Shown one piece after another: positions 1 to 64,000 of a stretch of DNA of 64,000 nt (position 1 is the first letter of the stretch; every line of letters starts with the position of its first letter). The stretch spans positions 3,348,001 to 3,412,000 of the forward strand of contig NC_014151.1 of NCBI RefSeq assembly GCF_000092865.1, written 5' to 3'. This stretch comes from Cellulomonas flavigena DSM 20109 (GTDB lineage: Bacteria > Actinomycetota > Actinomycetes > Actinomycetales > Cellulomonadaceae). Made by a program: the position numbers and the translations under genes. Under the pieces are notes generated by a model. The model was not told the origin of the DNA. It ran no database searches and saw nothing but the letters and a program-made list of their open reading frames with translations.

Positions 1-81
1 CGGCGTCAGGTGGTGAGCAGCCCTCGCCGTCCCAGGGGACGGAGCAGGTGGGCGTGCAGCGGCGGACGCATGGGAGACATG
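1..81 (-). other. Leader between TPP riboswitch and off-window gene
   Basis: On the minus strand this stretch follows the thiamine riboswitch. It holds a small hairpin at 27-42 (arms CCGTCC and GGACGG) that could be part of the expression platform. The only reading frame starting here (an ATG at 80 reaching a TGA at 6-8, 24 codons) is too short to trust. The regulated gene probably begins left of position 1. Confidence 0.45.
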
Positions 82-163
82 CGCGACATCCCTTCGCTAG
101 TGCGACCTAGATCAGGTTCGACGGGTGTGTTCTCAGCCGCTGGTTGCGGCACCCCGTGTCACG
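82..163 (-). promoter_or_regulatory. TPP (thiamine pyrophosphate) riboswitch
   Basis: Read on the minus strand, the segment shows the conserved THI-box blocks in order: GGGGTGCC, then GGCTGAGA, ACCCG, GAACCTGATC, and a terminal GCGAAGGGA. The outer P1 helix can be drawn between CGTGACA (163-157) and TGTCGCG (88-82), seven pairs with one G-U. This family binds thiamine pyrophosphate and switches off thiamine synthesis or uptake genes. The controlled gene is left of the window, so its identity cannot be read here. Confidence 0.9.
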
Positions 164-393
164 ACGCCGCCGACGCTAGCGCCGGCCCGCGGCGGTCGAC
201 CCGCCTGTCCGCACTCTGGACGCTCCCCTCCCGCGAGAGCTCCGCTCCACCCGCGAGACGTCGATCCAGCCCCACGTGTCCCAGCGGCCGGGACACCTCT
301 CCCGCGACACCGGGCTGCGGTGGCCCATCGAGTTCCGTGAGCGACGTGAGCCCGGTCTCGGGTGCACGTCGTCTTGCGATGCGGGCGGACGCG
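164..393. other. Intergenic spacer with one repeat copy
   Basis: No convincing gene is seen between the riboswitch and the XRE-cupin gene. The spacer carries one copy of the dispersed GGGCTGGA-type repeat in reverse orientation at 252-273. The stretch just before it (about 226-250) resembles a second, decayed copy. Confidence 0.6.
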
Positions 394-981
394 TCAGGCG
401 TCGCGGCGGCGGGGGCGGGCGCGCACGTGCATGCGCTCGCCCTGGGGCCCGTAGAGGGCGAGGACCTCGGTGGGGGTGCCGGACAGGTTGCCGAGCCAGT
501 GCGGCACGCGGGTGTCGAACTCGGCCGCCTCGCCCGCGACGAGGTCGAGCTCCCTGCCGCCCAGCACGAGCCGCAACGTGCCGTGCAGCACGTAGAGCCA
601 CTCGTACCCGTCGTGCACGCGCGGCTCCCCGACCTCGGGGGGCGTCCGCGGCGGGTAGACGAGCCGGTAGGCGCGCGGCCCCTCCGTGCGGCGGCTGAGC
701 GGCACCCAGGTGACGCCGTGCCGGACCGTGGGGTGCAGCGGCACGCGCGGGTCGTCGCCCGCGGGGACGTCGACGAGCTCGTCGATGGTCACCTCGTGGA
801 AGCGCGCGAGCGGCAGCAGGAGCTCGAGCGTCGGACGGCGCAGCCCGGACTCGAGGCGCGACAGCGTGCTGACGGAGATCCCGGTGACGACCGCGACGTC
901 CGCGAGCGTGGCCTCCCGCTGCTCGCGCAGGGCGCGCAACCGCGGACCGACGGTGTCGAGGACGGCAGCGAGGTCACCCAT
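394..981 (-). CDS. XRE family regulator with C-terminal cupin domain
   Basis: Predicted 195-residue regulator. The N-terminal 65 residues form a helix-turn-helix of the XRE type (a run with ATLADVAVVTGISVSTLSRL). The C-terminal half is a cupin barrel (HDGYEWLYVLHG, then GEAAEF and VPHW), the fold that usually senses a small effector in this family. The ATG at 981 is chosen because it places the palindrome at 991-1005 in the promoter; upstream in-frame ATGs at 990 and 1005 are possible. It is divergent from the flavoenzyme at 1048, which is probably its target. The effector is unknown. Confidence 0.82.
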   Translation of the reverse strand: MGDLAAVLDTVGPRLRALREQREATLADVAVVTGISVSTLSRLESGLRRPTLELLLPLARFHEVTIDELVDVPAGDDPRVPLHPTVRHGVTWVPLSRRTEGPRAYRLVYPPRTPPEVGEPRVHDGYEWLYVLHGTLRLVLGGRELDLVAGEAAEFDTRVPHWLGNLSGTPTEVLALYGPQGERMHVRARPRRRDA

Positions 982-990
982 GCCCGCCAT

Positions 991-1005
991 TTGCCATTGC
1001 GGCAA
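991..1005. promoter_or_regulatory. Palindromic operator in divergent promoter
   Basis: TTGCC and GGCAA are separated by five bases (TTGCCATTGCGGCAA). The site sits in the 66-base gap between the XRE-cupin gene and the flavoenzyme gene, just upstream of the regulator's start. It is a natural binding site for that regulator, but this is inferred from position only. Confidence 0.5.
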
Positions 1006-1047
1006 CGCCTCTTGTCAAGACGGCACGGCCGGAGCAGTCTCGTCCGC

Positions 1048-2007
1048 ATGGAGACCACCCCCGTCGACGTCCTCGTCCTCGGCGGCGGCGCCGCGGGGCT
1101 CGCCGCCGCGCTCACGCTCGGCCGTTCGCGCCGCAGCGTCCGCGTCCTCGACGCGGACGTGCCGCGCAACGCCACCTCACCGCACGCCCACAACCTGCTG
1201 ACGCGCGACGGCACGCCGCCCGGCGAGCTGCTCGCGATCGGCCGCGCCGAGGTCGCCCGGTACGGCGTCGAGGTGGTGACCGCACGCGTGACCTCGGCGC
1301 CACCCGCGGACGACGCGACCGGGGAACCCGCGTTCACGGTCGGCACCGCCGACGGCACGACGCACCGGGCGCGTCGCCTGGTCCTCGCGACGGGCATGCA
1401 CGACGTCCTGCCCGACGTCCCCGGCCTGGCCGAGCGGTGGGGCCGCGACGCGCTGCACTGCCCCTACTGCCACGGCTGGGAGGTGCGCGACCGCGCGCTC
1501 ACCGTGCTGGCGAGCGGCCCGCGCGCCGTCCACATGGCGCTGCTCGTCCGCCAGCTGAGCGCCGACGTCACGCTGCTGCTGCACGACGCGTTCGAGCCGA
1601 GCGCCGACGAGTGGGCGGACCTCGCCGCGCGTGGCGTGCGCGTCCTGCCCGGGCGCGTCGCCGGCGTGCGGGTCATCGACGACGCCCTCACCGGAGTGGT
1701 CCTCGCCGACGGTGACGTGGTGCCGTGCGACGCGGTGTTCGTCGGGTCGCGCGCCGTGCTCGACGACGTCGTCGTCGACGGCCTGGGCCTGGCGACCACG
1801 CCGCTGGAGCACCTCGGCGAGCGCATCGGGCGCGCCGTCACGGTCGACCCGACGGGCGCGACCTCCGTGACCGGCGTGTGGGCCGCGGGCAACGTCACCG
1901 GTCCGCAGCATGCGCTCGCCGCGAGCATCGCCGCCGGCTCCGCCGTGGGTGCGCACGTCAACGCCTCCCTCGTCACCTCCGACGTCGCCCGAGCCCGCAC
2001 CCGGTGA
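1048..2007 (+). CDS. Thioredoxin-reductase-like NAD(P)/FAD oxidoreductase
   Basis: Predicted 319-residue soluble flavoenzyme. The N-terminus has the FAD-binding fingerprint (VLVLGGGAAGLAAALTLGR), a redox CxxC in CPYCHGWE near residue 140, and a late FAD motif (GVWAAGNVT). This matches the thioredoxin reductase-like class II oxidoreductases that often lack a dedicated thioredoxin partner. ATG 1048 is chosen because the FAD motif starts a few residues later; the frame stays open further upstream, but that part is antisense to the regulator and has no such motif. It is divergent from the XRE-cupin regulator. The physiological substrate is unknown. Confidence 0.85.
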   Translation: METTPVDVLVLGGGAAGLAAALTLGRSRRSVRVLDADVPRNATSPHAHNLLTRDGTPPGELLAIGRAEVARYGVEVVTARVTSAPPADDATGEPAFTVGTADGTTHRARRLVLATGMHDVLPDVPGLAERWGRDALHCPYCHGWEVRDRALTVLASGPRAVHMALLVRQLSADVTLLLHDAFEPSADEWADLAARGVRVLPGRVAGVRVIDDALTGVVLADGDVVPCDAVFVGSRAVLDDVVVDGLGLATTPLEHLGERIGRAVTVDPTGATSVTGVWAAGNVTGPQHALAASIAAGSAVGAHVNASLVTSDVARARTR

Positions 2008-2061
2008 CCCGCTACCACCCCCTCCACCCCCTCCGAGGGGGTGTGCCGCCCCCCATGGCAG

Positions 2062-2240
2062 GGCTGGATCGACCTCTCGGGCAGGAACGGGGGCGACGCG
2101 GGCTGGATTGCTCTCTCACCGCGTGGCGAGAGGGCAATCCAGCACCACCCCAACCCGCGAGAGGCAATCCAGCCCCACCCCAACCCGCGAGAGGGCAATC
2201 CAGCCCCACCCCAGCCCGCGAGAAGTCGACCCAGCACCGT
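2062..2240. repeat. Cluster of six GGGCTGGA-family repeats
   Basis: The gap between the flavoenzyme and the methyltransferase is built almost entirely of one short repeat. Two forward copies begin near 2062 and 2099. Four reverse copies begin near 2127, 2156, 2187 and 2217. The reverse copies are spaced about 30 bases, joined by CACCCCAACC-like spacers. The second forward copy and first reverse copy form a hairpin (2102-2117 with 2128-2143, one mismatch, 10-base loop) that could terminate transcription. Confidence 0.85.
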
Positions 2241-2259
2241 CGGACGTCAGGAGACACCC

Positions 2260-2907
2260 GTGCCCGACCACCAGCACCACCACGCCCCCCACGACGCCCC
2301 CGCGCCGGGCGAGGAGCTCGACGCCGCGTGGTGGGAGGAGCGCTACCGGGCCCACGAGCGCCTGTGGAGCGGGCGGGTGAACGCGTCGCTCGCGGAGGTC
2401 GCCGCAGGCCTGACGCCCGGCACGGCGTTCGACGCGGGCGCCGGGGAGGGCGGCGACGCGGTGTGGCTCGCCGAGCGCGGGTGGCGGGTCACCGCGGTCG
2501 ACGCGTCACGGACAGCCCTCGACCGCGGCGCCGCCGAGGCCGCGCAGCGCGGCCTGGAGATCACGTGGACGCAGGCCGACCTGCGCACGTGGACCCCGCC
2601 CGCACGGTTCGACCTGGTGACGTCGCACTACCTGCACGCCGAGGGCGGACGCGGCTGGGCGTGGCTCGCGGACGCCGTCGCACCCGGCGGCACGCTGCTG
2701 GTCGTCGGGCACGACCCGTCGGACCTCGACGGCCCCGTGCCGCGCCCGCACCTGGCCCGGCTCGGGCACACGGCCGACGCCGTCGCGGCCGACCTCGACC
2801 CGGCGCGGTGGGTGACCATCGACCCGCGGGTCGTCGAGCGCACGATCACGCACGACGGTGTGGAGGTCCAGGTGCGGGACGCGGTGCTCGTCGCGCGGCG
2901 CCGCTGA
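2260..2907 (+). CDS. Class I SAM-dependent methyltransferase
   Basis: Predicted 215-residue protein. It has the Rossmann SAM-binding motif I (FDAGAGEGGDAVWLAERG), the acidic residue of motif II (VTAVDAS), and a motif IV-like stretch (FDLVTSHYLHAEGG). This fits the SAM-methyltransferase 11/25-like families, some of which methylate small metabolites or chalcogen oxyanions; the substrate cannot be read. The GTG at 2260 is chosen because AGGAG lies eight bases upstream. A histidine-rich N-terminus (HQHHHAPH) is notable. It lies directly after the repeat cluster and seems to be a single-gene unit. Confidence 0.82.
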   Translation: MPDHQHHHAPHDAPAPGEELDAAWWEERYRAHERLWSGRVNASLAEVAAGLTPGTAFDAGAGEGGDAVWLAERGWRVTAVDASRTALDRGAAEAAQRGLEITWTQADLRTWTPPARFDLVTSHYLHAEGGRGWAWLADAVAPGGTLLVVGHDPSDLDGPVPRPHLARLGHTADAVAADLDPARWVTIDPRVVERTITHDGVEVQVRDAVLVARRR

Positions 2908-2915
2908 CGCGGGGC

Positions 2916-2979
2916 GTCAGGCCGGCAGGGGCCCGGGTGCGTCAGGCCGGCAGGGGCCCGGGTGCGTCAGGCCGGCAGG
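2916..2979. repeat. 25-bp tandem duplication at 3' end of GH42 gene
   Basis: Two exact 25-base units (2916-2940 and 2941-2965) are followed by a third partial copy of 14 bases (2966-2979). The third copy contains the stop codon and last codons of the beta-galactosidase gene. The array therefore looks like a local duplication of the gene's terminus into the downstream gap. Confidence 0.85.
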
Positions 2980-4928
2980 TCCGTGAGCACCTGCGCGTCG
3001 TGCGGCCCGAGGTGCAGCACGCGCCCCGCGAGCGCCAGCGTGCGCGGCGCGCCGGTGTGGTTGACGACGACGAGCCGGTCCCCGCGCCGCACGGCCTCGA
3101 CGCCCTCGACCGGTGAGGGGAAGAGCGCGGGAACGTCGGCGTCGGTGAGCAGGCGGTCGACGAGCGCGTCGAGGACGCGCGCGGACGGCTGCGTGCCGAC
3201 GTACCAGGCGACGCCGTCCCCGTGCTCGCGCCGGGTCACGGCCGGTCCGCCCGCGGCGTACCCGTCGTCGAACGTGGCGACCACCTCGGCGTCGTCGACG
3301 ACGAGGACGTCCTGCCACAGCGACGCCTCGCCGGCGAGCTCGCCGGTCAGGCGCAGCGGACCACCGGGCGACCCGTCGGGTCCCGCGGTGGGTGCGAGCT
3401 CCTCGACGCGCACACCGAGCGTCGCGCGCAGCGGGCCCAGGTAGCCGCCGAGGTAGACGTGCAGGTCCTCGTCCAGCACCGCCGTCGCGTACGTCACGAC
3501 GAGGTTCCCGCCGGCGCGGACGTACGCGTCGAGGGCGTCGAGGTGCGCGGCGCGCGCGACGTGCAGCAGGGGCACGACGACCAGGTCGTACCCCACGACG
3601 TCGGCCCCGGCGGGCACGACGTCGACGGTGACGCCGCGGCGCAGGAACGGCGCGTACCAGTCGAGGAACCGCTCGACGTACGCCACGCGCGTCGGCGTGG
3701 CGTCCTGCTCGAGCGCCCACCAGGAGTCCCAGTCGAGGACGATCGCGACGTGCGCGGCGACGCGCGCGCCGACGAGGTCGCCGAGCCGCGCGAGCTCGTC
3801 GCCCAGCGCGCACACGTCGTGGAACGCCCGCGAGTCCGGGCCGGCGTGCGGCACCAGCGCCGAGTGGAACTTCTCGGCGCCCGCGGCGGACTGCCGCCAC
3901 TGGAAGTGCAGGATGCCGTCGGCACCGCGAGCGACGGCCTGCAGCGAGTGCGCGCGGTGCTGGCCGTGCGGCCGCGGGGCGTTGCGCGGCCGCCAGTTCA
4001 CGGCGCTCGGCGACTGCTCCATGAGCAGCCACGGCCGCCCCTCCCCGAGGCCGCGCATGAGGTCGCGCTGCGCGGCGAGCCGCACGTGCGCCTGCGGGTC
4101 ACCCGGGTCGGGGTAGGCGTCGTCGCTGACGACGTCGACGTAGGGCGCCCACGCCCAGTAGTCCGCGTCGGGGAAGAAGCCCATGAAGTTCGTCGTGATC
4201 GGCACGTCGGGGCTGTGGCGGCGGATGACCTCGGACTCGGCGCGGTGCAGCGCGAGCAGCGCGTCGGACGTGAAGCGGCGGAAGTCGAGCTCCTGCGTGG
4301 GGTTGCGGAACGTCGGCGCGGCGGCGGGCGCGCCCACCTCGTCGAACGACGAGTAGCGCTGCGACCAGAAGTCCGTACCCCACGCGCGGTTGAGCTCGTC
4401 GACCGTGCCGTACCGCGTCTCGAGCCACGCCCGGAACGCGGCCACGGTGTGCGCGTCGTACGACCGCGCGACGTGGCAGCCGTACTCGTTGTTGACGTGC
4501 CACATCTCCAGCGCGGGGTGGTCCGCGTAGCGGGCCGCGAGCTGCTCGACGAGGGCGAGCGCGTGCCGCCGGTAGTCCGGTGACGACGGCGAGTAGTGCT
4601 GCCGCGACCCGAACCCCAGCCGGACACCGTCCTGCGTCACGGGCAGCGCGTCCGGGTAGCGCGCCACGAACCACGCGGGTGGCGACGCGGTCGCCGTCGC
4701 CAGCACCACACGCACCCCGCCGTCGTGCAGCCGCGCGAGCACGTCGTCGAGCCACCCGAGGTCGTACTCCCCCGGTGCGGGCTCGAGGCGCGACCACGAG
4801 AAGACCCCGACCGTCGCCGTGGTGACGTGCGCGGCGCGCATCAGCCGCACGTCCTCGTGCCACACGTCCTGCGGCCACTGCTCCGGGTTGTAGTCGGCGC
4901 CGTAGCGGATGCGGGCGTCACCGGGCAC
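2967..4928 (-). CDS. GH42 beta-galactosidase
   Basis: Predicted 653-residue intracellular glycosidase without a signal peptide. It starts with the family hallmark RYGADYNPEQWP. The catalytic pair is visible: acid/base Glu148 in WHVNNEYGCH and nucleophile Glu304 in WLLMEQSPSAVNW. A trimerization-like domain and a small C-terminal beta domain follow, as usual for GH42. The GTG at 4928 is chosen because AGGAGG sits five bases upstream. It probably cleaves beta-galactosides (galactan fragments or lactose-like disaccharides) in the cytoplasm. It is divergent from the orphan ABC ATPase. Confidence 0.93.
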   Translation of the reverse strand: MPGDARIRYGADYNPEQWPQDVWHEDVRLMRAAHVTTATVGVFSWSRLEPAPGEYDLGWLDDVLARLHDGGVRVVLATATASPPAWFVARYPDALPVTQDGVRLGFGSRQHYSPSSPDYRRHALALVEQLAARYADHPALEMWHVNNEYGCHVARSYDAHTVAAFRAWLETRYGTVDELNRAWGTDFWSQRYSSFDEVGAPAAAPTFRNPTQELDFRRFTSDALLALHRAESEVIRRHSPDVPITTNFMGFFPDADYWAWAPYVDVVSDDAYPDPGDPQAHVRLAAQRDLMRGLGEGRPWLLMEQSPSAVNWRPRNAPRPHGQHRAHSLQAVARGADGILHFQWRQSAAGAEKFHSALVPHAGPDSRAFHDVCALGDELARLGDLVGARVAAHVAIVLDWDSWWALEQDATPTRVAYVERFLDWYAPFLRRGVTVDVVPAGADVVGYDLVVVPLLHVARAAHLDALDAYVRAGGNLVVTYATAVLDEDLHVYLGGYLGPLRATLGVRVEELAPTAGPDGSPGGPLRLTGELAGEASLWQDVLVVDDAEVVATFDDGYAAGGPAVTRREHGDGVAWYVGTQPSARVLDALVDRLLTDADVPALFPSPVEGVEAVRRGDRLVVVNHTGAPRTLALAGRVLHLGPHDAQVLTDLPA

Positions 4929-5139
4929 GAAGACCTCCTGGGCGGCTCGTCGCCCGCGGGGCGGAGCCGCACCGGCCTCGTCGCCGTCCGGCCCCGGGTG
5001 CGCGCAGCGGCGACTGGGACGTTGCCCGTGCACGCTAGCACCGGACCGATCACGGGATCAGGCCGTCCGGGCCGTACGTTGGGTCCAGGAGGAAGGCCGT
5101 CCCCACGGCGCCCACGACGAGACGAGACGAGCAGCACGC

Positions 5140-5919
5140 ATGAGCAGCACCCCCGCAGTCCTCGAGGCCACCGACGTCTGGGCGGGGTACGGCGGCCCGC
5201 CCGTGCTCGCGGGCGTCGACCTGACCCTGCGGCCCGGCGAGGCCGTCGGCCTGCTCGGCCGCTCGGGCGTCGGCAAGTCGACGCTCGTCGAGATCCTCGG
5301 GGGCGGGCAGCGGCCCACGCAGGGGCACGTGACGTTCGACGGCGCGCCCGTGGCGAAGACCCCGCGCCGGCGCCGCAAGGACGTGCGGGCCCGGCTGCGC
5401 ACGGTCCACCAGAACGGCATCGCGGGCGTCGACGTGCAGCGCACGGTCGAGGAGACGATCCTCGACGCGTTCAAGGAGGCCCGGAAGGCCGGCCGGACCA
5501 CGGACAACGACGTGGAGGCGGCGCTCGCCGTCGTCGCGCTGCCCATCCGGTTCGTCACGCGGCGCGTCGGCACGCTGTCCGGTGGTGAGCGGCAGCGGGT
5601 GGCCATCGCGCGGGCGCTCGCGACGCGTCCGGACCTGCTGCTGCTCGACGAGCCGCTGACGGCGGTGGAGCAGACGCTGCGCGAGGAGGTCGCCGACGAG
5701 ATCCGTGCCCTGGTCCGCAAGGACGGCATCGGCCTGCTCGTCGCGTCGCACGACCTGCGCCTGCTGGAGCGGCTGACGGAGCACGTGCTGGTGCTCGCGG
5801 AGGGCACGATCGTGGAGTCCGGACCGCTGCGCTCGGTCCTGCAGGACCCGCAGCACCCGGACACCCGAGCCCTGGTGGAGGCGCTGCCGGACGTGGCGGC
5901 GGGCCGCCCGCCGCGCTGA
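5140..5919 (+). CDS. ABC transporter ATP-binding protein, orphan
   Basis: Predicted 259-residue ATPase. Walker A is GRSGVGKST (40-48), the signature LSGGERQR starts at residue 146, and Walker B ends at Asp170-Glu171 (LLLLDEP). The tail (HPDTRALVEALP) resembles the end of oligopeptide or nickel transporter ATPases of the DppF/OppF type. No permease or binding protein gene is adjacent, so it either works with subunits encoded elsewhere or has another role. A strong terminator follows at once, which supports a single-gene unit. Confidence 0.85.
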   Translation: MSSTPAVLEATDVWAGYGGPPVLAGVDLTLRPGEAVGLLGRSGVGKSTLVEILGGGQRPTQGHVTFDGAPVAKTPRRRRKDVRARLRTVHQNGIAGVDVQRTVEETILDAFKEARKAGRTTDNDVEAALAVVALPIRFVTRRVGTLSGGERQRVAIARALATRPDLLLLDEPLTAVEQTLREEVADEIRALVRKDGIGLLVASHDLRLLERLTEHVLVLAEGTIVESGPLRSVLQDPQHPDTRALVEALPDVAAGRPPR

Positions 5920-5937
5920 GCCGACGCCGCGCCGGCT

Positions 5938-5975
5938 CCGGGGCCCCACGACGCGCGGGCGGCGTGGGGCCCCGG
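5938..5975 (+). terminator. Terminator after ABC ATPase gene
   Basis: A perfect stem of 12-13 pairs (CCGGGGCCCCAC at 5938-5949 with its complement at 5964-5975) and a loop of about 12 bases lies 18 bases after the stop codon. There is no T-tract, as is common in high-GC actinobacteria. Confidence 0.75.
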
Positions 5976-6103
5976 CGCGTCCCGAGGCGCCGAGAGGGGA
6001 AGCGTCGGCCCTCGGGACGAGGGCGGGGGGCGCTCCGGGGGAACGGACCGGGCGGCCCCCCGCGCCGCCCGGTCCTCCCGGGTCCGAGACTCCCGGGCCC
6101 CGT

Positions 6104-6140
6104 CGGTCCACCTCACCTGCCGTCGACGGTGGGTGGACCG
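6104..6140 (-). terminator. Terminator after xylanase gene
   Basis: CGGTCCACC (6104-6112) pairs with GGTGGACCG (6132-6140). A second helix lies inside around the palindromic CCGTCGACGG. The hairpin begins 16 bases beyond the GH10 stop codon. Confidence 0.65.
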
Positions 6141-6155
6141 GGGTCCGTGCCCGGC

Positions 6156-8648
<2,493 letters not shown>

Positions 8649-8765
8649 TCACCCTCTCTGCGAGCACCCTCGGGTGGTCCCGGGGTGGCGAACGGAGGAC
8701 GTCCGGCGGGGCGTCGTCGTCCCGTCGAGCGTCGGGCGGGCACCGAGGCCCGGGTCGAACGGTGA

Positions 8766-8779
8766 TGTGTACGTTCACA
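8766..8779. promoter_or_regulatory. LacI-type operator upstream of xylanase gene
   Basis: TGTGTACGTTCACA is a near-perfect palindrome of the TGTGAACGTTCACA type recognised by LacI-family proteins. It lies 121 bases upstream of the xylanase start, between it and the divergent LacI gene. Confidence 0.6.
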
Positions 8780-8818
8780 ATCGCATGACGGCGCCGCACG
8801 TCGAAGGGCTTGCGCGAC

Positions 8819-8834
8819 GGCGAATCGTTTCGCC
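8819..8834. promoter_or_regulatory. Second LacI-type operator in same gap
   Basis: GGCGAATCGTTTCGCC is a near-perfect palindrome around a CGAA-TCG-TTTCG core, typical of LacI-family sites. It lies 96 bases upstream of the LacI gene and may mediate autoregulation. Confidence 0.55.
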
Positions 8835-8929
8835 GCGCCCTCGCGGGGCAACCCGGCGTCCGCGTCACCGCGGGTTAGCATCGCCCCCGACCACGGACGG
8901 CAGCATGCACGCAGGTGGGAGGGTCGACG

Positions 8930-9973
8930 ATGACCACGACGCAGGGCGGACCGCCCCGGCGTCCGTCGATCACGGACGTCGCGCGTCGTGCCGGCGTCTC
9001 GGTGGGCACGGTGTCGAACGTCCTCAACCGGCCCGACAACGTCGCCCCCGCGACCCGCGAGCGCGTCCGCAGCGCCATCGCCGATCTCGGGTTCGTGCGC
9101 AACGCCTCGGCCCGTCAGCTCCGCGCCGGCGTCATCCGCACGGTCGGCGCCGTCGTCCTCGACATCGCCAACCCCTTCTACACCGAGGTCGTCCGCGGTA
9201 TCGAGGACCGCATCTCCGCCGACGACTACACGCTGCTGCTCTCGGCGTCCGACGAGGACACCGCACGCGAGGCCCGCTACCTGCGCCTGCAGGAGGAGCA
9301 CGGCGTGCACGGCGTCATCATCAGCCCCACGCAGGCCTCGATGGCGCCCGTCCTGGCCATGCACGAGCGCGGCGTGCGGATCGTGCTGCTCGACGTGCCG
9401 CACGAGCCGGTGCCCGTGTCCAGCGTGGGCGTCGACGACGCGCGCGGCGCGGCCCTCGCGGTCAACCACCTGCTCGAGCTGGGCCACCGCCGGATCGGCC
9501 TGGTCAACGGACCCGACACCATCCGCCCCTGCGTCGCGCGCCGCCACGGCGTCCGCGCGGCCCTCGTCGCCGCCGGCCTGGACCCGCAGGACGTCCTCAC
9601 CGAGGTGACCGTCGGTGCACTGACCATGGACGCCGGCGCCGTCGGCATGTCACGCGTCCTCGCGCTGCCACCCGACCGCCGCCCCACCGCGACGTTCTGC
9701 GTCAACGACCTCATGGCGGTGGGTGCGCTCGGCGCCCTGCGCCGCGCCCGCGTGCCCGTGCCGTCCGCCATGGCCGTCGTCGGGTACGACGACATCCCCA
9801 TCGCGAGCCTCGTGACCGTCCCGCTGACGACCGTGCACCAGCCGACCCACACGCTCGGCTGGACCGCCGCCGACCTGCTGCTGCGGGTGGGCACCGACGG
9901 CACCGGCGCCGACCCGCAGCGGGTGGTGTTCCAGCCCGAGCTGGTCGTGCGGGAGAGCACCGCCGGCGGCTGA
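8930..9973 (+). CDS. LacI family transcriptional regulator
   Basis: Predicted 347-residue regulator. The DNA-binding domain (about 14-60) has the LacI helix-turn-helix and hinge (ITDVARRAGVSVGTVSNVLN, then a VAPATRERV stretch). The rest is a periplasmic-binding-protein-like sugar sensor (DIANPFYTEVVRGIE, CVNDLMAVGA, VGYDDIPIA). ATG 8930 is preceded by GGGAGGG six bases away. It is divergent from the xylanase gene and shares its operator-bearing gap, so it probably controls xylan use. Its inducer is unknown. Confidence 0.92.
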   Translation: MTTTQGGPPRRPSITDVARRAGVSVGTVSNVLNRPDNVAPATRERVRSAIADLGFVRNASARQLRAGVIRTVGAVVLDIANPFYTEVVRGIEDRISADDYTLLLSASDEDTAREARYLRLQEEHGVHGVIISPTQASMAPVLAMHERGVRIVLLDVPHEPVPVSSVGVDDARGAALAVNHLLELGHRRIGLVNGPDTIRPCVARRHGVRAALVAAGLDPQDVLTEVTVGALTMDAGAVGMSRVLALPPDRRPTATFCVNDLMAVGALGALRRARVPVPSAMAVVGYDDIPIASLVTVPLTTVHQPTHTLGWTAADLLLRVGTDGTGADPQRVVFQPELVVRESTAGG

Positions 9974-9993
9974 CCGCCCGGGCTGCGCGCACG

Positions 9994-10031
9994 GCGCGGC
10001 GCCGCGACCCGGGCGGGTCACGGCGCCGCGC
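9994..10031. terminator. Bidirectional terminator
   Basis: GCGCGGCGCCG (9994-10004) and its complement (10021-10031) form an 11-pair stem between the convergent LacI and M23 genes. It could serve both. Confidence 0.6.
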
Positions 10032-10041
10032 GGTGAGCCGA

Positions 10042-11346
10042 TCAGCGGATCGTGTAGACGAACCGCCCGCCGGCGCTGTCGGTGGCTGCCGCGAGCCCCG
10101 TGGCGCCGCCGGCGTTCCCGGTCCACAGGTTGCGCCACCCGTTGTCGCTGGCCGCCTCGTACGGTGCGCCGCCGACGAGCGTGTAGACGAGCTTCAGGCT
10201 GCCGCTGCCGGCCACCGCGAGCTCGGACGCGCCGGTGACGGTGCCGGTCGAGAGGTTCTTCCAGCCGTTGTTGCTGGCAGCCTCGTGGACGGTGCCGTTC
10301 TGCAGGGTGTAGACGAGCTTCACGCCGTCGACGCTCATCGCCGCGATCCGCGACGCGCCGTGAACCGTCCCCAGCGGCAGGTTCCGCCAGCCGCCGCTGA
10401 ACGCCGCCTCGTGCGCCGAGCCGTTGATCAGGGTGTAGACGAGGCGGTCGTTGCCGAGCGTCGTCGCGGCGATGTCCGTCGCACCCGCGATCGTGCCGAG
10501 CGGCAACGACTTCCACCCGTTGTTGCTCGCGGCCTCGTACGCGACCCCGTCCTTCAGGGTGTAGACCAGCTTGACACCCCCGCTGTGGGTGACGGCCACC
10601 GCATCGGCGGGGATGGTGGTCGACAGGTTGCGCCAGCCGTTGTCGCTCGCCGCCTCGTACACGGTGCCGCCGATGATCGAGTAGATGTACTTCACACCGT
10701 TCACCGTCATCGCGGCGACGTCGGTGGCGCCGGAGATCGTCCCCGGGTCGAGGTTGGCCCATCCGTTGGTGAACCCTGCCTCGTAGACGGTCCCGGCGGG
10801 CCGCGGCGCCGGTGCAGGCTGCGGCGCGCTGTTGTGGCAGTTGGCGCTCGTGTAGCTGGCCGAGTAGGAGATCGGCGAACCACCGAACGTGATGGCCCGC
10901 AGACCACCGTGCAGACGCTGCTCGTAGTGCAGGTGGTAGCTGCCGGGGGAGCCGACGTCCCCGACCCGCCCGACGAGCTGGCCTCTGCTCACCGACTGGC
11001 CGGACCGGACGGCGATGTCCGTCATGTGCAGGTACCGCGTCTCCCACCCGCCCGGGTGGTCGATGACGACCGTGCCGAGGGAGCCCCCGGTCAGCCGCAC
11101 CGAGCCGGACGCGCTCGCGACGACGGCACGTCCCTTGTCGGCTGCGCCGCTGCCCCAGTTGAGGTCGAGCGCCAGCGACGTCCCCGAGCCCGTCGGGTGG
11201 TTGGCACGGGTCTGGCCCTTCCAGGTCTCCCCGCACGGGAACGGGAGCTCGAAGTCGGCCGGCGCCGCGGTGGCGACGGGGGCGAGCATCGTGGTGAGTA
11301 CGGCGGCGGCCAGGACGGTCACTGCAGCGCGACGAAGGCGCATCAT
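10042..11346 (-). CDS. Secreted M23 metallopeptidase with six C-terminal repeats
   Basis: Predicted 434-residue exported protein with a signal peptide of about 28 residues. The M23 (LytM-type) peptidase part spans about 29-175; zinc-site residues are His50, Asp61 and the HLH at 138-140, with His107 as the catalytic histidine. Residues about 184-434 are six repeats of about 42 residues, each with a YEAASDNGWRNL-like start and a KLVYTL-like end. These look like blades of a lectin-type beta-propeller (PLL or tachylectin style), probably a glycan-binding module. ATG 11346 is preceded by GAGAGGA. Likely role: cutting peptidoglycan peptides of its own or foreign cells. Confidence 0.85.
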   Translation of the reverse strand: MMRLRRAAVTVLAAAVLTTMLAPVATAAPADFELPFPCGETWKGQTRANHPTGSGTSLALDLNWGSGAADKGRAVVASASGSVRLTGGSLGTVVIDHPGGWETRYLHMTDIAVRSGQSVSRGQLVGRVGDVGSPGSYHLHYEQRLHGGLRAITFGGSPISYSASYTSANCHNSAPQPAPAPRPAGTVYEAGFTNGWANLDPGTISGATDVAAMTVNGVKYIYSIIGGTVYEAASDNGWRNLSTTIPADAVAVTHSGGVKLVYTLKDGVAYEAASNNGWKSLPLGTIAGATDIAATTLGNDRLVYTLINGSAHEAAFSGGWRNLPLGTVHGASRIAAMSVDGVKLVYTLQNGTVHEAASNNGWKNLSTGTVTGASELAVAGSGSLKLVYTLVGGAPYEAASDNGWRNLWTGNAGGATGLAAATDSAGGRFVYTIR

Positions 11347-11534
11347 GGTTCCTCTCGACGACCCGAGGAGTCCCCGGGCGCACGGACGCGGTGCGGCGGC
11401 CCCCGGGAGTCGTCCCGGATCCCGCCGGTCGCAACCGTGGCAGCCCGCGTGGTCGCTGGTCAGGGGTCGTGCACCGTGACGAGGACCACGTACGTCGAGC
11501 GCTCCGGGCCCCTCCGCGCCCGTGCGTGCCTCAC

Positions 11535-11566
11535 CCCGGGAGGCACCCCAGCATCCCCCTCCCGGG
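11535..11566 (-). terminator. Terminator after GH3 gene
   Basis: CCCGGGAGG (11535-11543) pairs perfectly with CCTCCCGGG (11558-11566). The hairpin begins about 42 bases beyond the GH3 stop codon. The rest of the gap (11347-11608) holds the M23 promoter region and nothing else that I recognise. Confidence 0.55.
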
Positions 11567-11608
11567 TGACGCCCGTACGGGTGAGATGCGGGAGGTCGCG
11601 CGTCGGCG

Positions 11609-13906
11609 TCAGCCCGTGACCGTGAACCCCGCGCGCAGCAGGTCGCGGTCGCGCGACGAGCGGCCGACGAGCAGCTCGAACTCACCCGGCTCCACGACGC
11701 GTCGGCCCTCGGCGTCGACGATGGTGCAGTCGGCGACGGGCACCTCGACGTCGACCACGACCGACTCCCCGGCCGGGACGTCGACGTGCCGGTACGCCTT
11801 GAGCTCCTTGTCCGCCCACGTCAGGGACGTCACGAGGTCGCTGACGTACGCCTGCACGATCTCGTGCGACGGGCGCGACCCGGTGTTGGTGACGGTGACC
11901 TGCGCGCGCACGGCGCCGTCGCGGCCGAGCACCGGCTGGGCGATCGTGAGGTCGGAGTACTCGACCGTCGAGTACGACAGGCCCTCGCCGAACGCGAACG
12001 CGGGGTCCTGCGTGTGGTCGGCGTAGCGGTGGCCGTGCTGGCCACGCGGGGTGTTGTAGTAGACCGGCTGCTGCCCCACGTGCCGCGCGAACGTCACGGG
12101 CAGGCGCCCGGCCGGGTCGATCGTGCCGAGCAGCAGCTCGGCGATCGCCCGCCCGCCGCGCATGCCGGGGTTCGCGGCCCACACGATCGCGTCGGCACCG
12201 AGCGCGGACTCCGGCAGCACGAGCGGCTTGGACGCGACGACCACGACGGTCATCGGGGTCCCGGTGGCGGCGAGCGCGTCGAGGAGGGCCACCTGGCCGC
12301 CGACGAGTTCCAGGGTCGCGGTCGAGCGCGTCTCCCCCATGAGCCCGATCGTGTCGCCGACGACGGCGACCACGTGGTCGGCGCCCTGCGCCGCGGCGAC
12401 GGCCTCGGCGATCATCGCCGGGTCGGGTGCGGCCGGGTGCAGGATCGGCATGCGCGGCTGGCCGTCGGGGTAGAACTCACCGTCGGGGTCCGGCCCGAGC
12501 GTGCCGATGTCCGCGCCGCGCGCGTAGGTGAGCTCCCAGCTCTCGGGCAGCAGGCCCTCGAGACCGTCGAGGACGGTCTCGGTCATGTCGCGCGGGTGGC
12601 CCTCTTCGCGCATCCAGTCGACCTGCCCCGAGCGGCCGGCCCAGTCGCCGAGCTGCGCGTCGACGTCGTCCGCGTTGGGGCCGACCAGCGCGATCCGCAG
12701 CGGCGGCGGCTCCGACCCGTCGGGAGCCGTGGCCCGCCCGTCGAGCGCGCACTCCAGCCCGCCGCCGAGGGGCAGCACACCGGTGTTCTTCAGCAGCACG
12801 AGCGAACGGCGCGTCACCTGCAGGTTGATGTCCTGGTGCTCGTCGGACCCGATGACCTCGGCCTGCCGCACCGGGTCGGGGCGGCGCGGGTCCTCGAAGA
12901 GCCCGAGCTCGAACTTCACGGTGAGGATGCGCGCGACGGCCGCGTCGAGCTGCGCCTCGTCGACGAGCCCGTTGGCAACCGCCTTCTGCACGCCCTCGAA
13001 GAACCCGGGCGTCGTCATGACCATGTCGTTGCCGGCCGCCACCGCCAGGGCGGCGGCGTGCTCGTGGTCGCGGGCGATCTTCTGCTCCCACACCATGCGC
13101 CCGACGTTGTCCCAGTCGGTGATGAGGGTGCCGGTGTACCCCCACTCGCCGCGCAGCACCTCCGTGAGGAGCCACTCGTTGATCGTGATCGGCACGCCGT
13201 CGGTCGACTGGTAGCCGAGCATGAACGTGCGGGCACCCTCGCGCGCGACGCGCTCGAACGGCGGCAGGAACCACGAGCGCAGCTTGCGGCGCGAGATGTC
13301 CGCCTCGGACGCGTCGCGCCCGCCCTGCGTCTCGGAGTACCCGGCGAAGTGCTTGGCGCACGCGAGCACCGCGGTGGGGTCGGTGAGGCCGTCGCCCTGG
13401 TAGCCGCGCACCATCGCCGCGGCGAGCTCACCGATGAGGTACGGGTCCTCGCCGAACGTCTCGTTCACGCGGCCCCAGCGCAGGTCGCGCGTGATGCAGA
13501 CGACCGGCGAGAACGTCCAGTGCAGGCCCGTCGCGGACACCTCGACGGCCGTGACGCGGGCCATCGCCTCCGCCGCGGCAGGGTCCCAGGACGCGGCGAC
13601 GCCGAGCTGCGTGGGGAAGATCGTCGCGCCGCGCCAGAACGAGTACCCGTGGATCGCGTCGTCCGCGACGAGCAGCGGGATGCGCAGGCGGGTGCGCTCG
13701 ACCGCGTCGAGCGCCTCGAGGACGCGCTGCGGCGAGGAGTGCAGGATGGAGCCCACGTGCTTCTCGAGCACGAGGTCCTCGACGCCCGGCTGGGCGTCGA
13801 GCTGCAGCATCTGCCCCGCCTTCTCGGGCAGGGTCATGCGGCTCAGCAGGTCGGCGACACGCTCCGGGATGGGCAGCGACGGGTCCTGGTACGGGAGCAT
13901 GGTCAC
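11609..13906 (-). CDS. GH3 beta-glucosidase
   Basis: Predicted 765-residue cytoplasmic glycosidase. It shows the full GH3 layout: (beta/alpha)8 domain with KHFAGYSE and nucleophile Asp264 in LITDWDNVG, alpha/beta sandwich, and a C-terminal fibronectin-III-like domain. No signal peptide is visible. Three starts are possible (TTG 13909, GTG 13906, ATG 13900); the GTG has the best spacing to AGAGGA. Probable role: hydrolysis of cello-oligosaccharides or other beta-glucosides after uptake. It stands alone, with no transporter adjacent. Confidence 0.9.
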   Translation of the reverse strand: MTMLPYQDPSLPIPERVADLLSRMTLPEKAGQMLQLDAQPGVEDLVLEKHVGSILHSSPQRVLEALDAVERTRLRIPLLVADDAIHGYSFWRGATIFPTQLGVAASWDPAAAEAMARVTAVEVSATGLHWTFSPVVCITRDLRWGRVNETFGEDPYLIGELAAAMVRGYQGDGLTDPTAVLACAKHFAGYSETQGGRDASEADISRRKLRSWFLPPFERVAREGARTFMLGYQSTDGVPITINEWLLTEVLRGEWGYTGTLITDWDNVGRMVWEQKIARDHEHAAALAVAAGNDMVMTTPGFFEGVQKAVANGLVDEAQLDAAVARILTVKFELGLFEDPRRPDPVRQAEVIGSDEHQDINLQVTRRSLVLLKNTGVLPLGGGLECALDGRATAPDGSEPPPLRIALVGPNADDVDAQLGDWAGRSGQVDWMREEGHPRDMTETVLDGLEGLLPESWELTYARGADIGTLGPDPDGEFYPDGQPRMPILHPAAPDPAMIAEAVAAAQGADHVVAVVGDTIGLMGETRSTATLELVGGQVALLDALAATGTPMTVVVVASKPLVLPESALGADAIVWAANPGMRGGRAIAELLLGTIDPAGRLPVTFARHVGQQPVYYNTPRGQHGHRYADHTQDPAFAFGEGLSYSTVEYSDLTIAQPVLGRDGAVRAQVTVTNTGSRPSHEIVQAYVSDLVTSLTWADKELKAYRHVDVPAGESVVVDVEVPVADCTIVDAEGRRVVEPGEFELLVGRSSRDRDLLRAGFTVTG

Positions 13907-14193
13907 CAAGGGGTCCTCTGTGTTGAGCGTGCGACCGGCCCGACGACGCTAACCCAGGGACGCCCGCCCACGGAAACGCACTCCCGGGCCCCCCGGTCGG
14001 CCGCGCCGCACCGACCTTGATCGGCCCTCCGGGTGGCCCGTCCCCCCAGATCACTCGAACGCCCACGTATCTCACCCCGGGGCTCGCCCCCCTGTGTCGG
14101 TGGGCGCCGATAGCGTCCGGTGCGACCCGGCAGGCCCGCGGTCGACCGGGAGGCACGACCCGGCGTCAGGCGGACCGAGCGACGGAGGACGAC
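13907..14193. other. Divergent promoter region
   Basis: This 287-base gap separates the GH3 gene from the small unknown gene on the other strand. I see ribosome binding sites at both ends but no clear operator or hairpin. A dispersed-repeat copy is absent. Confidence 0.5.
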
Positions 14194-14520
14194 ATGAGCG
14201 AGACAGGTGCGACACCGGTACTGACGTCGGCCGACTGCGTGCTGGTGCGCACGTCGGCGACGGTCGCCACGACCGTGCACCGCGAGGGCGCGCACCTCGT
14301 CGTCCACTTCCTGCAGCCCGGGGGCGTGACCCGCTGGATGTGGCCGTGCGAGGTCGTCGCGGCCGCGCTGCGCCACCCGGGCACGGTGTCCGGCGACGAC
14401 GCGGTGCACGTGGTCGCCGACCCCGACACCGCGGACCTCGTCGTGACGCTCGACGGCGCGGAGGGGAGCGTGCTGCTGGCCGTGCCCGGTGACGCGGTCC
14501 GTACCGCCCTGTCCCGCTGA
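14194..14520 (+). CDS. Small protein of unknown function, 108 aa
   Basis: Predicted 108-residue soluble protein. GGAGGA lies four bases before the ATG at 14194. No signal peptide, membrane segment or known catalytic motif is visible. It alternates hydrophobic and acidic stretches in a way that suggests a small beta-rich fold. It is followed after 78 bases by the polymerase gene, in the same direction, so they may be co-transcribed. I do not recognise a family. Confidence 0.75.
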   Translation: MSETGATPVLTSADCVLVRTSATVATTVHREGAHLVVHFLQPGGVTRWMWPCEVVAAALRHPGTVSGDDAVHVVADPDTADLVVTLDGAEGSVLLAVPGDAVRTALSR

Positions 14521-14598
14521 CGCGGGCGCTACGCCGTCGCGGTGGTGCCGGCGCGAGGTGCCGGTGCCGGGTGTCGGTGGGGCGCGCGAGGATGAGCC

Positions 14599-16311
14599 GT
14601 GCCCGCGTACGTCCTGCTAAGCCGTGACGCGCACGCGCGCTCCGTCACGCTGACGTCGCTGGACGCGGACGCGACCCCCGGCGACGTGCGGGTCGTGGCG
14701 GCGGACGGGCTCACGGACGTGGTCGCACAGGTCGAGGCCGCCGACCACCCGCGCTGGGTGTGGGACGACACGCGCCGCTGGTACCCGCCGCTGCTCGACG
14801 CGGGGGTCCGCGTCGAGCGGTGCCACGACCTGCGGCTGTGCCACACGATCCTGCGGCACGCGGCGTCGGCCGCCGCGTCGCGGCTGCAGCAGGCGCCCCC
14901 CGGCCCGTTCGACGCGTCTGCGCCCGACGAGCCGCTGCCCCACGAGCCCGACCTGCTCGACGCGCTGCGCGAGCTCGACGAGGACGCCTCGCCCCCGCCG
15001 AGCCTCGACGCCCCCGCGCCGGCGGACGGCGACGGCCCCGACCTGCTCGCCGAGCTCCGTGACCAGCTCGACGCCGTGACAGGCGCCACGCAGCCCGGCC
15101 GCCTGCGGCTGCTGCTCGCCGCGGAGTCCGGCGGCGCGCTCGTCGCGGCGGAGATGCAGCACGACGGCCTGCCGTGGGACCCGGTACGCCACGACGAGCT
15201 GCTCACTGACCTGCTCGGCCCGCGGCCGGTCGGAGGTGGGCGCCCGCGCCGCCTCGAGGAGCTCGTCACGACGATCCGCGAGCTGCTGGCGGACCCGCAC
15301 CTGAACCCCGACTCCCAGCCGCACCTGCTCGCGGCGCTGCGCCGGCAGGGGTTCTCGCTGTCCTCGACGAGCAAGTGGGAGGTCCGGGAGCTCGACCACC
15401 CCGTCGTCGCGCCGCTCCTGGAGTACAAGAAGCTGTCACGGCTGCTCAGCGCGAACGGGTGGGCGTGGCTCGACTCGTGGGTGCGCGACGGGCGGTTCCG
15501 GCCCGCGTACGTCGTCGGGGGCGTCGTCACGGGGCGGTGGGCGACGGACGGCGGCGGCGCGCTGCAGCTGCCCGCCTCGCTGCGGGCGGCGGCGCGCGCC
15601 GACGACGGGTGGCGTCTGGTCGTCGCCGACGCCGCGCAGCTCGAGCCGCGTGTGCTGGCCGCGATGTCCGGCGACCGCGCGATGGCCGACGCCGCGCGCG
15701 GCTCCGACCTGTACCAGCGCATCGCCGACGCGGGCACCGTCCCCACGCGCACGGACGCGAAGTACGCGCTGCTGGGAGCGATCTACGGTGCGACCACCGG
15801 CAGCGCCGGGATGCTGATGCCGCGCCTGGCGCGCGCCTACCCGCAGGCGGTCGCACTCGTCGAGGCGGCGGCACGGGCGGGTGAGCGCGGCGAGACCGTC
15901 TCGACGTGGCTGGGCCGCACGTCACCGCCCGCGAGCGCCGCGTTCCTCGACCGCCTCGGCGCGGCGGGGGCCGAGGGCGCCGACCCCGACGACGTGCGCG
16001 ACGCCCGCCGCCGCGCACGTGACCGTGGCCGGTTCACCCGGAACTTCGTCGTGCAGGGCACGGCGGCCGAGTGGGCGCTGTGCTGGCTCGCGTCGCTGCG
16101 CCGCCGGCTGCGGGAGATCGGCGACGGGCGCGCGAGGCTCGTGTTCTTCCTGCACGACGAGGTCGTGGTGCACTCCCCCGCGCAGGACGCCGACGCGGTC
16201 GCGACGGCCGTGCGCGAGGCCGCCGAGGAGGCCGGCCGCCTGCTCTTCGGCGCCGCGCCGGTCGAGTTCGCGCTGGACCTCGCGGTGGTCCGCTCCTACG
16301 CGGACGCCTGA
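14599..16311 (+). CDS. Family A DNA polymerase, bifunctional 3'-5' exonuclease/polymerase type
   Basis: Predicted 570-residue polymerase, much shorter than DNA polymerase I (about 900). It lacks the 5' nuclease domain. Polymerase motifs are intact: motif A Asp344 (VVADAAQLEPRVLA), motif B Arg/Lys388 (RTDAKYALLGAIYG), motif C His519-Asp520-Glu521 (FFLHDEVVV). The N-terminal third corresponds to the exonuclease-like region of this actinobacterial subfamily, but I cannot locate a full set of DEDD exonuclease residues, so proofreading may be lost. GTG 14599 follows a weak GAGGAT site. Likely an accessory repair polymerase. Confidence 0.88.
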   Translation: MPAYVLLSRDAHARSVTLTSLDADATPGDVRVVAADGLTDVVAQVEAADHPRWVWDDTRRWYPPLLDAGVRVERCHDLRLCHTILRHAASAAASRLQQAPPGPFDASAPDEPLPHEPDLLDALRELDEDASPPPSLDAPAPADGDGPDLLAELRDQLDAVTGATQPGRLRLLLAAESGGALVAAEMQHDGLPWDPVRHDELLTDLLGPRPVGGGRPRRLEELVTTIRELLADPHLNPDSQPHLLAALRRQGFSLSSTSKWEVRELDHPVVAPLLEYKKLSRLLSANGWAWLDSWVRDGRFRPAYVVGGVVTGRWATDGGGALQLPASLRAAARADDGWRLVVADAAQLEPRVLAAMSGDRAMADAARGSDLYQRIADAGTVPTRTDAKYALLGAIYGATTGSAGMLMPRLARAYPQAVALVEAAARAGERGETVSTWLGRTSPPASAAFLDRLGAAGAEGADPDDVRDARRRARDRGRFTRNFVVQGTAAEWALCWLASLRRRLREIGDGRARLVFFLHDEVVVHSPAQDADAVATAVREAAEEAGRLLFGAAPVEFALDLAVVRSYADA

Positions 16312-16326
16312 CGCCCGACTCCACGA

Positions 16327-16462
16327 CGCCCACCGGAACACCGCTCACCGTCACGCCCACCAGGCGGTGAGCCAGGTCCCGCTCGGCGCGCACCGACATC
16401 GCCCACCGGAACACCGCTCACCGTCGGCGCGCCGAGTCGGTGAGTCAGTCTCCGGTCGGCGG
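16327..16462. repeat. Two inverted pairs of a CGGTGAGC-type repeat
   Basis: An exact 26-base element occurs at 16327-16352 and again at 16400-16425. Each is followed by a diverged reverse-complement copy (16365-16389 and 16438-16462, both starting CGGTGAG). Two consecutive hairpins can form in the gap between the convergent polymerase and LacI genes, so a terminator role is likely. A fifth copy lies at 21320-21344. Confidence 0.8.
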
Positions 16463-16468
16463 AGGGGG

Positions 16469-17497
16469 TCAGCGGTCGGGGACGTCCGGTGCGGACTCGC
16501 GTACGACGAGGCGCGTCGGCAGCAGCAACGAGCTGGGCGTCCCGCCGTCGATGACGGACAGCAGCGTGCGGGCCATCTCGTGCCCGAGCGCGCGGATCGG
16601 CTGCTGCACGGTCGTCAGGGTCGGGTGCGCGAGCTCCGCGATCGGCAGGTCGTCGAACCCGACGACGGCGACGTCCTGCGGGACGCTGCGCCCATGGCGC
16701 TGCAGCGTCCGGACCGCGCCGGCCGCCATGTTGTCGGACGCCGCGGTCACGGCGTCGATCGTCGGGTCGCGGCGCAGCAGCCGCTGCATGGCGTGCGCAC
16801 CGCCGTCGCACGTGAAGTCAGCGTGCTCCACGAGGGCCGTGTCGAGGCCGGCGGCGGACAGCGCGTCGTGGACACCGTCGAGGCGGGCGACGGCCGCGTG
16901 CGAGTCGGTGGGCCCGGCGATGGTCGCGACGCGACGCCGGCCGAGCGCGACGAGGTGCTCGGCCGCGACCCGCCCGCCGTCGCGGTTGTCGACGTCGACG
17001 TACCACTCGGGGCGCCCGTGCAGCGGCCGGCCGCCGTACACGGTCGGCAGGCCGGACGCCTCGACGATGCGCTGCAGGGGGTCGTCGCCGCGCAGGGCCA
17101 TCACCATGACACCGTCGGCGCGGGGCCGTCGCAGCATGCGCCGCACCCGGTCGTGGCCGCGCTCGGAGTGGCACAGCAGCAGCTTCAGGTCGAGGTCGGT
17201 GTCCTCGAGCGCGGCCGTGACGCCGACGATGACCTGGCCGAAGAACGGGTCGCCGAACAGCTCGGCGTTGTCGTGCGAGGCCGCCAGGACGACCGCGCCG
17301 ACCTTCTGCCGCGCGAGCGCCTGGGCGGTCACGTTCGGCACGTACCCGAGCTCGCGGACGGCACGCTCGACGGCCTGGCGCGTCGCGGGGCTGACGTGGA
17401 CCGCGTTGTTGATCGCCCGGGACGCCGCGGAGCGGGAGACCCCCGCCAGCCGGGCCACCTGGTCGAGCGTGGGCGCCCGACCGTCGCGCGGTGTCAT
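16469..17497 (-). CDS. LacI family regulator, CelR-like
   Basis: Predicted 342-residue repressor. The N-terminus carries a LacI helix-turn-helix and hinge (LDQVARLAGVSRSAASRAIN, then NAVHVSPATRQAV). The sensor domain follows (DPFFGQVIVGV, ASDNMAAGAVR, VVGFDDLPIAELAHP). ATG 17497 has GGGGGA three bases upstream; the frame stays open further but lacks a comparable site. It is divergent from a GH9 cellulase gene, and the shared gap has three palindromes resembling the CelR/CebR box TGGGAGCGCTCCCA. By analogy it probably responds to cellobiose. Confidence 0.9.
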   Translation of the reverse strand: MTPRDGRAPTLDQVARLAGVSRSAASRAINNAVHVSPATRQAVERAVRELGYVPNVTAQALARQKVGAVVLAASHDNAELFGDPFFGQVIVGVTAALEDTDLDLKLLLCHSERGHDRVRRMLRRPRADGVMVMALRGDDPLQRIVEASGLPTVYGGRPLHGRPEWYVDVDNRDGGRVAAEHLVALGRRRVATIAGPTDSHAAVARLDGVHDALSAAGLDTALVEHADFTCDGGAHAMQRLLRRDPTIDAVTAASDNMAAGAVRTLQRHGRSVPQDVAVVGFDDLPIAELAHPTLTTVQQPIRALGHEMARTLLSVIDGGTPSSLLLPTRLVVRESAPDVPDR

Positions 17498-17552
17498 CGG
17501 TCCCCCTGTCGCCCGTGCGGATCGGCGTGAGGCTACCACCGCCGGCCCGTGG

Positions 17553-17570
17553 TCCGGCAGCGCTTCCGGA
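17553..17570. promoter_or_regulatory. CelR-like operator 1
   Basis: TCCGGCAGCGCTTCCGGA is palindromic around AGCGCT. It lies 56 bases upstream of the LacI gene start, so autoregulation is the simplest reading. Confidence 0.55.
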
Positions 17571-17666
17571 GGGACGTCCCGCCCGACCGGGCTCACCCGT
17601 CAGGGCGATGATCAGCCGCTTTGCCTTGACACCTCGCGCGGACGGCCGCACGATCGGAGCCGCGAC

Positions 17667-17680
17667 TGGAAGCGCGTCCA
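17667..17680. promoter_or_regulatory. CelR-like operator 2
   Basis: TGGAAGCGCGTCCA, extended by AC and GT on the sides, is a near-perfect palindrome close to the TGGGAGCGCTCCCA box bound by CelR/CebR proteins in actinobacteria. Confidence 0.65.
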
Positions 17681-17755
17681 GTTCGGATCACGGACTGCGT
17701 CGGCTCGGTCGAGGCAGCGTGCCGGCAACGAGGCGTCACGTGCGCCAGGCCCGCA

Positions 17756-17769
17756 TGGAAGCGCTACCA
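17756..17769. promoter_or_regulatory. CelR-like operator 3
   Basis: TGGAAGCGCTACCA is another match to the CelR-type box. It is 90 bases upstream of the cellulase start codon, a position that fits repression of the cellulase promoter. Confidence 0.65.
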
Positions 17770-17858
17770 GCCGCGACGGCACGTCGAGGCCGACACGACC
17801 CGATGCACCACCCGACCGCACGCCCCGTCCGGCGTGCACCCTCACCCTGGGAGACACC

Positions 17859-20800
17859 GTGGTTTCCACACCCGACCCGCGCGGCAGGCGCGTCCGGTGG
17901 CTGGCCGGCACGACGGCCGCCGCGCTGCTCGTCGCGCCGGCCCTCGCCTCCACCGCCTCCGGCGCGCCCGTCAGCACCGTGCACGACTTCTCCGACGGCC
18001 CGCAGGGCTGGTTCTCCTACGACAACACCGGCTCGGTGTCGTCGTCGGCGGACACCGGTGAGCTGTGCGCGGTCGTCGACGGCGGCGACCAGCCGTGGGA
18101 CATCGCGCTCCAGCACGACGACGTGACGTACGAGCGCGACGCGACGTACACCGTGTCGTTCGACGCGCACGCCAGCGCACCGGTGACGGTCCCGATGCAG
18201 GGCGGCGTGGGGTACCCCGCGGCGTTCGGCCACTCGGTCGTGCTCGACGGCACGTCCACGCCGACGCACGTCGAGTTCACCTTCACCCCCGCGGACTGGC
18301 CGACGAGCCCGGACCCGGCCGTCTCCCCCGTCGACGACGACTGGACCAGCGCGACCGGCCAGGTGTCCTTCCAGCTCGGGGGGCAGTCCGCGTCGTACAC
18401 GTTCTGCGTCGACGACTTCTCGCTGACGTCGGGCACGCGGATCGTCCACGACTTCACGGCCGGGGACATGGGCGAGTTCGACATGTACGACTCGGCCGGC
18501 GGCGGCACCGCCCGGCCCGGCACCGACGGCGTGAGCGCCTGCATCGACCTGCAGGGGGGCTACGCCAACCCGTACGAGGCAGGGCTCGAGTACAAGTACG
18601 TCGACGTCGTGGAGGGCCGCAACTACGTCCTGGAGCTCACCGCCTACGCGAGCGAGGAGGCGAACGTCAACGTGCTCGTCGGGCAGTACGGCGACCCGTG
18701 GCACCGCGTGCTGTCGACCGAGGCCGCACTGACCACCACGCCCCAGACGTTCCGGTACCCGTTCACCGCGGACGCGACCTTCAGCTCCGACCCCGCGACC
18801 GCGTGGGGGCGCATCCAGGTCGAGCTGGGCCGCAAGGTCGCTCCGTACACGTTCTGCGTCACGAGCCTGTCGCTCGTCGAGACCACGCAGGCTCCCCCGC
18901 CGTACGCGCCGGAGACCGGCCCGCGGGTGCGCGTCAACCAGGTCGGCTACCTGCCCGACGGTCCGCAGCGCGCCACGCTCGTCACGGACGAGACGGACGC
19001 GGTGACGTGGGAGCTGCTGTCCGGCGCCACGGTCGTGGAGACGGGCGAGACCACGCCGCACGGGGTGGACCCGAGCGCCGGCCTCAACGTGCACGTCATC
19101 GACCTCGGCGGCGTCCCCGCCGGCTCCTACACCCTGCGGGCCGACGGCGAGACGAGCCACCCGTTCGTCGTCGACGCCGGCATCTACCAGGACCTGCGGC
19201 AGGACGCGCTCGACTACTTCTACCCCGTGCGCTCCGGCATCGCGATCGACGGCGCGATCATCGGCGACGCCCGGTTCACGCGCGCCGCCGGGCACGTCGG
19301 GCGCCCCGGCGAAGCGACGCCCAACCAGGGTGACGTCGCCGTCCCGTGCATCACCCCGGCGGAGGCGCAGAACCTCTACGGCGACTGGACGTGCGACTAC
19401 ACGCTCGACGTGACCGGTGGCTGGTACGACGCCGGCGACCACGGCAAGTACGTCGTCAACGGCGGCATCGCGGTCGCGCAGCTGCTCGGCACCTACGAGC
19501 GCACCCTGTACGCCCCCACCGGCGACCCGGACGCGCTCGGCGACGGCAGCATGGACATCCCGCTCGACGAGCAGAGCAACGGCGTGCCGGACCCGCTGGA
19601 CGAGGCCCGCTGGGAGCTCGAGTGGATGCTGCGCATGCAGGTCCCCGCCGGGCAGCCGCTGGCCGGCATGGTCCACCACAAGGTGCACGACGTGGACTGG
19701 ACGGGCCTGCCGCTGATGCCGGCCGACGACCCGCAGGAGCGGCGTCTGCACCGTCCGTCGACCGCGGCGACCCTCAACCTCGCGGCCGTCGCGGCACAGG
19801 GCGCCCGCCTGTGGGAGCCGTACGACCCGGAGTTCGCCGCCGAGCTGCTCGCCGCGGCCCGCGTGGCCTGGGACGCGGCGCAGGCCAACCCCGTCCTGCT
19901 CGCGCCGGCGCCCAACGCCGACCCGAGCCCCGGCGGTGGCCCGTACGACGACACGGACGTCAGCGACGAGGCCTACTGGGCCGCGGCCGAGCTGTTCCTC
20001 ACCACCGGTGAGAACGCGTTCCGTGACGCGGTCCTGACGAGCGAGCAGCACACGGCCGACGTCTTCTCCGACGGGTTCTTCTGGGGCGAGGTCGCCGCGC
20101 TGGCGCGCATGGACCTCGCGGTCGTCGAGTCCGAGATCCCCGGTCGCACGGCGATCCGCCGGTCGGTCGTGGAGGGCGCGGAGCTGTTCCTCGCGAAGCA
20201 GCAGGCCCAGCCGTTCGGCCAGGCGTACGCCGGGGACGCCGACGGCGACTACGACTGGGGGTCGAACTCCTCGATCCTCAACAACCAGGTGATCCTCGGG
20301 ACCGCGTTCGACCTGACGAGCGAGCAGCGGTTCGCCGACGCCGTCCTGGAGTCGATGGACTACCTGCTGGGCCGCAACGCGCTCAACCTGTCGTACGTCA
20401 CGGGGTACGGCACGGCGTTCTCGCAGAACCAGCACAGCCGGTGGTTCGCCCACTCGCTGACCGAGTCGCTGCCGAACCCCCCGAAGGGCTCGGTCGCCGG
20501 CGGCCCCAACTCGCTGACCGGCACCTGGGACCCGGTGATCGCAGGCCTGTACGGCCCGGACCGCATGTGCGCGCCGCAGCTGTGCTACGTCGACGACATC
20601 CAGTCGTGGTCGACCAACGAGATCACCGTCAACTGGAACTCGGCACTCTCGTGGGTGGCGTCGTTCGTCGCCGACCAGCAGGCCGGTGACCGGTCGGACG
20701 CCGGCACGGTGGCGTGGGTCGTGACGGACCCGTCCGACACGTCGGTCGCCGCCGGCGCGGACGCCACGTTCACGGTCGGGACCACGGGCTCGCCCACCCC

Positions 20801-21176
20801 GACGGTGCAGTGGCAGCAGCTCGTCGACGGCGCCTGGGTCGACGTGGCCGACGCCACCGGGGCGACCCTCCGGCTCACGGCACGCACGGCGGACTCCGGC
20901 GCGCAGTACCGCGCGTACGTCGCCAACGCGTTCGGCGGCGCCTACTCGGAGCCGGCGACGCTCACGGTGACGGCCGCGGGCACCGGCACCCCGACCCCGG
21001 GGGCCGACACCTCCGGGACGCCCGGCACCCCCGGCGGCGGACCGCGCGTCGCCGGCGCCGGACCACTGGCCGCGACCGGCGCGCACGCAGGCGCGCTGCT
21101 CGGCACCGGACTCCTTCTCCTCGTCGCGGGAGCCGGTGCGGTGGCCATGGCACGCAGGGCCCGACCGCGCGTCTGA
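17859..21176 (+). CDS. cenC: Cell-wall-anchored GH9 cellulase, CenC-like (CBM4-CBM4-Ig-GH9-Ig)
   Basis: Predicted 1105-residue secreted cellulase. A signal peptide ends near residue 36. Two CBM4 modules follow (about 37-190 and 192-350), then an Ig-like domain with PRVRVNQVGYLP (about 353-440). The GH9 catalytic domain spans about 445-940, with Asp524/Asp527 in YDAGDHGKY and acid Glu921 in STNEITVNWN. A further Ig-like domain (about 948-1040) leads to a Gly/Pro linker. The order matches Cellulomonas fimi CenC, but here the end has LAATG (1070-1074), a membrane segment and RRARPRV, a sortase class E type anchor. GTG 17859 follows GGGAG. It likely degrades cellulose at the cell surface. Confidence 0.93.
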   Translation: MVSTPDPRGRRVRWLAGTTAAALLVAPALASTASGAPVSTVHDFSDGPQGWFSYDNTGSVSSSADTGELCAVVDGGDQPWDIALQHDDVTYERDATYTVSFDAHASAPVTVPMQGGVGYPAAFGHSVVLDGTSTPTHVEFTFTPADWPTSPDPAVSPVDDDWTSATGQVSFQLGGQSASYTFCVDDFSLTSGTRIVHDFTAGDMGEFDMYDSAGGGTARPGTDGVSACIDLQGGYANPYEAGLEYKYVDVVEGRNYVLELTAYASEEANVNVLVGQYGDPWHRVLSTEAALTTTPQTFRYPFTADATFSSDPATAWGRIQVELGRKVAPYTFCVTSLSLVETTQAPPPYAPETGPRVRVNQVGYLPDGPQRATLVTDETDAVTWELLSGATVVETGETTPHGVDPSAGLNVHVIDLGGVPAGSYTLRADGETSHPFVVDAGIYQDLRQDALDYFYPVRSGIAIDGAIIGDARFTRAAGHVGRPGEATPNQGDVAVPCITPAEAQNLYGDWTCDYTLDVTGGWYDAGDHGKYVVNGGIAVAQLLGTYERTLYAPTGDPDALGDGSMDIPLDEQSNGVPDPLDEARWELEWMLRMQVPAGQPLAGMVHHKVHDVDWTGLPLMPADDPQERRLHRPSTAATLNLAAVAAQGARLWEPYDPEFAAELLAAARVAWDAAQANPVLLAPAPNADPSPGGGPYDDTDVSDEAYWAAAELFLTTGENAFRDAVLTSEQHTADVFSDGFFWGEVAALARMDLAVVESEIPGRTAIRRSVVEGAELFLAKQQAQPFGQAYAGDADGDYDWGSNSSILNNQVILGTAFDLTSEQRFADAVLESMDYLLGRNALNLSYVTGYGTAFSQNQHSRWFAHSLTESLPNPPKGSVAGGPNSLTGTWDPVIAGLYGPDRMCAPQLCYVDDIQSWSTNEITVNWNSALSWVASFVADQQAGDRSDAGTVAWVVTDPSDTSVAAGADATFTVGTTGSPTPTVQWQQLVDGAWVDVADATGATLRLTARTADSGAQYRAYVANAFGGAYSEPATLTVTAAGTGTPTPGADTSGTPGTPGGGPRVAGAGPLAATGAHAGALLGTGLLLLVAGAGAVAMARRARPRV

Positions 21177-21190
21177 CGCGCGCCCTGCAC

Positions 21191-21253
21191 GGCCCGCCGC
21201 GCACGTCGCTCCGGTGACCGTCCCCCGGCCCCCGGGGCGACGCGCGGCGGGCC
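21191..21253 (+). terminator. Terminator after cellulase gene
   Basis: GGCCCGCCGCGC at 21191 and its complement ending at 21253 form a stem of 17 pairs with a 2-base bulge. It begins 15 bases after the stop codon. Confidence 0.65.
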
Positions 21254-21319
21254 CCGGGCCGCCCCCTCCCCACCCCCTTCCCGCCGACCGGGACACGACT
21301 CCCCGTCCGAGGGTCGTGA

Positions 21320-21344
21320 CGGTGAGCGAGGTCCCGCTCGGCGG
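21320..21344 (+). repeat. Lone CGGTGAGC-type repeat
   Basis: This copy resembles the four units at 16327-16462 (start CGGTGAGC, end CCGCTCGGCGG). Here it has no inverted partner next to it. Confidence 0.65.
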
Positions 21345-21405
21345 AGGAGGGGGCGGCTCGGTCGACGCCGAACCGGACCACGACCGCCGGGCAGCACCCG
21401 CCGCC

Positions 21406-21478
21406 ACTCGCCGAGTGCGGGGGACACCACGCGAGTGCGGGGGTCGTTGCCCCAGCACTCGGCGCGGGACCCCCGCAC
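21406..21478 (-). repeat. TCGCCGAGTGCGGGGG-type repeat with terminator hairpin
   Basis: CGAGTGCGGGGG occurs twice (from about 21412 and 21433). The second copy pairs with GACCCCCGCAC at 21468-21478 through an 11-base perfect stem (21435-21445). The hairpin lies 16 bases past the acetyltransferase stop and probably terminates it. A related element occurs at 40194-40245. Confidence 0.65.
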
Positions 21479-21494
21479 GCGGCGAGGAGGAGCG

Positions 21495-22112
21495 TCAGGC
21501 CAGGGCGCCCGGGGCGCGGTAGGTGAAGACGCGGTCCTCGTCGGTGATCGAGCGCAGGACGCGCGCGGGCACACCGCCGACGACGACGTTCGGCGGCACG
21601 TCCTTGGTCACCACGCTGCCGGCACCCACGATCGAGCCGGCCCCGATCGTCACGCCCGGCAGGACCACGACGTGCGCGCCCAGCCACACGTCGTCCTCGA
21701 TCACGACGGGCGCCGAGAACTGGGCCATGCCCGCACGCAGCTCGGGGTGCACGGGGTGCCCCGTGACCGTGATCGTCACGTTCGGCGCGATCATCACACG
21801 CGAGCCGATCGTCACCTCGATGTCGTCGACGAGCGTGAGGCCGACGTTGACGAACACGTCGTCGCCGAGCGTCACGTTGTCGCCGTACGACACCTGCAGC
21901 GGCGCCTCGACCCACACCCGCTCGCCGACGGACCCGAAGATCTCCCGCAGCAGCGCCTGGCGCGCGGGCACGTCGGTCGGGTCGGACATGTTGAACCGCC
22001 ACGTCAGGTGCTTGGCGCGCTGCCGCTCCGCGACCAGGGCCTCCAGGCCCGGGCCCTCGTCGTCGTACAGCTCCTGCGCCCGCATCCTGCGGCGGACCTC
22101 CTGCTCGTCCAT
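21495..22112 (-). CDS. Sugar O-acetyltransferase, Maa/LacA/NodL type
   Basis: Predicted 205-residue left-handed beta-helix enzyme. The N-terminal maltose-acetyltransferase helix region (EVRRRMRAQELYDDEGPGL) is followed by hexapeptide repeats (VTLGDDVFVN, VTIGAGSIVGAGSVVT). ITVTGHPVHPE contains the catalytic histidine of this family. It transfers acetyl from acetyl-CoA to a sugar hydroxyl, probably as detoxification or export of non-metabolised sugars. ATG 22112 is preceded by GGAGGGG. It runs opposite to the PrsW-like gene with a 109-base gap. Confidence 0.92.
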   Translation of the reverse strand: MDEQEVRRRMRAQELYDDEGPGLEALVAERQRAKHLTWRFNMSDPTDVPARQALLREIFGSVGERVWVEAPLQVSYGDNVTLGDDVFVNVGLTLVDDIEVTIGSRVMIAPNVTITVTGHPVHPELRAGMAQFSAPVVIEDDVWLGAHVVVLPGVTIGAGSIVGAGSVVTKDVPPNVVVGGVPARVLRSITDEDRVFTYRAPGALA

Positions 22113-22221
22113 GCGTCCCCTCCGTCGGCGCCCCACGGGGGCCGGGACGCCCCGTCACCCTACGGCGCGGATCCACCCGCCGCCGGGGACAGGGGTCCCG
22201 GGCCGCGCCTAGGGTGTGCCC

Positions 22222-23388
22222 GTGAGCAGCCCCTACCCGGACCGCCCCGCCACGCCGACCGGCGCCGTCCCCGCGCAGTGGGTGCCCGAGCGGCGCTCCC
22301 ACCCGACGCGTGACGTCCTCGCGCTGCTCGCGGTCGCGCTCATCGGCGTCGCCGCGCTCGGCGCCGTCGGGCTGGTCCTCGTCCAGGTGGGCGTGGCCGC
22401 CGGAGTCGTCGGGACGGTGCTGGCCCTGGTGCCGCTGACCGTCGTGCTGCTGGGCCTGAAGTGGCTCGACCGCTGGGAGCCCGAGCCGCGCGGGGCGCTG
22501 GTGTTCGGGCTGCTGTGGGGCGCGGGCGTCGCGGTGCTCGTGTCGCTCGTCGTCAACGAGGTCACGCTCTACGCGGTCGCGGAGGCGACCGGCGACCTGG
22601 AGGCGGGAGCCGTGGCCGCGGCCGTCGTGTCCGCGCCCGTGATCGAGGAGCTCGCCAAGGGCGCGGGCGTCCTGGTGCTGTTCCTCGCGCGGCGCCGCTA
22701 CTTCGACGGCGTCGTCGACGGCATCGTGTACGCCGGCGTCGTCGCGGCCGGCTTCGCCTTCACCGAGAACATCCTGTACTTCGGCCAGGCGGGCGACGCA
22801 CTCGCCCAGACGTTCGTGCTGCGCGGCCTCGTGACGCCGTTCGCGCACCTGCTGTTCACGGCGTGCACGGGCGCCGCGCTCGGCATGGCGGCACGTGCTC
22901 GCAGCCGGCACGCCGTGTGGGGGCTGCTACCGCTGGGACTGCTGGGTGCGACGGTCGGCCACGCGGCGTGGAACGGGACGAGCCTCCTGGCCGGCGAGGC
23001 GTTCCTGCTGGTGTTCCTCGTCGTGCAGGTGCCGGTCTTCGCGGGCGTCGTGGGCCTGGCCTTCTGGCTGCGCCGGCAGGAGTCGGCGGTGATCCGGCAC
23101 CGGCTGACGGAGTACGCGGCCGCCGGGTGGTTCGCGCCGCACGAGGTGGAGATGCTCGCCTCGCTGCCGCGGCGCAGCACGGCCGTCGGCTGGGCGACCC
23201 GTGCGGGCGGCCCGGCCGCCGGCGAGGCGATGCGGCGGTTCCAGCGGGGTGCGACCACGCTGGCCTTCCTGCGTCAGCAGGCCGTGACGGGCCGCAGCGA
23301 CCTGCGCCGGCACACCGAGTCCGAGCGCGACCTGCTCACCGCCGTCACGAGCGACCGTCACCGTGTGCTGGCGGCCGCGGCACGCTGA
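22222..23388 (+). CDS. PrsW family intramembrane metalloprotease
   Basis: Predicted 388-residue membrane protein with about eight hydrophobic segments. PrsW hallmarks are present: Glu142-Glu143 in PVIEELAKG, a FDGVVDGIVYAG segment with FAFTENILYF, and HLLFTACTGAALG. In Bacillus this family cleaves an anti-sigma factor; in actinobacteria the targets are mostly unknown. Starts are GTG 22222 or GTG 22216; there is no clear ribosome site, so the message may be leaderless. No sigma or anti-sigma gene lies beside it. Confidence 0.87.
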   Translation: MSSPYPDRPATPTGAVPAQWVPERRSHPTRDVLALLAVALIGVAALGAVGLVLVQVGVAAGVVGTVLALVPLTVVLLGLKWLDRWEPEPRGALVFGLLWGAGVAVLVSLVVNEVTLYAVAEATGDLEAGAVAAAVVSAPVIEELAKGAGVLVLFLARRRYFDGVVDGIVYAGVVAAGFAFTENILYFGQAGDALAQTFVLRGLVTPFAHLLFTACTGAALGMAARARSRHAVWGLLPLGLLGATVGHAAWNGTSLLAGEAFLLVFLVVQVPVFAGVVGLAFWLRRQESAVIRHRLTEYAAAGWFAPHEVEMLASLPRRSTAVGWATRAGGPAAGEAMRRFQRGATTLAFLRQQAVTGRSDLRRHTESERDLLTAVTSDRHRVLAAAAR

Positions 23389-23428
23389 CCGGCCGACCCC
23401 GGGGTAGGGCGCCGGCAGCGGGCCGCGG

Positions 23429-24163
23429 TCAGCCGACCGGCCAGGTCTCCAGCCGCCCGCACATCCCGTACCGTCGCGGCGCGAGGTCGGCCACGACGCG
23501 CGCGCTGCGTCCCGACTGCAGGTGCGGGGCGTCACCCCGGACCAGTCCCTCGAGCACGAGGGCCGTCTGCTCGTGCTCGGCGAACGCGGTGCGCGCCCAC
23601 AGGTCCTGCCAGTGCGGCACCTGCGTGCGCACCAGCCGCACGGCCGCGTCGTAGAACGGCTGCAGCGCGGCCGTGCCGTGCTGCTGGACGGCCTGGCGGA
23701 GCTGTGCGTAACCCTGCAGCGCGAGGTCCCGGCGGGTCCGCGCGGCGTGCGCGACCTGCTCGTCGGGCGCGCCGAGCTGCCCCTCCCCGGGCAGCGCGGC
23801 CGCGGCGCGGTAGGTCGCGGTGTCGGCGAGCGCGGCCGGCGGGAAGGTCATGACGGCGTCCCCGGCCTCCGGCAGCCCCGCGTTGGCCATGACGACGAGC
23901 ACCTCGAGGTCGCCGTCGTTGACGGCGCGGTGGATCACGCCGGGCTGGACGGTCACGACGACCCCCGGGTGCAGCGCGTGCTCCTCGTGGCCGTCCGGCC
24001 CGAGCGTGTGCAGCGCGCCGGTGCCGGAGAGCACCACGTACGCCTCGCTCGACGCGAGGTGGACGTGCGGTGTGCCGCTGCCGGCGCGGCCGGCGCCGTC
24101 CGGCGCGGGCCAGTCGTACACGCGCAGACGGCTGACGGACACACCGCCGGGCAGGTTGGTCAT
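23429..24163 (-). CDS. Cupin domain protein
   Basis: Predicted 244-residue soluble protein. The N-terminal half is a cupin barrel (PHVHLASSEAYVVLSGTG, then GVIHRAVNDGD), with metal-binding His residues in the usual places. The C-terminal half (about 130-244) is helical, and I do not recognise it. ATG 24163 starts at TNLPGG just before the cupin. It lies 82 bases downstream of the TetR gene in the same direction. The substrate is unknown; a sugar isomerase or dioxygenase-like role is possible. Confidence 0.75.
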   Translation of the reverse strand: MTNLPGGVSVSRLRVYDWPAPDGAGRAGSGTPHVHLASSEAYVVLSGTGALHTLGPDGHEEHALHPGVVVTVQPGVIHRAVNDGDLEVLVVMANAGLPEAGDAVMTFPPAALADTATYRAAAALPGEGQLGAPDEQVAHAARTRRDLALQGYAQLRQAVQQHGTAALQPFYDAAVRLVRTQVPHWQDLWARTAFAEHEQTALVLEGLVRGDAPHLQSGRSARVVADLAPRRYGMCGRLETWPVG

Positions 24164-24245
24164 ACGTCCAGCATGCCCCGCCCACGGCGCTCCGCCCACC
24201 CCGGGTCGCCCGGACGGTGTGCGGCGCGACCCCCGGCCGGCCGCG

Positions 24246-24905
24246 TCACAGCGGGACCGTGAGGCGGTCGGCGACCACCGGCAGCCACGTCGCGGCGTCC
24301 TCGCGCGCCCGTGCAGCGGGCTGCGGGTCGCCCGACAGGTCGGCCGCGTCGAGGTCGGCCATGTACCCGGCGGCGAGCACGCGCATCACCTGGCGCGCGG
24401 GCAGCACGAGGCGGCGACCGAGCGTCGGCATGACCCGCTCGATCTCGTCGGCGACCTCGTCGGTCATCTGCCGGTCGAGGTCGTGGTGGTGCCGCGCGAT
24501 GTCGGGCTGGCGCATCGCGATGAGGCGCAGCTCGGCGTTGATGACCCGCCAGCGACGGTCGTCGGAGATGCGCTCGAGGAGGATCTCGAGGAAGCGCGTG
24601 ATGGCGTCGAGGTCGAGCCCGTCGCAGTCCGAGCGCTCGGCCTGCGCCACGTCGAGCGCCTCGCGCAGCTCGTGCAGGCGGCGGCGGTGCTCGCGTGCGG
24701 CGAGCGCGAGCAGGAGCGCGTACTTGCTCTCGAAGTTGGAGTAGAAGGCGCCGCGCGTGAACCCGGCGCGCTCGCACACGGCCTCGATGGACGTCGCGTC
24801 GACGCCCTCGTCGGCGAAGAGGTCGAACGCGGCGTCGAGCAGGCGCTCGCGCGTGTGCCGACGGCGGCGCGAGACGCCCTCGTCGTCCAGCACGTCCGTG
24901 GTCAT
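24246..24905 (-). CDS. TetR family regulator of adjacent efflux genes
   Basis: Predicted 219-residue repressor. The N-terminal helix-turn-helix reads TSIEAVCERAGFTRGAFYSN followed by FESKYALLLAL, a textbook TetR domain. The C-terminal domain (about 70-219) would bind a ligand. ATG 24905 follows GGAGGTG. It is divergent from the MMPL gene, and two palindromes lie in the 142-base gap. It probably represses the MMPL-YhgE pair and itself. Confidence 0.92.
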   Translation of the reverse strand: MTTDVLDDEGVSRRRRHTRERLLDAAFDLFADEGVDATSIEAVCERAGFTRGAFYSNFESKYALLLALAAREHRRRLHELREALDVAQAERSDCDGLDLDAITRFLEILLERISDDRRWRVINAELRLIAMRQPDIARHHHDLDRQMTDEVADEIERVMPTLGRRLVLPARQVMRVLAAGYMADLDAADLSGDPQPAARAREDAATWLPVVADRLTVPL

Positions 24906-24948
24906 CGTCACCTCCCTCGTCCTGGCCGGGCAGCAGCCTAGCGCTTCC

Positions 24949-24982
24949 GATACGGTCCTGTATCGCATACAGTCCTGTATCG
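24949..24982. promoter_or_regulatory. Tandem TetR operators
   Basis: Two palindromes occur 17 bases apart centre to centre: ATACGGTCCTGTAT (24950-24963) and the perfect ATACAGTCCTGTAT (24967-24980). They lie between the TetR gene and the MMPL gene and fit binding of two repressor dimers on neighbouring helix faces. Confidence 0.75.
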
Positions 24983-25047
24983 AAGGCCTCCGCCAGGCCA
25001 CCGGACGACGTCGTCCTCCCCCATGAACACCGCCCCTGGGAGCACCT

Positions 25048-27801
25048 GTGTCCTCTGCCCTCTACCGCCTCGGCCGGGCCGCGTTCGCCCGACGACGTGC
25101 CGTCATCGGCGCCTGGGTGGGGCTGCTCGTCCTCATCGGCGCGGCCGCCGGCCTGCTCGGCGGCACGCTGGACAACTCGGTGTCGATCCCCGGCACCGAG
25201 TCCCAGGCCGCGCTGGACCGGCTCACCGCGACCTTCCCCCAGGCCGCGGGCACGACGGCCCAGGTGCTCGTCGTCGGCGAGGACGGTGCACAGGTCGACG
25301 ACCCGGCCGTGGTCACCGCCGTCGAGGACTCCGTCGACGCGTTCCTCGAGGTCGAGAGCGTCACGTCCGCCGTCTCGCCGTTCGACGACACGCTGCCCGG
25401 CGCGTCGGCCGTCAGCGACGACGGCGAGGCCGCGCTGCTGACCCTCTCGCTCGAGGGCGAGGGCGTCGCCATCGGCGACGAGGTCAAGGACCGCCTGCGG
25501 GACGTCGCCGACGAGCTCGACGCCGCGCTGCCCGACGGGTACGACGCGACGATCGGCGGACAGCTCTTCTCGCAGGAGTTCCCGGGCCTGAGCATCGCGG
25601 AGGTGCTCGGCGTCGTCGTCGCGTTCATCGTGCTGCTCGTGACGCTCGGCGGGTTCGCCGCCGCGGGCATGCCGCTGCTCAACGCGCTGCTCGGCGTCGG
25701 CCTGTCCACGCTGCTGGTGCTCGTCGCCGCGGCGTTCACGTCGGTCACCAGCACCACGCCGCTGCTCTCGCTCATGCTCGGCCTGGCCGTCGGCATCGAC
25801 TACGCGCTGTTCATCGTCTCGCGCTACCGCGAGCTGCTCGCCACCGGCCTGCCCACCCAGGAGGCCGCCGCCCGCTCCAACGCGACCGCGGGGTCCGCCG
25901 TGATCTTCGCGGGCCTCACCGTGATGATCGCGCTCGTCGGCCTGGGGGTCGCCGGCATCCCGTTCCTCACCGTCATGGGCGTCGCCGGTGCCGCAGCCGT
26001 CGGTATCGCCGTCCTGGTCTCCATCACGCTCGTGCCCGCGATGCTCGGCGTCGCCGGCGAGCGCCTGCGTCCACGCCCGTCGCGGCGTGCCCGCAAGGAC
26101 GCGGCCGCCGGGACCGCGCCCGCCGCGGCTCCCGCGCCCGCCGCCGACGGCGACACCTGGGACCTGCCCGAGCACCACAACCGGTTCTTCGCCGGCTGGG
26201 TGCGCCTGGCCACGGCCCGCCCGTGGGTCACCGTCGTCGTGACGATCGGCGCGCTCCTGGCCCTCGCGTTCCCGGCGCTCGACCTGCGCCTCGCGCTGCC
26301 CGACGCCGGCGTCGCCCCCACCGACTCCTCGCAGCGCGTCACCTACGACCGCATCACCGAGCACTTCGGCCCCGGCGCCAACGGCCCGCTCGTCGTCACC
26401 GGCAGCATCGTCACCAGCGACGACCCGCTGGGACTCATGGAGGACGTCGCCGACGAGCTGCGGGCCCTGCCCGGCGTCGACTCCGTGCCCCTGGCGACGC
26501 CCAACGAGTCCATCGACACCGGCATCGTGCAGGTCGTGCCCACCACGGGCCCGACCGACCCCGCGACCGCCGACCTCGTCAACGCGATCCGCGACCTGCG
26601 GCCGACGATCCTCGAGAAGCACGGGTTCGACCTGGCCGTCACGGGCTTCACGGCCGTCGGCATCGACGTGTCCGCCAAGCTGGGCGCGGCGCTGCTGCCG
26701 TTCGCGGTGTTCGTCGTCGGCCTGTCGCTGATCCTGCTGACGATGGTGTTCCGCTCGATCGCCGTGCCGCTCAAGGCGACGATCGGCTACCTGCTGTCGG
26801 TCGCCGCCGCGTTCGGCGTCGTCACCGCCGTCTTCGAGCACGGCATCGCGGCCGACCTGCTCCACGTCTCGCGCCTCGGCCCGATCATCTCGTTCATGCC
26901 GATCGTCCTCATGGGCGTGCTCTTCGGCCTCGCCATGGACTACGAGGTGTTCCTCGTGTCCCGCATGCGCGAGGACTACGTGCACTCCGGCAAGGCGCGC
27001 GCGTCGATCGCCACCGGGTTCGTCGGCTCCGCCAAGGTCGTCACCGCGGCGGCCGTCATCATGGTCGCGGTGTTCTTCGCCTTCGTCCCCGAGGGGGACA
27101 TCAACATCAAGCCCATCGCGCTCGGCCTGGCCGTCGGCGTCGCGGTCGACGCGTTCGTCGTCCGCATGACCCTCGTGCCGGCCGTCATGCAGATCCTCGG
27201 CGAACGCGCCTGGTGGATGCCGAAGGGCCTGGACCGCGTGCTGCCGTCGTTCGACGTCGAGGGCGAGGCGCTCCACCGCGAGATCAGCATGCAGGCGTGG
27301 CCGCACGACCCGGACGTCGTCGTCGCCGCACGCGGCCTGCGGCTCGCTGCGCTCGACCGCACCGACGTCGTGGACCTCGCGGTGCGACGCGGTGAGGTGC
27401 TCGTCGCGCACGCCGACGAGCCCGCCCGCCCCGCAGCCCTGCTGCTCACCGTCGCCGGGCGCCTGGCACCCGAGGCGGGCGACCTCAAGGTCGACGGGCT
27501 GCTCCTGCCCGTGCGCGCCGCCGCCGTGCGCCGCCGCGTCGGCTACGTCGACCTGCGCACCGAGGGCGTCGACGCGCTCGACGCCGCGGTCGCCGAGCGG
27601 CCGCCCGTGCTCGCCGTCGACCGCACCGACCTCGTCACCGACCCGCACGAGCGCGCGCACGTCGCCGCGGCACTGTCCCGTGCGCTGGACGCGGGCGCCA
27701 CGCTCCTGCTCGGCGTCGTCGGCAGCACCCCCGCCGACGACCTGCTCCCCGCAGGCACCCCCGTCACGACCCTCGCACCGCAGGCCGGAGCCCTCGCGTG
27801 A
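25048..27801 (+). CDS. MMPL family transporter with C-terminal ABC-ATPase-like remnant
   Basis: Predicted 917-residue RND-superfamily exporter. It has two repeats of an extracytoplasmic domain plus a six-helix bundle, with conserved stretches such as LMLGLAVGIDYALFIVSRYRE and LMGVLFGLAMDYEVFLVSRMRE carrying the intramembrane Asp/Tyr residues. Residues about 755-917 look like an ABC nucleotide-binding domain (LAVRRGEVLVAHADEPARP in place of the Walker A loop, PPVLAVDRTDLV in place of Walker B) that has lost the catalytic lysine. GTG 25048 has GGGAG upstream. Likely exports a lipid or hydrophobic compound; regulated by the divergent TetR gene. Confidence 0.9.
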   Translation: MSSALYRLGRAAFARRRAVIGAWVGLLVLIGAAAGLLGGTLDNSVSIPGTESQAALDRLTATFPQAAGTTAQVLVVGEDGAQVDDPAVVTAVEDSVDAFLEVESVTSAVSPFDDTLPGASAVSDDGEAALLTLSLEGEGVAIGDEVKDRLRDVADELDAALPDGYDATIGGQLFSQEFPGLSIAEVLGVVVAFIVLLVTLGGFAAAGMPLLNALLGVGLSTLLVLVAAAFTSVTSTTPLLSLMLGLAVGIDYALFIVSRYRELLATGLPTQEAAARSNATAGSAVIFAGLTVMIALVGLGVAGIPFLTVMGVAGAAAVGIAVLVSITLVPAMLGVAGERLRPRPSRRARKDAAAGTAPAAAPAPAADGDTWDLPEHHNRFFAGWVRLATARPWVTVVVTIGALLALAFPALDLRLALPDAGVAPTDSSQRVTYDRITEHFGPGANGPLVVTGSIVTSDDPLGLMEDVADELRALPGVDSVPLATPNESIDTGIVQVVPTTGPTDPATADLVNAIRDLRPTILEKHGFDLAVTGFTAVGIDVSAKLGAALLPFAVFVVGLSLILLTMVFRSIAVPLKATIGYLLSVAAAFGVVTAVFEHGIAADLLHVSRLGPIISFMPIVLMGVLFGLAMDYEVFLVSRMREDYVHSGKARASIATGFVGSAKVVTAAAVIMVAVFFAFVPEGDINIKPIALGLAVGVAVDAFVVRMTLVPAVMQILGERAWWMPKGLDRVLPSFDVEGEALHREISMQAWPHDPDVVVAARGLRLAALDRTDVVDLAVRRGEVLVAHADEPARPAALLLTVAGRLAPEAGDLKVDGLLLPVRAAAVRRRVGYVDLRTEGVDALDAAVAERPPVLAVDRTDLVTDPHERAHVAAALSRALDAGATLLLGVVGSTPADDLLPAGTPVTTLAPQAGALA

Positions 27802-27821
27802 ACGCGCCGGAAGGAACCCCC

Positions 27822-30020
27822 ATGTCCCGCACCTCGGTGAACCCTCGGCCCGTGCGGCGGTGGCCCGCCGTCGTCGTCGCGCTGGCCGCCCCGCTCGCGC
27901 TCGTCGTCGTCCTGCTCGCCGCCGCGTGGGCCCCGGCCGACGGCCTCCCGCGCGTCCAGGCCGCGATCGTCAACCAGGACGAGCCCGTGACCCTCGAGGG
28001 GCAGTACACGCCGCTCGGCCGGCAGCTCGCCGGTGCGCTCGTCGAGGGCGCCGAGGTCGACTCGAACTACGCGTGGGTCGTCACCGACGAGGCGGGCGCC
28101 GCCGCCGGCATCGACGACGGCACGTACGCCGCCGTCGTGACCATCCCCGAGAACTTCTCCGCCGCCGCCACGTCGTTCGCCTCCGGTGACGACGTCGAGC
28201 AGGCGACCATCGAGATCACGACGCTGCCCGGCGCGACCGCCGTCGACCAGGCCGTCGCCGCGACCGTCACCACCACCGCGACCCGCGTGCTCGGCGCGCA
28301 GCTCACCACGACGTACGTCGAGAACGTGCTCGTCGGGTTCACGACGCTCTCCGACAGCCTCGGCGACGCCGCCGACGGTGCCGTGCAGCTCGCCGACGGG
28401 GCGGGGCAGCTCGCGGACGGTACGCAGCAGCTCGCGGACGGCACGGTCGGACTGGCGGACGGTGTGGCGGAGCTGCACAACGGGACCGGGCAGCTGCGCT
28501 CGGGCTCGTACGAGCTCGCCACCGGGACGCGGCAGCTCGCGGGCGGTGCGCGCCAGCTCGCCGGTGGTGCGCGGGAACTCGCCGACGGCGCGGGGCGGTC
28601 GGCGGCGGGGGCGCGTGAGCTCGCGACCGGTGCGGGCGGGCTGGCGGCGGGGACGTCGCAGCTCGCGGGCGGGCTGGCGGCGACGTCGGCGGGGGTGAGC
28701 GACACGAGTCGTGGGCTGCCGGCCCTCGCCGCGGGTGCCGACGACCTCGCGACCAATCTCTCCGGTGTCGCCGCCGGTGTGAGGCCGCTGGTCGACGGCG
28801 CCCTGGCCAAGGTGGGGAGCGACATCGCCGCCCTGTCGTGCACCGCCGAGTCGGCGGACGAGACCTGCCGCACGCTGATCGCGCAGCGCGCGCAGCTCGT
28901 CGCGCTACGCGACGGCCTGGGCCCGCTCTCGGACGGTGCGCGTGAGCTCGCCGACGGCATCGCCGCCGCGGTCAACGGCACCGGCACCCCCGAGAACCCG
29001 GGCCTCGTCGTCGGCCTCCAGCAGCTCGCCGGCGGTGCCGCGGAGCTCGACGCCGGTGCGCAGAAGCTCGCCGGCGGTGCGGGCCAGCTCGCGGACGGCC
29101 TCGGCCAGCTCGCGGGCGGTGCGAACGGCCTCGCGGACGGGGCCTCGAGCCTCGCGGGCGGCGTGTCGCAGCTCGCCGACGGCACCTCCGAGCTCGCGGC
29201 CGGCGTCGCGCGGCTCGACGGCGGCGTCGGGCAGCTCGCCGACGGCAGCCGACAGCTCGCCGACGGCACGGCCGAGCTGACGTCCGGCGCGGTGCAGCTC
29301 GCCGACGGTACGGCCCAGCTCGGCGACGGCCTCGGCCAGGCGGTCGACCAGCTGCCGACCACGCCGGAGGACCAGCGCGCGGACCTCGCGCGCGTCGTCA
29401 CGGCACCCGTCGCCGCCCCGGCCACCGCGGTGTCCGCGCCGCTCGGGCTCGTCTCCACGCTCGTCGCCGTGGCCCTGTGGGTCGGTGCGCTCGTGCTGTT
29501 CCTCGTGTTCCGGCCGCTGCCGGTGCGCGTCGCGGGTTCGACGCGGTCGGCGTTCGCGCTGGCCGCCGGTGCGCTCGCGCTGCCCGTCGCGGTCTCGGCC
29601 GTCGCCGGTGCCGGCGTGGGGGTGCTCGCGGGCGGGATCACCGGGCAGGACGCCGTGCGCGTCGTCGGCCTCGCGCTCGTCGGCGCGGTCGGCGCCGTCG
29701 CGCTGGCGGCGTTCCAGCAGGCCGTGGCGGCGTGGTTCGGCACGGCCGGCCGCGTCGTCGCCGTCGTCGCGGGCTTCGCGTTCCTCGTCGCCGGGCTGGC
29801 GGCCACGGTCCCGGCGTGGGTCGGCTCGACGGTCGCGTGGTTGCCGCTGAGCGCGGTGTCCGACGGGATCGGCGCGGTCGTCGGCGAGAGCCCGGCGTCG
29901 CTGCTCGGCGCGGTCGTGGGCCTGGCCCTGTGGGGCGTCGCGAGCCTCCTGGCGACGACGGGCGCCGCCGCCCGCGCCCGCCAGGCCGTCGGCCCCCGCA
30001 CGGTCACCGCCTACGCCTGA
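27822..30020 (+). CDS. YhgE/Pip-like membrane protein with xxxLxxG heptads
   Basis: Predicted 732-residue membrane protein. One N-terminal membrane helix (about 17-40) is followed by a large extracytoplasmic region. Two long tracts of QLADG/LAGG-type heptads (about residues 185-300 and 370-510) match the xxxLxxG repeats of the YhgE/Pip family. Five or six C-terminal membrane segments of ABC-2 type end the protein. ATG 27822 is preferred because GGAAGGA lies seven bases upstream; a GTG at 27798 overlapping the upstream stop is the alternative. It is co-transcribed with the MMPL gene and probably works with it in export at the envelope. Confidence 0.88.
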   Translation: MSRTSVNPRPVRRWPAVVVALAAPLALVVVLLAAAWAPADGLPRVQAAIVNQDEPVTLEGQYTPLGRQLAGALVEGAEVDSNYAWVVTDEAGAAAGIDDGTYAAVVTIPENFSAAATSFASGDDVEQATIEITTLPGATAVDQAVAATVTTTATRVLGAQLTTTYVENVLVGFTTLSDSLGDAADGAVQLADGAGQLADGTQQLADGTVGLADGVAELHNGTGQLRSGSYELATGTRQLAGGARQLAGGARELADGAGRSAAGARELATGAGGLAAGTSQLAGGLAATSAGVSDTSRGLPALAAGADDLATNLSGVAAGVRPLVDGALAKVGSDIAALSCTAESADETCRTLIAQRAQLVALRDGLGPLSDGARELADGIAAAVNGTGTPENPGLVVGLQQLAGGAAELDAGAQKLAGGAGQLADGLGQLAGGANGLADGASSLAGGVSQLADGTSELAAGVARLDGGVGQLADGSRQLADGTAELTSGAVQLADGTAQLGDGLGQAVDQLPTTPEDQRADLARVVTAPVAAPATAVSAPLGLVSTLVAVALWVGALVLFLVFRPLPVRVAGSTRSAFALAAGALALPVAVSAVAGAGVGVLAGGITGQDAVRVVGLALVGAVGAVALAAFQQAVAAWFGTAGRVVAVVAGFAFLVAGLAATVPAWVGSTVAWLPLSAVSDGIGAVVGESPASLLGAVVGLALWGVASLLATTGAAARARQAVGPRTVTAYA

Positions 30021-30032
30021 CCCACCCCGGAC

Positions 30033-30186
30033 CGCGAGACGTCGATCCAGCCCGCCCACCTGGGGCTGGAACGACGGCTCACGCACCAGGGAAGAGGGGC
30101 TCACCAACGAAGAGGGGCTCACCAACACCCCTCCCGCGAGACGTCGATCCAGCCCCACCGCGCGAGGGCTGGATCGACGTCTCGCG
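30033..30186. repeat. GGGCTGGA-family repeats with perfect 21-bp inverted pair
   Basis: Four copies lie in the 190-base gap between convergent operons: reverse at 30033-30053, a forward variant at 30062-30084, reverse at 30135-30156 and forward at 30166-30186. The last two are perfect complements over 21 bases with a loop of about 10 bases, a very stable hairpin that can terminate from both sides. An 18-base direct repeat (30091-30108 and 30109-30126) lies between them. Confidence 0.88.
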
Positions 30187-30210
30187 TCCCTGGGGCAAGC
30201 GCGTCCCGCG

Positions 30211-31260
30211 TCAGCGGCGGCGGACCGCCAGGACGCGCTGCAGGATGACGAAGGCCAGCAGCACGACGCCGATGAACACGCGCGTCCACCACGAGTCCAG
30301 CCCCTCGCGGGCGATGAGCACCTGGATGAGGCCGTAGACGAGCACGCCCGCGCCGGTGCCGAGCACGAAGCCCACACCCCCGGACAGCAGGGTCCCGCCG
30401 ATGACGACGGCCGCGATCGCGTCGAGCTCCATGCCGATGCCCGTGAGGTTGAACCCGGACTTGGTGTAGAGCGCGAACAGCACGCCCGCGATGCCAGCGC
30501 ACGTGCCGGAGATGACGTACACCCAGACGCGGGTGCGCGCGGGGCGCAGGCCCATGAGGTTGACGGCCGCTCCCCCGTCGCCCGCGCCGAGCCCGTACAC
30601 CGACCGGCCGAACCGCGTGAAGTGCAGCACCAGGAACGCGATCGCGAGCACGGCCAGCGCGACGAGCATGCTCGCGTTGATGCGCCACAGCTGGCGCCCC
30701 TCGCCGAACTTCAGGCTCCACGCCGCGAGCTCCGAGAAGCCCGGGTGGTCGATCTTCAGCGAGTTCACGCTGATGACGTTGGCCAGGCCGCGCGCCAGGA
30801 ACATCACGGCGAGCGACGCGATGAAGGGTTGGATGTCGAACACCTGCACCATGACACCGATGAGCAGGCCGCATGACGTGCCGATGAGCACGCCCACGAC
30901 CAGGACGACCGGCAGGGGCAGCCCCGCGCCGAACATCTCGGCGATCGACAGCCCGACCAGCGCGACGACCGCCCCGACGGACAGGTCGATCCCGCCGGTG
31001 AGGATGACGAACGTCATCCCGACGGCCAGCACCAGCAGGTAGGAGTTGTCGACCAGGAGGTTCGACAGCAGCTTCATGGAGATGAAGTCGACGCGCTCGG
31101 TCGAGTACCGCTGCTGCCCCATGCCCAGCATGAGCGCGAGCGTCAGCACCGTGCCCAGCACGGGCAGGAAGCGGCGGTCGAGGCCGCGCAGCGCCCGCCG
31201 GGCGCGGTGGACCACGGTGTCGGGGGTCCCCTGCGTGCGGACCAGCTCGTCGGTGGTCAT
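30211..31260 (-). CDS. yjfF: Sugar ABC transporter permease, YjfF type
   Basis: Predicted 349-residue membrane protein with about nine hydrophobic segments. It carries the ribose/galactofuranose-family signature VLTGGIDLSVGAVVAL and MELDAIAAVVIGGT-LLSGG. It is the last gene of a four-gene transporter operon and overlaps the previous permease by four bases (ATGA). With YtfT it forms the membrane channel. Length and order match YjfF of the YtfQRT-YjfF galactofuranose importer, but the real sugar here is not proven. Confidence 0.9.
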   Translation of the reverse strand: MTTDELVRTQGTPDTVVHRARRALRGLDRRFLPVLGTVLTLALMLGMGQQRYSTERVDFISMKLLSNLLVDNSYLLVLAVGMTFVILTGGIDLSVGAVVALVGLSIAEMFGAGLPLPVVLVVGVLIGTSCGLLIGVMVQVFDIQPFIASLAVMFLARGLANVISVNSLKIDHPGFSELAAWSLKFGEGRQLWRINASMLVALAVLAIAFLVLHFTRFGRSVYGLGAGDGGAAVNLMGLRPARTRVWVYVISGTCAGIAGVLFALYTKSGFNLTGIGMELDAIAAVVIGGTLLSGGVGFVLGTGAGVLVYGLIQVLIAREGLDSWWTRVFIGVVLLAFVILQRVLAVRRR

Positions 31261-32372
31261 GCCGTCACCCCCACGGCGTCGGCGGGCTCGACGGGCGAGG
31301 CGGGCGTCTGCGCCCGGTCCGCACGTCGTCTCCCGCGCAGCATCGAGCGCAGCGTGGGGGACGCGACGACGCACACGACGATGAGCACGAGCGCCTTGAA
31401 CAGCGGCGTGGTCTGCGACGGGAGCTGGAAGATGATGACGGCCCGCTCGAGCGAGCTCAGCAGCATCGCGCCGACCAGCAGCCCGCCCAGGTAGAACCGC
31501 CCGCCGTCGAGCTTGGTGCCGCCCAGGACGACGACCATGATCGCGTCGAGCTCCTTCATCAGGCCGATGTTGTTGGCGTCGGCCGCCATGGTCGGGGCGC
31601 CGTAGACGAGTCCCGCGAGTGCCGCGAGCAGGCCCGCGATCACGTAGACGGTCCAGGTGGTCTGCCGCGAGCGGACCCCCGCGAGCCGGCTGGCCTCGCG
31701 GTTGATCCCGATGGACTCGAGGAACATGCCGAGCGCGGTGCGCCGCACGACGAACGCGACGACGACGAACGCGACGACCGCGATGACGACGGGCGTGGGG
31801 ATGCCGAGCACGAACCCGGACCCGATGGTCTTGAACGGCGGGCTGGTCACGGTCGTGATCTGACCCTGGGTGATGAGCATCGCGATGCCGCGCCCGGCCA
31901 CCATGAGGATCATCGTCGCGATGAACGGCTGGATCCCGAGGCCCGCGACCATGGCGCCGTTGAACGCCCCGCCCAGGGCGCCGACCGCGAGCCCCAGCAG
32001 CACCGCGGTCAGCACGGTGCCGATGTTCGACGGGTCGGCGGCGTTGTCGAGGTACGTGAGCGACACCGCCAGGCCGATCGCCATGACCGCGCCGACCGAC
32101 AGGTCGATGCCGCCGGTCGCGATGACGAGGCACATGCCGAGCGCGAGCAGCAGCGGCGTCGCGCTGTTGCGCAGCAGGTCGACGAGCTGGCCGAACAGGT
32201 GCCCGTCGCGCACGGTCACGTCGAGGAAGCCGGGGCTGGCGATGCCGCACGCGAGGAGCAGCAGGACCAGCGCGAGGACGGGCCAGAACAGGCCGTGGTG
32301 GGTCACCTCGCGCCAGATGTCGCCGGCGCGGGACGGCCCGGGCGGGGCCGCGGCGGGGGTGGTCGGGGTCAT
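31257..32372 (-). CDS. ytfT: Sugar ABC transporter permease, YtfT type
   Basis: Predicted 371-residue membrane protein. About nine membrane segments are visible, with the family motif VIATGGIDLSVGAVMAIGL and LDAIMVVVLGGTKLDGG. It overlaps the ATPase gene upstream and the YjfF gene downstream by four bases each, so translation is probably coupled. It pairs with YjfF to form the transport path for a pentose or hexofuranose. Confidence 0.9.
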   Translation of the reverse strand: MTPTTPAAAPPGPSRAGDIWREVTHHGLFWPVLALVLLLLACGIASPGFLDVTVRDGHLFGQLVDLLRNSATPLLLALGMCLVIATGGIDLSVGAVMAIGLAVSLTYLDNAADPSNIGTVLTAVLLGLAVGALGGAFNGAMVAGLGIQPFIATMILMVAGRGIAMLITQGQITTVTSPPFKTIGSGFVLGIPTPVVIAVVAFVVVAFVVRRTALGMFLESIGINREASRLAGVRSRQTTWTVYVIAGLLAALAGLVYGAPTMAADANNIGLMKELDAIMVVVLGGTKLDGGRFYLGGLLVGAMLLSSLERAVIIFQLPSQTTPLFKALVLIVVCVVASPTLRSMLRGRRRADRAQTPASPVEPADAVGVTA

Positions 32373-33958
32373 GCGTGGGCTCCGCTCGGGGGGACTGTCG
32401 CGGCGATGGTCTCGAGGATCGTGGAGGTCGTGACGTCGTCGGTGTTGACGAGGTCGTCGACCTTGGCGCGGTCCCGCATGACGACGAGCCGCTGGCTCAG
32501 GCGCAGGACCTCCTCGAGCTCGGAGGAGATGAACACGACGGACATGCCGTCCTGCGCGAGCTCGGTGACGAGCTTCTGGATCTCGGCCTTGGCGCCGACG
32601 TCGATGCCGCGCGTCGGCTCGTCGAGGATCAGCAGGCGCGGCGCGGTGGCGAGCCACCGCGCGAGCAGCACCTTCTGCTGGTTGCCGCCCGAGAGGTTGC
32701 GGATGAGCGCGTTCGGGTTCGGCGGGTTGATCTGCAGCGCAGTGATGTAGCGGGCCACGACGTCGTCGAGCTGACGCCGCGGGATGCGCCGCCACGTGCC
32801 GCGGCGGGCCTGCAGCGCGAGCGCGATGTTCTCGCGCACGGTGAGGTCGCCGACGATGCCCTCCTTCTTGCGGTCCTCGGTGGAGTACGCGATGCCGCGG
32901 GCGAGCGCGGCGAGCGGCGACGTCAGGCGGGTCAGCGCGCTCTGGACGCGCACCTCGCCGGTGTCGGGCCGGTCGGCGCCGGCGAGCAGCCGGGCCATCT
33001 CGGTGCGCCCGGAGCCCAGCAGGCCGGCCACGCCGAGGATCTCGCCCGCGTAGAGGTTGACGTCGAACGGCTGCACGGAGCCGTTCTTGCCGAGCCCCAC
33101 CGCCGTGAGGAACGGCGTCTCCTTCTCGGAGTGGATGGTGATGGTCGAGCGGGCCTTCTCCTCGATGCCGGCCAGGGCGTCACCGGAGCGGCCGATCATC
33201 GCGGCGATGAGCTCGCGCCGCGGCAGGTCCTCGATGCGGTGCTCGCCGACGAACCTGCCGTTGCGCAGCACGGTGACGCGGTCGGAGATCTCGTAGATCT
33301 GGTCGAGGAAGTGCGAGACGAACAGGACCGCGACGCCGTCCTCCTTGAGCCGCCGCACGACGCGGAACAGCTCGGCCACCTCGGCGTTGTCGAGGCTGGA
33401 CGTCGGCTCGTCGAGGATGAGCACCTTGGCGTCGACGACCAGCGCGCGGGCGATCGCGCACAGCTGCTGCACCGCGATGGTGTGCGACGAGAGCATCGAG
33501 CGCGGGTCGACGTCGAGGTTGAGCCGGGCGAGGAACTCGGCGGCGCGGCGGCGCGTGGCGCGCCAGTCGACGAACGGCCCGCGGCGGACCTCGTGGCCGA
33601 GCATGACGTTCTCGGCCACGGTGAGGTTCGCGCAGAGGTTGACCTCCTGGTAGACGGTCGAGATGCCGGCGGCCTGCGCCTGGCTGGGACCGTCGAACCG
33701 CAGGTCGGCACCGTCGACCTCGATGCGACCGGAGTCGATGGAGTACACGCCGGTGAGCGCCTTGATGAGCGTCGACTTGCCGGCGCCGTTCTCGCCCATG
33801 AGGGCGTGGACCTCACCGGGGAACAGACGGAACCCGACGTCGTCGAGCGCCTTGACGCCGGGGAAGGCGATCGAGATGCCCGACATCCGGACGACGGGGG
33901 TCGGCTCGTCCTGGACGTCCGCCGGCGTCTCGGCGGGGGCTGTGGGGGCTGCGGACAT
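32369..33958 (-). CDS. ytfR: Sugar ABC transporter ATP-binding protein, YtfR type
   Basis: Predicted 529-residue protein with two fused ATPase domains. Domain 1 has a complete Walker A (GENGAGKST, 55-63) and LILDEPTSSLD. Domain 2 has the degenerate GLLGSGRTE in place of Walker A but keeps NLSGGNQQKVLLARWL and LILDEPTRGID. This layout is typical of RbsA/MglA/YtfR proteins, where only one site is fully active. ATG 33958 follows GAGAGGA. It energises the permeases encoded downstream. Confidence 0.93.
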   Translation of the reverse strand: MSAAPTAPAETPADVQDEPTPVVRMSGISIAFPGVKALDDVGFRLFPGEVHALMGENGAGKSTLIKALTGVYSIDSGRIEVDGADLRFDGPSQAQAAGISTVYQEVNLCANLTVAENVMLGHEVRRGPFVDWRATRRRAAEFLARLNLDVDPRSMLSSHTIAVQQLCAIARALVVDAKVLILDEPTSSLDNAEVAELFRVVRRLKEDGVAVLFVSHFLDQIYEISDRVTVLRNGRFVGEHRIEDLPRRELIAAMIGRSGDALAGIEEKARSTITIHSEKETPFLTAVGLGKNGSVQPFDVNLYAGEILGVAGLLGSGRTEMARLLAGADRPDTGEVRVQSALTRLTSPLAALARGIAYSTEDRKKEGIVGDLTVRENIALALQARRGTWRRIPRRQLDDVVARYITALQINPPNPNALIRNLSGGNQQKVLLARWLATAPRLLILDEPTRGIDVGAKAEIQKLVTELAQDGMSVVFISSELEEVLRLSQRLVVMRDRAKVDDLVNTDDVTTSTILETIAATVPPSGAHA

Positions 33959-33979
33959 CGGTGTCCTCTCTGCGGGCAG

Positions 33980-34013
33980 GCCCGGGCGGCCGGTCGTGGC
34001 CGGCCGCCCGGGC
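33980..34013 (-). other. Intercistronic hairpin after binding-protein gene
   Basis: A perfect 14-pair stem (GCCCGGGCGGCCGG at 33980-33993 with its complement at 34000-34013) and a 6-base loop lies between ytfQ and ytfR. Such hairpins usually stabilise the upstream message or partly stop transcription, which raises the binding protein above the other subunits. Confidence 0.65.
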
Positions 34014-34031
34014 GGGTGGTCGCTCGGCGCG

Positions 34032-35018
34032 TCAGTAGGCGCGCGCGTCGACCTCCTCCTGCGTGATCGTCTGGTCGAACGCCTTGTCGATGACGATCGT
34101 CTCCTTGGGCACGTCCTCGCCCGCGGCGACCTTCTCGATGAGCTCGGCGAGCTGGTCCCCGAAGACGGGGTTGCACTCGACGACGTAGTTGAACTTCTTG
34201 TCGACGAGCGCCTGCAGGCCGTCGCGCACACCGTCGACCGAGACGATCTGGATGTCGACGCCGGGCTTCTTGCCCGCGGCCTCGATGGCCTCGATGGCGC
34301 CCAGGCCCATGTCGTCGTTGTGCGTGAAGATCATCGTCATGTCCGGGTACGCCTGCAGGGCGGCCTCGACGGCCGTCTTGCCCTCGGCGCGCGTGAAGTT
34401 GCCCGACGCCTTGCCGATGATCTGGTCGCCGACGACCTCGCCGAAGCCCTCCTCGCGGTCCACCTGGGCACCCGAGCCGAGCGTGCCCTGGAGCTCGAAG
34501 ATCTTGGCGTCGGGTGCGTTCTCCTTGACCCACTCGCCCGCGGTGGTGCCCTCGGCCTTGAAGTCGGCGCCGATCCACGTGACGTAGGGGTCGTCGACCG
34601 TCGTGTCGACCGTGCGGTCGACGAGCACGACGGGGATGCCGGAGTCCTTGATCTCCTGCAGCACCTCGTCCCAGCCGGTCTCGATGACCGGGGAGAACGC
34701 GATGACGTCGACGTCCTGCGCGATGAAGTCGCGCAGCGCCTTGATCTGGTTCTCCTGCTTCTGCTGCGCGTCGACGAACGTCAGGTCGAAGCCGTTCTCC
34801 TCCGACAGGCTCGCCTTGACCGACTCGGTGTTGGCCGTGCGCCAGCCGGACTCGGCACCGAGCTGCGAGAACCCGACGCGGATGAGGTCGTCGCCGCCCT
34901 CGCCCCCGTCACCGGCGTCGCCGCCGTCGCCGGACGAGCCGCAGGCCGCCAGGGCCAGGATCGTGAACGTCGCCACGGCACCGGCGAGACCGGTCCGTGC
35001 GCGGTTGAAGCCCTTCAT
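34032..35018 (-). CDS. ytfQ: Sugar ABC transporter substrate-binding lipoprotein, YtfQ type
   Basis: Predicted 328-residue lipoprotein. The lipobox LALAAC places the lipidated cysteine at residue 26. The mature part is a type I periplasmic binding fold of the ribose/galactofuranose class (IRVGFSQLGAESGWRTAN, VVLVDRTVDT, FTHNDDMGLGAIEAIE, IVSVDGVRDGLQA). ATG 35018 follows GAGGAGT. It is the first gene of the operon. The sequence resembles E. coli YtfQ, which binds galactofuranose. Confidence 0.92.
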   Translation of the reverse strand: MKGFNRARTGLAGAVATFTILALAACGSSGDGGDAGDGGEGGDDLIRVGFSQLGAESGWRTANTESVKASLSEENGFDLTFVDAQQKQENQIKALRDFIAQDVDVIAFSPVIETGWDEVLQEIKDSGIPVVLVDRTVDTTVDDPYVTWIGADFKAEGTTAGEWVKENAPDAKIFELQGTLGSGAQVDREEGFGEVVGDQIIGKASGNFTRAEGKTAVEAALQAYPDMTMIFTHNDDMGLGAIEAIEAAGKKPGVDIQIVSVDGVRDGLQALVDKKFNYVVECNPVFGDQLAELIEKVAAGEDVPKETIVIDKAFDQTITQEEVDARAY

Positions 35019-35086
35019 GCAACTCCTCCTCGAGCAGCGCGGCCGACGTCCTCGTCGACCGTTCCAGGGATGCGTGACGGCATGAG

Positions 35087-35100
35087 TGTGAACGTTCTCA
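35087..35100. promoter_or_regulatory. LacI-type operator near ytfQ
   Basis: TGTGAACGTTCTCA is a near-palindrome with core GAACGTTC, 69 bases upstream of the ytfQ start. It matches the sites at 8766 and 36487. Confidence 0.65.
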
Positions 35101-35187
35101 ACACGGGACGTCAACGGACATTGGTTGCGTTTCGATCACGAGCGTCGTCGCAGGCCACGGCCTCGACGGACGAGATGCACCCGTTCG

Positions 35188-35201
35188 TGTGAGCGATCAC
35201 A
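35188..35201. promoter_or_regulatory. Second LacI-type operator upstream of ytfQ operon
   Basis: TGTGAGCGATCACA is a near-perfect palindrome. Together with the site at 35087 it flanks the ytfQ promoter region, about 100 bases apart, which would allow looping by a tetrameric or paired repressor. Confidence 0.55.
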
Positions 35202-35231
35202 TCACTTCCAGCCCCTCACCTGCGCCGATGC

Positions 35232-36311
35232 TCAGCGAGCCTCGAGGACGTCCCGCGCCGGACTGCGCGGGGGCGCCGTGCTCTCGCGCACCAGCAACCG
35301 CGGCGACACCGACACCGACGACGACGTCGCCACGCCGTCGTGAGCCGCCAGCAGCAGCTCGACGCAGCGGTACCCGAGCTCCTCGAGCTCCTGCGCCACC
35401 GTCGTCAGCGGCGGCACGAAGTGCGCCGAACCGTCCCCGTCGTCGTACCCCACCACCGACACGTCGTCCGGCACCTTGAGCCGCGCGTCCGCGAGCGCGT
35501 GCATCATGCCGAGCGCCAGCAGGTCGTTGGCCGCGAAGATCGCGGTCGGCAACACCGAGCGCCGCCGGCGCACGCGCGCGACCAGCTCCTGCCCCGCGAG
35601 GTAGCCGACCTCGGCGCTCCAGTCGTCGGCCCACAGCGTGCGCGGTGCGAGCCCGGCCGCGGCCATCGTCTCGCGGAAGCCGACGGCCCGAGCGCGGGCG
35701 TCGACCCAGGGCGCGGGGCCGGCCAGGTGCAAGATGTCGCGGTGCCCGAGGTCGAGCAGGTGCTTGGTGGCGACCTTCGCGCCCGCCTCCTGGTCGATCG
35801 CGACGGCCAGCGCGTGCTCGCGGCCCGTGCGCCCCGCGACGACCACCGGCACCTGCGTCGCCGACTCGAGCACCGCGGCCGCCGCCTCGTCGTGCGACGC
35901 CACGACGACGATCCCGTCGACCCCCTGGTCGAGCAGGTGCTCGATCGCCGCCGCGACCTCGTCCTTGCGTTGCAGGTCGACCGTCGCGAGCGACACGAAC
36001 AGCCCCTTGGCCCGCGCGGCCTGCTCGATCGCGACGAGCGTGCGTGTCGGGCCGAACAGGTGCGAGCCCGAGGACACGACGCCGAACACACCCGTCCGCC
36101 GCGTCTTGAGGGCGCGGGCCGCGATGTTGCGGCGATACCCGAGGCGCTGCATCGCGTCGAGAACGCGCTCGCGAGTTTCGGTCGCGACGTTCGGGTGGTC
36201 GTTGATGACGCGCGACACGGTCTGGTAGGAGACGCCGGCAGCCGAGGCCACGTCCGTGATGGCCGGGGGCCGCGGACGCGGGCTCGCGGGCGTCAGGGGC
36301 GGCGTGCTCAC
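35232..36311 (-). CDS. LacI family regulator of the ytf-like operon
   Basis: Predicted 359-residue repressor. The helix-turn-helix and hinge (ITDVASAAGVSYQTVSRVIN, NVATETRERV) are followed by a sugar-sensor domain (VVVASHDEAAAAVLE, FAANDLLALGMM, VSVVGYDDGDGS). The start is GTG 36311; the region upstream also serves the PL11 lyase gene on the other strand. It lies directly upstream of the transporter operon, same direction, and operators in both flanking gaps suggest it controls both the transporter and the pectin lyase. Confidence 0.92.
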   Translation of the reverse strand: MSTPPLTPASPRPRPPAITDVASAAGVSYQTVSRVINDHPNVATETRERVLDAMQRLGYRRNIAARALKTRRTGVFGVVSSGSHLFGPTRTLVAIEQAARAKGLFVSLATVDLQRKDEVAAAIEHLLDQGVDGIVVVASHDEAAAAVLESATQVPVVVAGRTGREHALAVAIDQEAGAKVATKHLLDLGHRDILHLAGPAPWVDARARAVGFRETMAAAGLAPRTLWADDWSAEVGYLAGQELVARVRRRRSVLPTAIFAANDLLALGMMHALADARLKVPDDVSVVGYDDGDGSAHFVPPLTTVAQELEELGYRCVELLLAAHDGVATSSSVSVSPRLLVRESTAPPRSPARDVLEAR

Positions 36312-36413
36312 CGCCCCAGGGTGACACGTCGAACCCCTTCGAGGGGCGTCCGGAGGTCATCTCCTGGGCCCAAGTTTCGCTTTCGGTGCCGACACCGGTG
36401 GTCCCGGCGGGCG

Positions 36414-36426
36414 TGAAACGCTTCGA
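36414..36426. promoter_or_regulatory. LacI-type operator upstream of PL11 gene
   Basis: TGAAACGCTTCGA contains the palindromic core GAAACGCTTC. It is 103 bases from the LacI start and 113 bases from the lyase start, and resembles the site at 8819. Confidence 0.5.
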
Positions 36427-36486
36427 CGCGCTGCGGTCCGCGACGCCGCGGTCGTACGGTCACCTCGGCACCGAGGCCCGGGGCAC

Positions 36487-36500
36487 TGTGAACGTTGCCA
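36487..36500. promoter_or_regulatory. LacI-type operator near PL11 start
   Basis: TGTGAACGTTGCCA shares its first ten bases with the operator at 35087. It lies 39 bases before the lyase start codon. Confidence 0.55.
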
Positions 36501-36538
36501 CGGCCGGCGCCCCCGACGACGACCCCGGAGGCCGACGC

Positions 36539-38863
36539 ATGCGACGTCGCACAGCAGCACTCGCGGCGGCCGCCGCGACCGCCACCGCCCTCGGCACCCT
36601 GGCCGCGGCACCGGCCGCGACGGCCGCGGTCGCGTGCTCGGTCACCTACACGGTCACGAGCCAGTGGCCCGGCGGGTTCGGTGCGGACGTGCGCGTCACC
36701 AACCTGGGTGACGCGCTGGACGGCTGGACCCTCACGTGGACGTTCGTCGCCGGGCAGACCGTGCAGCAGGCGTGGAACGGCACCGCGACGCAGTCCGGCG
36801 CGCAGGTCAGCGTGACCCACGCCGGCTGGAACGCGCAGGTCGGCAGCGGCGGGCAGCTCGCCTTCGGGTTCAACGGCACGTCCGTCGGCACCACCAACCC
36901 CGTGCCCACGTCGTTCGCGCTCAACGGCGCGACGTGCGACGGGTCGACCGCTCCCCCGTCGTCGCCGACCCCCAGCCCGACGCCCTCCCCCACGCCGAGC
37001 GCCACCCCGTCGGCGACGCCCGGCACGACGCCGTCGGCGACACCCAGCCCGACCCCCAGCCCGACACCCTCACCGACGCCCAGCCCCACGCCCGTGGTCG
37101 TCCCGGACCCGGTGCCGACGACGCCCGTCGCGGGCGCGCGCCAGGTCGAGGACCTCGACCGCGGCCTGGTGTCCGTGCGCTCCGGCAGCGGCAACCTCGT
37201 GCAGTGGCGCCTCCTGGGCTACGAGGACCGCGGCACGGGTTTCCACGTCTACCGCGACGGCGCGCGCATCACGTCGTCGCCGGTGACGGGATCGACCAAC
37301 TACCTCGACGACGGTGCGTCCGCCGGCGCGCGGTACACCGTCCGGGCCGTCACGGCGGGCGGTGAGCAGGCACCCTCCGCGACGTCGCGGAACCTCCCGA
37401 ATGGCTACCTCGACGTGCCCGTCCAGCGGCCGTCGTCGAACCACGTCATCAACGACGGGTCCGTCGGCGACCTCGACGGCGACGGCGACCTCGACGTCGT
37501 CCTCAAGTGGGACCCGACCGACGCCAAGGACAACAGCCAGGCCGGGTACACCGGCAACGTCTACCTCGACGGCGTGACCCTCGAGGGGCAGCGGCTGTGG
37601 CGCATCGACCTGGGCCGCAACATCCGCGCCGGGGCGCACTACACGCAGTTCCAGGTGTACGACTACGACGGCGACGGCAAGGCCGAGGTCGTCGTGAAGA
37701 CGGCCGACGGCACGCGCTCGGGCACCGGCGAGACCATCGGCAACGCGTGGGCCGACCACCGCAACGGCGAGGGTTACGTGCTCGCCGGCCCGGAGTACCT
37801 CACCGTGTTCCGCGGTGACACCGGCGCCGTCGCCGCGACCGTCGACTACGTCCCGCCGCGCGGGACCGTCTCCGCGTGGGGCGACAGCTACGGCAACCGC
37901 GTCGACCGGTTCCTCGCGGGCACCGCGTACGTCGACGGGCAGCGGCCGTCGATCGTGATGGCGCGCGGCTACTACACGCGCACCGTGGTGTCCGCGTGGG
38001 ACTTCCGCAACGGACAGCTCACGCGCCGGTGGACGTTCGACTCGAACAGCTCCACGCCCGGCAACTCCGCGTACGCCGGGCAGGGCAACCACTCGCTGTC
38101 CGTCGCGGACGTCGACGGCGACGGGCGCGACGAGGTCGTGTACGGGGCGTCGGTGATCGACGACGACGGGCGCGGCCTGTGGGTCAACGGCACGGGCCAC
38201 GGCGACGCCGGGCACGTCGGCGACCTCGTGCCGTGGCGCTCCGGCCTGGAGTACTTCAAGGTCACCGAGGACAAGTCGCAGCCCAACATGTGGGTGGCCG
38301 ACGCGCGCACCGGCCAGACGCTGTGGCGCAGCGGCACGGGCGCCGACAACGGCCGCGGGGTGGCCGGTGACGTCTGGGCCGGCAGCGCGGGCGCCGAGGC
38401 ATGGTCGTCCGCCGAGAACGACCTGCGCAGCGCCGCGACGGGGCAGTCGGTCGGCCGCAAGCCGTCGTCCGCGAACTTCCTCGCCTGGTGGGACGGCGAC
38501 CCGGTCCGCGAGCTGCTCGACCAGACGAAGATCGACAAGTACGGGCCCAGCGGCGAGACGCGCCTGCTGACCGGTGCCGACGTGCGGTCGAACAACGGCA
38601 CCAAGGCCACGCCCGTGCTGTCCGGCGACATCCTCGGCGACTGGCGCGAGGAGGTGGTCTGGGCGCGGTCCGACGAGGGCGCGCTGCGGATCTACGTGAC
38701 GCCGCACCGCACCGACCTGCGGGTGCCGACGCTGCTGCACGACCCGACGTACCGCGTCGCGCTGGCCTGGCAGAACACCGCCTACAACCAGCCCCCGCAC
38801 CCGTCGTTCGCCTTGGGTGACCCGTTCACGGCCCCGCCGCAGCAACGCCTGTACGTCCGCTGA
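36539..38863 (+). CDS. Secreted CBM2 - PL11 rhamnogalacturonan lyase
   Basis: Predicted 774-residue secreted enzyme. A signal peptide of about 30 residues is followed by a CBM2 (about 31-135, SVTYTVTSQWPGGFGADVRVTN). A Pro/Thr/Ser linker (about 140-190) leads to a PL11 beta-propeller lyase with repeated calcium-binding-like DLDGDGDLDVV, YDYDGDGKAEVV and DVDGDGRDEVVYGAS motifs. PL11 enzymes cleave rhamnogalacturonan I in pectin by beta-elimination. ATG 36539 has GGAGG eight bases upstream. The LacI gene is divergent and the sugar transporter lies beyond it, suggesting one pectin-use unit. Confidence 0.93.
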   Translation: MRRRTAALAAAAATATALGTLAAAPAATAAVACSVTYTVTSQWPGGFGADVRVTNLGDALDGWTLTWTFVAGQTVQQAWNGTATQSGAQVSVTHAGWNAQVGSGGQLAFGFNGTSVGTTNPVPTSFALNGATCDGSTAPPSSPTPSPTPSPTPSATPSATPGTTPSATPSPTPSPTPSPTPSPTPVVVPDPVPTTPVAGARQVEDLDRGLVSVRSGSGNLVQWRLLGYEDRGTGFHVYRDGARITSSPVTGSTNYLDDGASAGARYTVRAVTAGGEQAPSATSRNLPNGYLDVPVQRPSSNHVINDGSVGDLDGDGDLDVVLKWDPTDAKDNSQAGYTGNVYLDGVTLEGQRLWRIDLGRNIRAGAHYTQFQVYDYDGDGKAEVVVKTADGTRSGTGETIGNAWADHRNGEGYVLAGPEYLTVFRGDTGAVAATVDYVPPRGTVSAWGDSYGNRVDRFLAGTAYVDGQRPSIVMARGYYTRTVVSAWDFRNGQLTRRWTFDSNSSTPGNSAYAGQGNHSLSVADVDGDGRDEVVYGASVIDDDGRGLWVNGTGHGDAGHVGDLVPWRSGLEYFKVTEDKSQPNMWVADARTGQTLWRSGTGADNGRGVAGDVWAGSAGAEAWSSAENDLRSAATGQSVGRKPSSANFLAWWDGDPVRELLDQTKIDKYGPSGETRLLTGADVRSNNGTKATPVLSGDILGDWREEVVWARSDEGALRIYVTPHRTDLRVPTLLHDPTYRVALAWQNTAYNQPPHPSFALGDPFTAPPQQRLYVR

Positions 38864-38866
38864 CCC

Positions 38867-38931
38867 GTGGCCGGAGCGCGCGCTCGCGCCCGACGGACTC
38901 CCTCCCGGGCACGAGCGCGCCCTCCGGCCAC
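38867..38931 (+). terminator. Terminator after PL11 gene
   Basis: GTGGCCGGAG (38867-38876) pairs perfectly with CTCCGGCCAC (38922-38931), with further pairing of GCGCGC stretches inside. It starts four bases after the stop codon. Confidence 0.6.
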
Positions 38932-39022
38932 GCTCCTCGCGTGACCGGGCCGACGCGGGTACGTCGACCCGCGTCGCCCGCTCTTCTGTGTGAAGGTGTG
39001 CGACGGAGCGACGGGAGGCGAC

Positions 39023-40171
39023 GTGGGCGACATCGACCCTGCACGGGCGGCGTACGCGTTCGCGAACAGGTTCGTCAACGTGGTCGTCACGCTGCCGAAC
39101 GGCAAGCCGCTGCGCACGGCCGGCCGCTGCGGCGGCATGTCGTTCTCGGTGCTCGACCACCTCGCCGCCGGCCAGGACGTGCCGGTGTGGCCGCCGGCGC
39201 TCTTCGCACCCGGCACGGTGCCGCCCGACGGCCACGTCGTCGCCGACCATCTCAAGGCGCGGCAGCTCGACTCGTTCCGGACGCTGTCGGCGCTGCGCTT
39301 CCTCGCGTGGTCGGTGCTGCCGGACCGCGACCTCGGGCCGGTCCGCGGCGTGCGGACGCTCACGCGCCGCCAGCTGCCGGGCGTGCTGCGCGCGCTCGCG
39401 CAGGGGCGCCCGGTGGTGCTCGGGCTCGTGGTCGCGACGAACCTGCTGCGCGCGGGCGACAACCACCAGGTCGTCGCGACGGGGTTCCGGCGCGATGCCG
39501 AGGGCGGGCTCGTCCTCACGCTGCTCGACCCCAACACTCCGCGTCGCGAGGTCACGCTCGTCGAGACGCCGGAGGGCTGGCGGGCGAGCAACGGGCGGCT
39601 GTGGCGGGGCTTCTTCCACCACTCCTACGCCCGGCGCACCCCGCCACCGCTGCCCAGCGCGTCACGGCGCCCCACGGCGCGCGTCCGGTCCGGGGCACCG
39701 CTGGCTCTCGCGCACGTCGCGACGGGCAGCCTGCTGGTCGTCGCCGGCGGCGTCCCGGTGCTGGCGGCGGCGGGTACGACGACGTGGGCGCCGGAGTCCG
39801 GCCGGGGAGGGCTGCTGACCGACGGGGCGGTCGTGCGGCTCGTGCCAATCGGCACGCCGGGGCCCGACGGGGACGACGGGACGGCGCCCCTGTCGCTCGG
39901 CGTCGTCGACGGCACACCGCGCCTCGTCGACAGCCCACCGCCCCGCGTCGACGGGACGCCGGTCCCCGTCGACGGCCCGTCGACCCTCGGCACCACCGAG
40001 GCGCCCGACGCCTGGCGCGTCGTCGTCGACGGCGCCGGCCCGTGGCGGGAGGGGTCGCGCGTGCGCCTGGTCCACACGACGACGGGCGCGCTGCTCGCCG
40101 GGAGCCCGTCGGGCGTCCGCACGACGTTCGACCCGGACCCATCGACCTGGTGGACGACGGCCGCGCACTGA
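39023..40171 (+). CDS. Putative papain-like protein with MIR-like C-terminal region
   Basis: Predicted 382-residue protein with no signal peptide. The N-terminal part has the order of a papain-fold enzyme: Cys36 in GRCGGMSFSVLD, His148 in GDNHQVVATGF and Asp169/Asn171 in LTLLDPNTP. The C-terminal half (about 225-380) has stretches such as LALAHVATGSLLVVAGG and RLVHTTTGALLAG, which look like MIR or beta-trefoil repeats. GTG 39023 is chosen because GGGAGG lies just upstream; GTG 38990 is possible. Whether it is a peptidase, amidase or transglutaminase cannot be told. It runs convergent to idi. Confidence 0.65.
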   Translation: MGDIDPARAAYAFANRFVNVVVTLPNGKPLRTAGRCGGMSFSVLDHLAAGQDVPVWPPALFAPGTVPPDGHVVADHLKARQLDSFRTLSALRFLAWSVLPDRDLGPVRGVRTLTRRQLPGVLRALAQGRPVVLGLVVATNLLRAGDNHQVVATGFRRDAEGGLVLTLLDPNTPRREVTLVETPEGWRASNGRLWRGFFHHSYARRTPPPLPSASRRPTARVRSGAPLALAHVATGSLLVVAGGVPVLAAAGTTTWAPESGRGGLLTDGAVVRLVPIGTPGPDGDDGTAPLSLGVVDGTPRLVDSPPPRVDGTPVPVDGPSTLGTTEAPDAWRVVVDGAGPWREGSRVRLVHTTTGALLAGSPSGVRTTFDPDPSTWWTTAAH

Positions 40172-40193
40172 CCCCGCGCACGCACCCTCGTCA

Positions 40194-40245
40194 CCGAGCG
40201 CGGTAGTCGTTCGCCGAGCGCAGGGGAAACGAGTACCGCGCTCGG
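40194..40245. repeat. TCGCCGAGCGCAGGGG-type repeat and terminator
   Basis: CCGAGCGCGGTA (40194-40205) pairs perfectly with TACCGCGCTCGG (40234-40245). The loop carries TCGCCGAGCGCAGGGG, which differs at only two positions from the element near 21408. The hairpin lies between two convergent genes and may terminate both. Confidence 0.65.
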
Positions 40246-40268
40246 CGAGGAGGGGTGTGCGGCGGGGG

Positions 40269-40811
40269 TCAGGGGGTGGGGGCGGGCTCGGCAGTGCGGG
40301 ACGCCTCGAGCAGGCGCAGGACGTCGGCGAACCACGGGGTGACCTCACCGGCGGCGACGAGCTCGTGCGCGCGCTCGGTGGTGACCCAGGCCGTCTCGGC
40401 GACCTCCGCGGGGTCGGGTGCGAGCTCGCCCGTGCAGCTGCCCACGATGACGTGGTCGTGCTCCCGCTCGACATGCCCGGACGTGGCGTCGGCCGCGCGG
40501 TAGCGGAACGTGCCGACCTCGCGCGCGTCGACGAGCTCGACGCCCAGCTCCTCGCGCACGCGCAGTGCGGCGCGCTCCCGCACGTCGGACCCGGGCAGGG
40601 GGTGGCCGCAGCACGAGTTGGTCCACAGGCCGGGGAACCGCAGCTTGGCCTCGGCGCGGCGCTGCAGCAGGATCCGCCCGTCGGGGCGGGTGAGCACGAC
40701 GGAGAACGCGCGGTGCAGGCGCCCGGGGGCCGCGTGGGCCGCGCCGACGGTCGTCTCACCCATCGCGCGGCCGTGCTCGTCGACGAGCTCGACCAGGTCC
40801 GTCTCGGCCAT
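40269..40811 (-). CDS. idi: Isopentenyl-diphosphate delta-isomerase, type I
   Basis: Predicted 180-residue cytoplasmic enzyme that interconverts isopentenyl and dimethylallyl diphosphate. The Nudix-fold family features are present: LHRAFSVVLTRPDG, the active-site cysteine in NSCCGHPLPG, and the acidic metal/active-site stretch HVEREHDHVIVG. Length matches the family (about 180). ATG 40811 follows GAGGA. It stands alone, as is common in actinobacteria; no carotenoid gene is adjacent. Confidence 0.95.
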   Translation of the reverse strand: MAETDLVELVDEHGRAMGETTVGAAHAAPGRLHRAFSVVLTRPDGRILLQRRAEAKLRFPGLWTNSCCGHPLPGSDVRERAALRVREELGVELVDAREVGTFRYRAADATSGHVEREHDHVIVGSCTGELAPDPAEVAETAWVTTERAHELVAAGEVTPWFADVLRLLEASRTAEPAPTP

Positions 40812-40986
40812 CGGGTCCTCCTGACGGGTCCGGGCCCGGTGGCCCGCGTGGTGCACGACAGAGGAACCGTCGAGCGGCAGAGGCCTACCGTCCCTGGTCC
40901 GCGCGCCGGGGGCAAGTCGAGGCTCCCGTCTCGGGAGACGATCCGCAGCCGCCGTACGCGATCCTCGCGCGGGGCGGCGAGCTCGA

Positions 40987-41002
40987 CCGACACAGGTGTC
41001 GG
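40987..41002. promoter_or_regulatory. Palindrome upstream of membrane protein gene
   Basis: CCGACAC and GTGTCGG are separated by two bases, 47 bases before the start codon at 41050. It may be an operator; no regulator gene is adjacent. Confidence 0.35.
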
Positions 41003-41049
41003 ACCTCCGTGGGAGTCTCGTACCGACAAACGCACGACGGGGGCAGGCG

Positions 41050-42459
41050 ATGGCTCGAGGTGTCAGGGGACTGCTCGCACGGCTGGGCGGTGGGACGACG
41101 GTCGCACCTGCGACCGCGCCACAGCCTGCGCGTGGACTGGCAGCGGCAGCCCACCCCGTCGCCGACGCGACACCCGTCGACCCCGTGGCAGAGACACGCA
41201 AGGTCCTCGACGCCTACGACGCGTTCTGGCGCAGGATCCGGCGGCTCATCGCGGTCGGGTTGCTGTCGGCCACCTTGACCGTCGTCCTTGTCGAGGCCCT
41301 GGTTGCGCTGTCCAGCCGTGCCGTTCCACGAGGCGAGTCCGTGACGGTGCTCCTTCCCGCGCCGAGCTCCGACACGGCCATCGCCGTCCTCTCGTTCCTG
41401 GTGGTGCTGTCGATCGCACTCCAGGTCGCAGTGAGCACCGACCGGGTCACGAGACCGTCGAGCGGCCTGCCCGTAGCGTCCGACGTCGAGCTCGCCGGGC
41501 GCACCCTGCTCCTGGAGAACGTGGCGAGGTTGCTCGTCTTCCTGTCGTGGCTCACGGCGATCGCCGCCGTCCGCCCGCACCTGGCCGACGCGCCGCGCGT
41601 CCTCGACGTCGCCGGGGTCGGCGGGCCCCTCGTCGGCGCCCTCCTCGTGTCGTTCTTCGCCGCCGACGCCGCCGAGCTGGCATCGGACCCCGACGAGGTC
41701 ACGCTGCGCATCCGCGCGCGCCGCCAGGTCCGGCTCGAGCGTCTGGAGGACGCGCAGAGCGCCCTCGCCGCGCGTCGGTCGTCGTCCACGGCTGAGCACG
41801 TCCAGGACCTGCTGGTGCTGGGAGCGCCGGTCGGCCTCGCGTGGGCGGCATCGGCGGCGGGCTGGACGGCACCGTCCGCGGCCGGGTCGGTCACGGTCGT
41901 CCTGGCCGCAGGAGTGGGGGTCTTCACCATGGCGGCGTACATGGCGGCGACACGGGACTCCCTGGTGGTCGCGGCGTTCGCTCTCGCCTGGGTCCTGCTC
42001 GGCTTCGTCCTCTGGGCGTGGGCGTGGTTCTCCGCCTGGGCGGCTCTGGGTGCGCTGGACCGACGAGTCGCGGGCGTGCTCGCGGCTGTGGCCGCGAGCG
42101 CAGTGGTGCTCGGGACGACGGCGTGCCTCACGCTCTCGGTCGTGTCCCGGGGGCCGGACGGCAGGCGCCCCCTCCTGCGTGGTGCGGCCCTCGCCGTCGT
42201 CCGGCTCGACCTGCGGAGCGTGCGCTCCGACGTCGACAGCGGAACGCGCGATCCCGGGAACCCGGTGGTGCACGCCGGCGCCTTGGCCGCGTGGCCCTGG
42301 GGCCGGCTGACAGGCGACCTCCACCCGGATCACGCGGTGCGCGGACGCACGGGACTCGGCCCGGAGCCCGTCTCCCGTGGACGACGTCTGTGGTCCTGGA
42401 CGGTGCCGTTCATCCTTCTGGTCGCACTTCCCGCGGTGGTCTACCTGATCGGCCCGTGA
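41050..42459 (+). CDS. Multi-pass membrane protein of unknown function
   Basis: Predicted 469-residue protein with about eight hydrophobic segments, the first two near residues 70-90 and 110-130. A charged cytoplasmic-looking stretch in the middle (LRIRARRQVRLERLEDAQ) separates two membrane blocks. The N-terminal 50 residues are Ala/Pro-rich and probably cytosolic. No family motif is recognised. ATG 41050 follows a weak GGGGGC site. It is divergent from idi and closed by a strong terminator, so it is a single-gene unit. Confidence 0.72.
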   Translation: MARGVRGLLARLGGGTTVAPATAPQPARGLAAAAHPVADATPVDPVAETRKVLDAYDAFWRRIRRLIAVGLLSATLTVVLVEALVALSSRAVPRGESVTVLLPAPSSDTAIAVLSFLVVLSIALQVAVSTDRVTRPSSGLPVASDVELAGRTLLLENVARLLVFLSWLTAIAAVRPHLADAPRVLDVAGVGGPLVGALLVSFFAADAAELASDPDEVTLRIRARRQVRLERLEDAQSALAARRSSSTAEHVQDLLVLGAPVGLAWAASAAGWTAPSAAGSVTVVLAAGVGVFTMAAYMAATRDSLVVAAFALAWVLLGFVLWAWAWFSAWAALGALDRRVAGVLAAVAASAVVLGTTACLTLSVVSRGPDGRRPLLRGAALAVVRLDLRSVRSDVDSGTRDPGNPVVHAGALAAWPWGRLTGDLHPDHAVRGRTGLGPEPVSRGRRLWSWTVPFILLVALPAVVYLIGP

Positions 42460-42460
42460 T

Positions 42461-42513
42461 CGGACGGGGCCTCGCGCGCCCAGGGCGGGACTGGATCGCT
42501 CTGGCCCCGTCCG
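42461..42513. terminator. Bidirectional terminator
   Basis: CGGACGGGGCC (42461-42471) pairs perfectly with GGCCCCGTCCG (42503-42513), one base after the membrane protein stop. It also lies 22 bases past the GNAT gene's stop on the other strand. The loop contains a decayed GGGCTGGA-type repeat (around 42487-42503). Confidence 0.7.
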
Positions 42514-42535
42514 GCGGACGGCGATCCGGCCGTCG

Positions 42536-43072
42536 TCACTCCGACACGGTCGCCGGGTTCAGGACCTGGAACATCGCGTGGTCCTGCCAGGTGCCGGCGA
42601 TGCGGAGGTACTGCGGCGCCGTGCCGTACCGCACGAAGCCGTTGCGCTCGAGCACCCGCTGGGACGCGACGTTGTGCAGCAGCGTCTCCGCCTGGACGCG
42701 GTGCAGGCCGAGCTCGGTGAACGCGACGTCCAGCATCTCCGCGACCGCGCGCGTCGCCAGACCGCGGCCGTTGCGGTCCTCCGCCACCCAGTAGCCCAGC
42801 GCGCACGACTGCAGCGCTCCGCGGACCACGCCGGACAGGGTCGCCCGGCCCACCACCCGACCCTCGTCGAGGATCACGTGCACGCGACCCAGGCCGCGCC
42901 CGGCGAGGTCGATCGCGTCGCGGACCACGTCACGCTGACCGGCGGCCGTGAAGTACGCGTCCTCGCGGACCGACTGCCAAGGGGCGAGGAAGGCGCGGTT
43001 CGCGACGACGACGTCCACGAGTGCGGGGACGTCGTCGAGAGTGATCGGGCGGGTCGTCCGCGGGTAGCTCAT
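42536..43072 (-). CDS. GNAT family N-acetyltransferase, RimJ/RimL type
   Basis: Predicted 178-residue acetyltransferase. The acetyl-CoA loop is GYWVAEDRNGRGLATRAV (about 95-112), and LHRVQAETLLHNVASQRVLERNGF is the typical second half of RimJ/RimL-like enzymes that acetylate ribosomal protein N-termini or small amines. ATG 43072 follows GAGGA. No operon partners are evident. Confidence 0.88.
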   Translation of the reverse strand: MSYPRTTRPITLDDVPALVDVVVANRAFLAPWQSVREDAYFTAAGQRDVVRDAIDLAGRGLGRVHVILDEGRVVGRATLSGVVRGALQSCALGYWVAEDRNGRGLATRAVAEMLDVAFTELGLHRVQAETLLHNVASQRVLERNGFVRYGTAPQYLRIAGTWQDHAMFQVLNPATVSE

Positions 43073-43121
43073 GCCGCCATCCTCCTGGGCCGGCTCCGGT
43101 CGGTCCGCACGCCGACGTGGC

Positions 43122-43293
43122 GGGAGTGCTCTCTCACGCACCTGGTGGTGGCGTCGGGCCGAGTTGCCCTCTCACGCACCTCGGGCGGGCACGCACCTTG
43201 GGCGGGCACGGGCTGGATTGCTCTCTCGCGCCCCAGGGACGGGACGGCGGACGGGCTGGATCGGCCTCTCGTGGTGAGAGGGCGATCCAGCCC
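43122..43293. repeat. GGGCTGGA-family repeat cluster
   Basis: Five units lie in the gap between the GNAT and GH43 genes: two decayed forward units (ends CTCTCACGC near 43122 and 43157), forward copies from about 43210 and at 43253, and a reverse copy ending at 43293. The last two form a hairpin with 18-base arms (43253-43270 and 43276-43293, one mismatch, 5-base loop) placed 25 bases after the GH43 stop, a likely terminator of the hemicellulose operon. Confidence 0.82.
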
Positions 43294-43317
43294 TGCCCGC
43301 GGCCCGGAGGCGGGGTG

Positions 43318-44865
43318 TCAGGACGCCGGGGTGTAGGTGACCTCGACGTGGGCGACCGTGCTCGTCTCCGCGCCGTCGCTCGTGGCGTAGACGCCGAGCC
43401 AGAGGCCGAGGAAGCCGCCGGTGGCCACGGTGTCGAGGTCGGTCGCGGGGACCGTGCCGACGACGACGGGCTCGGCGTCGCCCGACGCGACGAGCAGCTC
43501 GAGGTCGACACCGCGGGCCCGCACGGCGAGCGTCAGCGGGCCGTCGGCAACGGGTGCCGAGCCGACCTCGCGGTCCTCGTCCCGCTGCCGGTGCACCGCG
43601 CGGGCCACGAGGCCGGTCCCGCCACGCGTCACCGCGAGGCGCGCGTGGTCCTTCTCGGACTGCCGGACGACGACCCCGACCTCCTCGCCCACGGCGAGGT
43701 CCACGGTCACGCGCGCCAGGAAGTCCGCGTGGGTGTGCTGCAGGCGGACGCCCAGGAAGGCGGGCACCTCCAGCGAGTCGAGCGTCGCGGCGCGCAGCGG
43801 CAGGTCCCAGCCCTGGCCGGCGGGCGTCGCGACCTCGGCGGGCAGGGCCCGCACCGCGGTCCACCGCAGGTCGTCCGGCGCGACGACCCCCGACGCCAGT
43901 CCCTGCGCGCTCCCGCGCGCCGGGCCCGTCGCGAACGGCACCTCGACCTCGTCGGGGACCTTGCCGACGCCCGGGGCGAACACCGGCCACCCGTCCTCCC
44001 ACACGACGGGCACGAGGAACGTCTCACGGCCCAGCGGGTAGTGGTAGCCGCCGTAGGTGCGCATGGCGAGCAGCACGGCCCACCACGAGCCGTCGGCGGC
44101 CTCGACGAGGTCCGCGTGCCCGGCCCCGACGACCGGGTGCTGCCGGCCCAGGTGCCGGTGCGTGAGGATCGGGTTGCCCCGGGTGCCGGTGTACGGGCCG
44201 GTGACGACCTCGGCCTGCGCGATGCTCTCGGCGTGGTGGAACTCCGTGCCCGCCTCGGCCGCCATCAGGTAGTACGTGCCGTCGACCTTGTACAGGTGCG
44301 GCGCCTCCGCCCACACGGCGCCCTTGACCGCTCCGGACCACACGACGTGCTCCGGCCCGGTGAGCTTCTTCGTCTCCGGGTCGAGCTCGCGGATCCACAC
44401 CTCCGTCTGGTGGAACCACTCGGGTTCGCGGGCCAGTCGCGTGCCGTGCACCCAGATGCGGCCGTCGTCGTCGAAGAAGATCGACGGGTCGATGCCGTCC
44501 GCGTCGAGCCACATGGGGTCCGACCAGGGACCGGCGGGGTCCGTCGCGGTCATGAGGAAGTTGCCGCCCGGGTTGCCCTGCGGCTGCCCCACGAGCGTGC
44601 AGATGACCCAGAACAGCCCGTCGTGGTGGCGGATCGTCGGCGCGTACAGCCCGCCGGACGACGCGATCCCCGTGTAGTCCAGCTGCCCGGGGCGGTGCAC
44701 GACGTGCCCGATCGTCTCCCAGGTCACCAGGTCGCGGCTGTGCAGCACGGGCAGGCCCGGGAGGTACTCGAACGTCGAGGTGACGAGGTAGTAGTCCTCA
44801 CCGACCCGGCAGATCGACGGGTCCGGGTAGCACCCGGGCAGGATCGGGTTCGTCACGGTGCTCAT
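43318..44865 (-). CDS. GH43 beta-xylosidase / alpha-L-arabinofuranosidase
   Basis: Predicted 515-residue intracellular glycosidase. The five-blade propeller begins with NPILPGCYPDPSICRVG, where Asp15 is the catalytic base. GIDPSIFF supplies the pKa-modulating Asp and WAEAPHLY the acid Glu. A C-terminal beta-sandwich (about 320-515) matches the GH43 beta-xylosidase subfamily. The start overlaps the stop of the GH3 gene by four bases (ATGA), so the two are co-translated. Probable role: release of xylose or arabinose from imported oligosaccharides. It is the last gene of the operon. Confidence 0.93.
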   Translation of the reverse strand: MSTVTNPILPGCYPDPSICRVGEDYYLVTSTFEYLPGLPVLHSRDLVTWETIGHVVHRPGQLDYTGIASSGGLYAPTIRHHDGLFWVICTLVGQPQGNPGGNFLMTATDPAGPWSDPMWLDADGIDPSIFFDDDGRIWVHGTRLAREPEWFHQTEVWIRELDPETKKLTGPEHVVWSGAVKGAVWAEAPHLYKVDGTYYLMAAEAGTEFHHAESIAQAEVVTGPYTGTRGNPILTHRHLGRQHPVVGAGHADLVEAADGSWWAVLLAMRTYGGYHYPLGRETFLVPVVWEDGWPVFAPGVGKVPDEVEVPFATGPARGSAQGLASGVVAPDDLRWTAVRALPAEVATPAGQGWDLPLRAATLDSLEVPAFLGVRLQHTHADFLARVTVDLAVGEEVGVVVRQSEKDHARLAVTRGGTGLVARAVHRQRDEDREVGSAPVADGPLTLAVRARGVDLELLVASGDAEPVVVGTVPATDLDTVATGGFLGLWLGVYATSDGAETSTVAHVEVTYTPAS

Positions 44866-47291
44866 GCGTCGTTGACCTCCACGTCGACGATCCGCCGGTC
44901 CTCGGCGGTGATCTCGTGCACGGCGCCCGTGACCCGCAGGACGGCGTGCGGTGTGCTCTGCCCCGGCAGTGTGCGCTTCTCGTGCTCGCGCGTGCTGGTG
45001 ATGGCGCCGCCCGTGGCGTCCGTGGGGGCGTCCGGCGCGGCGACGGCCGCGTGCGAGGCGACCCAGACCTGCACGTCGCCGGGCTCGACGACGCGCACGA
45101 GGCGGCGGTCGGCCAGCGCGAGGCGCGTGGTGGGGACGCGGAACGTCACGCGGCGGGACTGCCCCGCGGCGAGCTCGACGCGCGCGTACCCGAGGAGCTG
45201 CACGACGGGGCGCACGACGGACGCGACGACGTCCCGCCCGTAGAGCTGCACGACCTCGGCGCCGTCGACGTCACCGGTGTTCGTCACCGTGACGGACGTC
45301 GTGAACGTGCCGGCCGACTCGACCGTCTCGTCGACCGCGAGGTCGTCGTACGCGAAGGTCGTGTACGACAGCCCGAACCCGAAGGGCCGCACGGGCGTCG
45401 GGTCGGTCGACGTGACGTCGGACGGGCCCCCGAGCACGGGGTGCAGGTAGCGGAACGGCTGCGCGCCCGCGGCGCGCGGCAGCGAGACGGGCAGACGCCC
45501 GGACGGGTTGGCGACGCCCGTGAGCAGGTCGGCGATCGCGTCGCCGCCGCCCTCGCCGGGGAAGAACGCCTGCAGCACGGCGGCGGGCTTGGCGCCCTGC
45601 CCGTCGAGTGCCCAGCCGATCGCGTACGGGCGGCCGGTGAGCAGCAGCATGACGACGGGCGTCCCCGTGGCCACCAGCGCCTCGACGAGCTGCCGCTGCA
45701 CGCCCGGCAGCTCGAGCGACTGCACGTCGTTGCCCTCGCCCACCGTGCCGCGGCCGAACAGCCCGGCCTGGTCGCCGACCACCACGACCGCGACGTCCGC
45801 GTCGGCCGCGGCCGCGACGGCAGCGTCGAAGCCGCCGGTGTCGTCGCCCTCGACCGTGCAGCCCTCGACGTACGTGACGCCGGGCACGGCCGCGGCGAGC
45901 GCCTCGTGCACGCTGCGGATCTCGAAGCCCAGCGGCAGGCCCGGGTGGTGCGCCAGCACGTGGTTGGCGAACGAGTAGCAGCCCATGAGCGCCTCGGGCC
46001 GCGCGGCGTTGGGGCCGACGACGGCGACGCGCCGCCCCGGAGCCAGCGGCAGCACGCCGTCGTTCGACAGCAGCACGACCGACTCCTCGGCCAGCTTGCG
46101 GGCGAGCTCGCGGTGCCGCGGGGAGTCCAGGTCGACGTGCGCGGGCGGCTCGTCCTCGAACGCGTCGGCGTCGAGCAGCCCGAGCTCCTCCTTCTGCGCC
46201 AGCGCGCGCAGCACGGCCCGGTCGACGAGGGCCTCGTCGGTCAGCCCGGCGCGCACGCGCTCGGCCAGCGGCGCGAGGAACGCGTCGCCCGTCGGCAGCT
46301 CGATGTCCAGGCCCGCGGCCAGCGCGAGCGCTGCCGCCTCGCCGCGGTCGGCCGCGACCTGGTGCATGACCTGCAGGAACGCGACCGCGAAGTAGTCGGC
46401 GACGACGACGCCGTCGAAGCCCCACTGCTCGCGCAGCACCTCGGTGAGGTAGTGCGGGTCGGCCGCGACGGGCACGCCGTCGACGTCCGCGTAGGAGTTC
46501 ATCACCGAGCGGACGCCGCCGTCGCGCACGGCCATCTCGAACGGCGGGAGGTAGATCTCGGCGAGCTCGCGCGGGCCCGCGTGCACGGGCGCGTGGTTAC
46601 GGCCCGCGGCGGACGCGGAGTACCCGACGAAGTGCTTGAGCGTCGCGTGGACGCCGGCCTCCTGCAGACCGCGCACGTACGCCGTGCCGACGGTCCCGAC
46701 GAGGTACGGGTCCTCCCCGATGCACTCGTCGACGCGGCCCCAGCGGGGGTCGCCGACGACGTCGAGGACGGGCGCGAGGCCCTGGTGGATGCCGAGCTCG
46801 CGCATCGAGTCGCCGATCGCGCGCGCGGCGGCGTGGACGAGCTCGGGGTCGAACGACGCGCCCCACGCGAGCGGCGTCGGGTAGCTCGCCGCCTTCCAGG
46901 CGGCGAGGCCCGTGAGGCACTCCTCGTGCACCAGCGCCGGGATGCCCAGGCGCGTCTCGCGCTTGAGCCGGCGCTGCTCGGCCCACAGCCACGCGGCGCG
47001 CTCGGCCGGGTCGACCGGGCGCGTGCCGTAGACGCGCGTGTAGTGGCCCAGGCCGTGCCGCGTGATCTCCGCGAGCTCGTCGGAGCCCTTCTGGCCGGCG
47101 GCCATCTCCGACTGCATCGGGGCGACGGTGCCGTTCTGGTCCAACCAGTAGCCGACCAGCTGGGCCAGCTTCTCCTCGAGCGTCATGCGCGCGTGCAGGT
47201 CACGGACCCGCTGGGAGACGACGGGCAGGACGGGCGGCAGGGCGTCCGACGGGGCCGCGGGCTGGGCGGCGGTGCCGAGGGTCTCGGTCAC
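44862..47291 (-). CDS. GH3 beta-xylosidase / beta-glucosidase
   Basis: Predicted 809-residue cytoplasmic glycosidase. The GH3 core carries KHFVGYSASAAGRNHAP and the nucleophile Asp299 in GVVVADYFAV, where ADY replaces the more common SDW. The alpha/beta sandwich and a C-terminal fibronectin-III-like domain (FGFGLSYTTF) are present. GTG 47291 has AAGGAG nine bases upstream. It follows the transporter genes with an 80-base gap and a hairpin, and overlaps the GH43 gene. The gene neighbourhood favours xylo-oligosaccharides as substrate. Confidence 0.92.
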   Translation of the reverse strand: MTETLGTAAQPAAPSDALPPVLPVVSQRVRDLHARMTLEEKLAQLVGYWLDQNGTVAPMQSEMAAGQKGSDELAEITRHGLGHYTRVYGTRPVDPAERAAWLWAEQRRLKRETRLGIPALVHEECLTGLAAWKAASYPTPLAWGASFDPELVHAAARAIGDSMRELGIHQGLAPVLDVVGDPRWGRVDECIGEDPYLVGTVGTAYVRGLQEAGVHATLKHFVGYSASAAGRNHAPVHAGPRELAEIYLPPFEMAVRDGGVRSVMNSYADVDGVPVAADPHYLTEVLREQWGFDGVVVADYFAVAFLQVMHQVAADRGEAAALALAAGLDIELPTGDAFLAPLAERVRAGLTDEALVDRAVLRALAQKEELGLLDADAFEDEPPAHVDLDSPRHRELARKLAEESVVLLSNDGVLPLAPGRRVAVVGPNAARPEALMGCYSFANHVLAHHPGLPLGFEIRSVHEALAAAVPGVTYVEGCTVEGDDTGGFDAAVAAAADADVAVVVVGDQAGLFGRGTVGEGNDVQSLELPGVQRQLVEALVATGTPVVMLLLTGRPYAIGWALDGQGAKPAAVLQAFFPGEGGGDAIADLLTGVANPSGRLPVSLPRAAGAQPFRYLHPVLGGPSDVTSTDPTPVRPFGFGLSYTTFAYDDLAVDETVESAGTFTTSVTVTNTGDVDGAEVVQLYGRDVVASVVRPVVQLLGYARVELAAGQSRRVTFRVPTTRLALADRRLVRVVEPGDVQVWVASHAAVAAPDAPTDATGGAITSTREHEKRTLPGQSTPHAVLRVTGAVHEITAEDRRIVDVEVNDA

Positions 47292-47331
47292 GGGGTGGTG
47301 CTCCTTCGACGAGTGCGGTGTGGACGACGGT

Positions 47332-47362
47332 CCGCGGCCGCCCGGGGTGCGGGCGGCCGCGG
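47332..47362 (-). other. Intercistronic hairpin between permease and GH3 genes
   Basis: A perfect 12-pair stem (CCGCGGCCGCCC with its complement) and a 7-base loop lies in the 80-base gap. It could be a partial terminator or a message-stability element that separates transporter from hydrolase expression. Confidence 0.55.
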
Positions 47363-47371
47363 CAGGGGTCG

Positions 47372-48256
47372 TCAGCCCTTGACGGCGCCGGTGAGGCCAC
47401 CGACGATCCGACGCTCGAACAGCGAGAAGAAGATCAGCGCCGGGATCATCGACAACGACGTGAACGCCAGCACGCGAGCGGTGTCGACCGAGTACTGCGA
47501 GGCGAACGACTGCACACCCAGCGGCAGGGTGTACATCGCCTCGTCGTTGAGGATGAACAGCGGCAGCATGTAGCTGTTCCAGCTGGCGACGAACGCCAGG
47601 ATGCCGACGGTGACGACACCGGGCAGGGACAGCGGCACGACCATCCGGAAGAAGAACCCGATCTTGCTCGCGCCGTCGATCGCCGCGGCCTCCTCCAGCT
47701 CCTTGGGGATGGCCCGCAGGAACGGCACGAGGATGATGATCGTCGTCGGCAGCGCGAACGCGATCTGCGGGAGGATGATCCCCGGCAGCGTGTTCATCAG
47801 TCCGAGGTTCTTCACGAGGATGTACAGCGGCGTGATCGCGACCGTCATGGGGAACATCAGGCCCGCCGCGAACAGCGAGTACAGCGCCGGCTGCGCCTTG
47901 AAGTCGTACCGCGCGAGCACGAAGCTCGCCATGACCCCGAGGATGACGACGCCGATCGTCGTCGCGATGCCGCAGATCGCCGAGTTGGTGAACTGCTGCC
48001 AGAACAGCGAGCTGTTGAGCACCGAGGAGTAGTTGCCCCACTCCCAGGTGGTCGGGAAGCCCGACGGGTCCATCGTGATCTGCGAGTTGGTGCGCAGGCC
48101 GCCGAGGATGATGAAGGCCACAGGGCCGATGCACACGCCCACGAGCAGCCACGCGACGACGTACACCAACGGGTTGACGCGCTCGAGGCTGCGGACCTTG
48201 CGGACCGCCGGCGCGGGCGCCGGCGCCGGGGTGGCCTGGACGGCGGAGGCGGCCAT
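47372..48256 (-). CDS. Carbohydrate ABC transporter permease, MalG type
   Basis: Predicted 294-residue membrane protein with six hydrophobic segments. The EAA loop reads ELEEAAAIDGASKIGFFFRMVVPLSLPG. The start codon shares one base with the stop of the upstream permease (TGATG), so translation is coupled. It forms a heterodimer with that permease. The ATPase is not encoded here; it is probably a shared MsiK-like protein, as in other actinobacteria. Confidence 0.93.
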   Translation of the reverse strand: MAASAVQATPAPAPAPAVRKVRSLERVNPLVYVVAWLLVGVCIGPVAFIILGGLRTNSQITMDPSGFPTTWEWGNYSSVLNSSLFWQQFTNSAICGIATTIGVVILGVMASFVLARYDFKAQPALYSLFAAGLMFPMTVAITPLYILVKNLGLMNTLPGIILPQIAFALPTTIIILVPFLRAIPKELEEAAAIDGASKIGFFFRMVVPLSLPGVVTVGILAFVASWNSYMLPLFILNDEAMYTLPLGVQSFASQYSVDTARVLAFTSLSMIPALIFFSLFERRIVGGLTGAVKG

Positions 48257-49272
48257 CACTTCTTCCCTTCCGTGATCGCGCCCTCGGTGTCGCGGCGCAG
48301 CACGAAGCGCTGGTAGGTCAGCGCGATGACCAGCGAGATGAGGAACAGCACGACGGCGACGGCGTTGCCGAAGCCGTAGTTCGCGGCGTTGCGGCCGTTG
48401 AGGACCATGTAGGTCGCCATGGTCGACGTGCCCGCCGTGGCCGAGACGTACTGGCCCCAGATGATGTAGACGAGGTCGAACAGCTGCAGCGAGCCGATGA
48501 TCGACAGGAACGCCCAGATGCGCAGCGTCGGGCCGAGCAGCGGCAGCGTGATGCTGCGTTGCGCCTGCCAGTACGACGCGCCGTCGATCGCGGCGGCCTC
48601 GTGGAGCTCCTCGGGGATCGACTGCAGGCCGGCGAGGAAGAGGATGACGGCGAAGCCGACGTACTTCCACGTGATGATGATCATCAGCGACCAGATCGCG
48701 ATGTCCGGGTCGGACAGCCAGTCGACCACCCAGCCCTCGAGCCCGATCTTGGTGAGGAAGCCGTTGACCGCGCCGGTGGTCTGGAGCATGAGGCTCCAGC
48801 CGGTACCGACGATGACCTCGGAGACCACGTACGGCACGAAGATCAGCACCCGGATCAGCGAGCGGCCACGGATCCTGCGGTTGAGCAGGAGGGCCAGCAC
48901 GACGGCCGCGGGACCCTGCATGACCAGCGACATCACGACGATGAAGCCGTTGTGCAGCAACGCGTCGTGGAACGTGGTGTCCTGCAGGATCGTGACGTAG
49001 TTCTGCAGGCCGACGAAGTCCGTGGGAACCCCGTAGCCCTTCCACTTGAAGAAGCCGTAGTACGCCGCCATCAGCACGGGGAAGACGACGAAGGCGACGA
49101 ACATCACGACGGCCGGACCCGCGAGCAGCGTGATCTCGGCCAGCTGGCGCCAGTTGCGCCGGCGGGTCCGGCGGACCGGGGACGGTGCCGTGGTGGCACC
49201 GTCCCCGCCCGCCGGGCGACCCTCGGGCGACGGCGTCGTGGCGAGCACGTTCTCGCCCTGGGAGTCGCTCAT
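48256..49272 (-). CDS. Carbohydrate ABC transporter permease, MalF type
   Basis: Predicted 338-residue membrane protein with six hydrophobic segments after a charged, Pro-rich cytosolic N-terminus of about 45 residues. The EAA motif is ELHEAAAIDGASYWQAQRSITLPLLGP. Its ribosome site (AAGGAG) is part of the last codons of the binding-protein gene seven bases upstream. It forms the translocation path with the MalG-type permease. Confidence 0.93.
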   Translation of the reverse strand: MSDSQGENVLATTPSPEGRPAGGDGATTAPSPVRRTRRRNWRQLAEITLLAGPAVVMFVAFVVFPVLMAAYYGFFKWKGYGVPTDFVGLQNYVTILQDTTFHDALLHNGFIVVMSLVMQGPAAVVLALLLNRRIRGRSLIRVLIFVPYVVSEVIVGTGWSLMLQTTGAVNGFLTKIGLEGWVVDWLSDPDIAIWSLMIIITWKYVGFAVILFLAGLQSIPEELHEAAAIDGASYWQAQRSITLPLLGPTLRIWAFLSIIGSLQLFDLVYIIWGQYVSATAGTSTMATYMVLNGRNAANYGFGNAVAVVLFLISLVIALTYQRFVLRRDTEGAITEGKK

Positions 49273-49279
49273 GGAACTG

Positions 49280-50563
49280 TTACTCCTTGGCTGCCGCGGA
49301 CTTGACCGTGGCGACGATGCTCTCGGCGTCGCCGCTGCCCGCGAGCATCTCGACGACCGACGTGTTCAGGGCGTTGCCGACGTTGTTGCCGAACAGCGTG
49401 TCCAGCCACACCGACACGTAGGCCGCACCGTTGTACGCCTCGAGGACCTGCGTGAGGGCCGGGTCGGTGACGGCCGCCTGCGCGTCCTTGCTGGCCGGGA
49501 TGGTGACGAACGCCTCCGCGTAGCCCTCCTGCCACTCCTTCTTCATGTAGAAGTTGAGGAAGTCGGCGCACTCCTTCGGGGCGTCCACGAAGCAGCTGTA
49601 GCCGTCGACGCCGCCCATCATGGCCGTGGGGTCGCCGTCACCGCCGTCGACCGCCGGGAAGGGGAACCAGCCGAGGTCCGCGAGCGGCTCGCCGTCGGGC
49701 GTCAGGCCCGCGATGACGCCCGGGTTCCAGGCACCCATGAGCTCCATCGCCGCCTGCTTGTTGGCGAGGAGACCGGCCGAGGAGCCGGCGCCCTGCTGGG
49801 CGGTCGTGGTGAGGAAGCCGTTGTTGAACGGCTCGATCGAGGCGAACTCCTCGAAGGCCTCGCCGGCCTTGACCCAGCACGGGTCGTCGAAGTTCATCTC
49901 GGCGGCGGCGTCCGTGATGGTGTCCTGGGCGCACGCGCGCAGCGCGAAGAAGTAGTACCAGTGGGCCGCGGGCCACGCGTCCTTGGCACCGAGCGCGATC
50001 GGCTGGATGCCGGCGTCCTTGAGCTTGCCGACCGCGTCCTCGAGGTCACCCATGGTCGTGGGCGTCTCGGTGATGCCGGCCTGCTCGAAGAGGTCCTTCG
50101 AGTACCAGATGCCGCCGGGGAGCACGGCGGTGGGCATGCCGTAGACCTTGCCGTCGACCGAGAACGCGTCGAGCGAGCCACCGGCCGCCGCGCGCACGTC
50201 GTCGTCGATGAGGTCGGTGAGGTCCATGGCCTGGCCCGCCTCGACGACCGCGGCCAGCTTGCCGCCGCCGCGGGACATGAAGACGTCCGGGGCGTCGCCG
50301 CCGTTGAGGGCCGTCTGCAGCTTGCCGTCCATGTCCTCGTTCTGGATGGACTGGATGGCGACCTTGATGCCGGTCTCCTCCTCGAACGCCGCGCCGACCT
50401 CCTCCCAGTACGCCTTGCCGTCACCGGTGGTGGAGTTGTGCCAGAACACCAGCTCGCTCGCGCCCTCCGAGCTGCCGCCGTCGTCAGAACCCGCGCACGC
50501 GGTCAGCGCGAGCGCGCTCATCAGCACCGTCGCGCAGGCCGCGAGGGCCTTCCTTGCCTTCAT
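49280..50563 (-). CDS. Sugar-binding lipoprotein of the hemicellulose transporter
   Basis: Predicted 427-residue extracellular solute-binding protein of family 1. The lipobox ending in LTAC gives a lipidated Cys23. ELVFWHNSTTGDG, ALNGGDAPDVFMSRGGGKL and GIWYSKDLFEQAG are typical of the fold. Aromatic-rich segments (AHWYYFFALR, GWFPFP) probably line the sugar site. ATG 50563 follows AGAGGA. It is the first gene of the operon and a close paralog of the protein at 50929. Confidence 0.93.
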   Translation of the reverse strand: MKARKALAACATVLMSALALTACAGSDDGGSSEGASELVFWHNSTTGDGKAYWEEVGAAFEEETGIKVAIQSIQNEDMDGKLQTALNGGDAPDVFMSRGGGKLAAVVEAGQAMDLTDLIDDDVRAAAGGSLDAFSVDGKVYGMPTAVLPGGIWYSKDLFEQAGITETPTTMGDLEDAVGKLKDAGIQPIALGAKDAWPAAHWYYFFALRACAQDTITDAAAEMNFDDPCWVKAGEAFEEFASIEPFNNGFLTTTAQQGAGSSAGLLANKQAAMELMGAWNPGVIAGLTPDGEPLADLGWFPFPAVDGGDGDPTAMMGGVDGYSCFVDAPKECADFLNFYMKKEWQEGYAEAFVTIPASKDAQAAVTDPALTQVLEAYNGAAYVSVWLDTLFGNNVGNALNTSVVEMLAGSGDAESIVATVKSAAAKE

Positions 50564-50742
50564 GACGTCGTGTCCTCTTCGTTGAGCCTCACGGGTCCGG
50601 GTCGTCCGACCCGGGGACCACCGGGGAGCGTCGCCTTGCGCCCCCGGCGTCGGTTGACGTCCGGGCGTCACCCCGTCGGACGCTTGACGGCCCTCCCCCC
50701 GTCGTGCGGGGTGGCCGATCCCGACTCTGGCACTCGTCCAGA

Positions 50743-50754
50743 TGTAACGTCACA
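50743..50754. promoter_or_regulatory. Shared operator TGTAACGTCACA, copy 1
   Basis: The 12-base near-palindrome lies in GATGTAACGTCACAC. Nearly the same sequence recurs at 52390 upstream of the paralogous binding-protein gene. Conservation in both gaps, while neighbouring bases diverged, points to a functional regulator site. Confidence 0.65.
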
Positions 50755-50759
50755 CCTCG

Positions 50760-50775
50760 TCGATAACGCTATCGA
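50760..50775. promoter_or_regulatory. Palindrome TCGATAACGCTATCGA
   Basis: A near-perfect 16-base palindrome with a central AACGCT of LacI-operator character, five bases from the TGTAACGTCACA site. It is not seen in front of the paralogous gene. Confidence 0.55.
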
Positions 50776-50856
50776 AAACGTCCGACCCAAGGCTGGGCAA
50801 AGCGGGCGAACCGCCCCGTGGACCCACCGCTCGCGTCGTGCAGGTCGAACGTCACG

Positions 50857-50923
50857 GTGCCGTGGGCCGCGCCGGTGGCGCCGCCCGCAGGGGCGGCGCC
50901 GAGCCGGGCACGGCCCACGGCAC
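50857..50923 (-). terminator. Terminator after second binding-protein gene
   Basis: GTGCCGTGGGCCG (50857-50869) pairs perfectly with CGGCCCACGGCAC (50911-50923), and an inner GGCGCCGCCC helix closes the loop. It lies six bases past the stop codon, so this gene is cut off from the downstream transporter. Confidence 0.75.
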
Positions 50924-50928
50924 ATCCC

Positions 50929-52218
50929 TCACTCCTTGGCCGCGGCGGCGGTCACGGTGTCGACGATGCTCTGGGCGTCGCCCTGACCCGCGAGCATCTC
51001 GACGACCGCGGTGTTGAGCGCGTTGCCGACGTTCTGCCCGAACAGGGTGTCGAGCCAGACCGTCACGTACGCCGCGTCGTCGTACGCCGCGAGGATGTCC
51101 TTCAGCGCCGGGTCCGTCACGACGTCCTGCGCGTCCTTGCTCGCCGGCAGGGACACGAACGCCTCGGCGAAGTCCTCCTGGTTCTCCTTGAGGATGAGGA
51201 AGTTGAGGAACTCCGCGCACTCCGGCGGCGCGTCGACGTGGCAGCTCAGACCGTCGATACCGCCCATCATCGCCGTCGGGTCGCCCTGGCCGCCCTCGAC
51301 CTCGGGGAACGGGAACCAGCCGAGGTCCGCCAGCGGCTCGCCGTCCGGCGTGAGCCCGCCGATGACCCCCGGGTTCCAGGCGCCCATGAGCTCCATGGCC
51401 GCCTGGTGGTTGGCGACCAGGCCCGCGGACGACCCGGCGCCCTGCTGCGCCGTCGTCGTGAGGAAGCCCTCGTTGAACGGCTCGACGCCCGCGAACTCCT
51501 CGAACGCCTGCCCCGCCTCCAACCAGCACGGGTCGTCGAACGTGCGCTCGACGGCGACCTTCTCGAGCGTCTCCTGCGAGCACGCGCGCAGCGCGAAGAA
51601 GTAGTACCAGTGAGCCGCCGGCCAGGCGTCCTTGCCACCCAGCGCGATCGGCGCGACGCCGGTGCCCTTGAGCTTCTCGACCGCGTCGACCAGCTGGTCG
51701 ACCGTCGTCGGGGTCGACTCGATGCCGGCCGCCTCGAACAGGTCCTTGCTGTAGAAGATGCCGCCCGGCAGCACGGCGGTCGGCATGCCGTAGACCTTGC
51801 CGTCGATCGTGTACGCGTCGAGCGAGCCGCCCAGCGCCTCGCGCGACGCGTCGTCGACGAGGTCCGTGAGGTCCATGATCTGACCGGCCGCCACCATGTC
51901 GGCGAGCTTGCCGCCGCCGCGCGCCATGAAGATGTCCGGCGCGTCGCCGCCGTTCAGGGCCGTCTGGAGCTTGCCGTCCATCTCCTCGTTCTGGACGACC
52001 TGCAGCGTGATCTCGACGCCCGGGTTCGCGTCCTCGAACGCGGCGGCCACGTCCTCCTGGAACTTCTTGCCGTCGTCGGTGGTCGCGTTGTGCCAGAACG
52101 TCATCTGCACGGTGCCGCCGTCGCCGCCGTCGCCCGTGTCGCCCCCGCTGCACGCCGCGAGCGCCAGCGCGCCCGCGAGCACGGCGGCCGACGCCGCCCA
52201 CGTCCTCGATGCCCTCAT
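50929..52218 (-). CDS. Paralogous sugar-binding lipoprotein without permeases
   Basis: Predicted 429-residue extracellular solute-binding protein, nearly co-linear with the 49280-50563 product. The lipobox ending in LAAC gives Cys23; QMTFWHNATTDDG, ALNGGDAPDIFMARGGGKL and GIFYSKDLFEAAG match its paralog block by block. ATG 52218 follows AGAGGA. A strong terminator separates it from the operon and no permease is adjacent. It probably delivers a related sugar to the same permeases. Confidence 0.92.
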   Translation of the reverse strand: MRASRTWAASAAVLAGALALAACSGGDTGDGGDGGTVQMTFWHNATTDDGKKFQEDVAAAFEDANPGVEITLQVVQNEEMDGKLQTALNGGDAPDIFMARGGGKLADMVAAGQIMDLTDLVDDASREALGGSLDAYTIDGKVYGMPTAVLPGGIFYSKDLFEAAGIESTPTTVDQLVDAVEKLKGTGVAPIALGGKDAWPAAHWYYFFALRACSQETLEKVAVERTFDDPCWLEAGQAFEEFAGVEPFNEGFLTTTAQQGAGSSAGLVANHQAAMELMGAWNPGVIGGLTPDGEPLADLGWFPFPEVEGGQGDPTAMMGGIDGLSCHVDAPPECAEFLNFLILKENQEDFAEAFVSLPASKDAQDVVTDPALKDILAAYDDAAYVTVWLDTLFGQNVGNALNTAVVEMLAGQGDAQSIVDTVTAAAAKE

Positions 52219-52389
52219 CAGATGTCCTCTTCGTCGAGCCAGCTGATCCCCGGACGGCGCCCGGGTGCCCCCTGCCGTCGGTTGCGGCACCGGCGGCGCA
52301 CCCCTGGGCACGTGGCGCCCCTCGTCGGACGCCCGCCGGCCGCACCTGCGTCTCCTCGGCGGCCGGGACGACTCTCGCAGGCGGGGAGA

Positions 52390-52401
52390 TGTAACGTCAA
52401 A
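52390..52401. promoter_or_regulatory. Shared operator, copy 2
   Basis: TGTAACGTCAAA here matches the 50743 site in 11 of 12 bases and also shares the AGA before it. It lies 172 bases upstream of the second binding-protein start. Confidence 0.55.
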
Positions 52402-52420
52402 CACTGCGTCTCCCGGCATG

Positions 52421-52458
52421 CCGAAGGCCCCGCTCCCTCGCGGGGCCGGGGCCTTCGG
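52421..52458 (-). terminator. Terminator after clpC
   Basis: CCGAAGGCCCC (52421-52431) pairs with GGGGCCTTCGG (52448-52458), with an inner CCCG/CGGG helix. It lies 24 bases after the clpC stop codon. Confidence 0.75.
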
Positions 52459-52481
52459 GTGGGGCTCGGCGGGCGCTGCGG

Positions 52482-55058
52482 TCAGGCGGGCGCGAGGCCC
52501 GTGCCGCTGTCGCCCCGGGCGGGTGCAGGAGCAGGCGGGACGTCGGTGCCCGAGCCCGGCGTGCCGACGGGCGCGCCGACCGTGACCGGCTCCTTGGCGG
52601 CGGTGCGGCGCGGGACGCCCTGGAAGAGGAACTCCCCGAGCAGGCCCTCGCCCTGGGCGTCGACGATGACCGTCTGACCCGCCTTGAGCTCGCCGAACAG
52701 GATCTTCTCGGACAGCGTGTCCTCGATCTCCCGCTGGATCGCGCGGCGCAGCGGACGCGCACCGAGGACCGGGTCGTAGCCCCGCTCCGCGAGCAGCTTC
52801 TTGGCCGCCGGCGTGATCTCGATGCTCATGTCCTTGTCGCGCAGACGGGCGTCGAGCTTCGCGATCATCAGGTCGACGATCTGGAAGATCTCCGGCTGCG
52901 AGAGCTGCGGGAAGACGACCACGTCGTCGACACGGTTGAGGAACTCGGGACGGAAGTGCGTCTTGAGCTCGTCGTTGACCTTGGCCTTCATGCGCTCGTA
53001 GTCCGTCGCGAGCTCGCCACCGGCCTGGAAGCCGGTCATGACGCCCTTCGCGATGTCCCGCGTGCCGAGGTTCGTGGTCATGATGATGACGGTGTTCTTG
53101 AAGTCGATGACGCGGCCCTGCGAGTCGGTCAGGCGACCGTCCTCGAGGATCTGCAGCAGCGAGTTGAAGATGTCCGCGTGGGCCTTCTCGACCTCGTCGA
53201 ACAGCACGACGGAGAACGGCTTGCGGCGCACCTTCTCGGTGAGCTGACCGCCCTCGTCGTACCCGACGTAGCCGGGGGGCGAGCCGAACAGGCGCGAGAC
53301 CGTGTGCTTCTCCGAGAACTCCGACATGTCGAGCTGGATGAGCGCGTCCTCGTCCCCGAAGAGGAACTCGGCGAGCGCCTTGGCCAGCTCGGTCTTCCCG
53401 ACGCCCGTGGGGCCGGCGAAGATGAACGACCCACCGGGGCGCTTGGGGTCCTTGAGGCCGGCACGCGTGCGGCGGATGGCCTGCGACAGCGCCTTGATGG
53501 CGGCGTTCTGGCCGACGACCCGCTTGTGGAGGTTCTCCTCCATGTGCAGCAGGCGGCTGGACTCCTCCTCGGTGAGCTTGAACACCGGGATGCCGGTGGC
53601 GTTCGCCAGCACCTCGGCGATGAGCTCCTCGTCGACCTCGGCGACGGCGTCCATGTCGCCGTTCTTCCAGGCCTTCTCCTTCTCGACGCGCTTGAGGCCG
53701 AGCTGCTTCTCCTGGTCGCGCAGGCGCGCGGCCTTCTCGAAGTCCTGCTCGTCGATCGCGGACTCCTTGTCGCGGCGCGTCTCGGCGATCTGCTCGTCGA
53801 GCTCGCGCAGCTCCGGCGGGGCCGTCATGCGGCGGATGCGCAGGCGCGCGCCCGCCTCGTCGACGAGGTCGATCGCCTTGTCCGGCAGGTAGCGGTCGTT
53901 GACGTACCGGTCGGCCAGCGTCGCGGCGGCGACCAGCGCGGCGTCCGTGATGGACACGCGGTGGTGCGCCTCGTACCGGTCGCGCAGGCCCTTGAGGATC
54001 TCGATCGCGTGCTGCAGGTTCGGCTCGGAGACCTGGATGGGCTGGAAGCGCCGCTCCAGGGCCGGGTCCTTCTCGACGTACTTGCGGTACTCGTCGAGCG
54101 TGGTCGCACCGATGGTCTGCAGCTCGCCGCGCGCCAGCATGGGCTTGAGGATCGACGCGGCGTCGATCGCGCCCTCGGCCGCACCCGCGCCGACGAGCGT
54201 GTGGATCTCGTCGATGAACAGGATGATGTCGCCGCGCGTGCGGATCTCCTTGAGGACCTTCTTCAGGCGCTCCTCGAAGTCACCGCGGTAGCGGGAGCCG
54301 GCCACCAGGGCGCCGAGGTCGAGCGTGTAGAGCTGCTTGTCCTTGAGCGTCTCCGGCACGTCGCCGCGGACGATGTCCTGCGCGAGGCCCTCGACGACCG
54401 CCGTCTTGCCGACGCCCGGCTCACCGATGAGCACCGGGTTGTTCTTGGTGCGGCGGGACAGCACCTGCATGACCCGCTCGATCTCCTTCTCGCGCCCGAT
54501 GACCGGGTCGAGCTTGCCGTCGCGGGCCGCCTGCGTGAGGTTGCGGCCGAACTGGTCGAGGACGGCCGACCCCGACGGCTGCCCCTCGGCCGGGCCGCCC
54601 GAGGCGACCGGCTCCTTGCCCTGGTAGCCCGAGACGAGCTGGATGACCTGCTGGCGCACCCGGTTGAGGTCGGCGCCGAGCTTGTTGAGGACCTGGGCGG
54701 CGACGCCCTCGCCCTCGCGGATCAGGCCGAGCAGGATGTGCTCGGTGCCGATGTAGTTGTGGCCGAGCTGCAGCGCCTCGCGCAGCGACAGCTCGAGGAC
54801 CTTCTTGGCGCGCGGCGTGAACGGGATGCGACCCGACGGGGCCTGCTGGCCCTCGCCGATGATCTCCTGCACCTGCGCGCGCACGGCCTCCAGGGAGATG
54901 CCGAGCGACTCCAGGGCCTTGGCCGCGACACCCTCACCCTCGTGGATCAGGCCCAGGAGGATGTGCTCGGTGCCGATGTAGTTGTGGTTGAGCATCCGCG
55001 CCTCTTCCTGGGCGAGGACGACCACGCGACGGGCTCGGTCCGTGAATCTCTCGAACAT
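52482..55058 (-). CDS. clpC: ATP-dependent chaperone ClpC
   Basis: Predicted 858-residue AAA+ unfoldase. Two N-terminal Clp repeats (each with [14 protein letters not shown]) lead to AAA domain 1 (GEPGVGKT, then [11 protein letters not shown]), a middle domain with a UVR-like stretch ([18 protein letters not shown]), and AAA domain 2 ([21 protein letters not shown]). The ClpP-docking LGS/LGF-type loop region lies in domain 2. ATG 55058 is chosen over GTG 55064 because GAGGAG has better spacing. It feeds substrates to ClpP1P2 and is essential in many actinobacteria. Upstream lies a candidate ClgR box. Confidence 0.97.
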
Positions 55059-55383
55059 GTGCACTCCTCACGAGCGGCGTGCCCCGGTGGCCTCGCGCAG
55101 CAGGCGTCCGCGCGGAGCCGACGAAGCGGCGTGTTTCGATGCTAACGGCGGGGTCATGCCCGGACGTCCCGTGTTCGCCGCAGGCGGAGAGGCCCGCGGT
55201 CCTCCGCAGGAATCGGCTCGCCGGCGCGCAACCCCGAGCGCTGACCCGGGCGATCTCGTCCACCAGCGGCGAAGCTCGCCCGGAACCGTGCACCGCGTCA
55301 GGTGCGCACGTGCCTCGACAGCGCAGGCGACTCCCACCGTCGACGAACTGGGCGAGCGCAACGAGCGCTGCCCGGGGTCGGGT
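55059..55383. other. clpC promoter gap
   Basis: This 325-base gap separates clpC from the convergently placed end of vapC. The clpC side holds a -10-like TAGCAT (55139-55144, minus strand) and a ClgR-like box. The remaining part (about 55200-55383) shows nothing I recognise. Confidence 0.5.
55172..55190 (-). promoter_or_regulatory. Candidate ClgR box upstream of clpC
   Basis: TTCGCCGCAGGCGGAG contains CGC, five bases, GCG, close to the ClgR consensus. It lies 28 bases upstream of the -10-like TAGCAT, where this activator binds at other clp promoters. Confidence 0.45.
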
Positions 55384-55812
55384 TCAGAATGTGACGACCT
55401 GGGCGGTCGTGCAGCCATCGGCAGCCAGAAGGTGCCAGTACGCGTCGCGAGTGACGACCCGGACCCCGAGGCGTTCGGTCACCGCGAGCACGAGCGCATC
55501 CCCGAGAGAGAGGGTCTCGCCTCCCGGCCCAGGATGCGTCTTCGCCGCTTCCAGGAGCGCCGCAGCACGGAGGAGGTCGTCGTCCAGCGGGTGCTCGATG
55601 CGCGCACCGAACGACAGGAGGGTGTCGCGAACTTCATGACCCGACGACGCATTGCCCTTGCGGCGCACGAGCTCAACGAGCTCGGTCAGCACCGGCCCTG
55701 GCATCACGGGCTCGACGTCGGCGCGCGCAAGGAGCTTGTCGACCACCTGCCACTGCGGTTCTTGAAGCACCCACGTCGCGAGGACGGAAGTGTCGAAGCA
55801 GACCGCGCTCAC
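55384..55812 (-). CDS. vapC: VapC-type PIN-domain toxin
   Basis: Predicted 142-residue PIN-domain ribonuclease. The acidic residues expected of the metal site are Asp7 (CFDTSVLA), Glu44 (LTELVEL), Asp105 (SLGDALVLAV) and Asp123 (VVTRDAYWHL). The GTG start overlaps the stop of the antitoxin gene by four bases. VapC toxins cut tRNA or rRNA when free of antitoxin. It appears intact. Confidence 0.9.
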   Translation of the reverse strand: MSAVCFDTSVLATWVLQEPQWQVVDKLLARADVEPVMPGPVLTELVELVRRKGNASSGHEVRDTLLSFGARIEHPLDDDLLRAAALLEAAKTHPGPGGETLSLGDALVLAVTERLGVRVVTRDAYWHLLAADGCTTAQVVTF

Positions 55813-56162
55813 AGGCCGAGGTCGACGACGAGGCCGGCGATGATCTCCTCATCGCTGCGCGTCTCCGCAGCGGCACGAGCAGCGATCCTGCGCTCTGCGG
55901 CCTCGTCGACGTGCTGGTCCACCGCGCGAGACGCACGCACGTCACGGGTGGAGTCCCCGGCGTCACCCCCGTGGTTCTGCGCCCACAGCGCCATCGCCCG
56001 CATGCGGGGCGTCACGAGGCGAACCGCGTCACCCTCGACGACAAACTCGACCCGGTCGCCGCTGGCGATCCTGAGTGCTCGCCGGACCTCGACGGGGACC
56101 ACCACCCGTCCTTGTGCGTTCACGGTCCCGAAGTGGGAGGACACAGCATCTAGGGATGACAC
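55809..56162 (-). CDS. vapB: AbrB/MazE-type antitoxin
   Basis: Predicted 117-residue antitoxin. The N-terminal swapped-hairpin DNA-binding motif is FGTVNAQGRVVVPVEVRRALRI, followed by DRVEFVVEGDAVRLVTP. The C-terminal half is charged and Ala-rich and should wrap the toxin. The GTG at 56162 is preferred because a strong promoter would start transcription next to it, giving a leaderless message. TTG 56171 or GTG 56144 are alternatives. It probably represses its own promoter through the palindrome at 56155-56182. Confidence 0.82.
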   Translation of the reverse strand: MSSLDAVSSHFGTVNAQGRVVVPVEVRRALRIASGDRVEFVVEGDAVRLVTPRMRAMALWAQNHGGDAGDSTRDVRASRAVDQHVDEAAERRIAARAAAETRSDEEIIAGLVVDLGL

Positions 56163-56199
56163 ATGACTCAATATATGTCATCTCGGAGCAACCTGTCAC
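56155..56199 (-). promoter_or_regulatory. vapBC promoter with palindromic operator
   Basis: On the minus strand GTGACA (56199-56194) and TATATT (56175-56170) are spaced 18 bases, a good sigma-70-type promoter. GATGACA (56155-56161) and TGTCATC (56176-56182) form an inverted repeat that brackets the -10 box, so bound antitoxin would block it. Confidence 0.65.
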
Positions 56200-56358
56200 C
56201 AGCGCGATCGGCGGATCGGCGGCAGCGCGGGACGCGCGGGGAACCTCGATCGGCGCACAGACGTTCTGGTCTGCGCGACCGGGCGTTCCGGTAGCGTGAC
56301 CAGGGCCGTCGGCGTCCGACGGCACCCGCGCCGCGTGCGCCTCCCAGGAGGACCTTCG

Positions 56359-57576
56359 ATGACCGAGCCCACACCTCTGCAGCCGCCGGCGCCCAGCGCC
56401 GCGTTCGCGCTCGAGGCACCCGCACCCGTCGCCCCCGTCGCGACGCACGACGCCCCGGCGATGGCGCCGCGCGTCGACCCGGCTGCGCTGCCGGGCCTGG
56501 ACGCGAAGGTCGGCGCGTTCCTCGCGGGTCTGGACGACGTGCAGGCCGGGTCGCCGGAGTTCGCGGCGAAGGCCGACGACGTGCGGCTCATGGGCGACAA
56601 GGACGTGCGCGCCGCGGCGGACACCTCCAACCGCCTGCTGCAGGTGCCGGTGCGCGAGCTGCGCGAGGGCGGCGTCTCCGGGACGTCGCAGGTGAGCAAG
56701 TCGCTGCTCGACCTGCGCCGCACGGTCGAGGACCTCGACCCGTCGGAGAAGACCGTGGGCAAGAAGCTGCTCGGCTTCCTGCCGTTCGGCGACAGCCTCA
56801 CCGACTACTTCCGCCGCTACGAGTCGTCGCAGAAGCAGATCGACGCGATCGTCAAGGCGCTGTACCGGGGCCAGGACGAGCTGCGCAAGGACAACGCGGC
56901 GCTCAACCTGGAGAAGCAGAACCTGTGGGACACCATGGGCCGGCTCAACCAGTACATCTACGTCGCGAGCCAGCTCGACCAGCAGCTCTCCGCCAAGATC
57001 GCCCAGGCGGAGATCAGCGACCCCGACCGCGCGCGGGCGCTGCGCGAGGACGTCCTGTTCTACGTCCGGCAGAAGCACCAGGACCTGCTCACGCAGCTCG
57101 CGGTGTCGATCCAGGGGTACCTGGCGATCGACATCATCATCAAGAACAACATCGAGCTCATCAAGGGCGTCGACCGCGCGACGACGACCACGGTCTCGGC
57201 GCTGCGCACCGCGGTGCTCGTCGCGCAGGCGCTCAACAACCAGAAGCTCGTGCTCGACCAGATCACGGCGCTGAACACCACGACGTCGAACATGATCGCG
57301 TCGACGTCCAAGCTGCTGCGCGAGCAGTCGGTGGCGATCCAGCAGCAGGCCGCGAGCGCGACGATCGGGCTCCCGCAGCTCCAGCAGTCGTTCACCGACA
57401 TCTTCGCGGCCATGGACTCCATCGACACGTTCAAGGTGCAGGCGCTGGACTCGATGGCGCAGACCGTCGGCGTCCTGGAGACCGAGACGGCCAAGGCCAA
57501 GCAGTACCTCGACCGCGTCTCGCGCTCGGACCGCACGGACGTCGCGAGCGGGTCGCTCGACCTGGGCCTGAGCTGA
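56359..57576 (+). CDS. TelA/toxic anion resistance family protein
   Basis: Predicted 405-residue protein dominated by long alpha-helices (coiled coil, about 140-390). Segments such as KKLLGFLPFGDSLTDYFRRYESSQKQIDAIV and LFYVRQKHQDLLTQLAVSIQGYLAIDIIIKNN are typical of the TelA family, first named for tellurite resistance but of unclear biochemical role. It has no signal peptide. ATG 56359 has AGGAGG seven bases upstream. It opens a cluster that continues to PknG, with a 25-base gap to the next gene. Confidence 0.9.
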   Translation: MTEPTPLQPPAPSAAFALEAPAPVAPVATHDAPAMAPRVDPAALPGLDAKVGAFLAGLDDVQAGSPEFAAKADDVRLMGDKDVRAAADTSNRLLQVPVRELREGGVSGTSQVSKSLLDLRRTVEDLDPSEKTVGKKLLGFLPFGDSLTDYFRRYESSQKQIDAIVKALYRGQDELRKDNAALNLEKQNLWDTMGRLNQYIYVASQLDQQLSAKIAQAEISDPDRARALREDVLFYVRQKHQDLLTQLAVSIQGYLAIDIIIKNNIELIKGVDRATTTTVSALRTAVLVAQALNNQKLVLDQITALNTTTSNMIASTSKLLREQSVAIQQQAASATIGLPQLQQSFTDIFAAMDSIDTFKVQALDSMAQTVGVLETETAKAKQYLDRVSRSDRTDVASGSLDLGLS

Positions 57577-57601
57577 CGACGACCGGGGAGGTGAGCGGCA
57601 G

Positions 57602-58117
57602 GTGAGCGCGCTGGGCGACCTCGTCGCGCGTCTGCTCGGCCGCGCGCCCCGGCACGTCGTGCAGATCGAGGAGGACCCGGTCCCCACGGCGGAGCAGATC
57701 GCGACCGCCGTGCGCGACGTCGAGACGTCGATCGAGGGCCGGGTGCCCGCGGCCGTCACGGCGCGCGTGCACCGCATCACGGGCACGGTCGAGGACATGG
57801 TGCCGAGGCTCGACCGGTTCGGGATCGGCGACCGGCAGGCGTACACCGTGGTCGCGACGGCCACGAGCTACCTGCCCGAGGCCGTCGAGAACTACCTGCG
57901 CCTGCCGCGCGACTTCGCCGACCGGCGCGTCGTGGCGCAGGGCAAGACGTCCCTCATGCTGCTGTGCGACCAGCTCGACCTGCTGGCCCTGACGCTGGAG
58001 AAGATCTCCGACGCCGTGTCGCGGGCCGACGCGCAGGCGCTCGTGGCGCACGGGCAGTTCCTCGCCGAGAAGTTCGGGCACTCGTCGCTGGACGTGCCCG
58101 GGACGGGAGCCCTGTGA
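57602..58117 (+). CDS. Conserved-looking helical protein, 171 aa
   Basis: Predicted 171-residue protein, mostly helical, with no signal peptide. An Arg-rich N-terminal segment (LLGRAPRHVVQIEEDP) is followed by helices around VHRITGTVEDMVPRL and LLCDQLDLLALTLEKI. I do not recognise a family. It lies between TelA and the AAA ATPase, overlapping the latter by four bases (GTGA), which implies a shared function. Confidence 0.72.
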   Translation: MSALGDLVARLLGRAPRHVVQIEEDPVPTAEQIATAVRDVETSIEGRVPAAVTARVHRITGTVEDMVPRLDRFGIGDRQAYTVVATATSYLPEAVENYLRLPRDFADRRVVAQGKTSLMLLCDQLDLLALTLEKISDAVSRADAQALVAHGQFLAEKFGHSSLDVPGTGAL

Positions 58118-59739
58118 GCACCGCCGACACGCTGGCCGCCGGCCTCGACGCCCTGGTCGCCGCGGGCGTCGCCGCCGGGCTGCCCGCGGCGGACGTGCGC
58201 GACGAGGGCGAGCGGCTGGCCGCCGCGGTCGCGGAGTCCGTCACGGGTGCGGGTCCGGCGTGGCTCGGCGCGCTCGGGCGCCCGCAGGACGACCTGGCCG
58301 GGTTCTTCGCCGCGGCGTCGTCCGCCCGCCGCTGGCGGCACGCGCCGACGGACCTGCTCACGTCGCTCGTCGGCGCCGGCTCGCCGCACGCGCCCGCGTA
58401 CGCCGAGGCGCTCGCACACGTCGCGTCGGCCGCGTGCGACCTGGGCGAGCCGAGCATCCAGGTGGTCGCGGCCGCGTCCGTCACGGCCGCCGTCCAGCGC
58501 TCCGCCGCCGCCCTCCCCACCACCCCGACCGCCGACCCGCCGACCTCCCCCCAGGGCGCGAGCCGTCACTCCAGCCCCGCGGCCCCAGGGCTCGATCGAC
58601 GTCTCGACGGAGAGGTGGGGGGCGCCGGAGAGGTGGGGGGTACCTCTTCCACGGGGGCGAGCCGTCATTCCGGCCCCACCCCCGCCCTCTCGACCCCCGG
58701 CCCCACGGGCTCGGACGGTCGGCCCGCGCCCGCGGCGCCGCCGGAGAAGACGTTCGAGGAGCTGCTGGCCGAGCTCGACGCGCTCGTCGGGCTGGACCGC
58801 GTCAAGCGCGAGATCCGGCAGCAGGCGGAGGTGCTGCGCGTCGAGCGGCTGCGCGCCGACGCGGGCCTCACGCGCCCGTCGCTGACGCGGCACCTGGTGT
58901 TCGTCGGCAACCCGGGCACCGGCAAGACGACGGTCGCGCGGCTCGTCGCCGGGCTGTACCGCGCGCTCGGGCTGCTGGAGAAGGGCCACCTCGTCGAGGT
59001 CGACCGCTCCGAGCTCGTCGCCGGTTACCTCGGGCAGACCGCGACCAAGACCACCGAGGTCGTCACGAAGGCGCTCGGCGGCGTGCTGTTCATCGACGAG
59101 GCGTACTCGCTGGCGGACGACCAGTACGGCGCCGAGGCCGTGAACACGCTGGTCAAGGACATGGAGGACCACCGCAGCGAGCTCGTCGTCATCGTCGCGG
59201 GCTACCCGTTGCCGATGGCGCGGTTCCTGTCGACCAACCCCGGCCTCGAGAGCCGGTTCGCGACGACCGTCGCGTTCGACGACTACACCGACGCGCAGCT
59301 CCGCGAGATCTTCGCGCTCGCCGCGCGCAAGGCGGACTTCGAGCCGTCGCCCGAGGCCCTGGACCTCGTCGAGCAGATCGTCGCCGCACAGCCGCGGCAC
59401 GAGGGCTTCGGCAACGGGCGCCTCGCGCGCAACCTGCTCGACCGCGCGGTGCTCAAGCACGCGTGGCGCCTGCGGGACGTGCCCGAGCCGACCGTCGAGC
59501 AGCTGCGGACCCTGCTGCCGGAGGACCTCGCGACCGACGTCGAGGACGTCGCCCCCGACCTGCCGGTCCCGGGTGCCGACGCGCCGGTCACGGGTGCGCC
59601 CGGCGACGACCTGGCGAGCGACGACGCGGCGAGCGACGACGTGCCGCCCGGCGCACCGGACGACGACCCGAGCGACGCCTCCCCCACCCCCGGCGACCCC
59701 GCCGTCACCGACCCGGCCCACCCCGAGGAGCCCGTGTGA
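58114..59739 (+). CDS. CbbX/SpoVK-like AAA ATPase with repeat-derived linker
   Basis: Predicted 541-residue AAA+ ATPase. A helical N-terminal domain (1-140) and a low-complexity linker (about 145-215) precede the AAA domain (about 215-480). Walker A is GNPGTGKTT (265-273) and Walker B ends at Asp328-Glu329 (VLFIDEAYS). A Cys-free, Asp/Pro-rich acidic tail ends the protein. CbbX-type ATPases remodel partner proteins. The linker coding sequence at 58556-58681 contains three pieces of the dispersed GGGCTGGA-family repeat. Both ends overlap neighbours by four bases. Confidence 0.88.
   Translation: MSTADTLAAGLDALVAAGVAAGLPAADVRDEGERLAAAVAESVTGAGPAWLGALGRPQDDLAGFFAAASSARRWRHAPTDLLTSLVGAGSPHAPAYAEALAHVASAACDLGEPSIQVVAAASVTAAVQRSAAALPTTPTADPPTSPQGASRHSSPAAPGLDRRLDGEVGGAGEVGGTSSTGASRHSGPTPALSTPGPTGSDGRPAPAAPPEKTFEELLAELDALVGLDRVKREIRQQAEVLRVERLRADAGLTRPSLTRHLVFVGNPGTGKTTVARLVAGLYRALGLLEKGHLVEVDRSELVAGYLGQTATKTTEVVTKALGGVLFIDEAYSLADDQYGAEAVNTLVKDMEDHRSELVVIVAGYPLPMARFLSTNPGLESRFATTVAFDDYTDAQLREIFALAARKADFEPSPEALDLVEQIVAAQPRHEGFGNGRLARNLLDRAVLKHAWRLRDVPEPTVEQLRTLLPEDLATDVEDVAPDLPVPGADAPVTGAPGDDLASDDAASDDVPPGAPDDDPSDASPTPGDPAVTDPAHPEEPV
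58556..58681. repeat. Dispersed repeat pieces inside coding sequence
   Basis: Three repeat-like segments begin near 58556 (a GAGCCGTCACTCCAGCCCC run), 58588 (GGGCTCGATCGACGTCTCG) and 58657 (GAGCCGTCATTCCGGCCCC). They match the intergenic units at 30062 and 30166 with few changes. All lie in frame in the ATPase linker (about residues 148-190), where they code for GASRHSSP-like peptides. Confidence 0.75.
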
Positions 59740-61037
59740 CCACGACCGTCGTGTCCCCGACCCCGAGCCCGCCGAGCCCGGCCGGCACACCGCCGACACC
59801 CGGCGCACCGCCCGCGCCCGCCCACCCCACCAGCGGCTGGCGCTCGACGCCCGGCGGGCTGCGCCTGTGGGGCGCGGTCGCGGCCCTCGTCACCGCGCTG
59901 GTCGGCCTGCTCGCGCTCGGCGCGGCGACCGCCCAAGGCCAGGCCGTGCTCGGCGTCCGGGCCTCCGCGGCGCAGCTCGTCGGCCTGCAGGACGCGCGCA
60001 ACCAGCTCGTCGCCGCCGACGCCGCCGCGACCACCGCGTTCCTGGTCGGCGGGCTCGAGCCGACCGACCTGCGCGAGAGCTACGACGCGGCCGTCGACGC
60101 CGGTGCCCGCACGCTGACGCTGCTCGCCGCGACCAGCCACAACGGGGAGCGGTCGCTGGCCGAGGTGTCCTCGGCCCTCACGCGCTACACGGGCCTCGTC
60201 GAGCAGGCGCGCGCCAACAACCGGCAGGGCTTCCCCGTGGGGTCGGCGTACCTCGAGGAGGCGTCGACCGTGCTGCGCGAGGACATCGTGCCTCAGCTCG
60301 ACACGCTGGTCGCCGGGGAGCAGAACCGCGTGGACGACGAGCTGGCCGCGGTACGCCTGGCCGTCCCGGTGCTGGTGGTCATGGTGGTGCTGTCGCTCGC
60401 GGTGCTCGTCGGGGTCCAGGTGTGGGTCGCGCGGCGCACGCACCGGCGCCTCAACGGCGGGCTGGTGTGGGCGAGCGTCGCCGTGCTCGCGGTCGCGGTG
60501 ATCGGCGGCGCGAGCATGGGCGGTGCCGACGCCCGCACGACCCGCGTGCAGGACGGCGCGTACGCCGCGACCGTCTCCGCGTCCCAGGCGTTCGCGCTCG
60601 TCAACGACGCGCGGTCGATGGAGGCGTTCACGCTCATCCGCCGCGGTTCCGGTGCCGCCTACGAGGAGGCGTTCGTCGAGAACGTCGCCCAGGCCCGCGC
60701 CGCGCTCGAGCAGGACGGCGGCCGGCTCGACGCGTCGCTCGTCGGGAGCCTGGCCGCGTGGGTCGCCGCGCACGAGGAGGTCCGGGCGCTCGACGACGCG
60801 GGCGACTGGGACGCCGCGGTCGCGCTCGTGACGAGCGACGAGCCGGGCGCGCCCCCGGCGCTGTTCGACGCGCTGTCGACGAGCCTGGCGAACGCGGTCG
60901 AGGACGGCGGCAACCAGGTCGAGGACGGCCTGACGACGAGCGCCGCCTGGGTCGGCTGGCTGCTGGCCGCGCTCGGCCTGGTCGGCGCCGTGCTGGCCTG
61001 GACCGGGCTGCGCGCCCGACGGGAGGAGTACCGATGA
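59736..61037 (+). CDS. glnX: GlnX-like membrane sensor protein
   Basis: Predicted 433-residue membrane protein with four membrane segments (about 45-65, 205-230, 245-265 and 405-425). The two loops between them are long, helical and extracytoplasmic, like four-helix-bundle sensor domains. Position directly before a GlnH-like lipoprotein and PknG matches glnX of mycobacteria and corynebacteria, where GlnX passes amino-acid status from GlnH to PknG. Start GTG overlaps the AAA gene stop and its own stop overlaps glnH (ATGA). Confidence 0.82.
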   Translation: MTTTVVSPTPSPPSPAGTPPTPGAPPAPAHPTSGWRSTPGGLRLWGAVAALVTALVGLLALGAATAQGQAVLGVRASAAQLVGLQDARNQLVAADAAATTAFLVGGLEPTDLRESYDAAVDAGARTLTLLAATSHNGERSLAEVSSALTRYTGLVEQARANNRQGFPVGSAYLEEASTVLREDIVPQLDTLVAGEQNRVDDELAAVRLAVPVLVVMVVLSLAVLVGVQVWVARRTHRRLNGGLVWASVAVLAVAVIGGASMGGADARTTRVQDGAYAATVSASQAFALVNDARSMEAFTLIRRGSGAAYEEAFVENVAQARAALEQDGGRLDASLVGSLAAWVAAHEEVRALDDAGDWDAAVALVTSDEPGAPPALFDALSTSLANAVEDGGNQVEDGLTTSAAWVGWLLAALGLVGAVLAWTGLRARREEYR

Positions 61038-61986
61038 GCCGTCACCTCACGACCCGGGCCGCGCGGGCGGTCGCCGCGGGCGCCCTGCTCGCCGCCGTCG
61101 TCACGGGCTGCGCGAGCACCGCCTCGACGGACGGCGCCGCGGTCGCCCCGGCGCGCCCCGCACCGGCCGCCGCGGTGCCCGCGGCCACCGAGTGCGACGA
61201 CGCGACCACGTCCTACGCGCCCACGTCCGGCACCGAGATCCCCCCCGGCTCGACGATGGACGAGATCCGCGCGCGGGGGAACCTCGTGGTCGGCGTGTCC
61301 GCGGACACCCTGCGGATGGGCGCACGGAACCCGTTCACCGGGCAGATCGAGGGCTTCGACATCGACGTCGCGCGCCAGGTCGCGCAGGCGATCCTCGGCG
61401 ACCCCGACGCGATCCGGTTCCGCGTCATCACCGCCGGCGACCGCATCCCCGTGCTCGAGAACCACGAGGTCGACCTCGTGACGCGCGCGTTCACGATGAA
61501 CTGCGAACGGTGGGACCAGATCGCGTTCTCCGCGGAGTACTTCACCGCAGGCCAGAAGGTGCTGGTCAGCACGGAGTCCCAGGCCCAGAGCATCGAGGAC
61601 CTCGACGGGCAGCGGGTGTGCGCACCGGAGGGCACGACGACGCTCGAGCGCCTCGACGAGTACGACGTCGAGGCCGTCGGCGCCCGCACCCACTCGGCGT
61701 GCCTCGCGCTGTTCCAGCAGGGCCGCGTCGACGCCATCACGGGCGACGACACCGTGCTGGCCGGGTTCGTCGCGCAGGACCCGTACGCCAAGGTCGTGGG
61801 GGACGCGTTCAGCGCCGAGCCGTACGGCGTGGGGATCGCAGCCGACCGGGTCGACCTCGTGCGGTTCGTCAACGCGGTGCTCGACGGCATGAAGGCCGAC
61901 GGGACGTGGGCGGCGACCTACGAGCGCTGGCTCGGCGAGGCGCTCGGCCCGGCCCCGGCGCCGCCCGTGTCCGTGTACGGACGGTC

Positions 61987-61990
<4 letters not shown>
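61034..61990 (+). CDS. glnH: GlnH-like amino-acid-binding lipoprotein
   Basis: Predicted 318-residue lipoprotein. The lipobox VVTGC gives Cys26. After an Ala/Pro-rich spacer comes a type II solute-binding fold of the glutamine/glutamate class (LVVGVSADTLRMGARNP, GQIEGFDIDVARQVAQAI, VDLVTRAFTMNCERW). No permease genes follow. In Mycobacterium tuberculosis the equivalent GlnH binds Asp, Glu and Asn and signals to PknG; the same role is inferred here. Confidence 0.88.

Positions 61991-64000
<2,010 letters not shown>

Follow-up and report, generated by a model that had tools for sequence, protein, structure and literature searches.

The spread of REP-type repeats has been explained through RAYT transposases, and the sections of that work cited here describe short, high-copy, mainly intergenic repeats with inverted doublets, tandem clusters and genome-specific populations (Bertels and Rainey 2011, PMC3116915). 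The Cellulomonas family that we describe resembles them in these features. It differs in that its single unit is not palindromic, in that the genome lacks a Y1 transposase, and in its many direct arrays with G-rich linkers and a commonest spacing of 31 to 33 bp. A second group, the GTAG- and CGTC-tagged repeats, consists of stem-loop palindromes with an end tag; in the sections of PMC3733652 cited here, CGTC repeats are reported to have no dedicated transposase, and repeats are also reported in coding regions, both likenesses to the Cellulomonas family. The word actinobacteria is absent from the main text of that paper. On inspection, the Cellulomonas consensus and its variants have no terminal tag, and CGTC is internal to the unit and found only in some variants, mainly those of C. 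flavigena.

Among actinobacteria, MIRU-VNTR loci are likewise dispersed and have tandem arrays of variable number. MIRU units are longer and contain a small reading frame, whereas the commonest unit spacing here is the 31 to 33 bp given above; we know of no species-wise homogenization of MIRUs across inverted pairs and coding loops. Rickettsia palindromic elements are palindromic, have longer units and belong to a host from another phylum. Their resemblance to the Cellulomonas family lies in the in-frame copies found in unrelated proteins (PMC3733652, sections cited).

A dispersed 21-bp repeat

The Cellulomonas repeat family is real and dispersed. A search of the C. flavigena DSM 20109 genome (G000) with constant ends and a free seven-base middle (GGGCTGGAN7CTCNCG) returned 60 matches, against 2 for a reversed control pattern; two of them, at 354780 and 1800027 and with unrelated middles, are apparently chance matches. 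GGGCTGGA by itself gave 22 matches where 2.8 were expected. Allowing two mismatches raised the total to 235 against 220 in the control, and these rows were discarded; the one-mismatch rows of the same search helped to pick the stretches for analysis. A matrix scan of the stretches fetched from this genome identified 169 units in 54 clusters. The window (the whole 64,000-nucleotide stretch analysed) contains 17 sites of at least 14 bits; 100 dinucleotide shuffles gave 0.27 on average and never more than 3. The site at 63770 was dropped from these 17 as chance, since it corresponds to conserved coding sequence of a relative. The matrix is ungapped and therefore misses the unit with a one-base deletion (Table 1).

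A preliminary description of the window had proposed such a family at five loci, with copies occurring singly, in tandem series of about 30 bp and as inverted pairs. All three arrangements are seen at the window loci, and the five loci stand (252-272, 2061-2237, 30033-30186, 43210-43293 with a decayed unit at 43156, and 58557-58676); the decayed copy placed near 42487 scored below 9 bits and does not. The proposed layout of a free seven-base middle between constant ends also failed. The unit is a single 21-bp consensus with limited variants, plus a G-rich linker of approximately 10 bp. Over the 169 units, G10 (168/169) and C12 (160/169) of the middle are nearly fixed, while T4 (123/169) and G5 (145/169) vary within the supposedly constant start; taking a fixed GGGCTGGA as the starting point had selected for the constant-variable-constant impression. 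TCGACGG and TCGACGT, the commonest middles in this genome, together account for 86 of the 169 units. Both orientations occur in 23 of the 54 clusters, with 14 direct arrays and 17 single units making up the rest.

No match to Rfam was found at the units at the gathering threshold (the only match in the window is a TPP riboswitch), and our literature search found no published description of the 21-base repeat. Locus B has no match in a plasmid collection or in a phage collection, and an origin from either source was set aside.

Table 1. Repeat units in the 64-kb window, with positions counted from its first base.
Unit	Locus	Position	Strand	Score and remarks
Single unit GGGCTGGATCGACGTCTCGCG		252..272	-	matrix 34.6 bits
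Unit	B	2061..2081	+	29.0 bits
Hairpin left arm	B	2100..2120	+	22.1 bits; hairpin -37.3 kcal/mol
Hairpin right arm	B	2125..2145	-	23.4 bits
Unit with one-base deletion		2155..2175	-	read from sequence; also pattern match
Tandem unit, period 31	B	2186..2206	-	27.4 bits; tandem period 31 spans 2126-2238
Tandem unit, period 31	B	2217..2237	-	23.3 bits
Unit, convergent intergenic region	C	30033..30053	-	34.6 bits
Unit	C	30063..30083	+	29.9 bits
Head-to-head hairpin, left arm	C	30135..30155	-	34.6 bits; hairpin -46.1 kcal/mol
Head-to-head hairpin, right arm	C	30166..30186	+	34.6 bits
Decayed unit	D	43156..43176	+	10.6 bits
Unit, TTGCTCT variant (common among relatives)	D	43210..43230	+	24.6 bits
Tail-to-tail hairpin, left arm	D	43253..43273	+	22.4 bits; hairpin -43.4 kcal/mol
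Tail-to-tail hairpin, right arm	D	43273..43293	-	25.1 bits
Unit within coding gene 58114-59739 (AAA ATPase)	E	58557..58577	-	27.4 bits
Unit within coding gene 58114-59739	E	58588..58608	+	24.6 bits
Unit within coding gene 58114-59739	E	58656..58676	-	25.0 bits

Placement between and inside genes

Units favour convergent intergenic regions and avoid divergent ones, with an odds ratio of 10 in the first set and 30 in new loci (gene calls are from an in-house codon-usage script rather than a standard program, and start positions are approximate). The suggestion that the repeats sit next to gene 3' ends is supported to the extent of this strong preference. It does not extend to the units at 58557-58676, which lie within a called gene, nor far into tandem regions, where only 39 of 67 units are nearer the upstream stop than the next start, a slight excess. 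Of 44 intergenic regions that contain units, 21 have canonical G4 motifs, compared with 23 of 137 regions that contain none.

The family is mainly extragenic: six of the 54 clusters were called inside genes, one of these being a weak gene call. The locus E host has Pfam AAA and AAA_lid_6 domains. Some genes carry units in frame. A loop of a metal ATPase contains units in 8 of 14 mapped genomes, where it measures 102 to 318 nt; in the other six it measures 54 to 93 nt (54 to 63 nt in five of them). Its length is a multiple of 3 in all 14 (the G016 loop includes an assembly gap), and one further locus, in G007, was unmapped. An amidase loop contains units in three of eight mapped genomes, with two further loci unmapped.

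Could the units be functional terminators or 3'-end hairpins, possibly Rho-dependent, under selection at gene ends? We regard this as doubtful. The preference for convergent over divergent regions would fit, as would the strong folding of the three inverted pairs in the window (-37 to -46 kcal/mol). In tandem regions, clusters in antisense orientation to the upstream gene outnumber those in sense orientation (16:5 with 3 ties, and 20:4 with 2 ties), and regions with units are richer in C on the transcript strand (0.123 versus 0.030 without), which also speaks for termination. However, the antisense bias was not significant when a test fixed beforehand was applied to new loci (18:10, 8 ties, p = 0.18). 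Moreover, 31 of the 54 clusters do not have both orientations, some units sit within coding genes, orthologous regions manage without units, and the excess near stops in tandem regions is as small as noted above. A terminator scan of 27-46 kb, which includes two unit loci, found 2 sites where 2.3 were expected, neither of them at the units, which have no hairpin with a T-run in this part, and no T-run follows the hairpin in the tails of the three window pairs. The family is neither REP/REPIN nor a canonical intrinsic terminator, because its unit is non-palindromic, there is no Y1 transposase and the scanned part has no T-runs at units.

Distribution among relatives and along the chromosome

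Related Cellulomonas species also carry the family, with pattern counts of 140 in G427, 64 in G428, 15 in G003 and 3 in G430. Several unit loci are common to more than one species, and orthologous sites differ in the presence of units. At locus B, units are present in G000 and G427 and absent from G003, G428, G019 and G430; the gene gap without units measures 7 bp in G003, 13 bp in G428 and 29 bp in G019. Target-site duplications could not be made out, since the relatives compared are 83-92% identical. Single matches in other genera were taken as chance, and the Oerskovia site proved to be one conserved site, with an identical upstream flank at three loci.

Units are scarce near the replication terminus in the three species scored, all of which have dnaA near 1.4-1.7 kb. 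In C. flavigena, the ter-proximal 37.5% contains 5 of 37 pattern clusters, although two of these 37, including one of the 5, are apparently chance matches; the 13 clusters of G003 give a Kolmogorov-Smirnov p of 0.005; and on the right arm of G427, 3 of 27 clusters lie beyond 0.6 of the arm. A shortage of convergent regions was rejected as the cause (1.40 per 10 kb near the terminus versus 1.41 in the window), as was unconserved DNA: of each of two 20-kb terminus stretches, approximately 15-16 kb aligns colinearly with four relatives at 83-89% identity, the remainder being 67-71% identical or unmatched in some of the four.

Binding sites of chromosome-organising proteins include those of Noc, SlmA and MatP. 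By analogy, the units might be putative sites of such a protein that are excluded from the terminus region, a reading that we consider unlikely. Apart from the terminus scarcity and the two causes excluded for it, it would account for head-to-head spacings near 21, 31, 41, 52 and 62 bp, which fit a 10.5-bp period (p = 0.0016 in the first set and 3e-6 in the second, or 9e-6 in the second with one value per cluster), although this fit was not pre-specified. Tail-to-tail spacings show no 10.5-bp fit (p = 0.45). Helical phasing of direct repeats was rejected: the first set gave p = 3.5e-4, with a broad period scan peaking at 11.5, but the pre-specified 10.5-bp test in new loci gave p = 0.16, which also counts against a binding protein. 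So do the widely differing counts among related species and the species-specific sequence of the unit.

Similarity by species rather than by locus

The commonest middle is TTGCTCT in G427, and TTGCTCT and TTGCACT in G428. The G427, G428 and G003 loci were picked via a CTCTC pattern, which is biased towards the variant that these genomes carry; a free-middle search gave the same species contrast in variants, with fewer copies. Over 28 species-locus cells, the mean core distance was 2.80 for the same species at different loci and 3.53 for the same locus in different species, and a species grouping as strong as that observed arose in 1 of 2000 label shuffles. Copies in the metal-ATPase and amidase loops are also alike by species, as judged by eye. 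Repeat copies thus seem to keep overwriting one another within a species.

The units could instead be neutral leftovers of an old repeat that spread once, alike within species through common descent and local slippage only. The single dominating spacing of many arrays suggests such slippage, and several loci are common to different species, but descent predicts grouping by locus where the test shows grouping by species, as do the coding loops when judged by eye, so we consider this very unlikely. 
Local duplication is indicated by that dominating spacing and by core mismatches, which average 1.66 between neighbouring direct units, the lowest value, and 3.44 between loci. Inverted neighbours resemble each other no more than random units do when an array of 17 units at 787 kb is included (3.40 and 3.63 mismatches), and are intermediate when it is excluded (2.25 and 2.55).

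Origin of the repeat population

We favour, with a probability of about 0.6, a population of short interspersed repeats that is non-autonomous and specific to its clade, resembles REPINs in behaviour but has no known mobiliser, and undergoes concerted evolution. Units would pile up where they are least harmful: in tolerant protein loops, and between genes at convergent and other sites that are not close to divergent promoters. Tandem duplication may expand them locally, with inverted pairs arising too, and the current variant of each species would displace older ones across loci. Copying between loci could proceed through a putative mobiliser, or through recombination or template switching aided by G-rich stretches. 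Inverted pairs may incidentally end or protect transcripts. Against concerted copying stand the lack of a mobiliser among our findings, the low likeness of inverted neighbours and the terminus scarcity, which the model does not predict; a DNA-binding protein specific to each species would likewise homogenize sites through selection.

No transposase family was found among the 38 of 98 neighbouring genes and five host genes examined (five neighbours were without a Pfam match); an IS-derived MITE would show the terminal inverted repeats of its parent IS together with target-site duplications. The REP-type transposase that the preliminary description advised looking for was sought as Y1_Tnp (PF01797), which occurs in 1 of the 35 genomes searched (G004), a set without G427, G428, G430 and G029. 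A classical REP/REPIN family moved by a REP-associated tyrosine transposase is extremely improbable: high copy number, mainly intergenic siting, inverted pairs and copies within genes would fit, but Y1_Tnp is absent from C. flavigena and from the unit-bearing G003, G007, G016 and G019, and a lone consensus unit with its linker folds at only -6.1 kcal/mol on one strand and -1.6 kcal/mol on the other, which contradicts this reading unless the transposase has diverged beyond the Pfam model.

We tentatively raise the possibility of a putative sequence-specific copying system, unrelated to RAYTs, that would spread the 21-bp unit, rewrite copies to the species variant even inside genes such as that of the metal ATPase, and spare the terminus. 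The family is of interest as a high-copy one in an actinobacterial genome without RAYTs, with a likeness across dispersed loci that is visible even in protein-coding loops. How such tiny repeats are copied between loci is testable with closely related strains.

The arrays have practical consequences too: locus C is where contigs of both G016 and G436 break, and in C. iranensis one contig starts 10 bases ahead of a unit.

The repeat family and its distribution

The loci claimed in the preliminary description are present in the window, and its pattern, GGGCTGGAN7CTCNCG, matched the whole Cellulomonas flavigena genome (G000; a single contig of 4123179 bases) 60 times, versus twice for the reversed pattern. 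We fetched 37 stretches around matches and scored them, together with the window (365 kb in all), by an iterated weight matrix. At a cut-off of at least 14 bits, this yielded 169 units, versus two in the reversed sequence. These units group into 54 clusters, the smallest a single unit and the largest 17. The stretches were selected for containing matches, and the genome-wide total may exceed 169; a few of the 169 units are likely chance matches.

Across one genome per species (84,980 species), at least 119 stretches matched, and all multi-match records among the matches listed (80 of the at least 119 stretches) were Cellulomonas. Five of 396 genomes of the order had a pattern match, and none matched the control. 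Three of the five belong to Cellulomonas, including C. flavigena, and two to another genus of the same family, with one identical site each. Among single-contig relatives, GCTGGATYGNNCTCTCNC was found 140 times in G427, 64 in G428, 15 in G003, and 3 in G430 (control, 0). Oerskovia genomes (L073, L074, and L146) have a single unit-like site each, with a shared upstream flank; this is probably one conserved site and no copy of the family. Contigs of Cellulomonas isolate N5CT (G016) and of G436 end at locus C (L220, L221, L223, and L224), and a C. iranensis contig starts 10 bases ahead of a unit; arrays therefore seem to break short-read assemblies.

We found no description of the family in the open literature, searching by words and by 16-mers. 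The papers covered include PMC3733652, PMC3116915, and PMC2267715.

Coordinates of repeat loci and neighboring features
Feature	Sequence	Position	Strand	Remark
Window	C. flavigena chromosome	3348001-3412000		
TPP riboswitch	Window	72-166	minus	
Locus B	Window	2061-2237		
Locus C	Window	30033-30186		Convergent region
Direct repeat	Window	30091-30126		Within locus C; perfect, 18 bp, unrelated to the unit
Locus D	Window	43156-43293		
Locus E	Window	58557-58676		
Rejected site	Window	63770		Likely chance match; conserved coding sequence in G427
Array L044	C. flavigena chromosome	787313-787854	alternating +/-	17 units; double period ~62-66 bp; adjoins Helicase_C_3 protein
AbiEi-type antitoxin-domain gene	L052	3509-4429	minus	Between two unit clusters
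Unit at contig start	C. iranensis (G029), contig C99	11-31		

Anatomy of units and arrays

The consensus unit in C. flavigena is GGGCTGGATCGACGTCTCGCG. Variability had been proposed to be confined to the middle of the element; among the weight matrix units, variable positions are instead spread along the unit. A G-rich stretch follows, starting at about the fifth base past the unit end. Neighboring direct units are spaced by 30 to 33 bp in 99 of 197 cases, with other spacings near 40 to 43 and 53 bp (all species scanned). A single spacing dominates many arrays, as expected of local tandem duplication. Direct neighbors differ by 1.66 core mismatches, versus 3.44 for random units from different loci; inverted neighbors gave 3.40 and 3.63, values that fell to 2.25 and 2.55 once the 787-kb array was excluded. 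Inverted pairs occur both head-to-head and tail-to-tail, and those in the window fold strongly, whereas a single unit does not. Head-to-head units in all fetched Cellulomonas loci have spacings near 21, 31, 41, 52, and 62 bp, resembling 10-bp steps. Of the intergenic regions, 21 of 44 bearing units and 23 of 137 lacking them contained canonical G4 motifs; where a cluster had a single orientation, the motifs lay on the unit strand nine times and on the opposite strand once.

Placement relative to genes

Clusters favor convergent over divergent regions, with odds ratios of 10 (P = 1.3 × 10−5) for 40 named-species loci plus five 70-kb relative stretches and 30 (P = 2.7 × 10−10) for 59 additional G427, G428, and G003 stretches; the stretches were picked for containing units, and only such between-class ratios are meaningful.

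Unit clusters and other intergenic regions by gene arrangement (one of the six C. flavigena gene calls is weak)
Set	Convergent	Tandem	Divergent	In genes	Stretch edges
C. flavigena, 54 clusters	15	23	7	6	3
40 loci + five 70-kb stretches, clusters	17	26	4	2	11
40 loci + five 70-kb stretches, other intergenic	35	146	83		
59 stretches, clusters	30	36	3	2	2
59 stretches, other intergenic	16	85	48		

In tandem regions of C. flavigena, 39 of 67 units lie nearer the upstream stop than the next start, a weak leaning. Antisense outnumbered sense orientation in tandem regions by 16:5 (3 ties) in C. flavigena and by 20:4 (2 ties) in the named-species loci and 70-kb stretches. This is a leaning short of an established rule, because the pre-specified set (G427, G428, and G003) gave 18:10 (8 ties, P = 0.18).

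Units lie within five well-supported C. flavigena genes. One encodes an HrpA-type helicase (DUF3418) and another an Acyl_transf_3 protein, with the units close to the C terminus of the latter; the others encode an amidase, a heavy-metal P-type ATPase with E1-E2_ATPase and HMA domains, which we take to be copper-type, and, in the window, an AAA ATPase. The metal-ATPase loop has units, in both orientations, in 8 of 14 mapped genomes (102 to 318 nt, the locus in Cellulomonas sp. B6 being unmapped); it is unit-free in G430 (93 nt) and five other genomes (54 to 63 nt). Its length is a multiple of three in all 14, that of isolate N5CT including an assembly gap. The amidase loop has units in three of eight mapped genomes, a count that leaves out C. 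avistercoris (G019) and G011, where the locus was unmapped.

Orthologous sites and putative copying

Locus C carries units in C. flavigena, G003, G428, G430, G427, and C. avistercoris, and at contig edges in isolate N5CT, with middles that differ among most unit-bearing species. C. iranensis and Cellulomonas sp. B6 have no unit there at fewer than four mismatches, and by eye show other hairpins instead. Locus B has units in C. flavigena and G427 and none in G003, G428, C. avistercoris (7, 13, and 29 bp between genes), or G430. Another tandem region has units in C. avistercoris and G428; in G003, 92% identical overall to C. avistercoris, its 48-bp counterpart holds at most a remnant.

Consistent with concerted evolution, mean core differences were 2.80 between loci of the same species versus 3.53 between species at the same locus (28 species-locus cells); with species labels shuffled within loci, 1 of 2000 trials reached or undercut the observed value. 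The G427, G428, and G003 loci of the 59-stretch set were found with a CTCTC-biased pattern; a free-middle search returned fewer copies and the same between-species contrast. In C. flavigena, loci B and D retain middles of the TTGCTCT or TTGCCCT type, which relatives commonly carry, and replacement, if it happened, was therefore incomplete.

Unit copying is compatible with a mobiliser, with recombination, or with template switching at G-rich arrays. The preliminary description proposed looking for a REP-associated tyrosine transposase; a Y1 transposase search of the C. flavigena genome found none. Pfam detected no transposase family among 38 of the 98 immediate neighbor genes and the five host genes; these are mostly ordinary metabolic and housekeeping genes, five neighbors having no Pfam match.

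Scarcity near the terminus

Units are rare on the chromosome side opposite dnaA (at ~1.4 to 1.7 kb in all five genomes checked) in C. flavigena and G003 and on the right arm of the G427 chromosome. In C. flavigena, the ter-proximal 37.5% contains only 5 of 37 pattern clusters (P = 0.002); one of these 5 and one of the remaining clusters resemble chance matches. The 13 clusters of G003 show the same scarcity (KS test, P = 0.005), and 3 of the 27 clusters listed for the right arm of G427 lie past 0.6 of the arm; G428 has two loci at 1.87 Mb. No unit occurred in five 20-kb samples of the terminus (L257 to L261). Their convergent-region density equals that of the window, and colinearity and conservation in four relatives extend over most of two of the five; units are scarce near the terminus although convergent supply and conservation look ordinary there.

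Separately from the repeats, the TPP riboswitch in the window scored 70.1 bits, the cut-off being 54.3.
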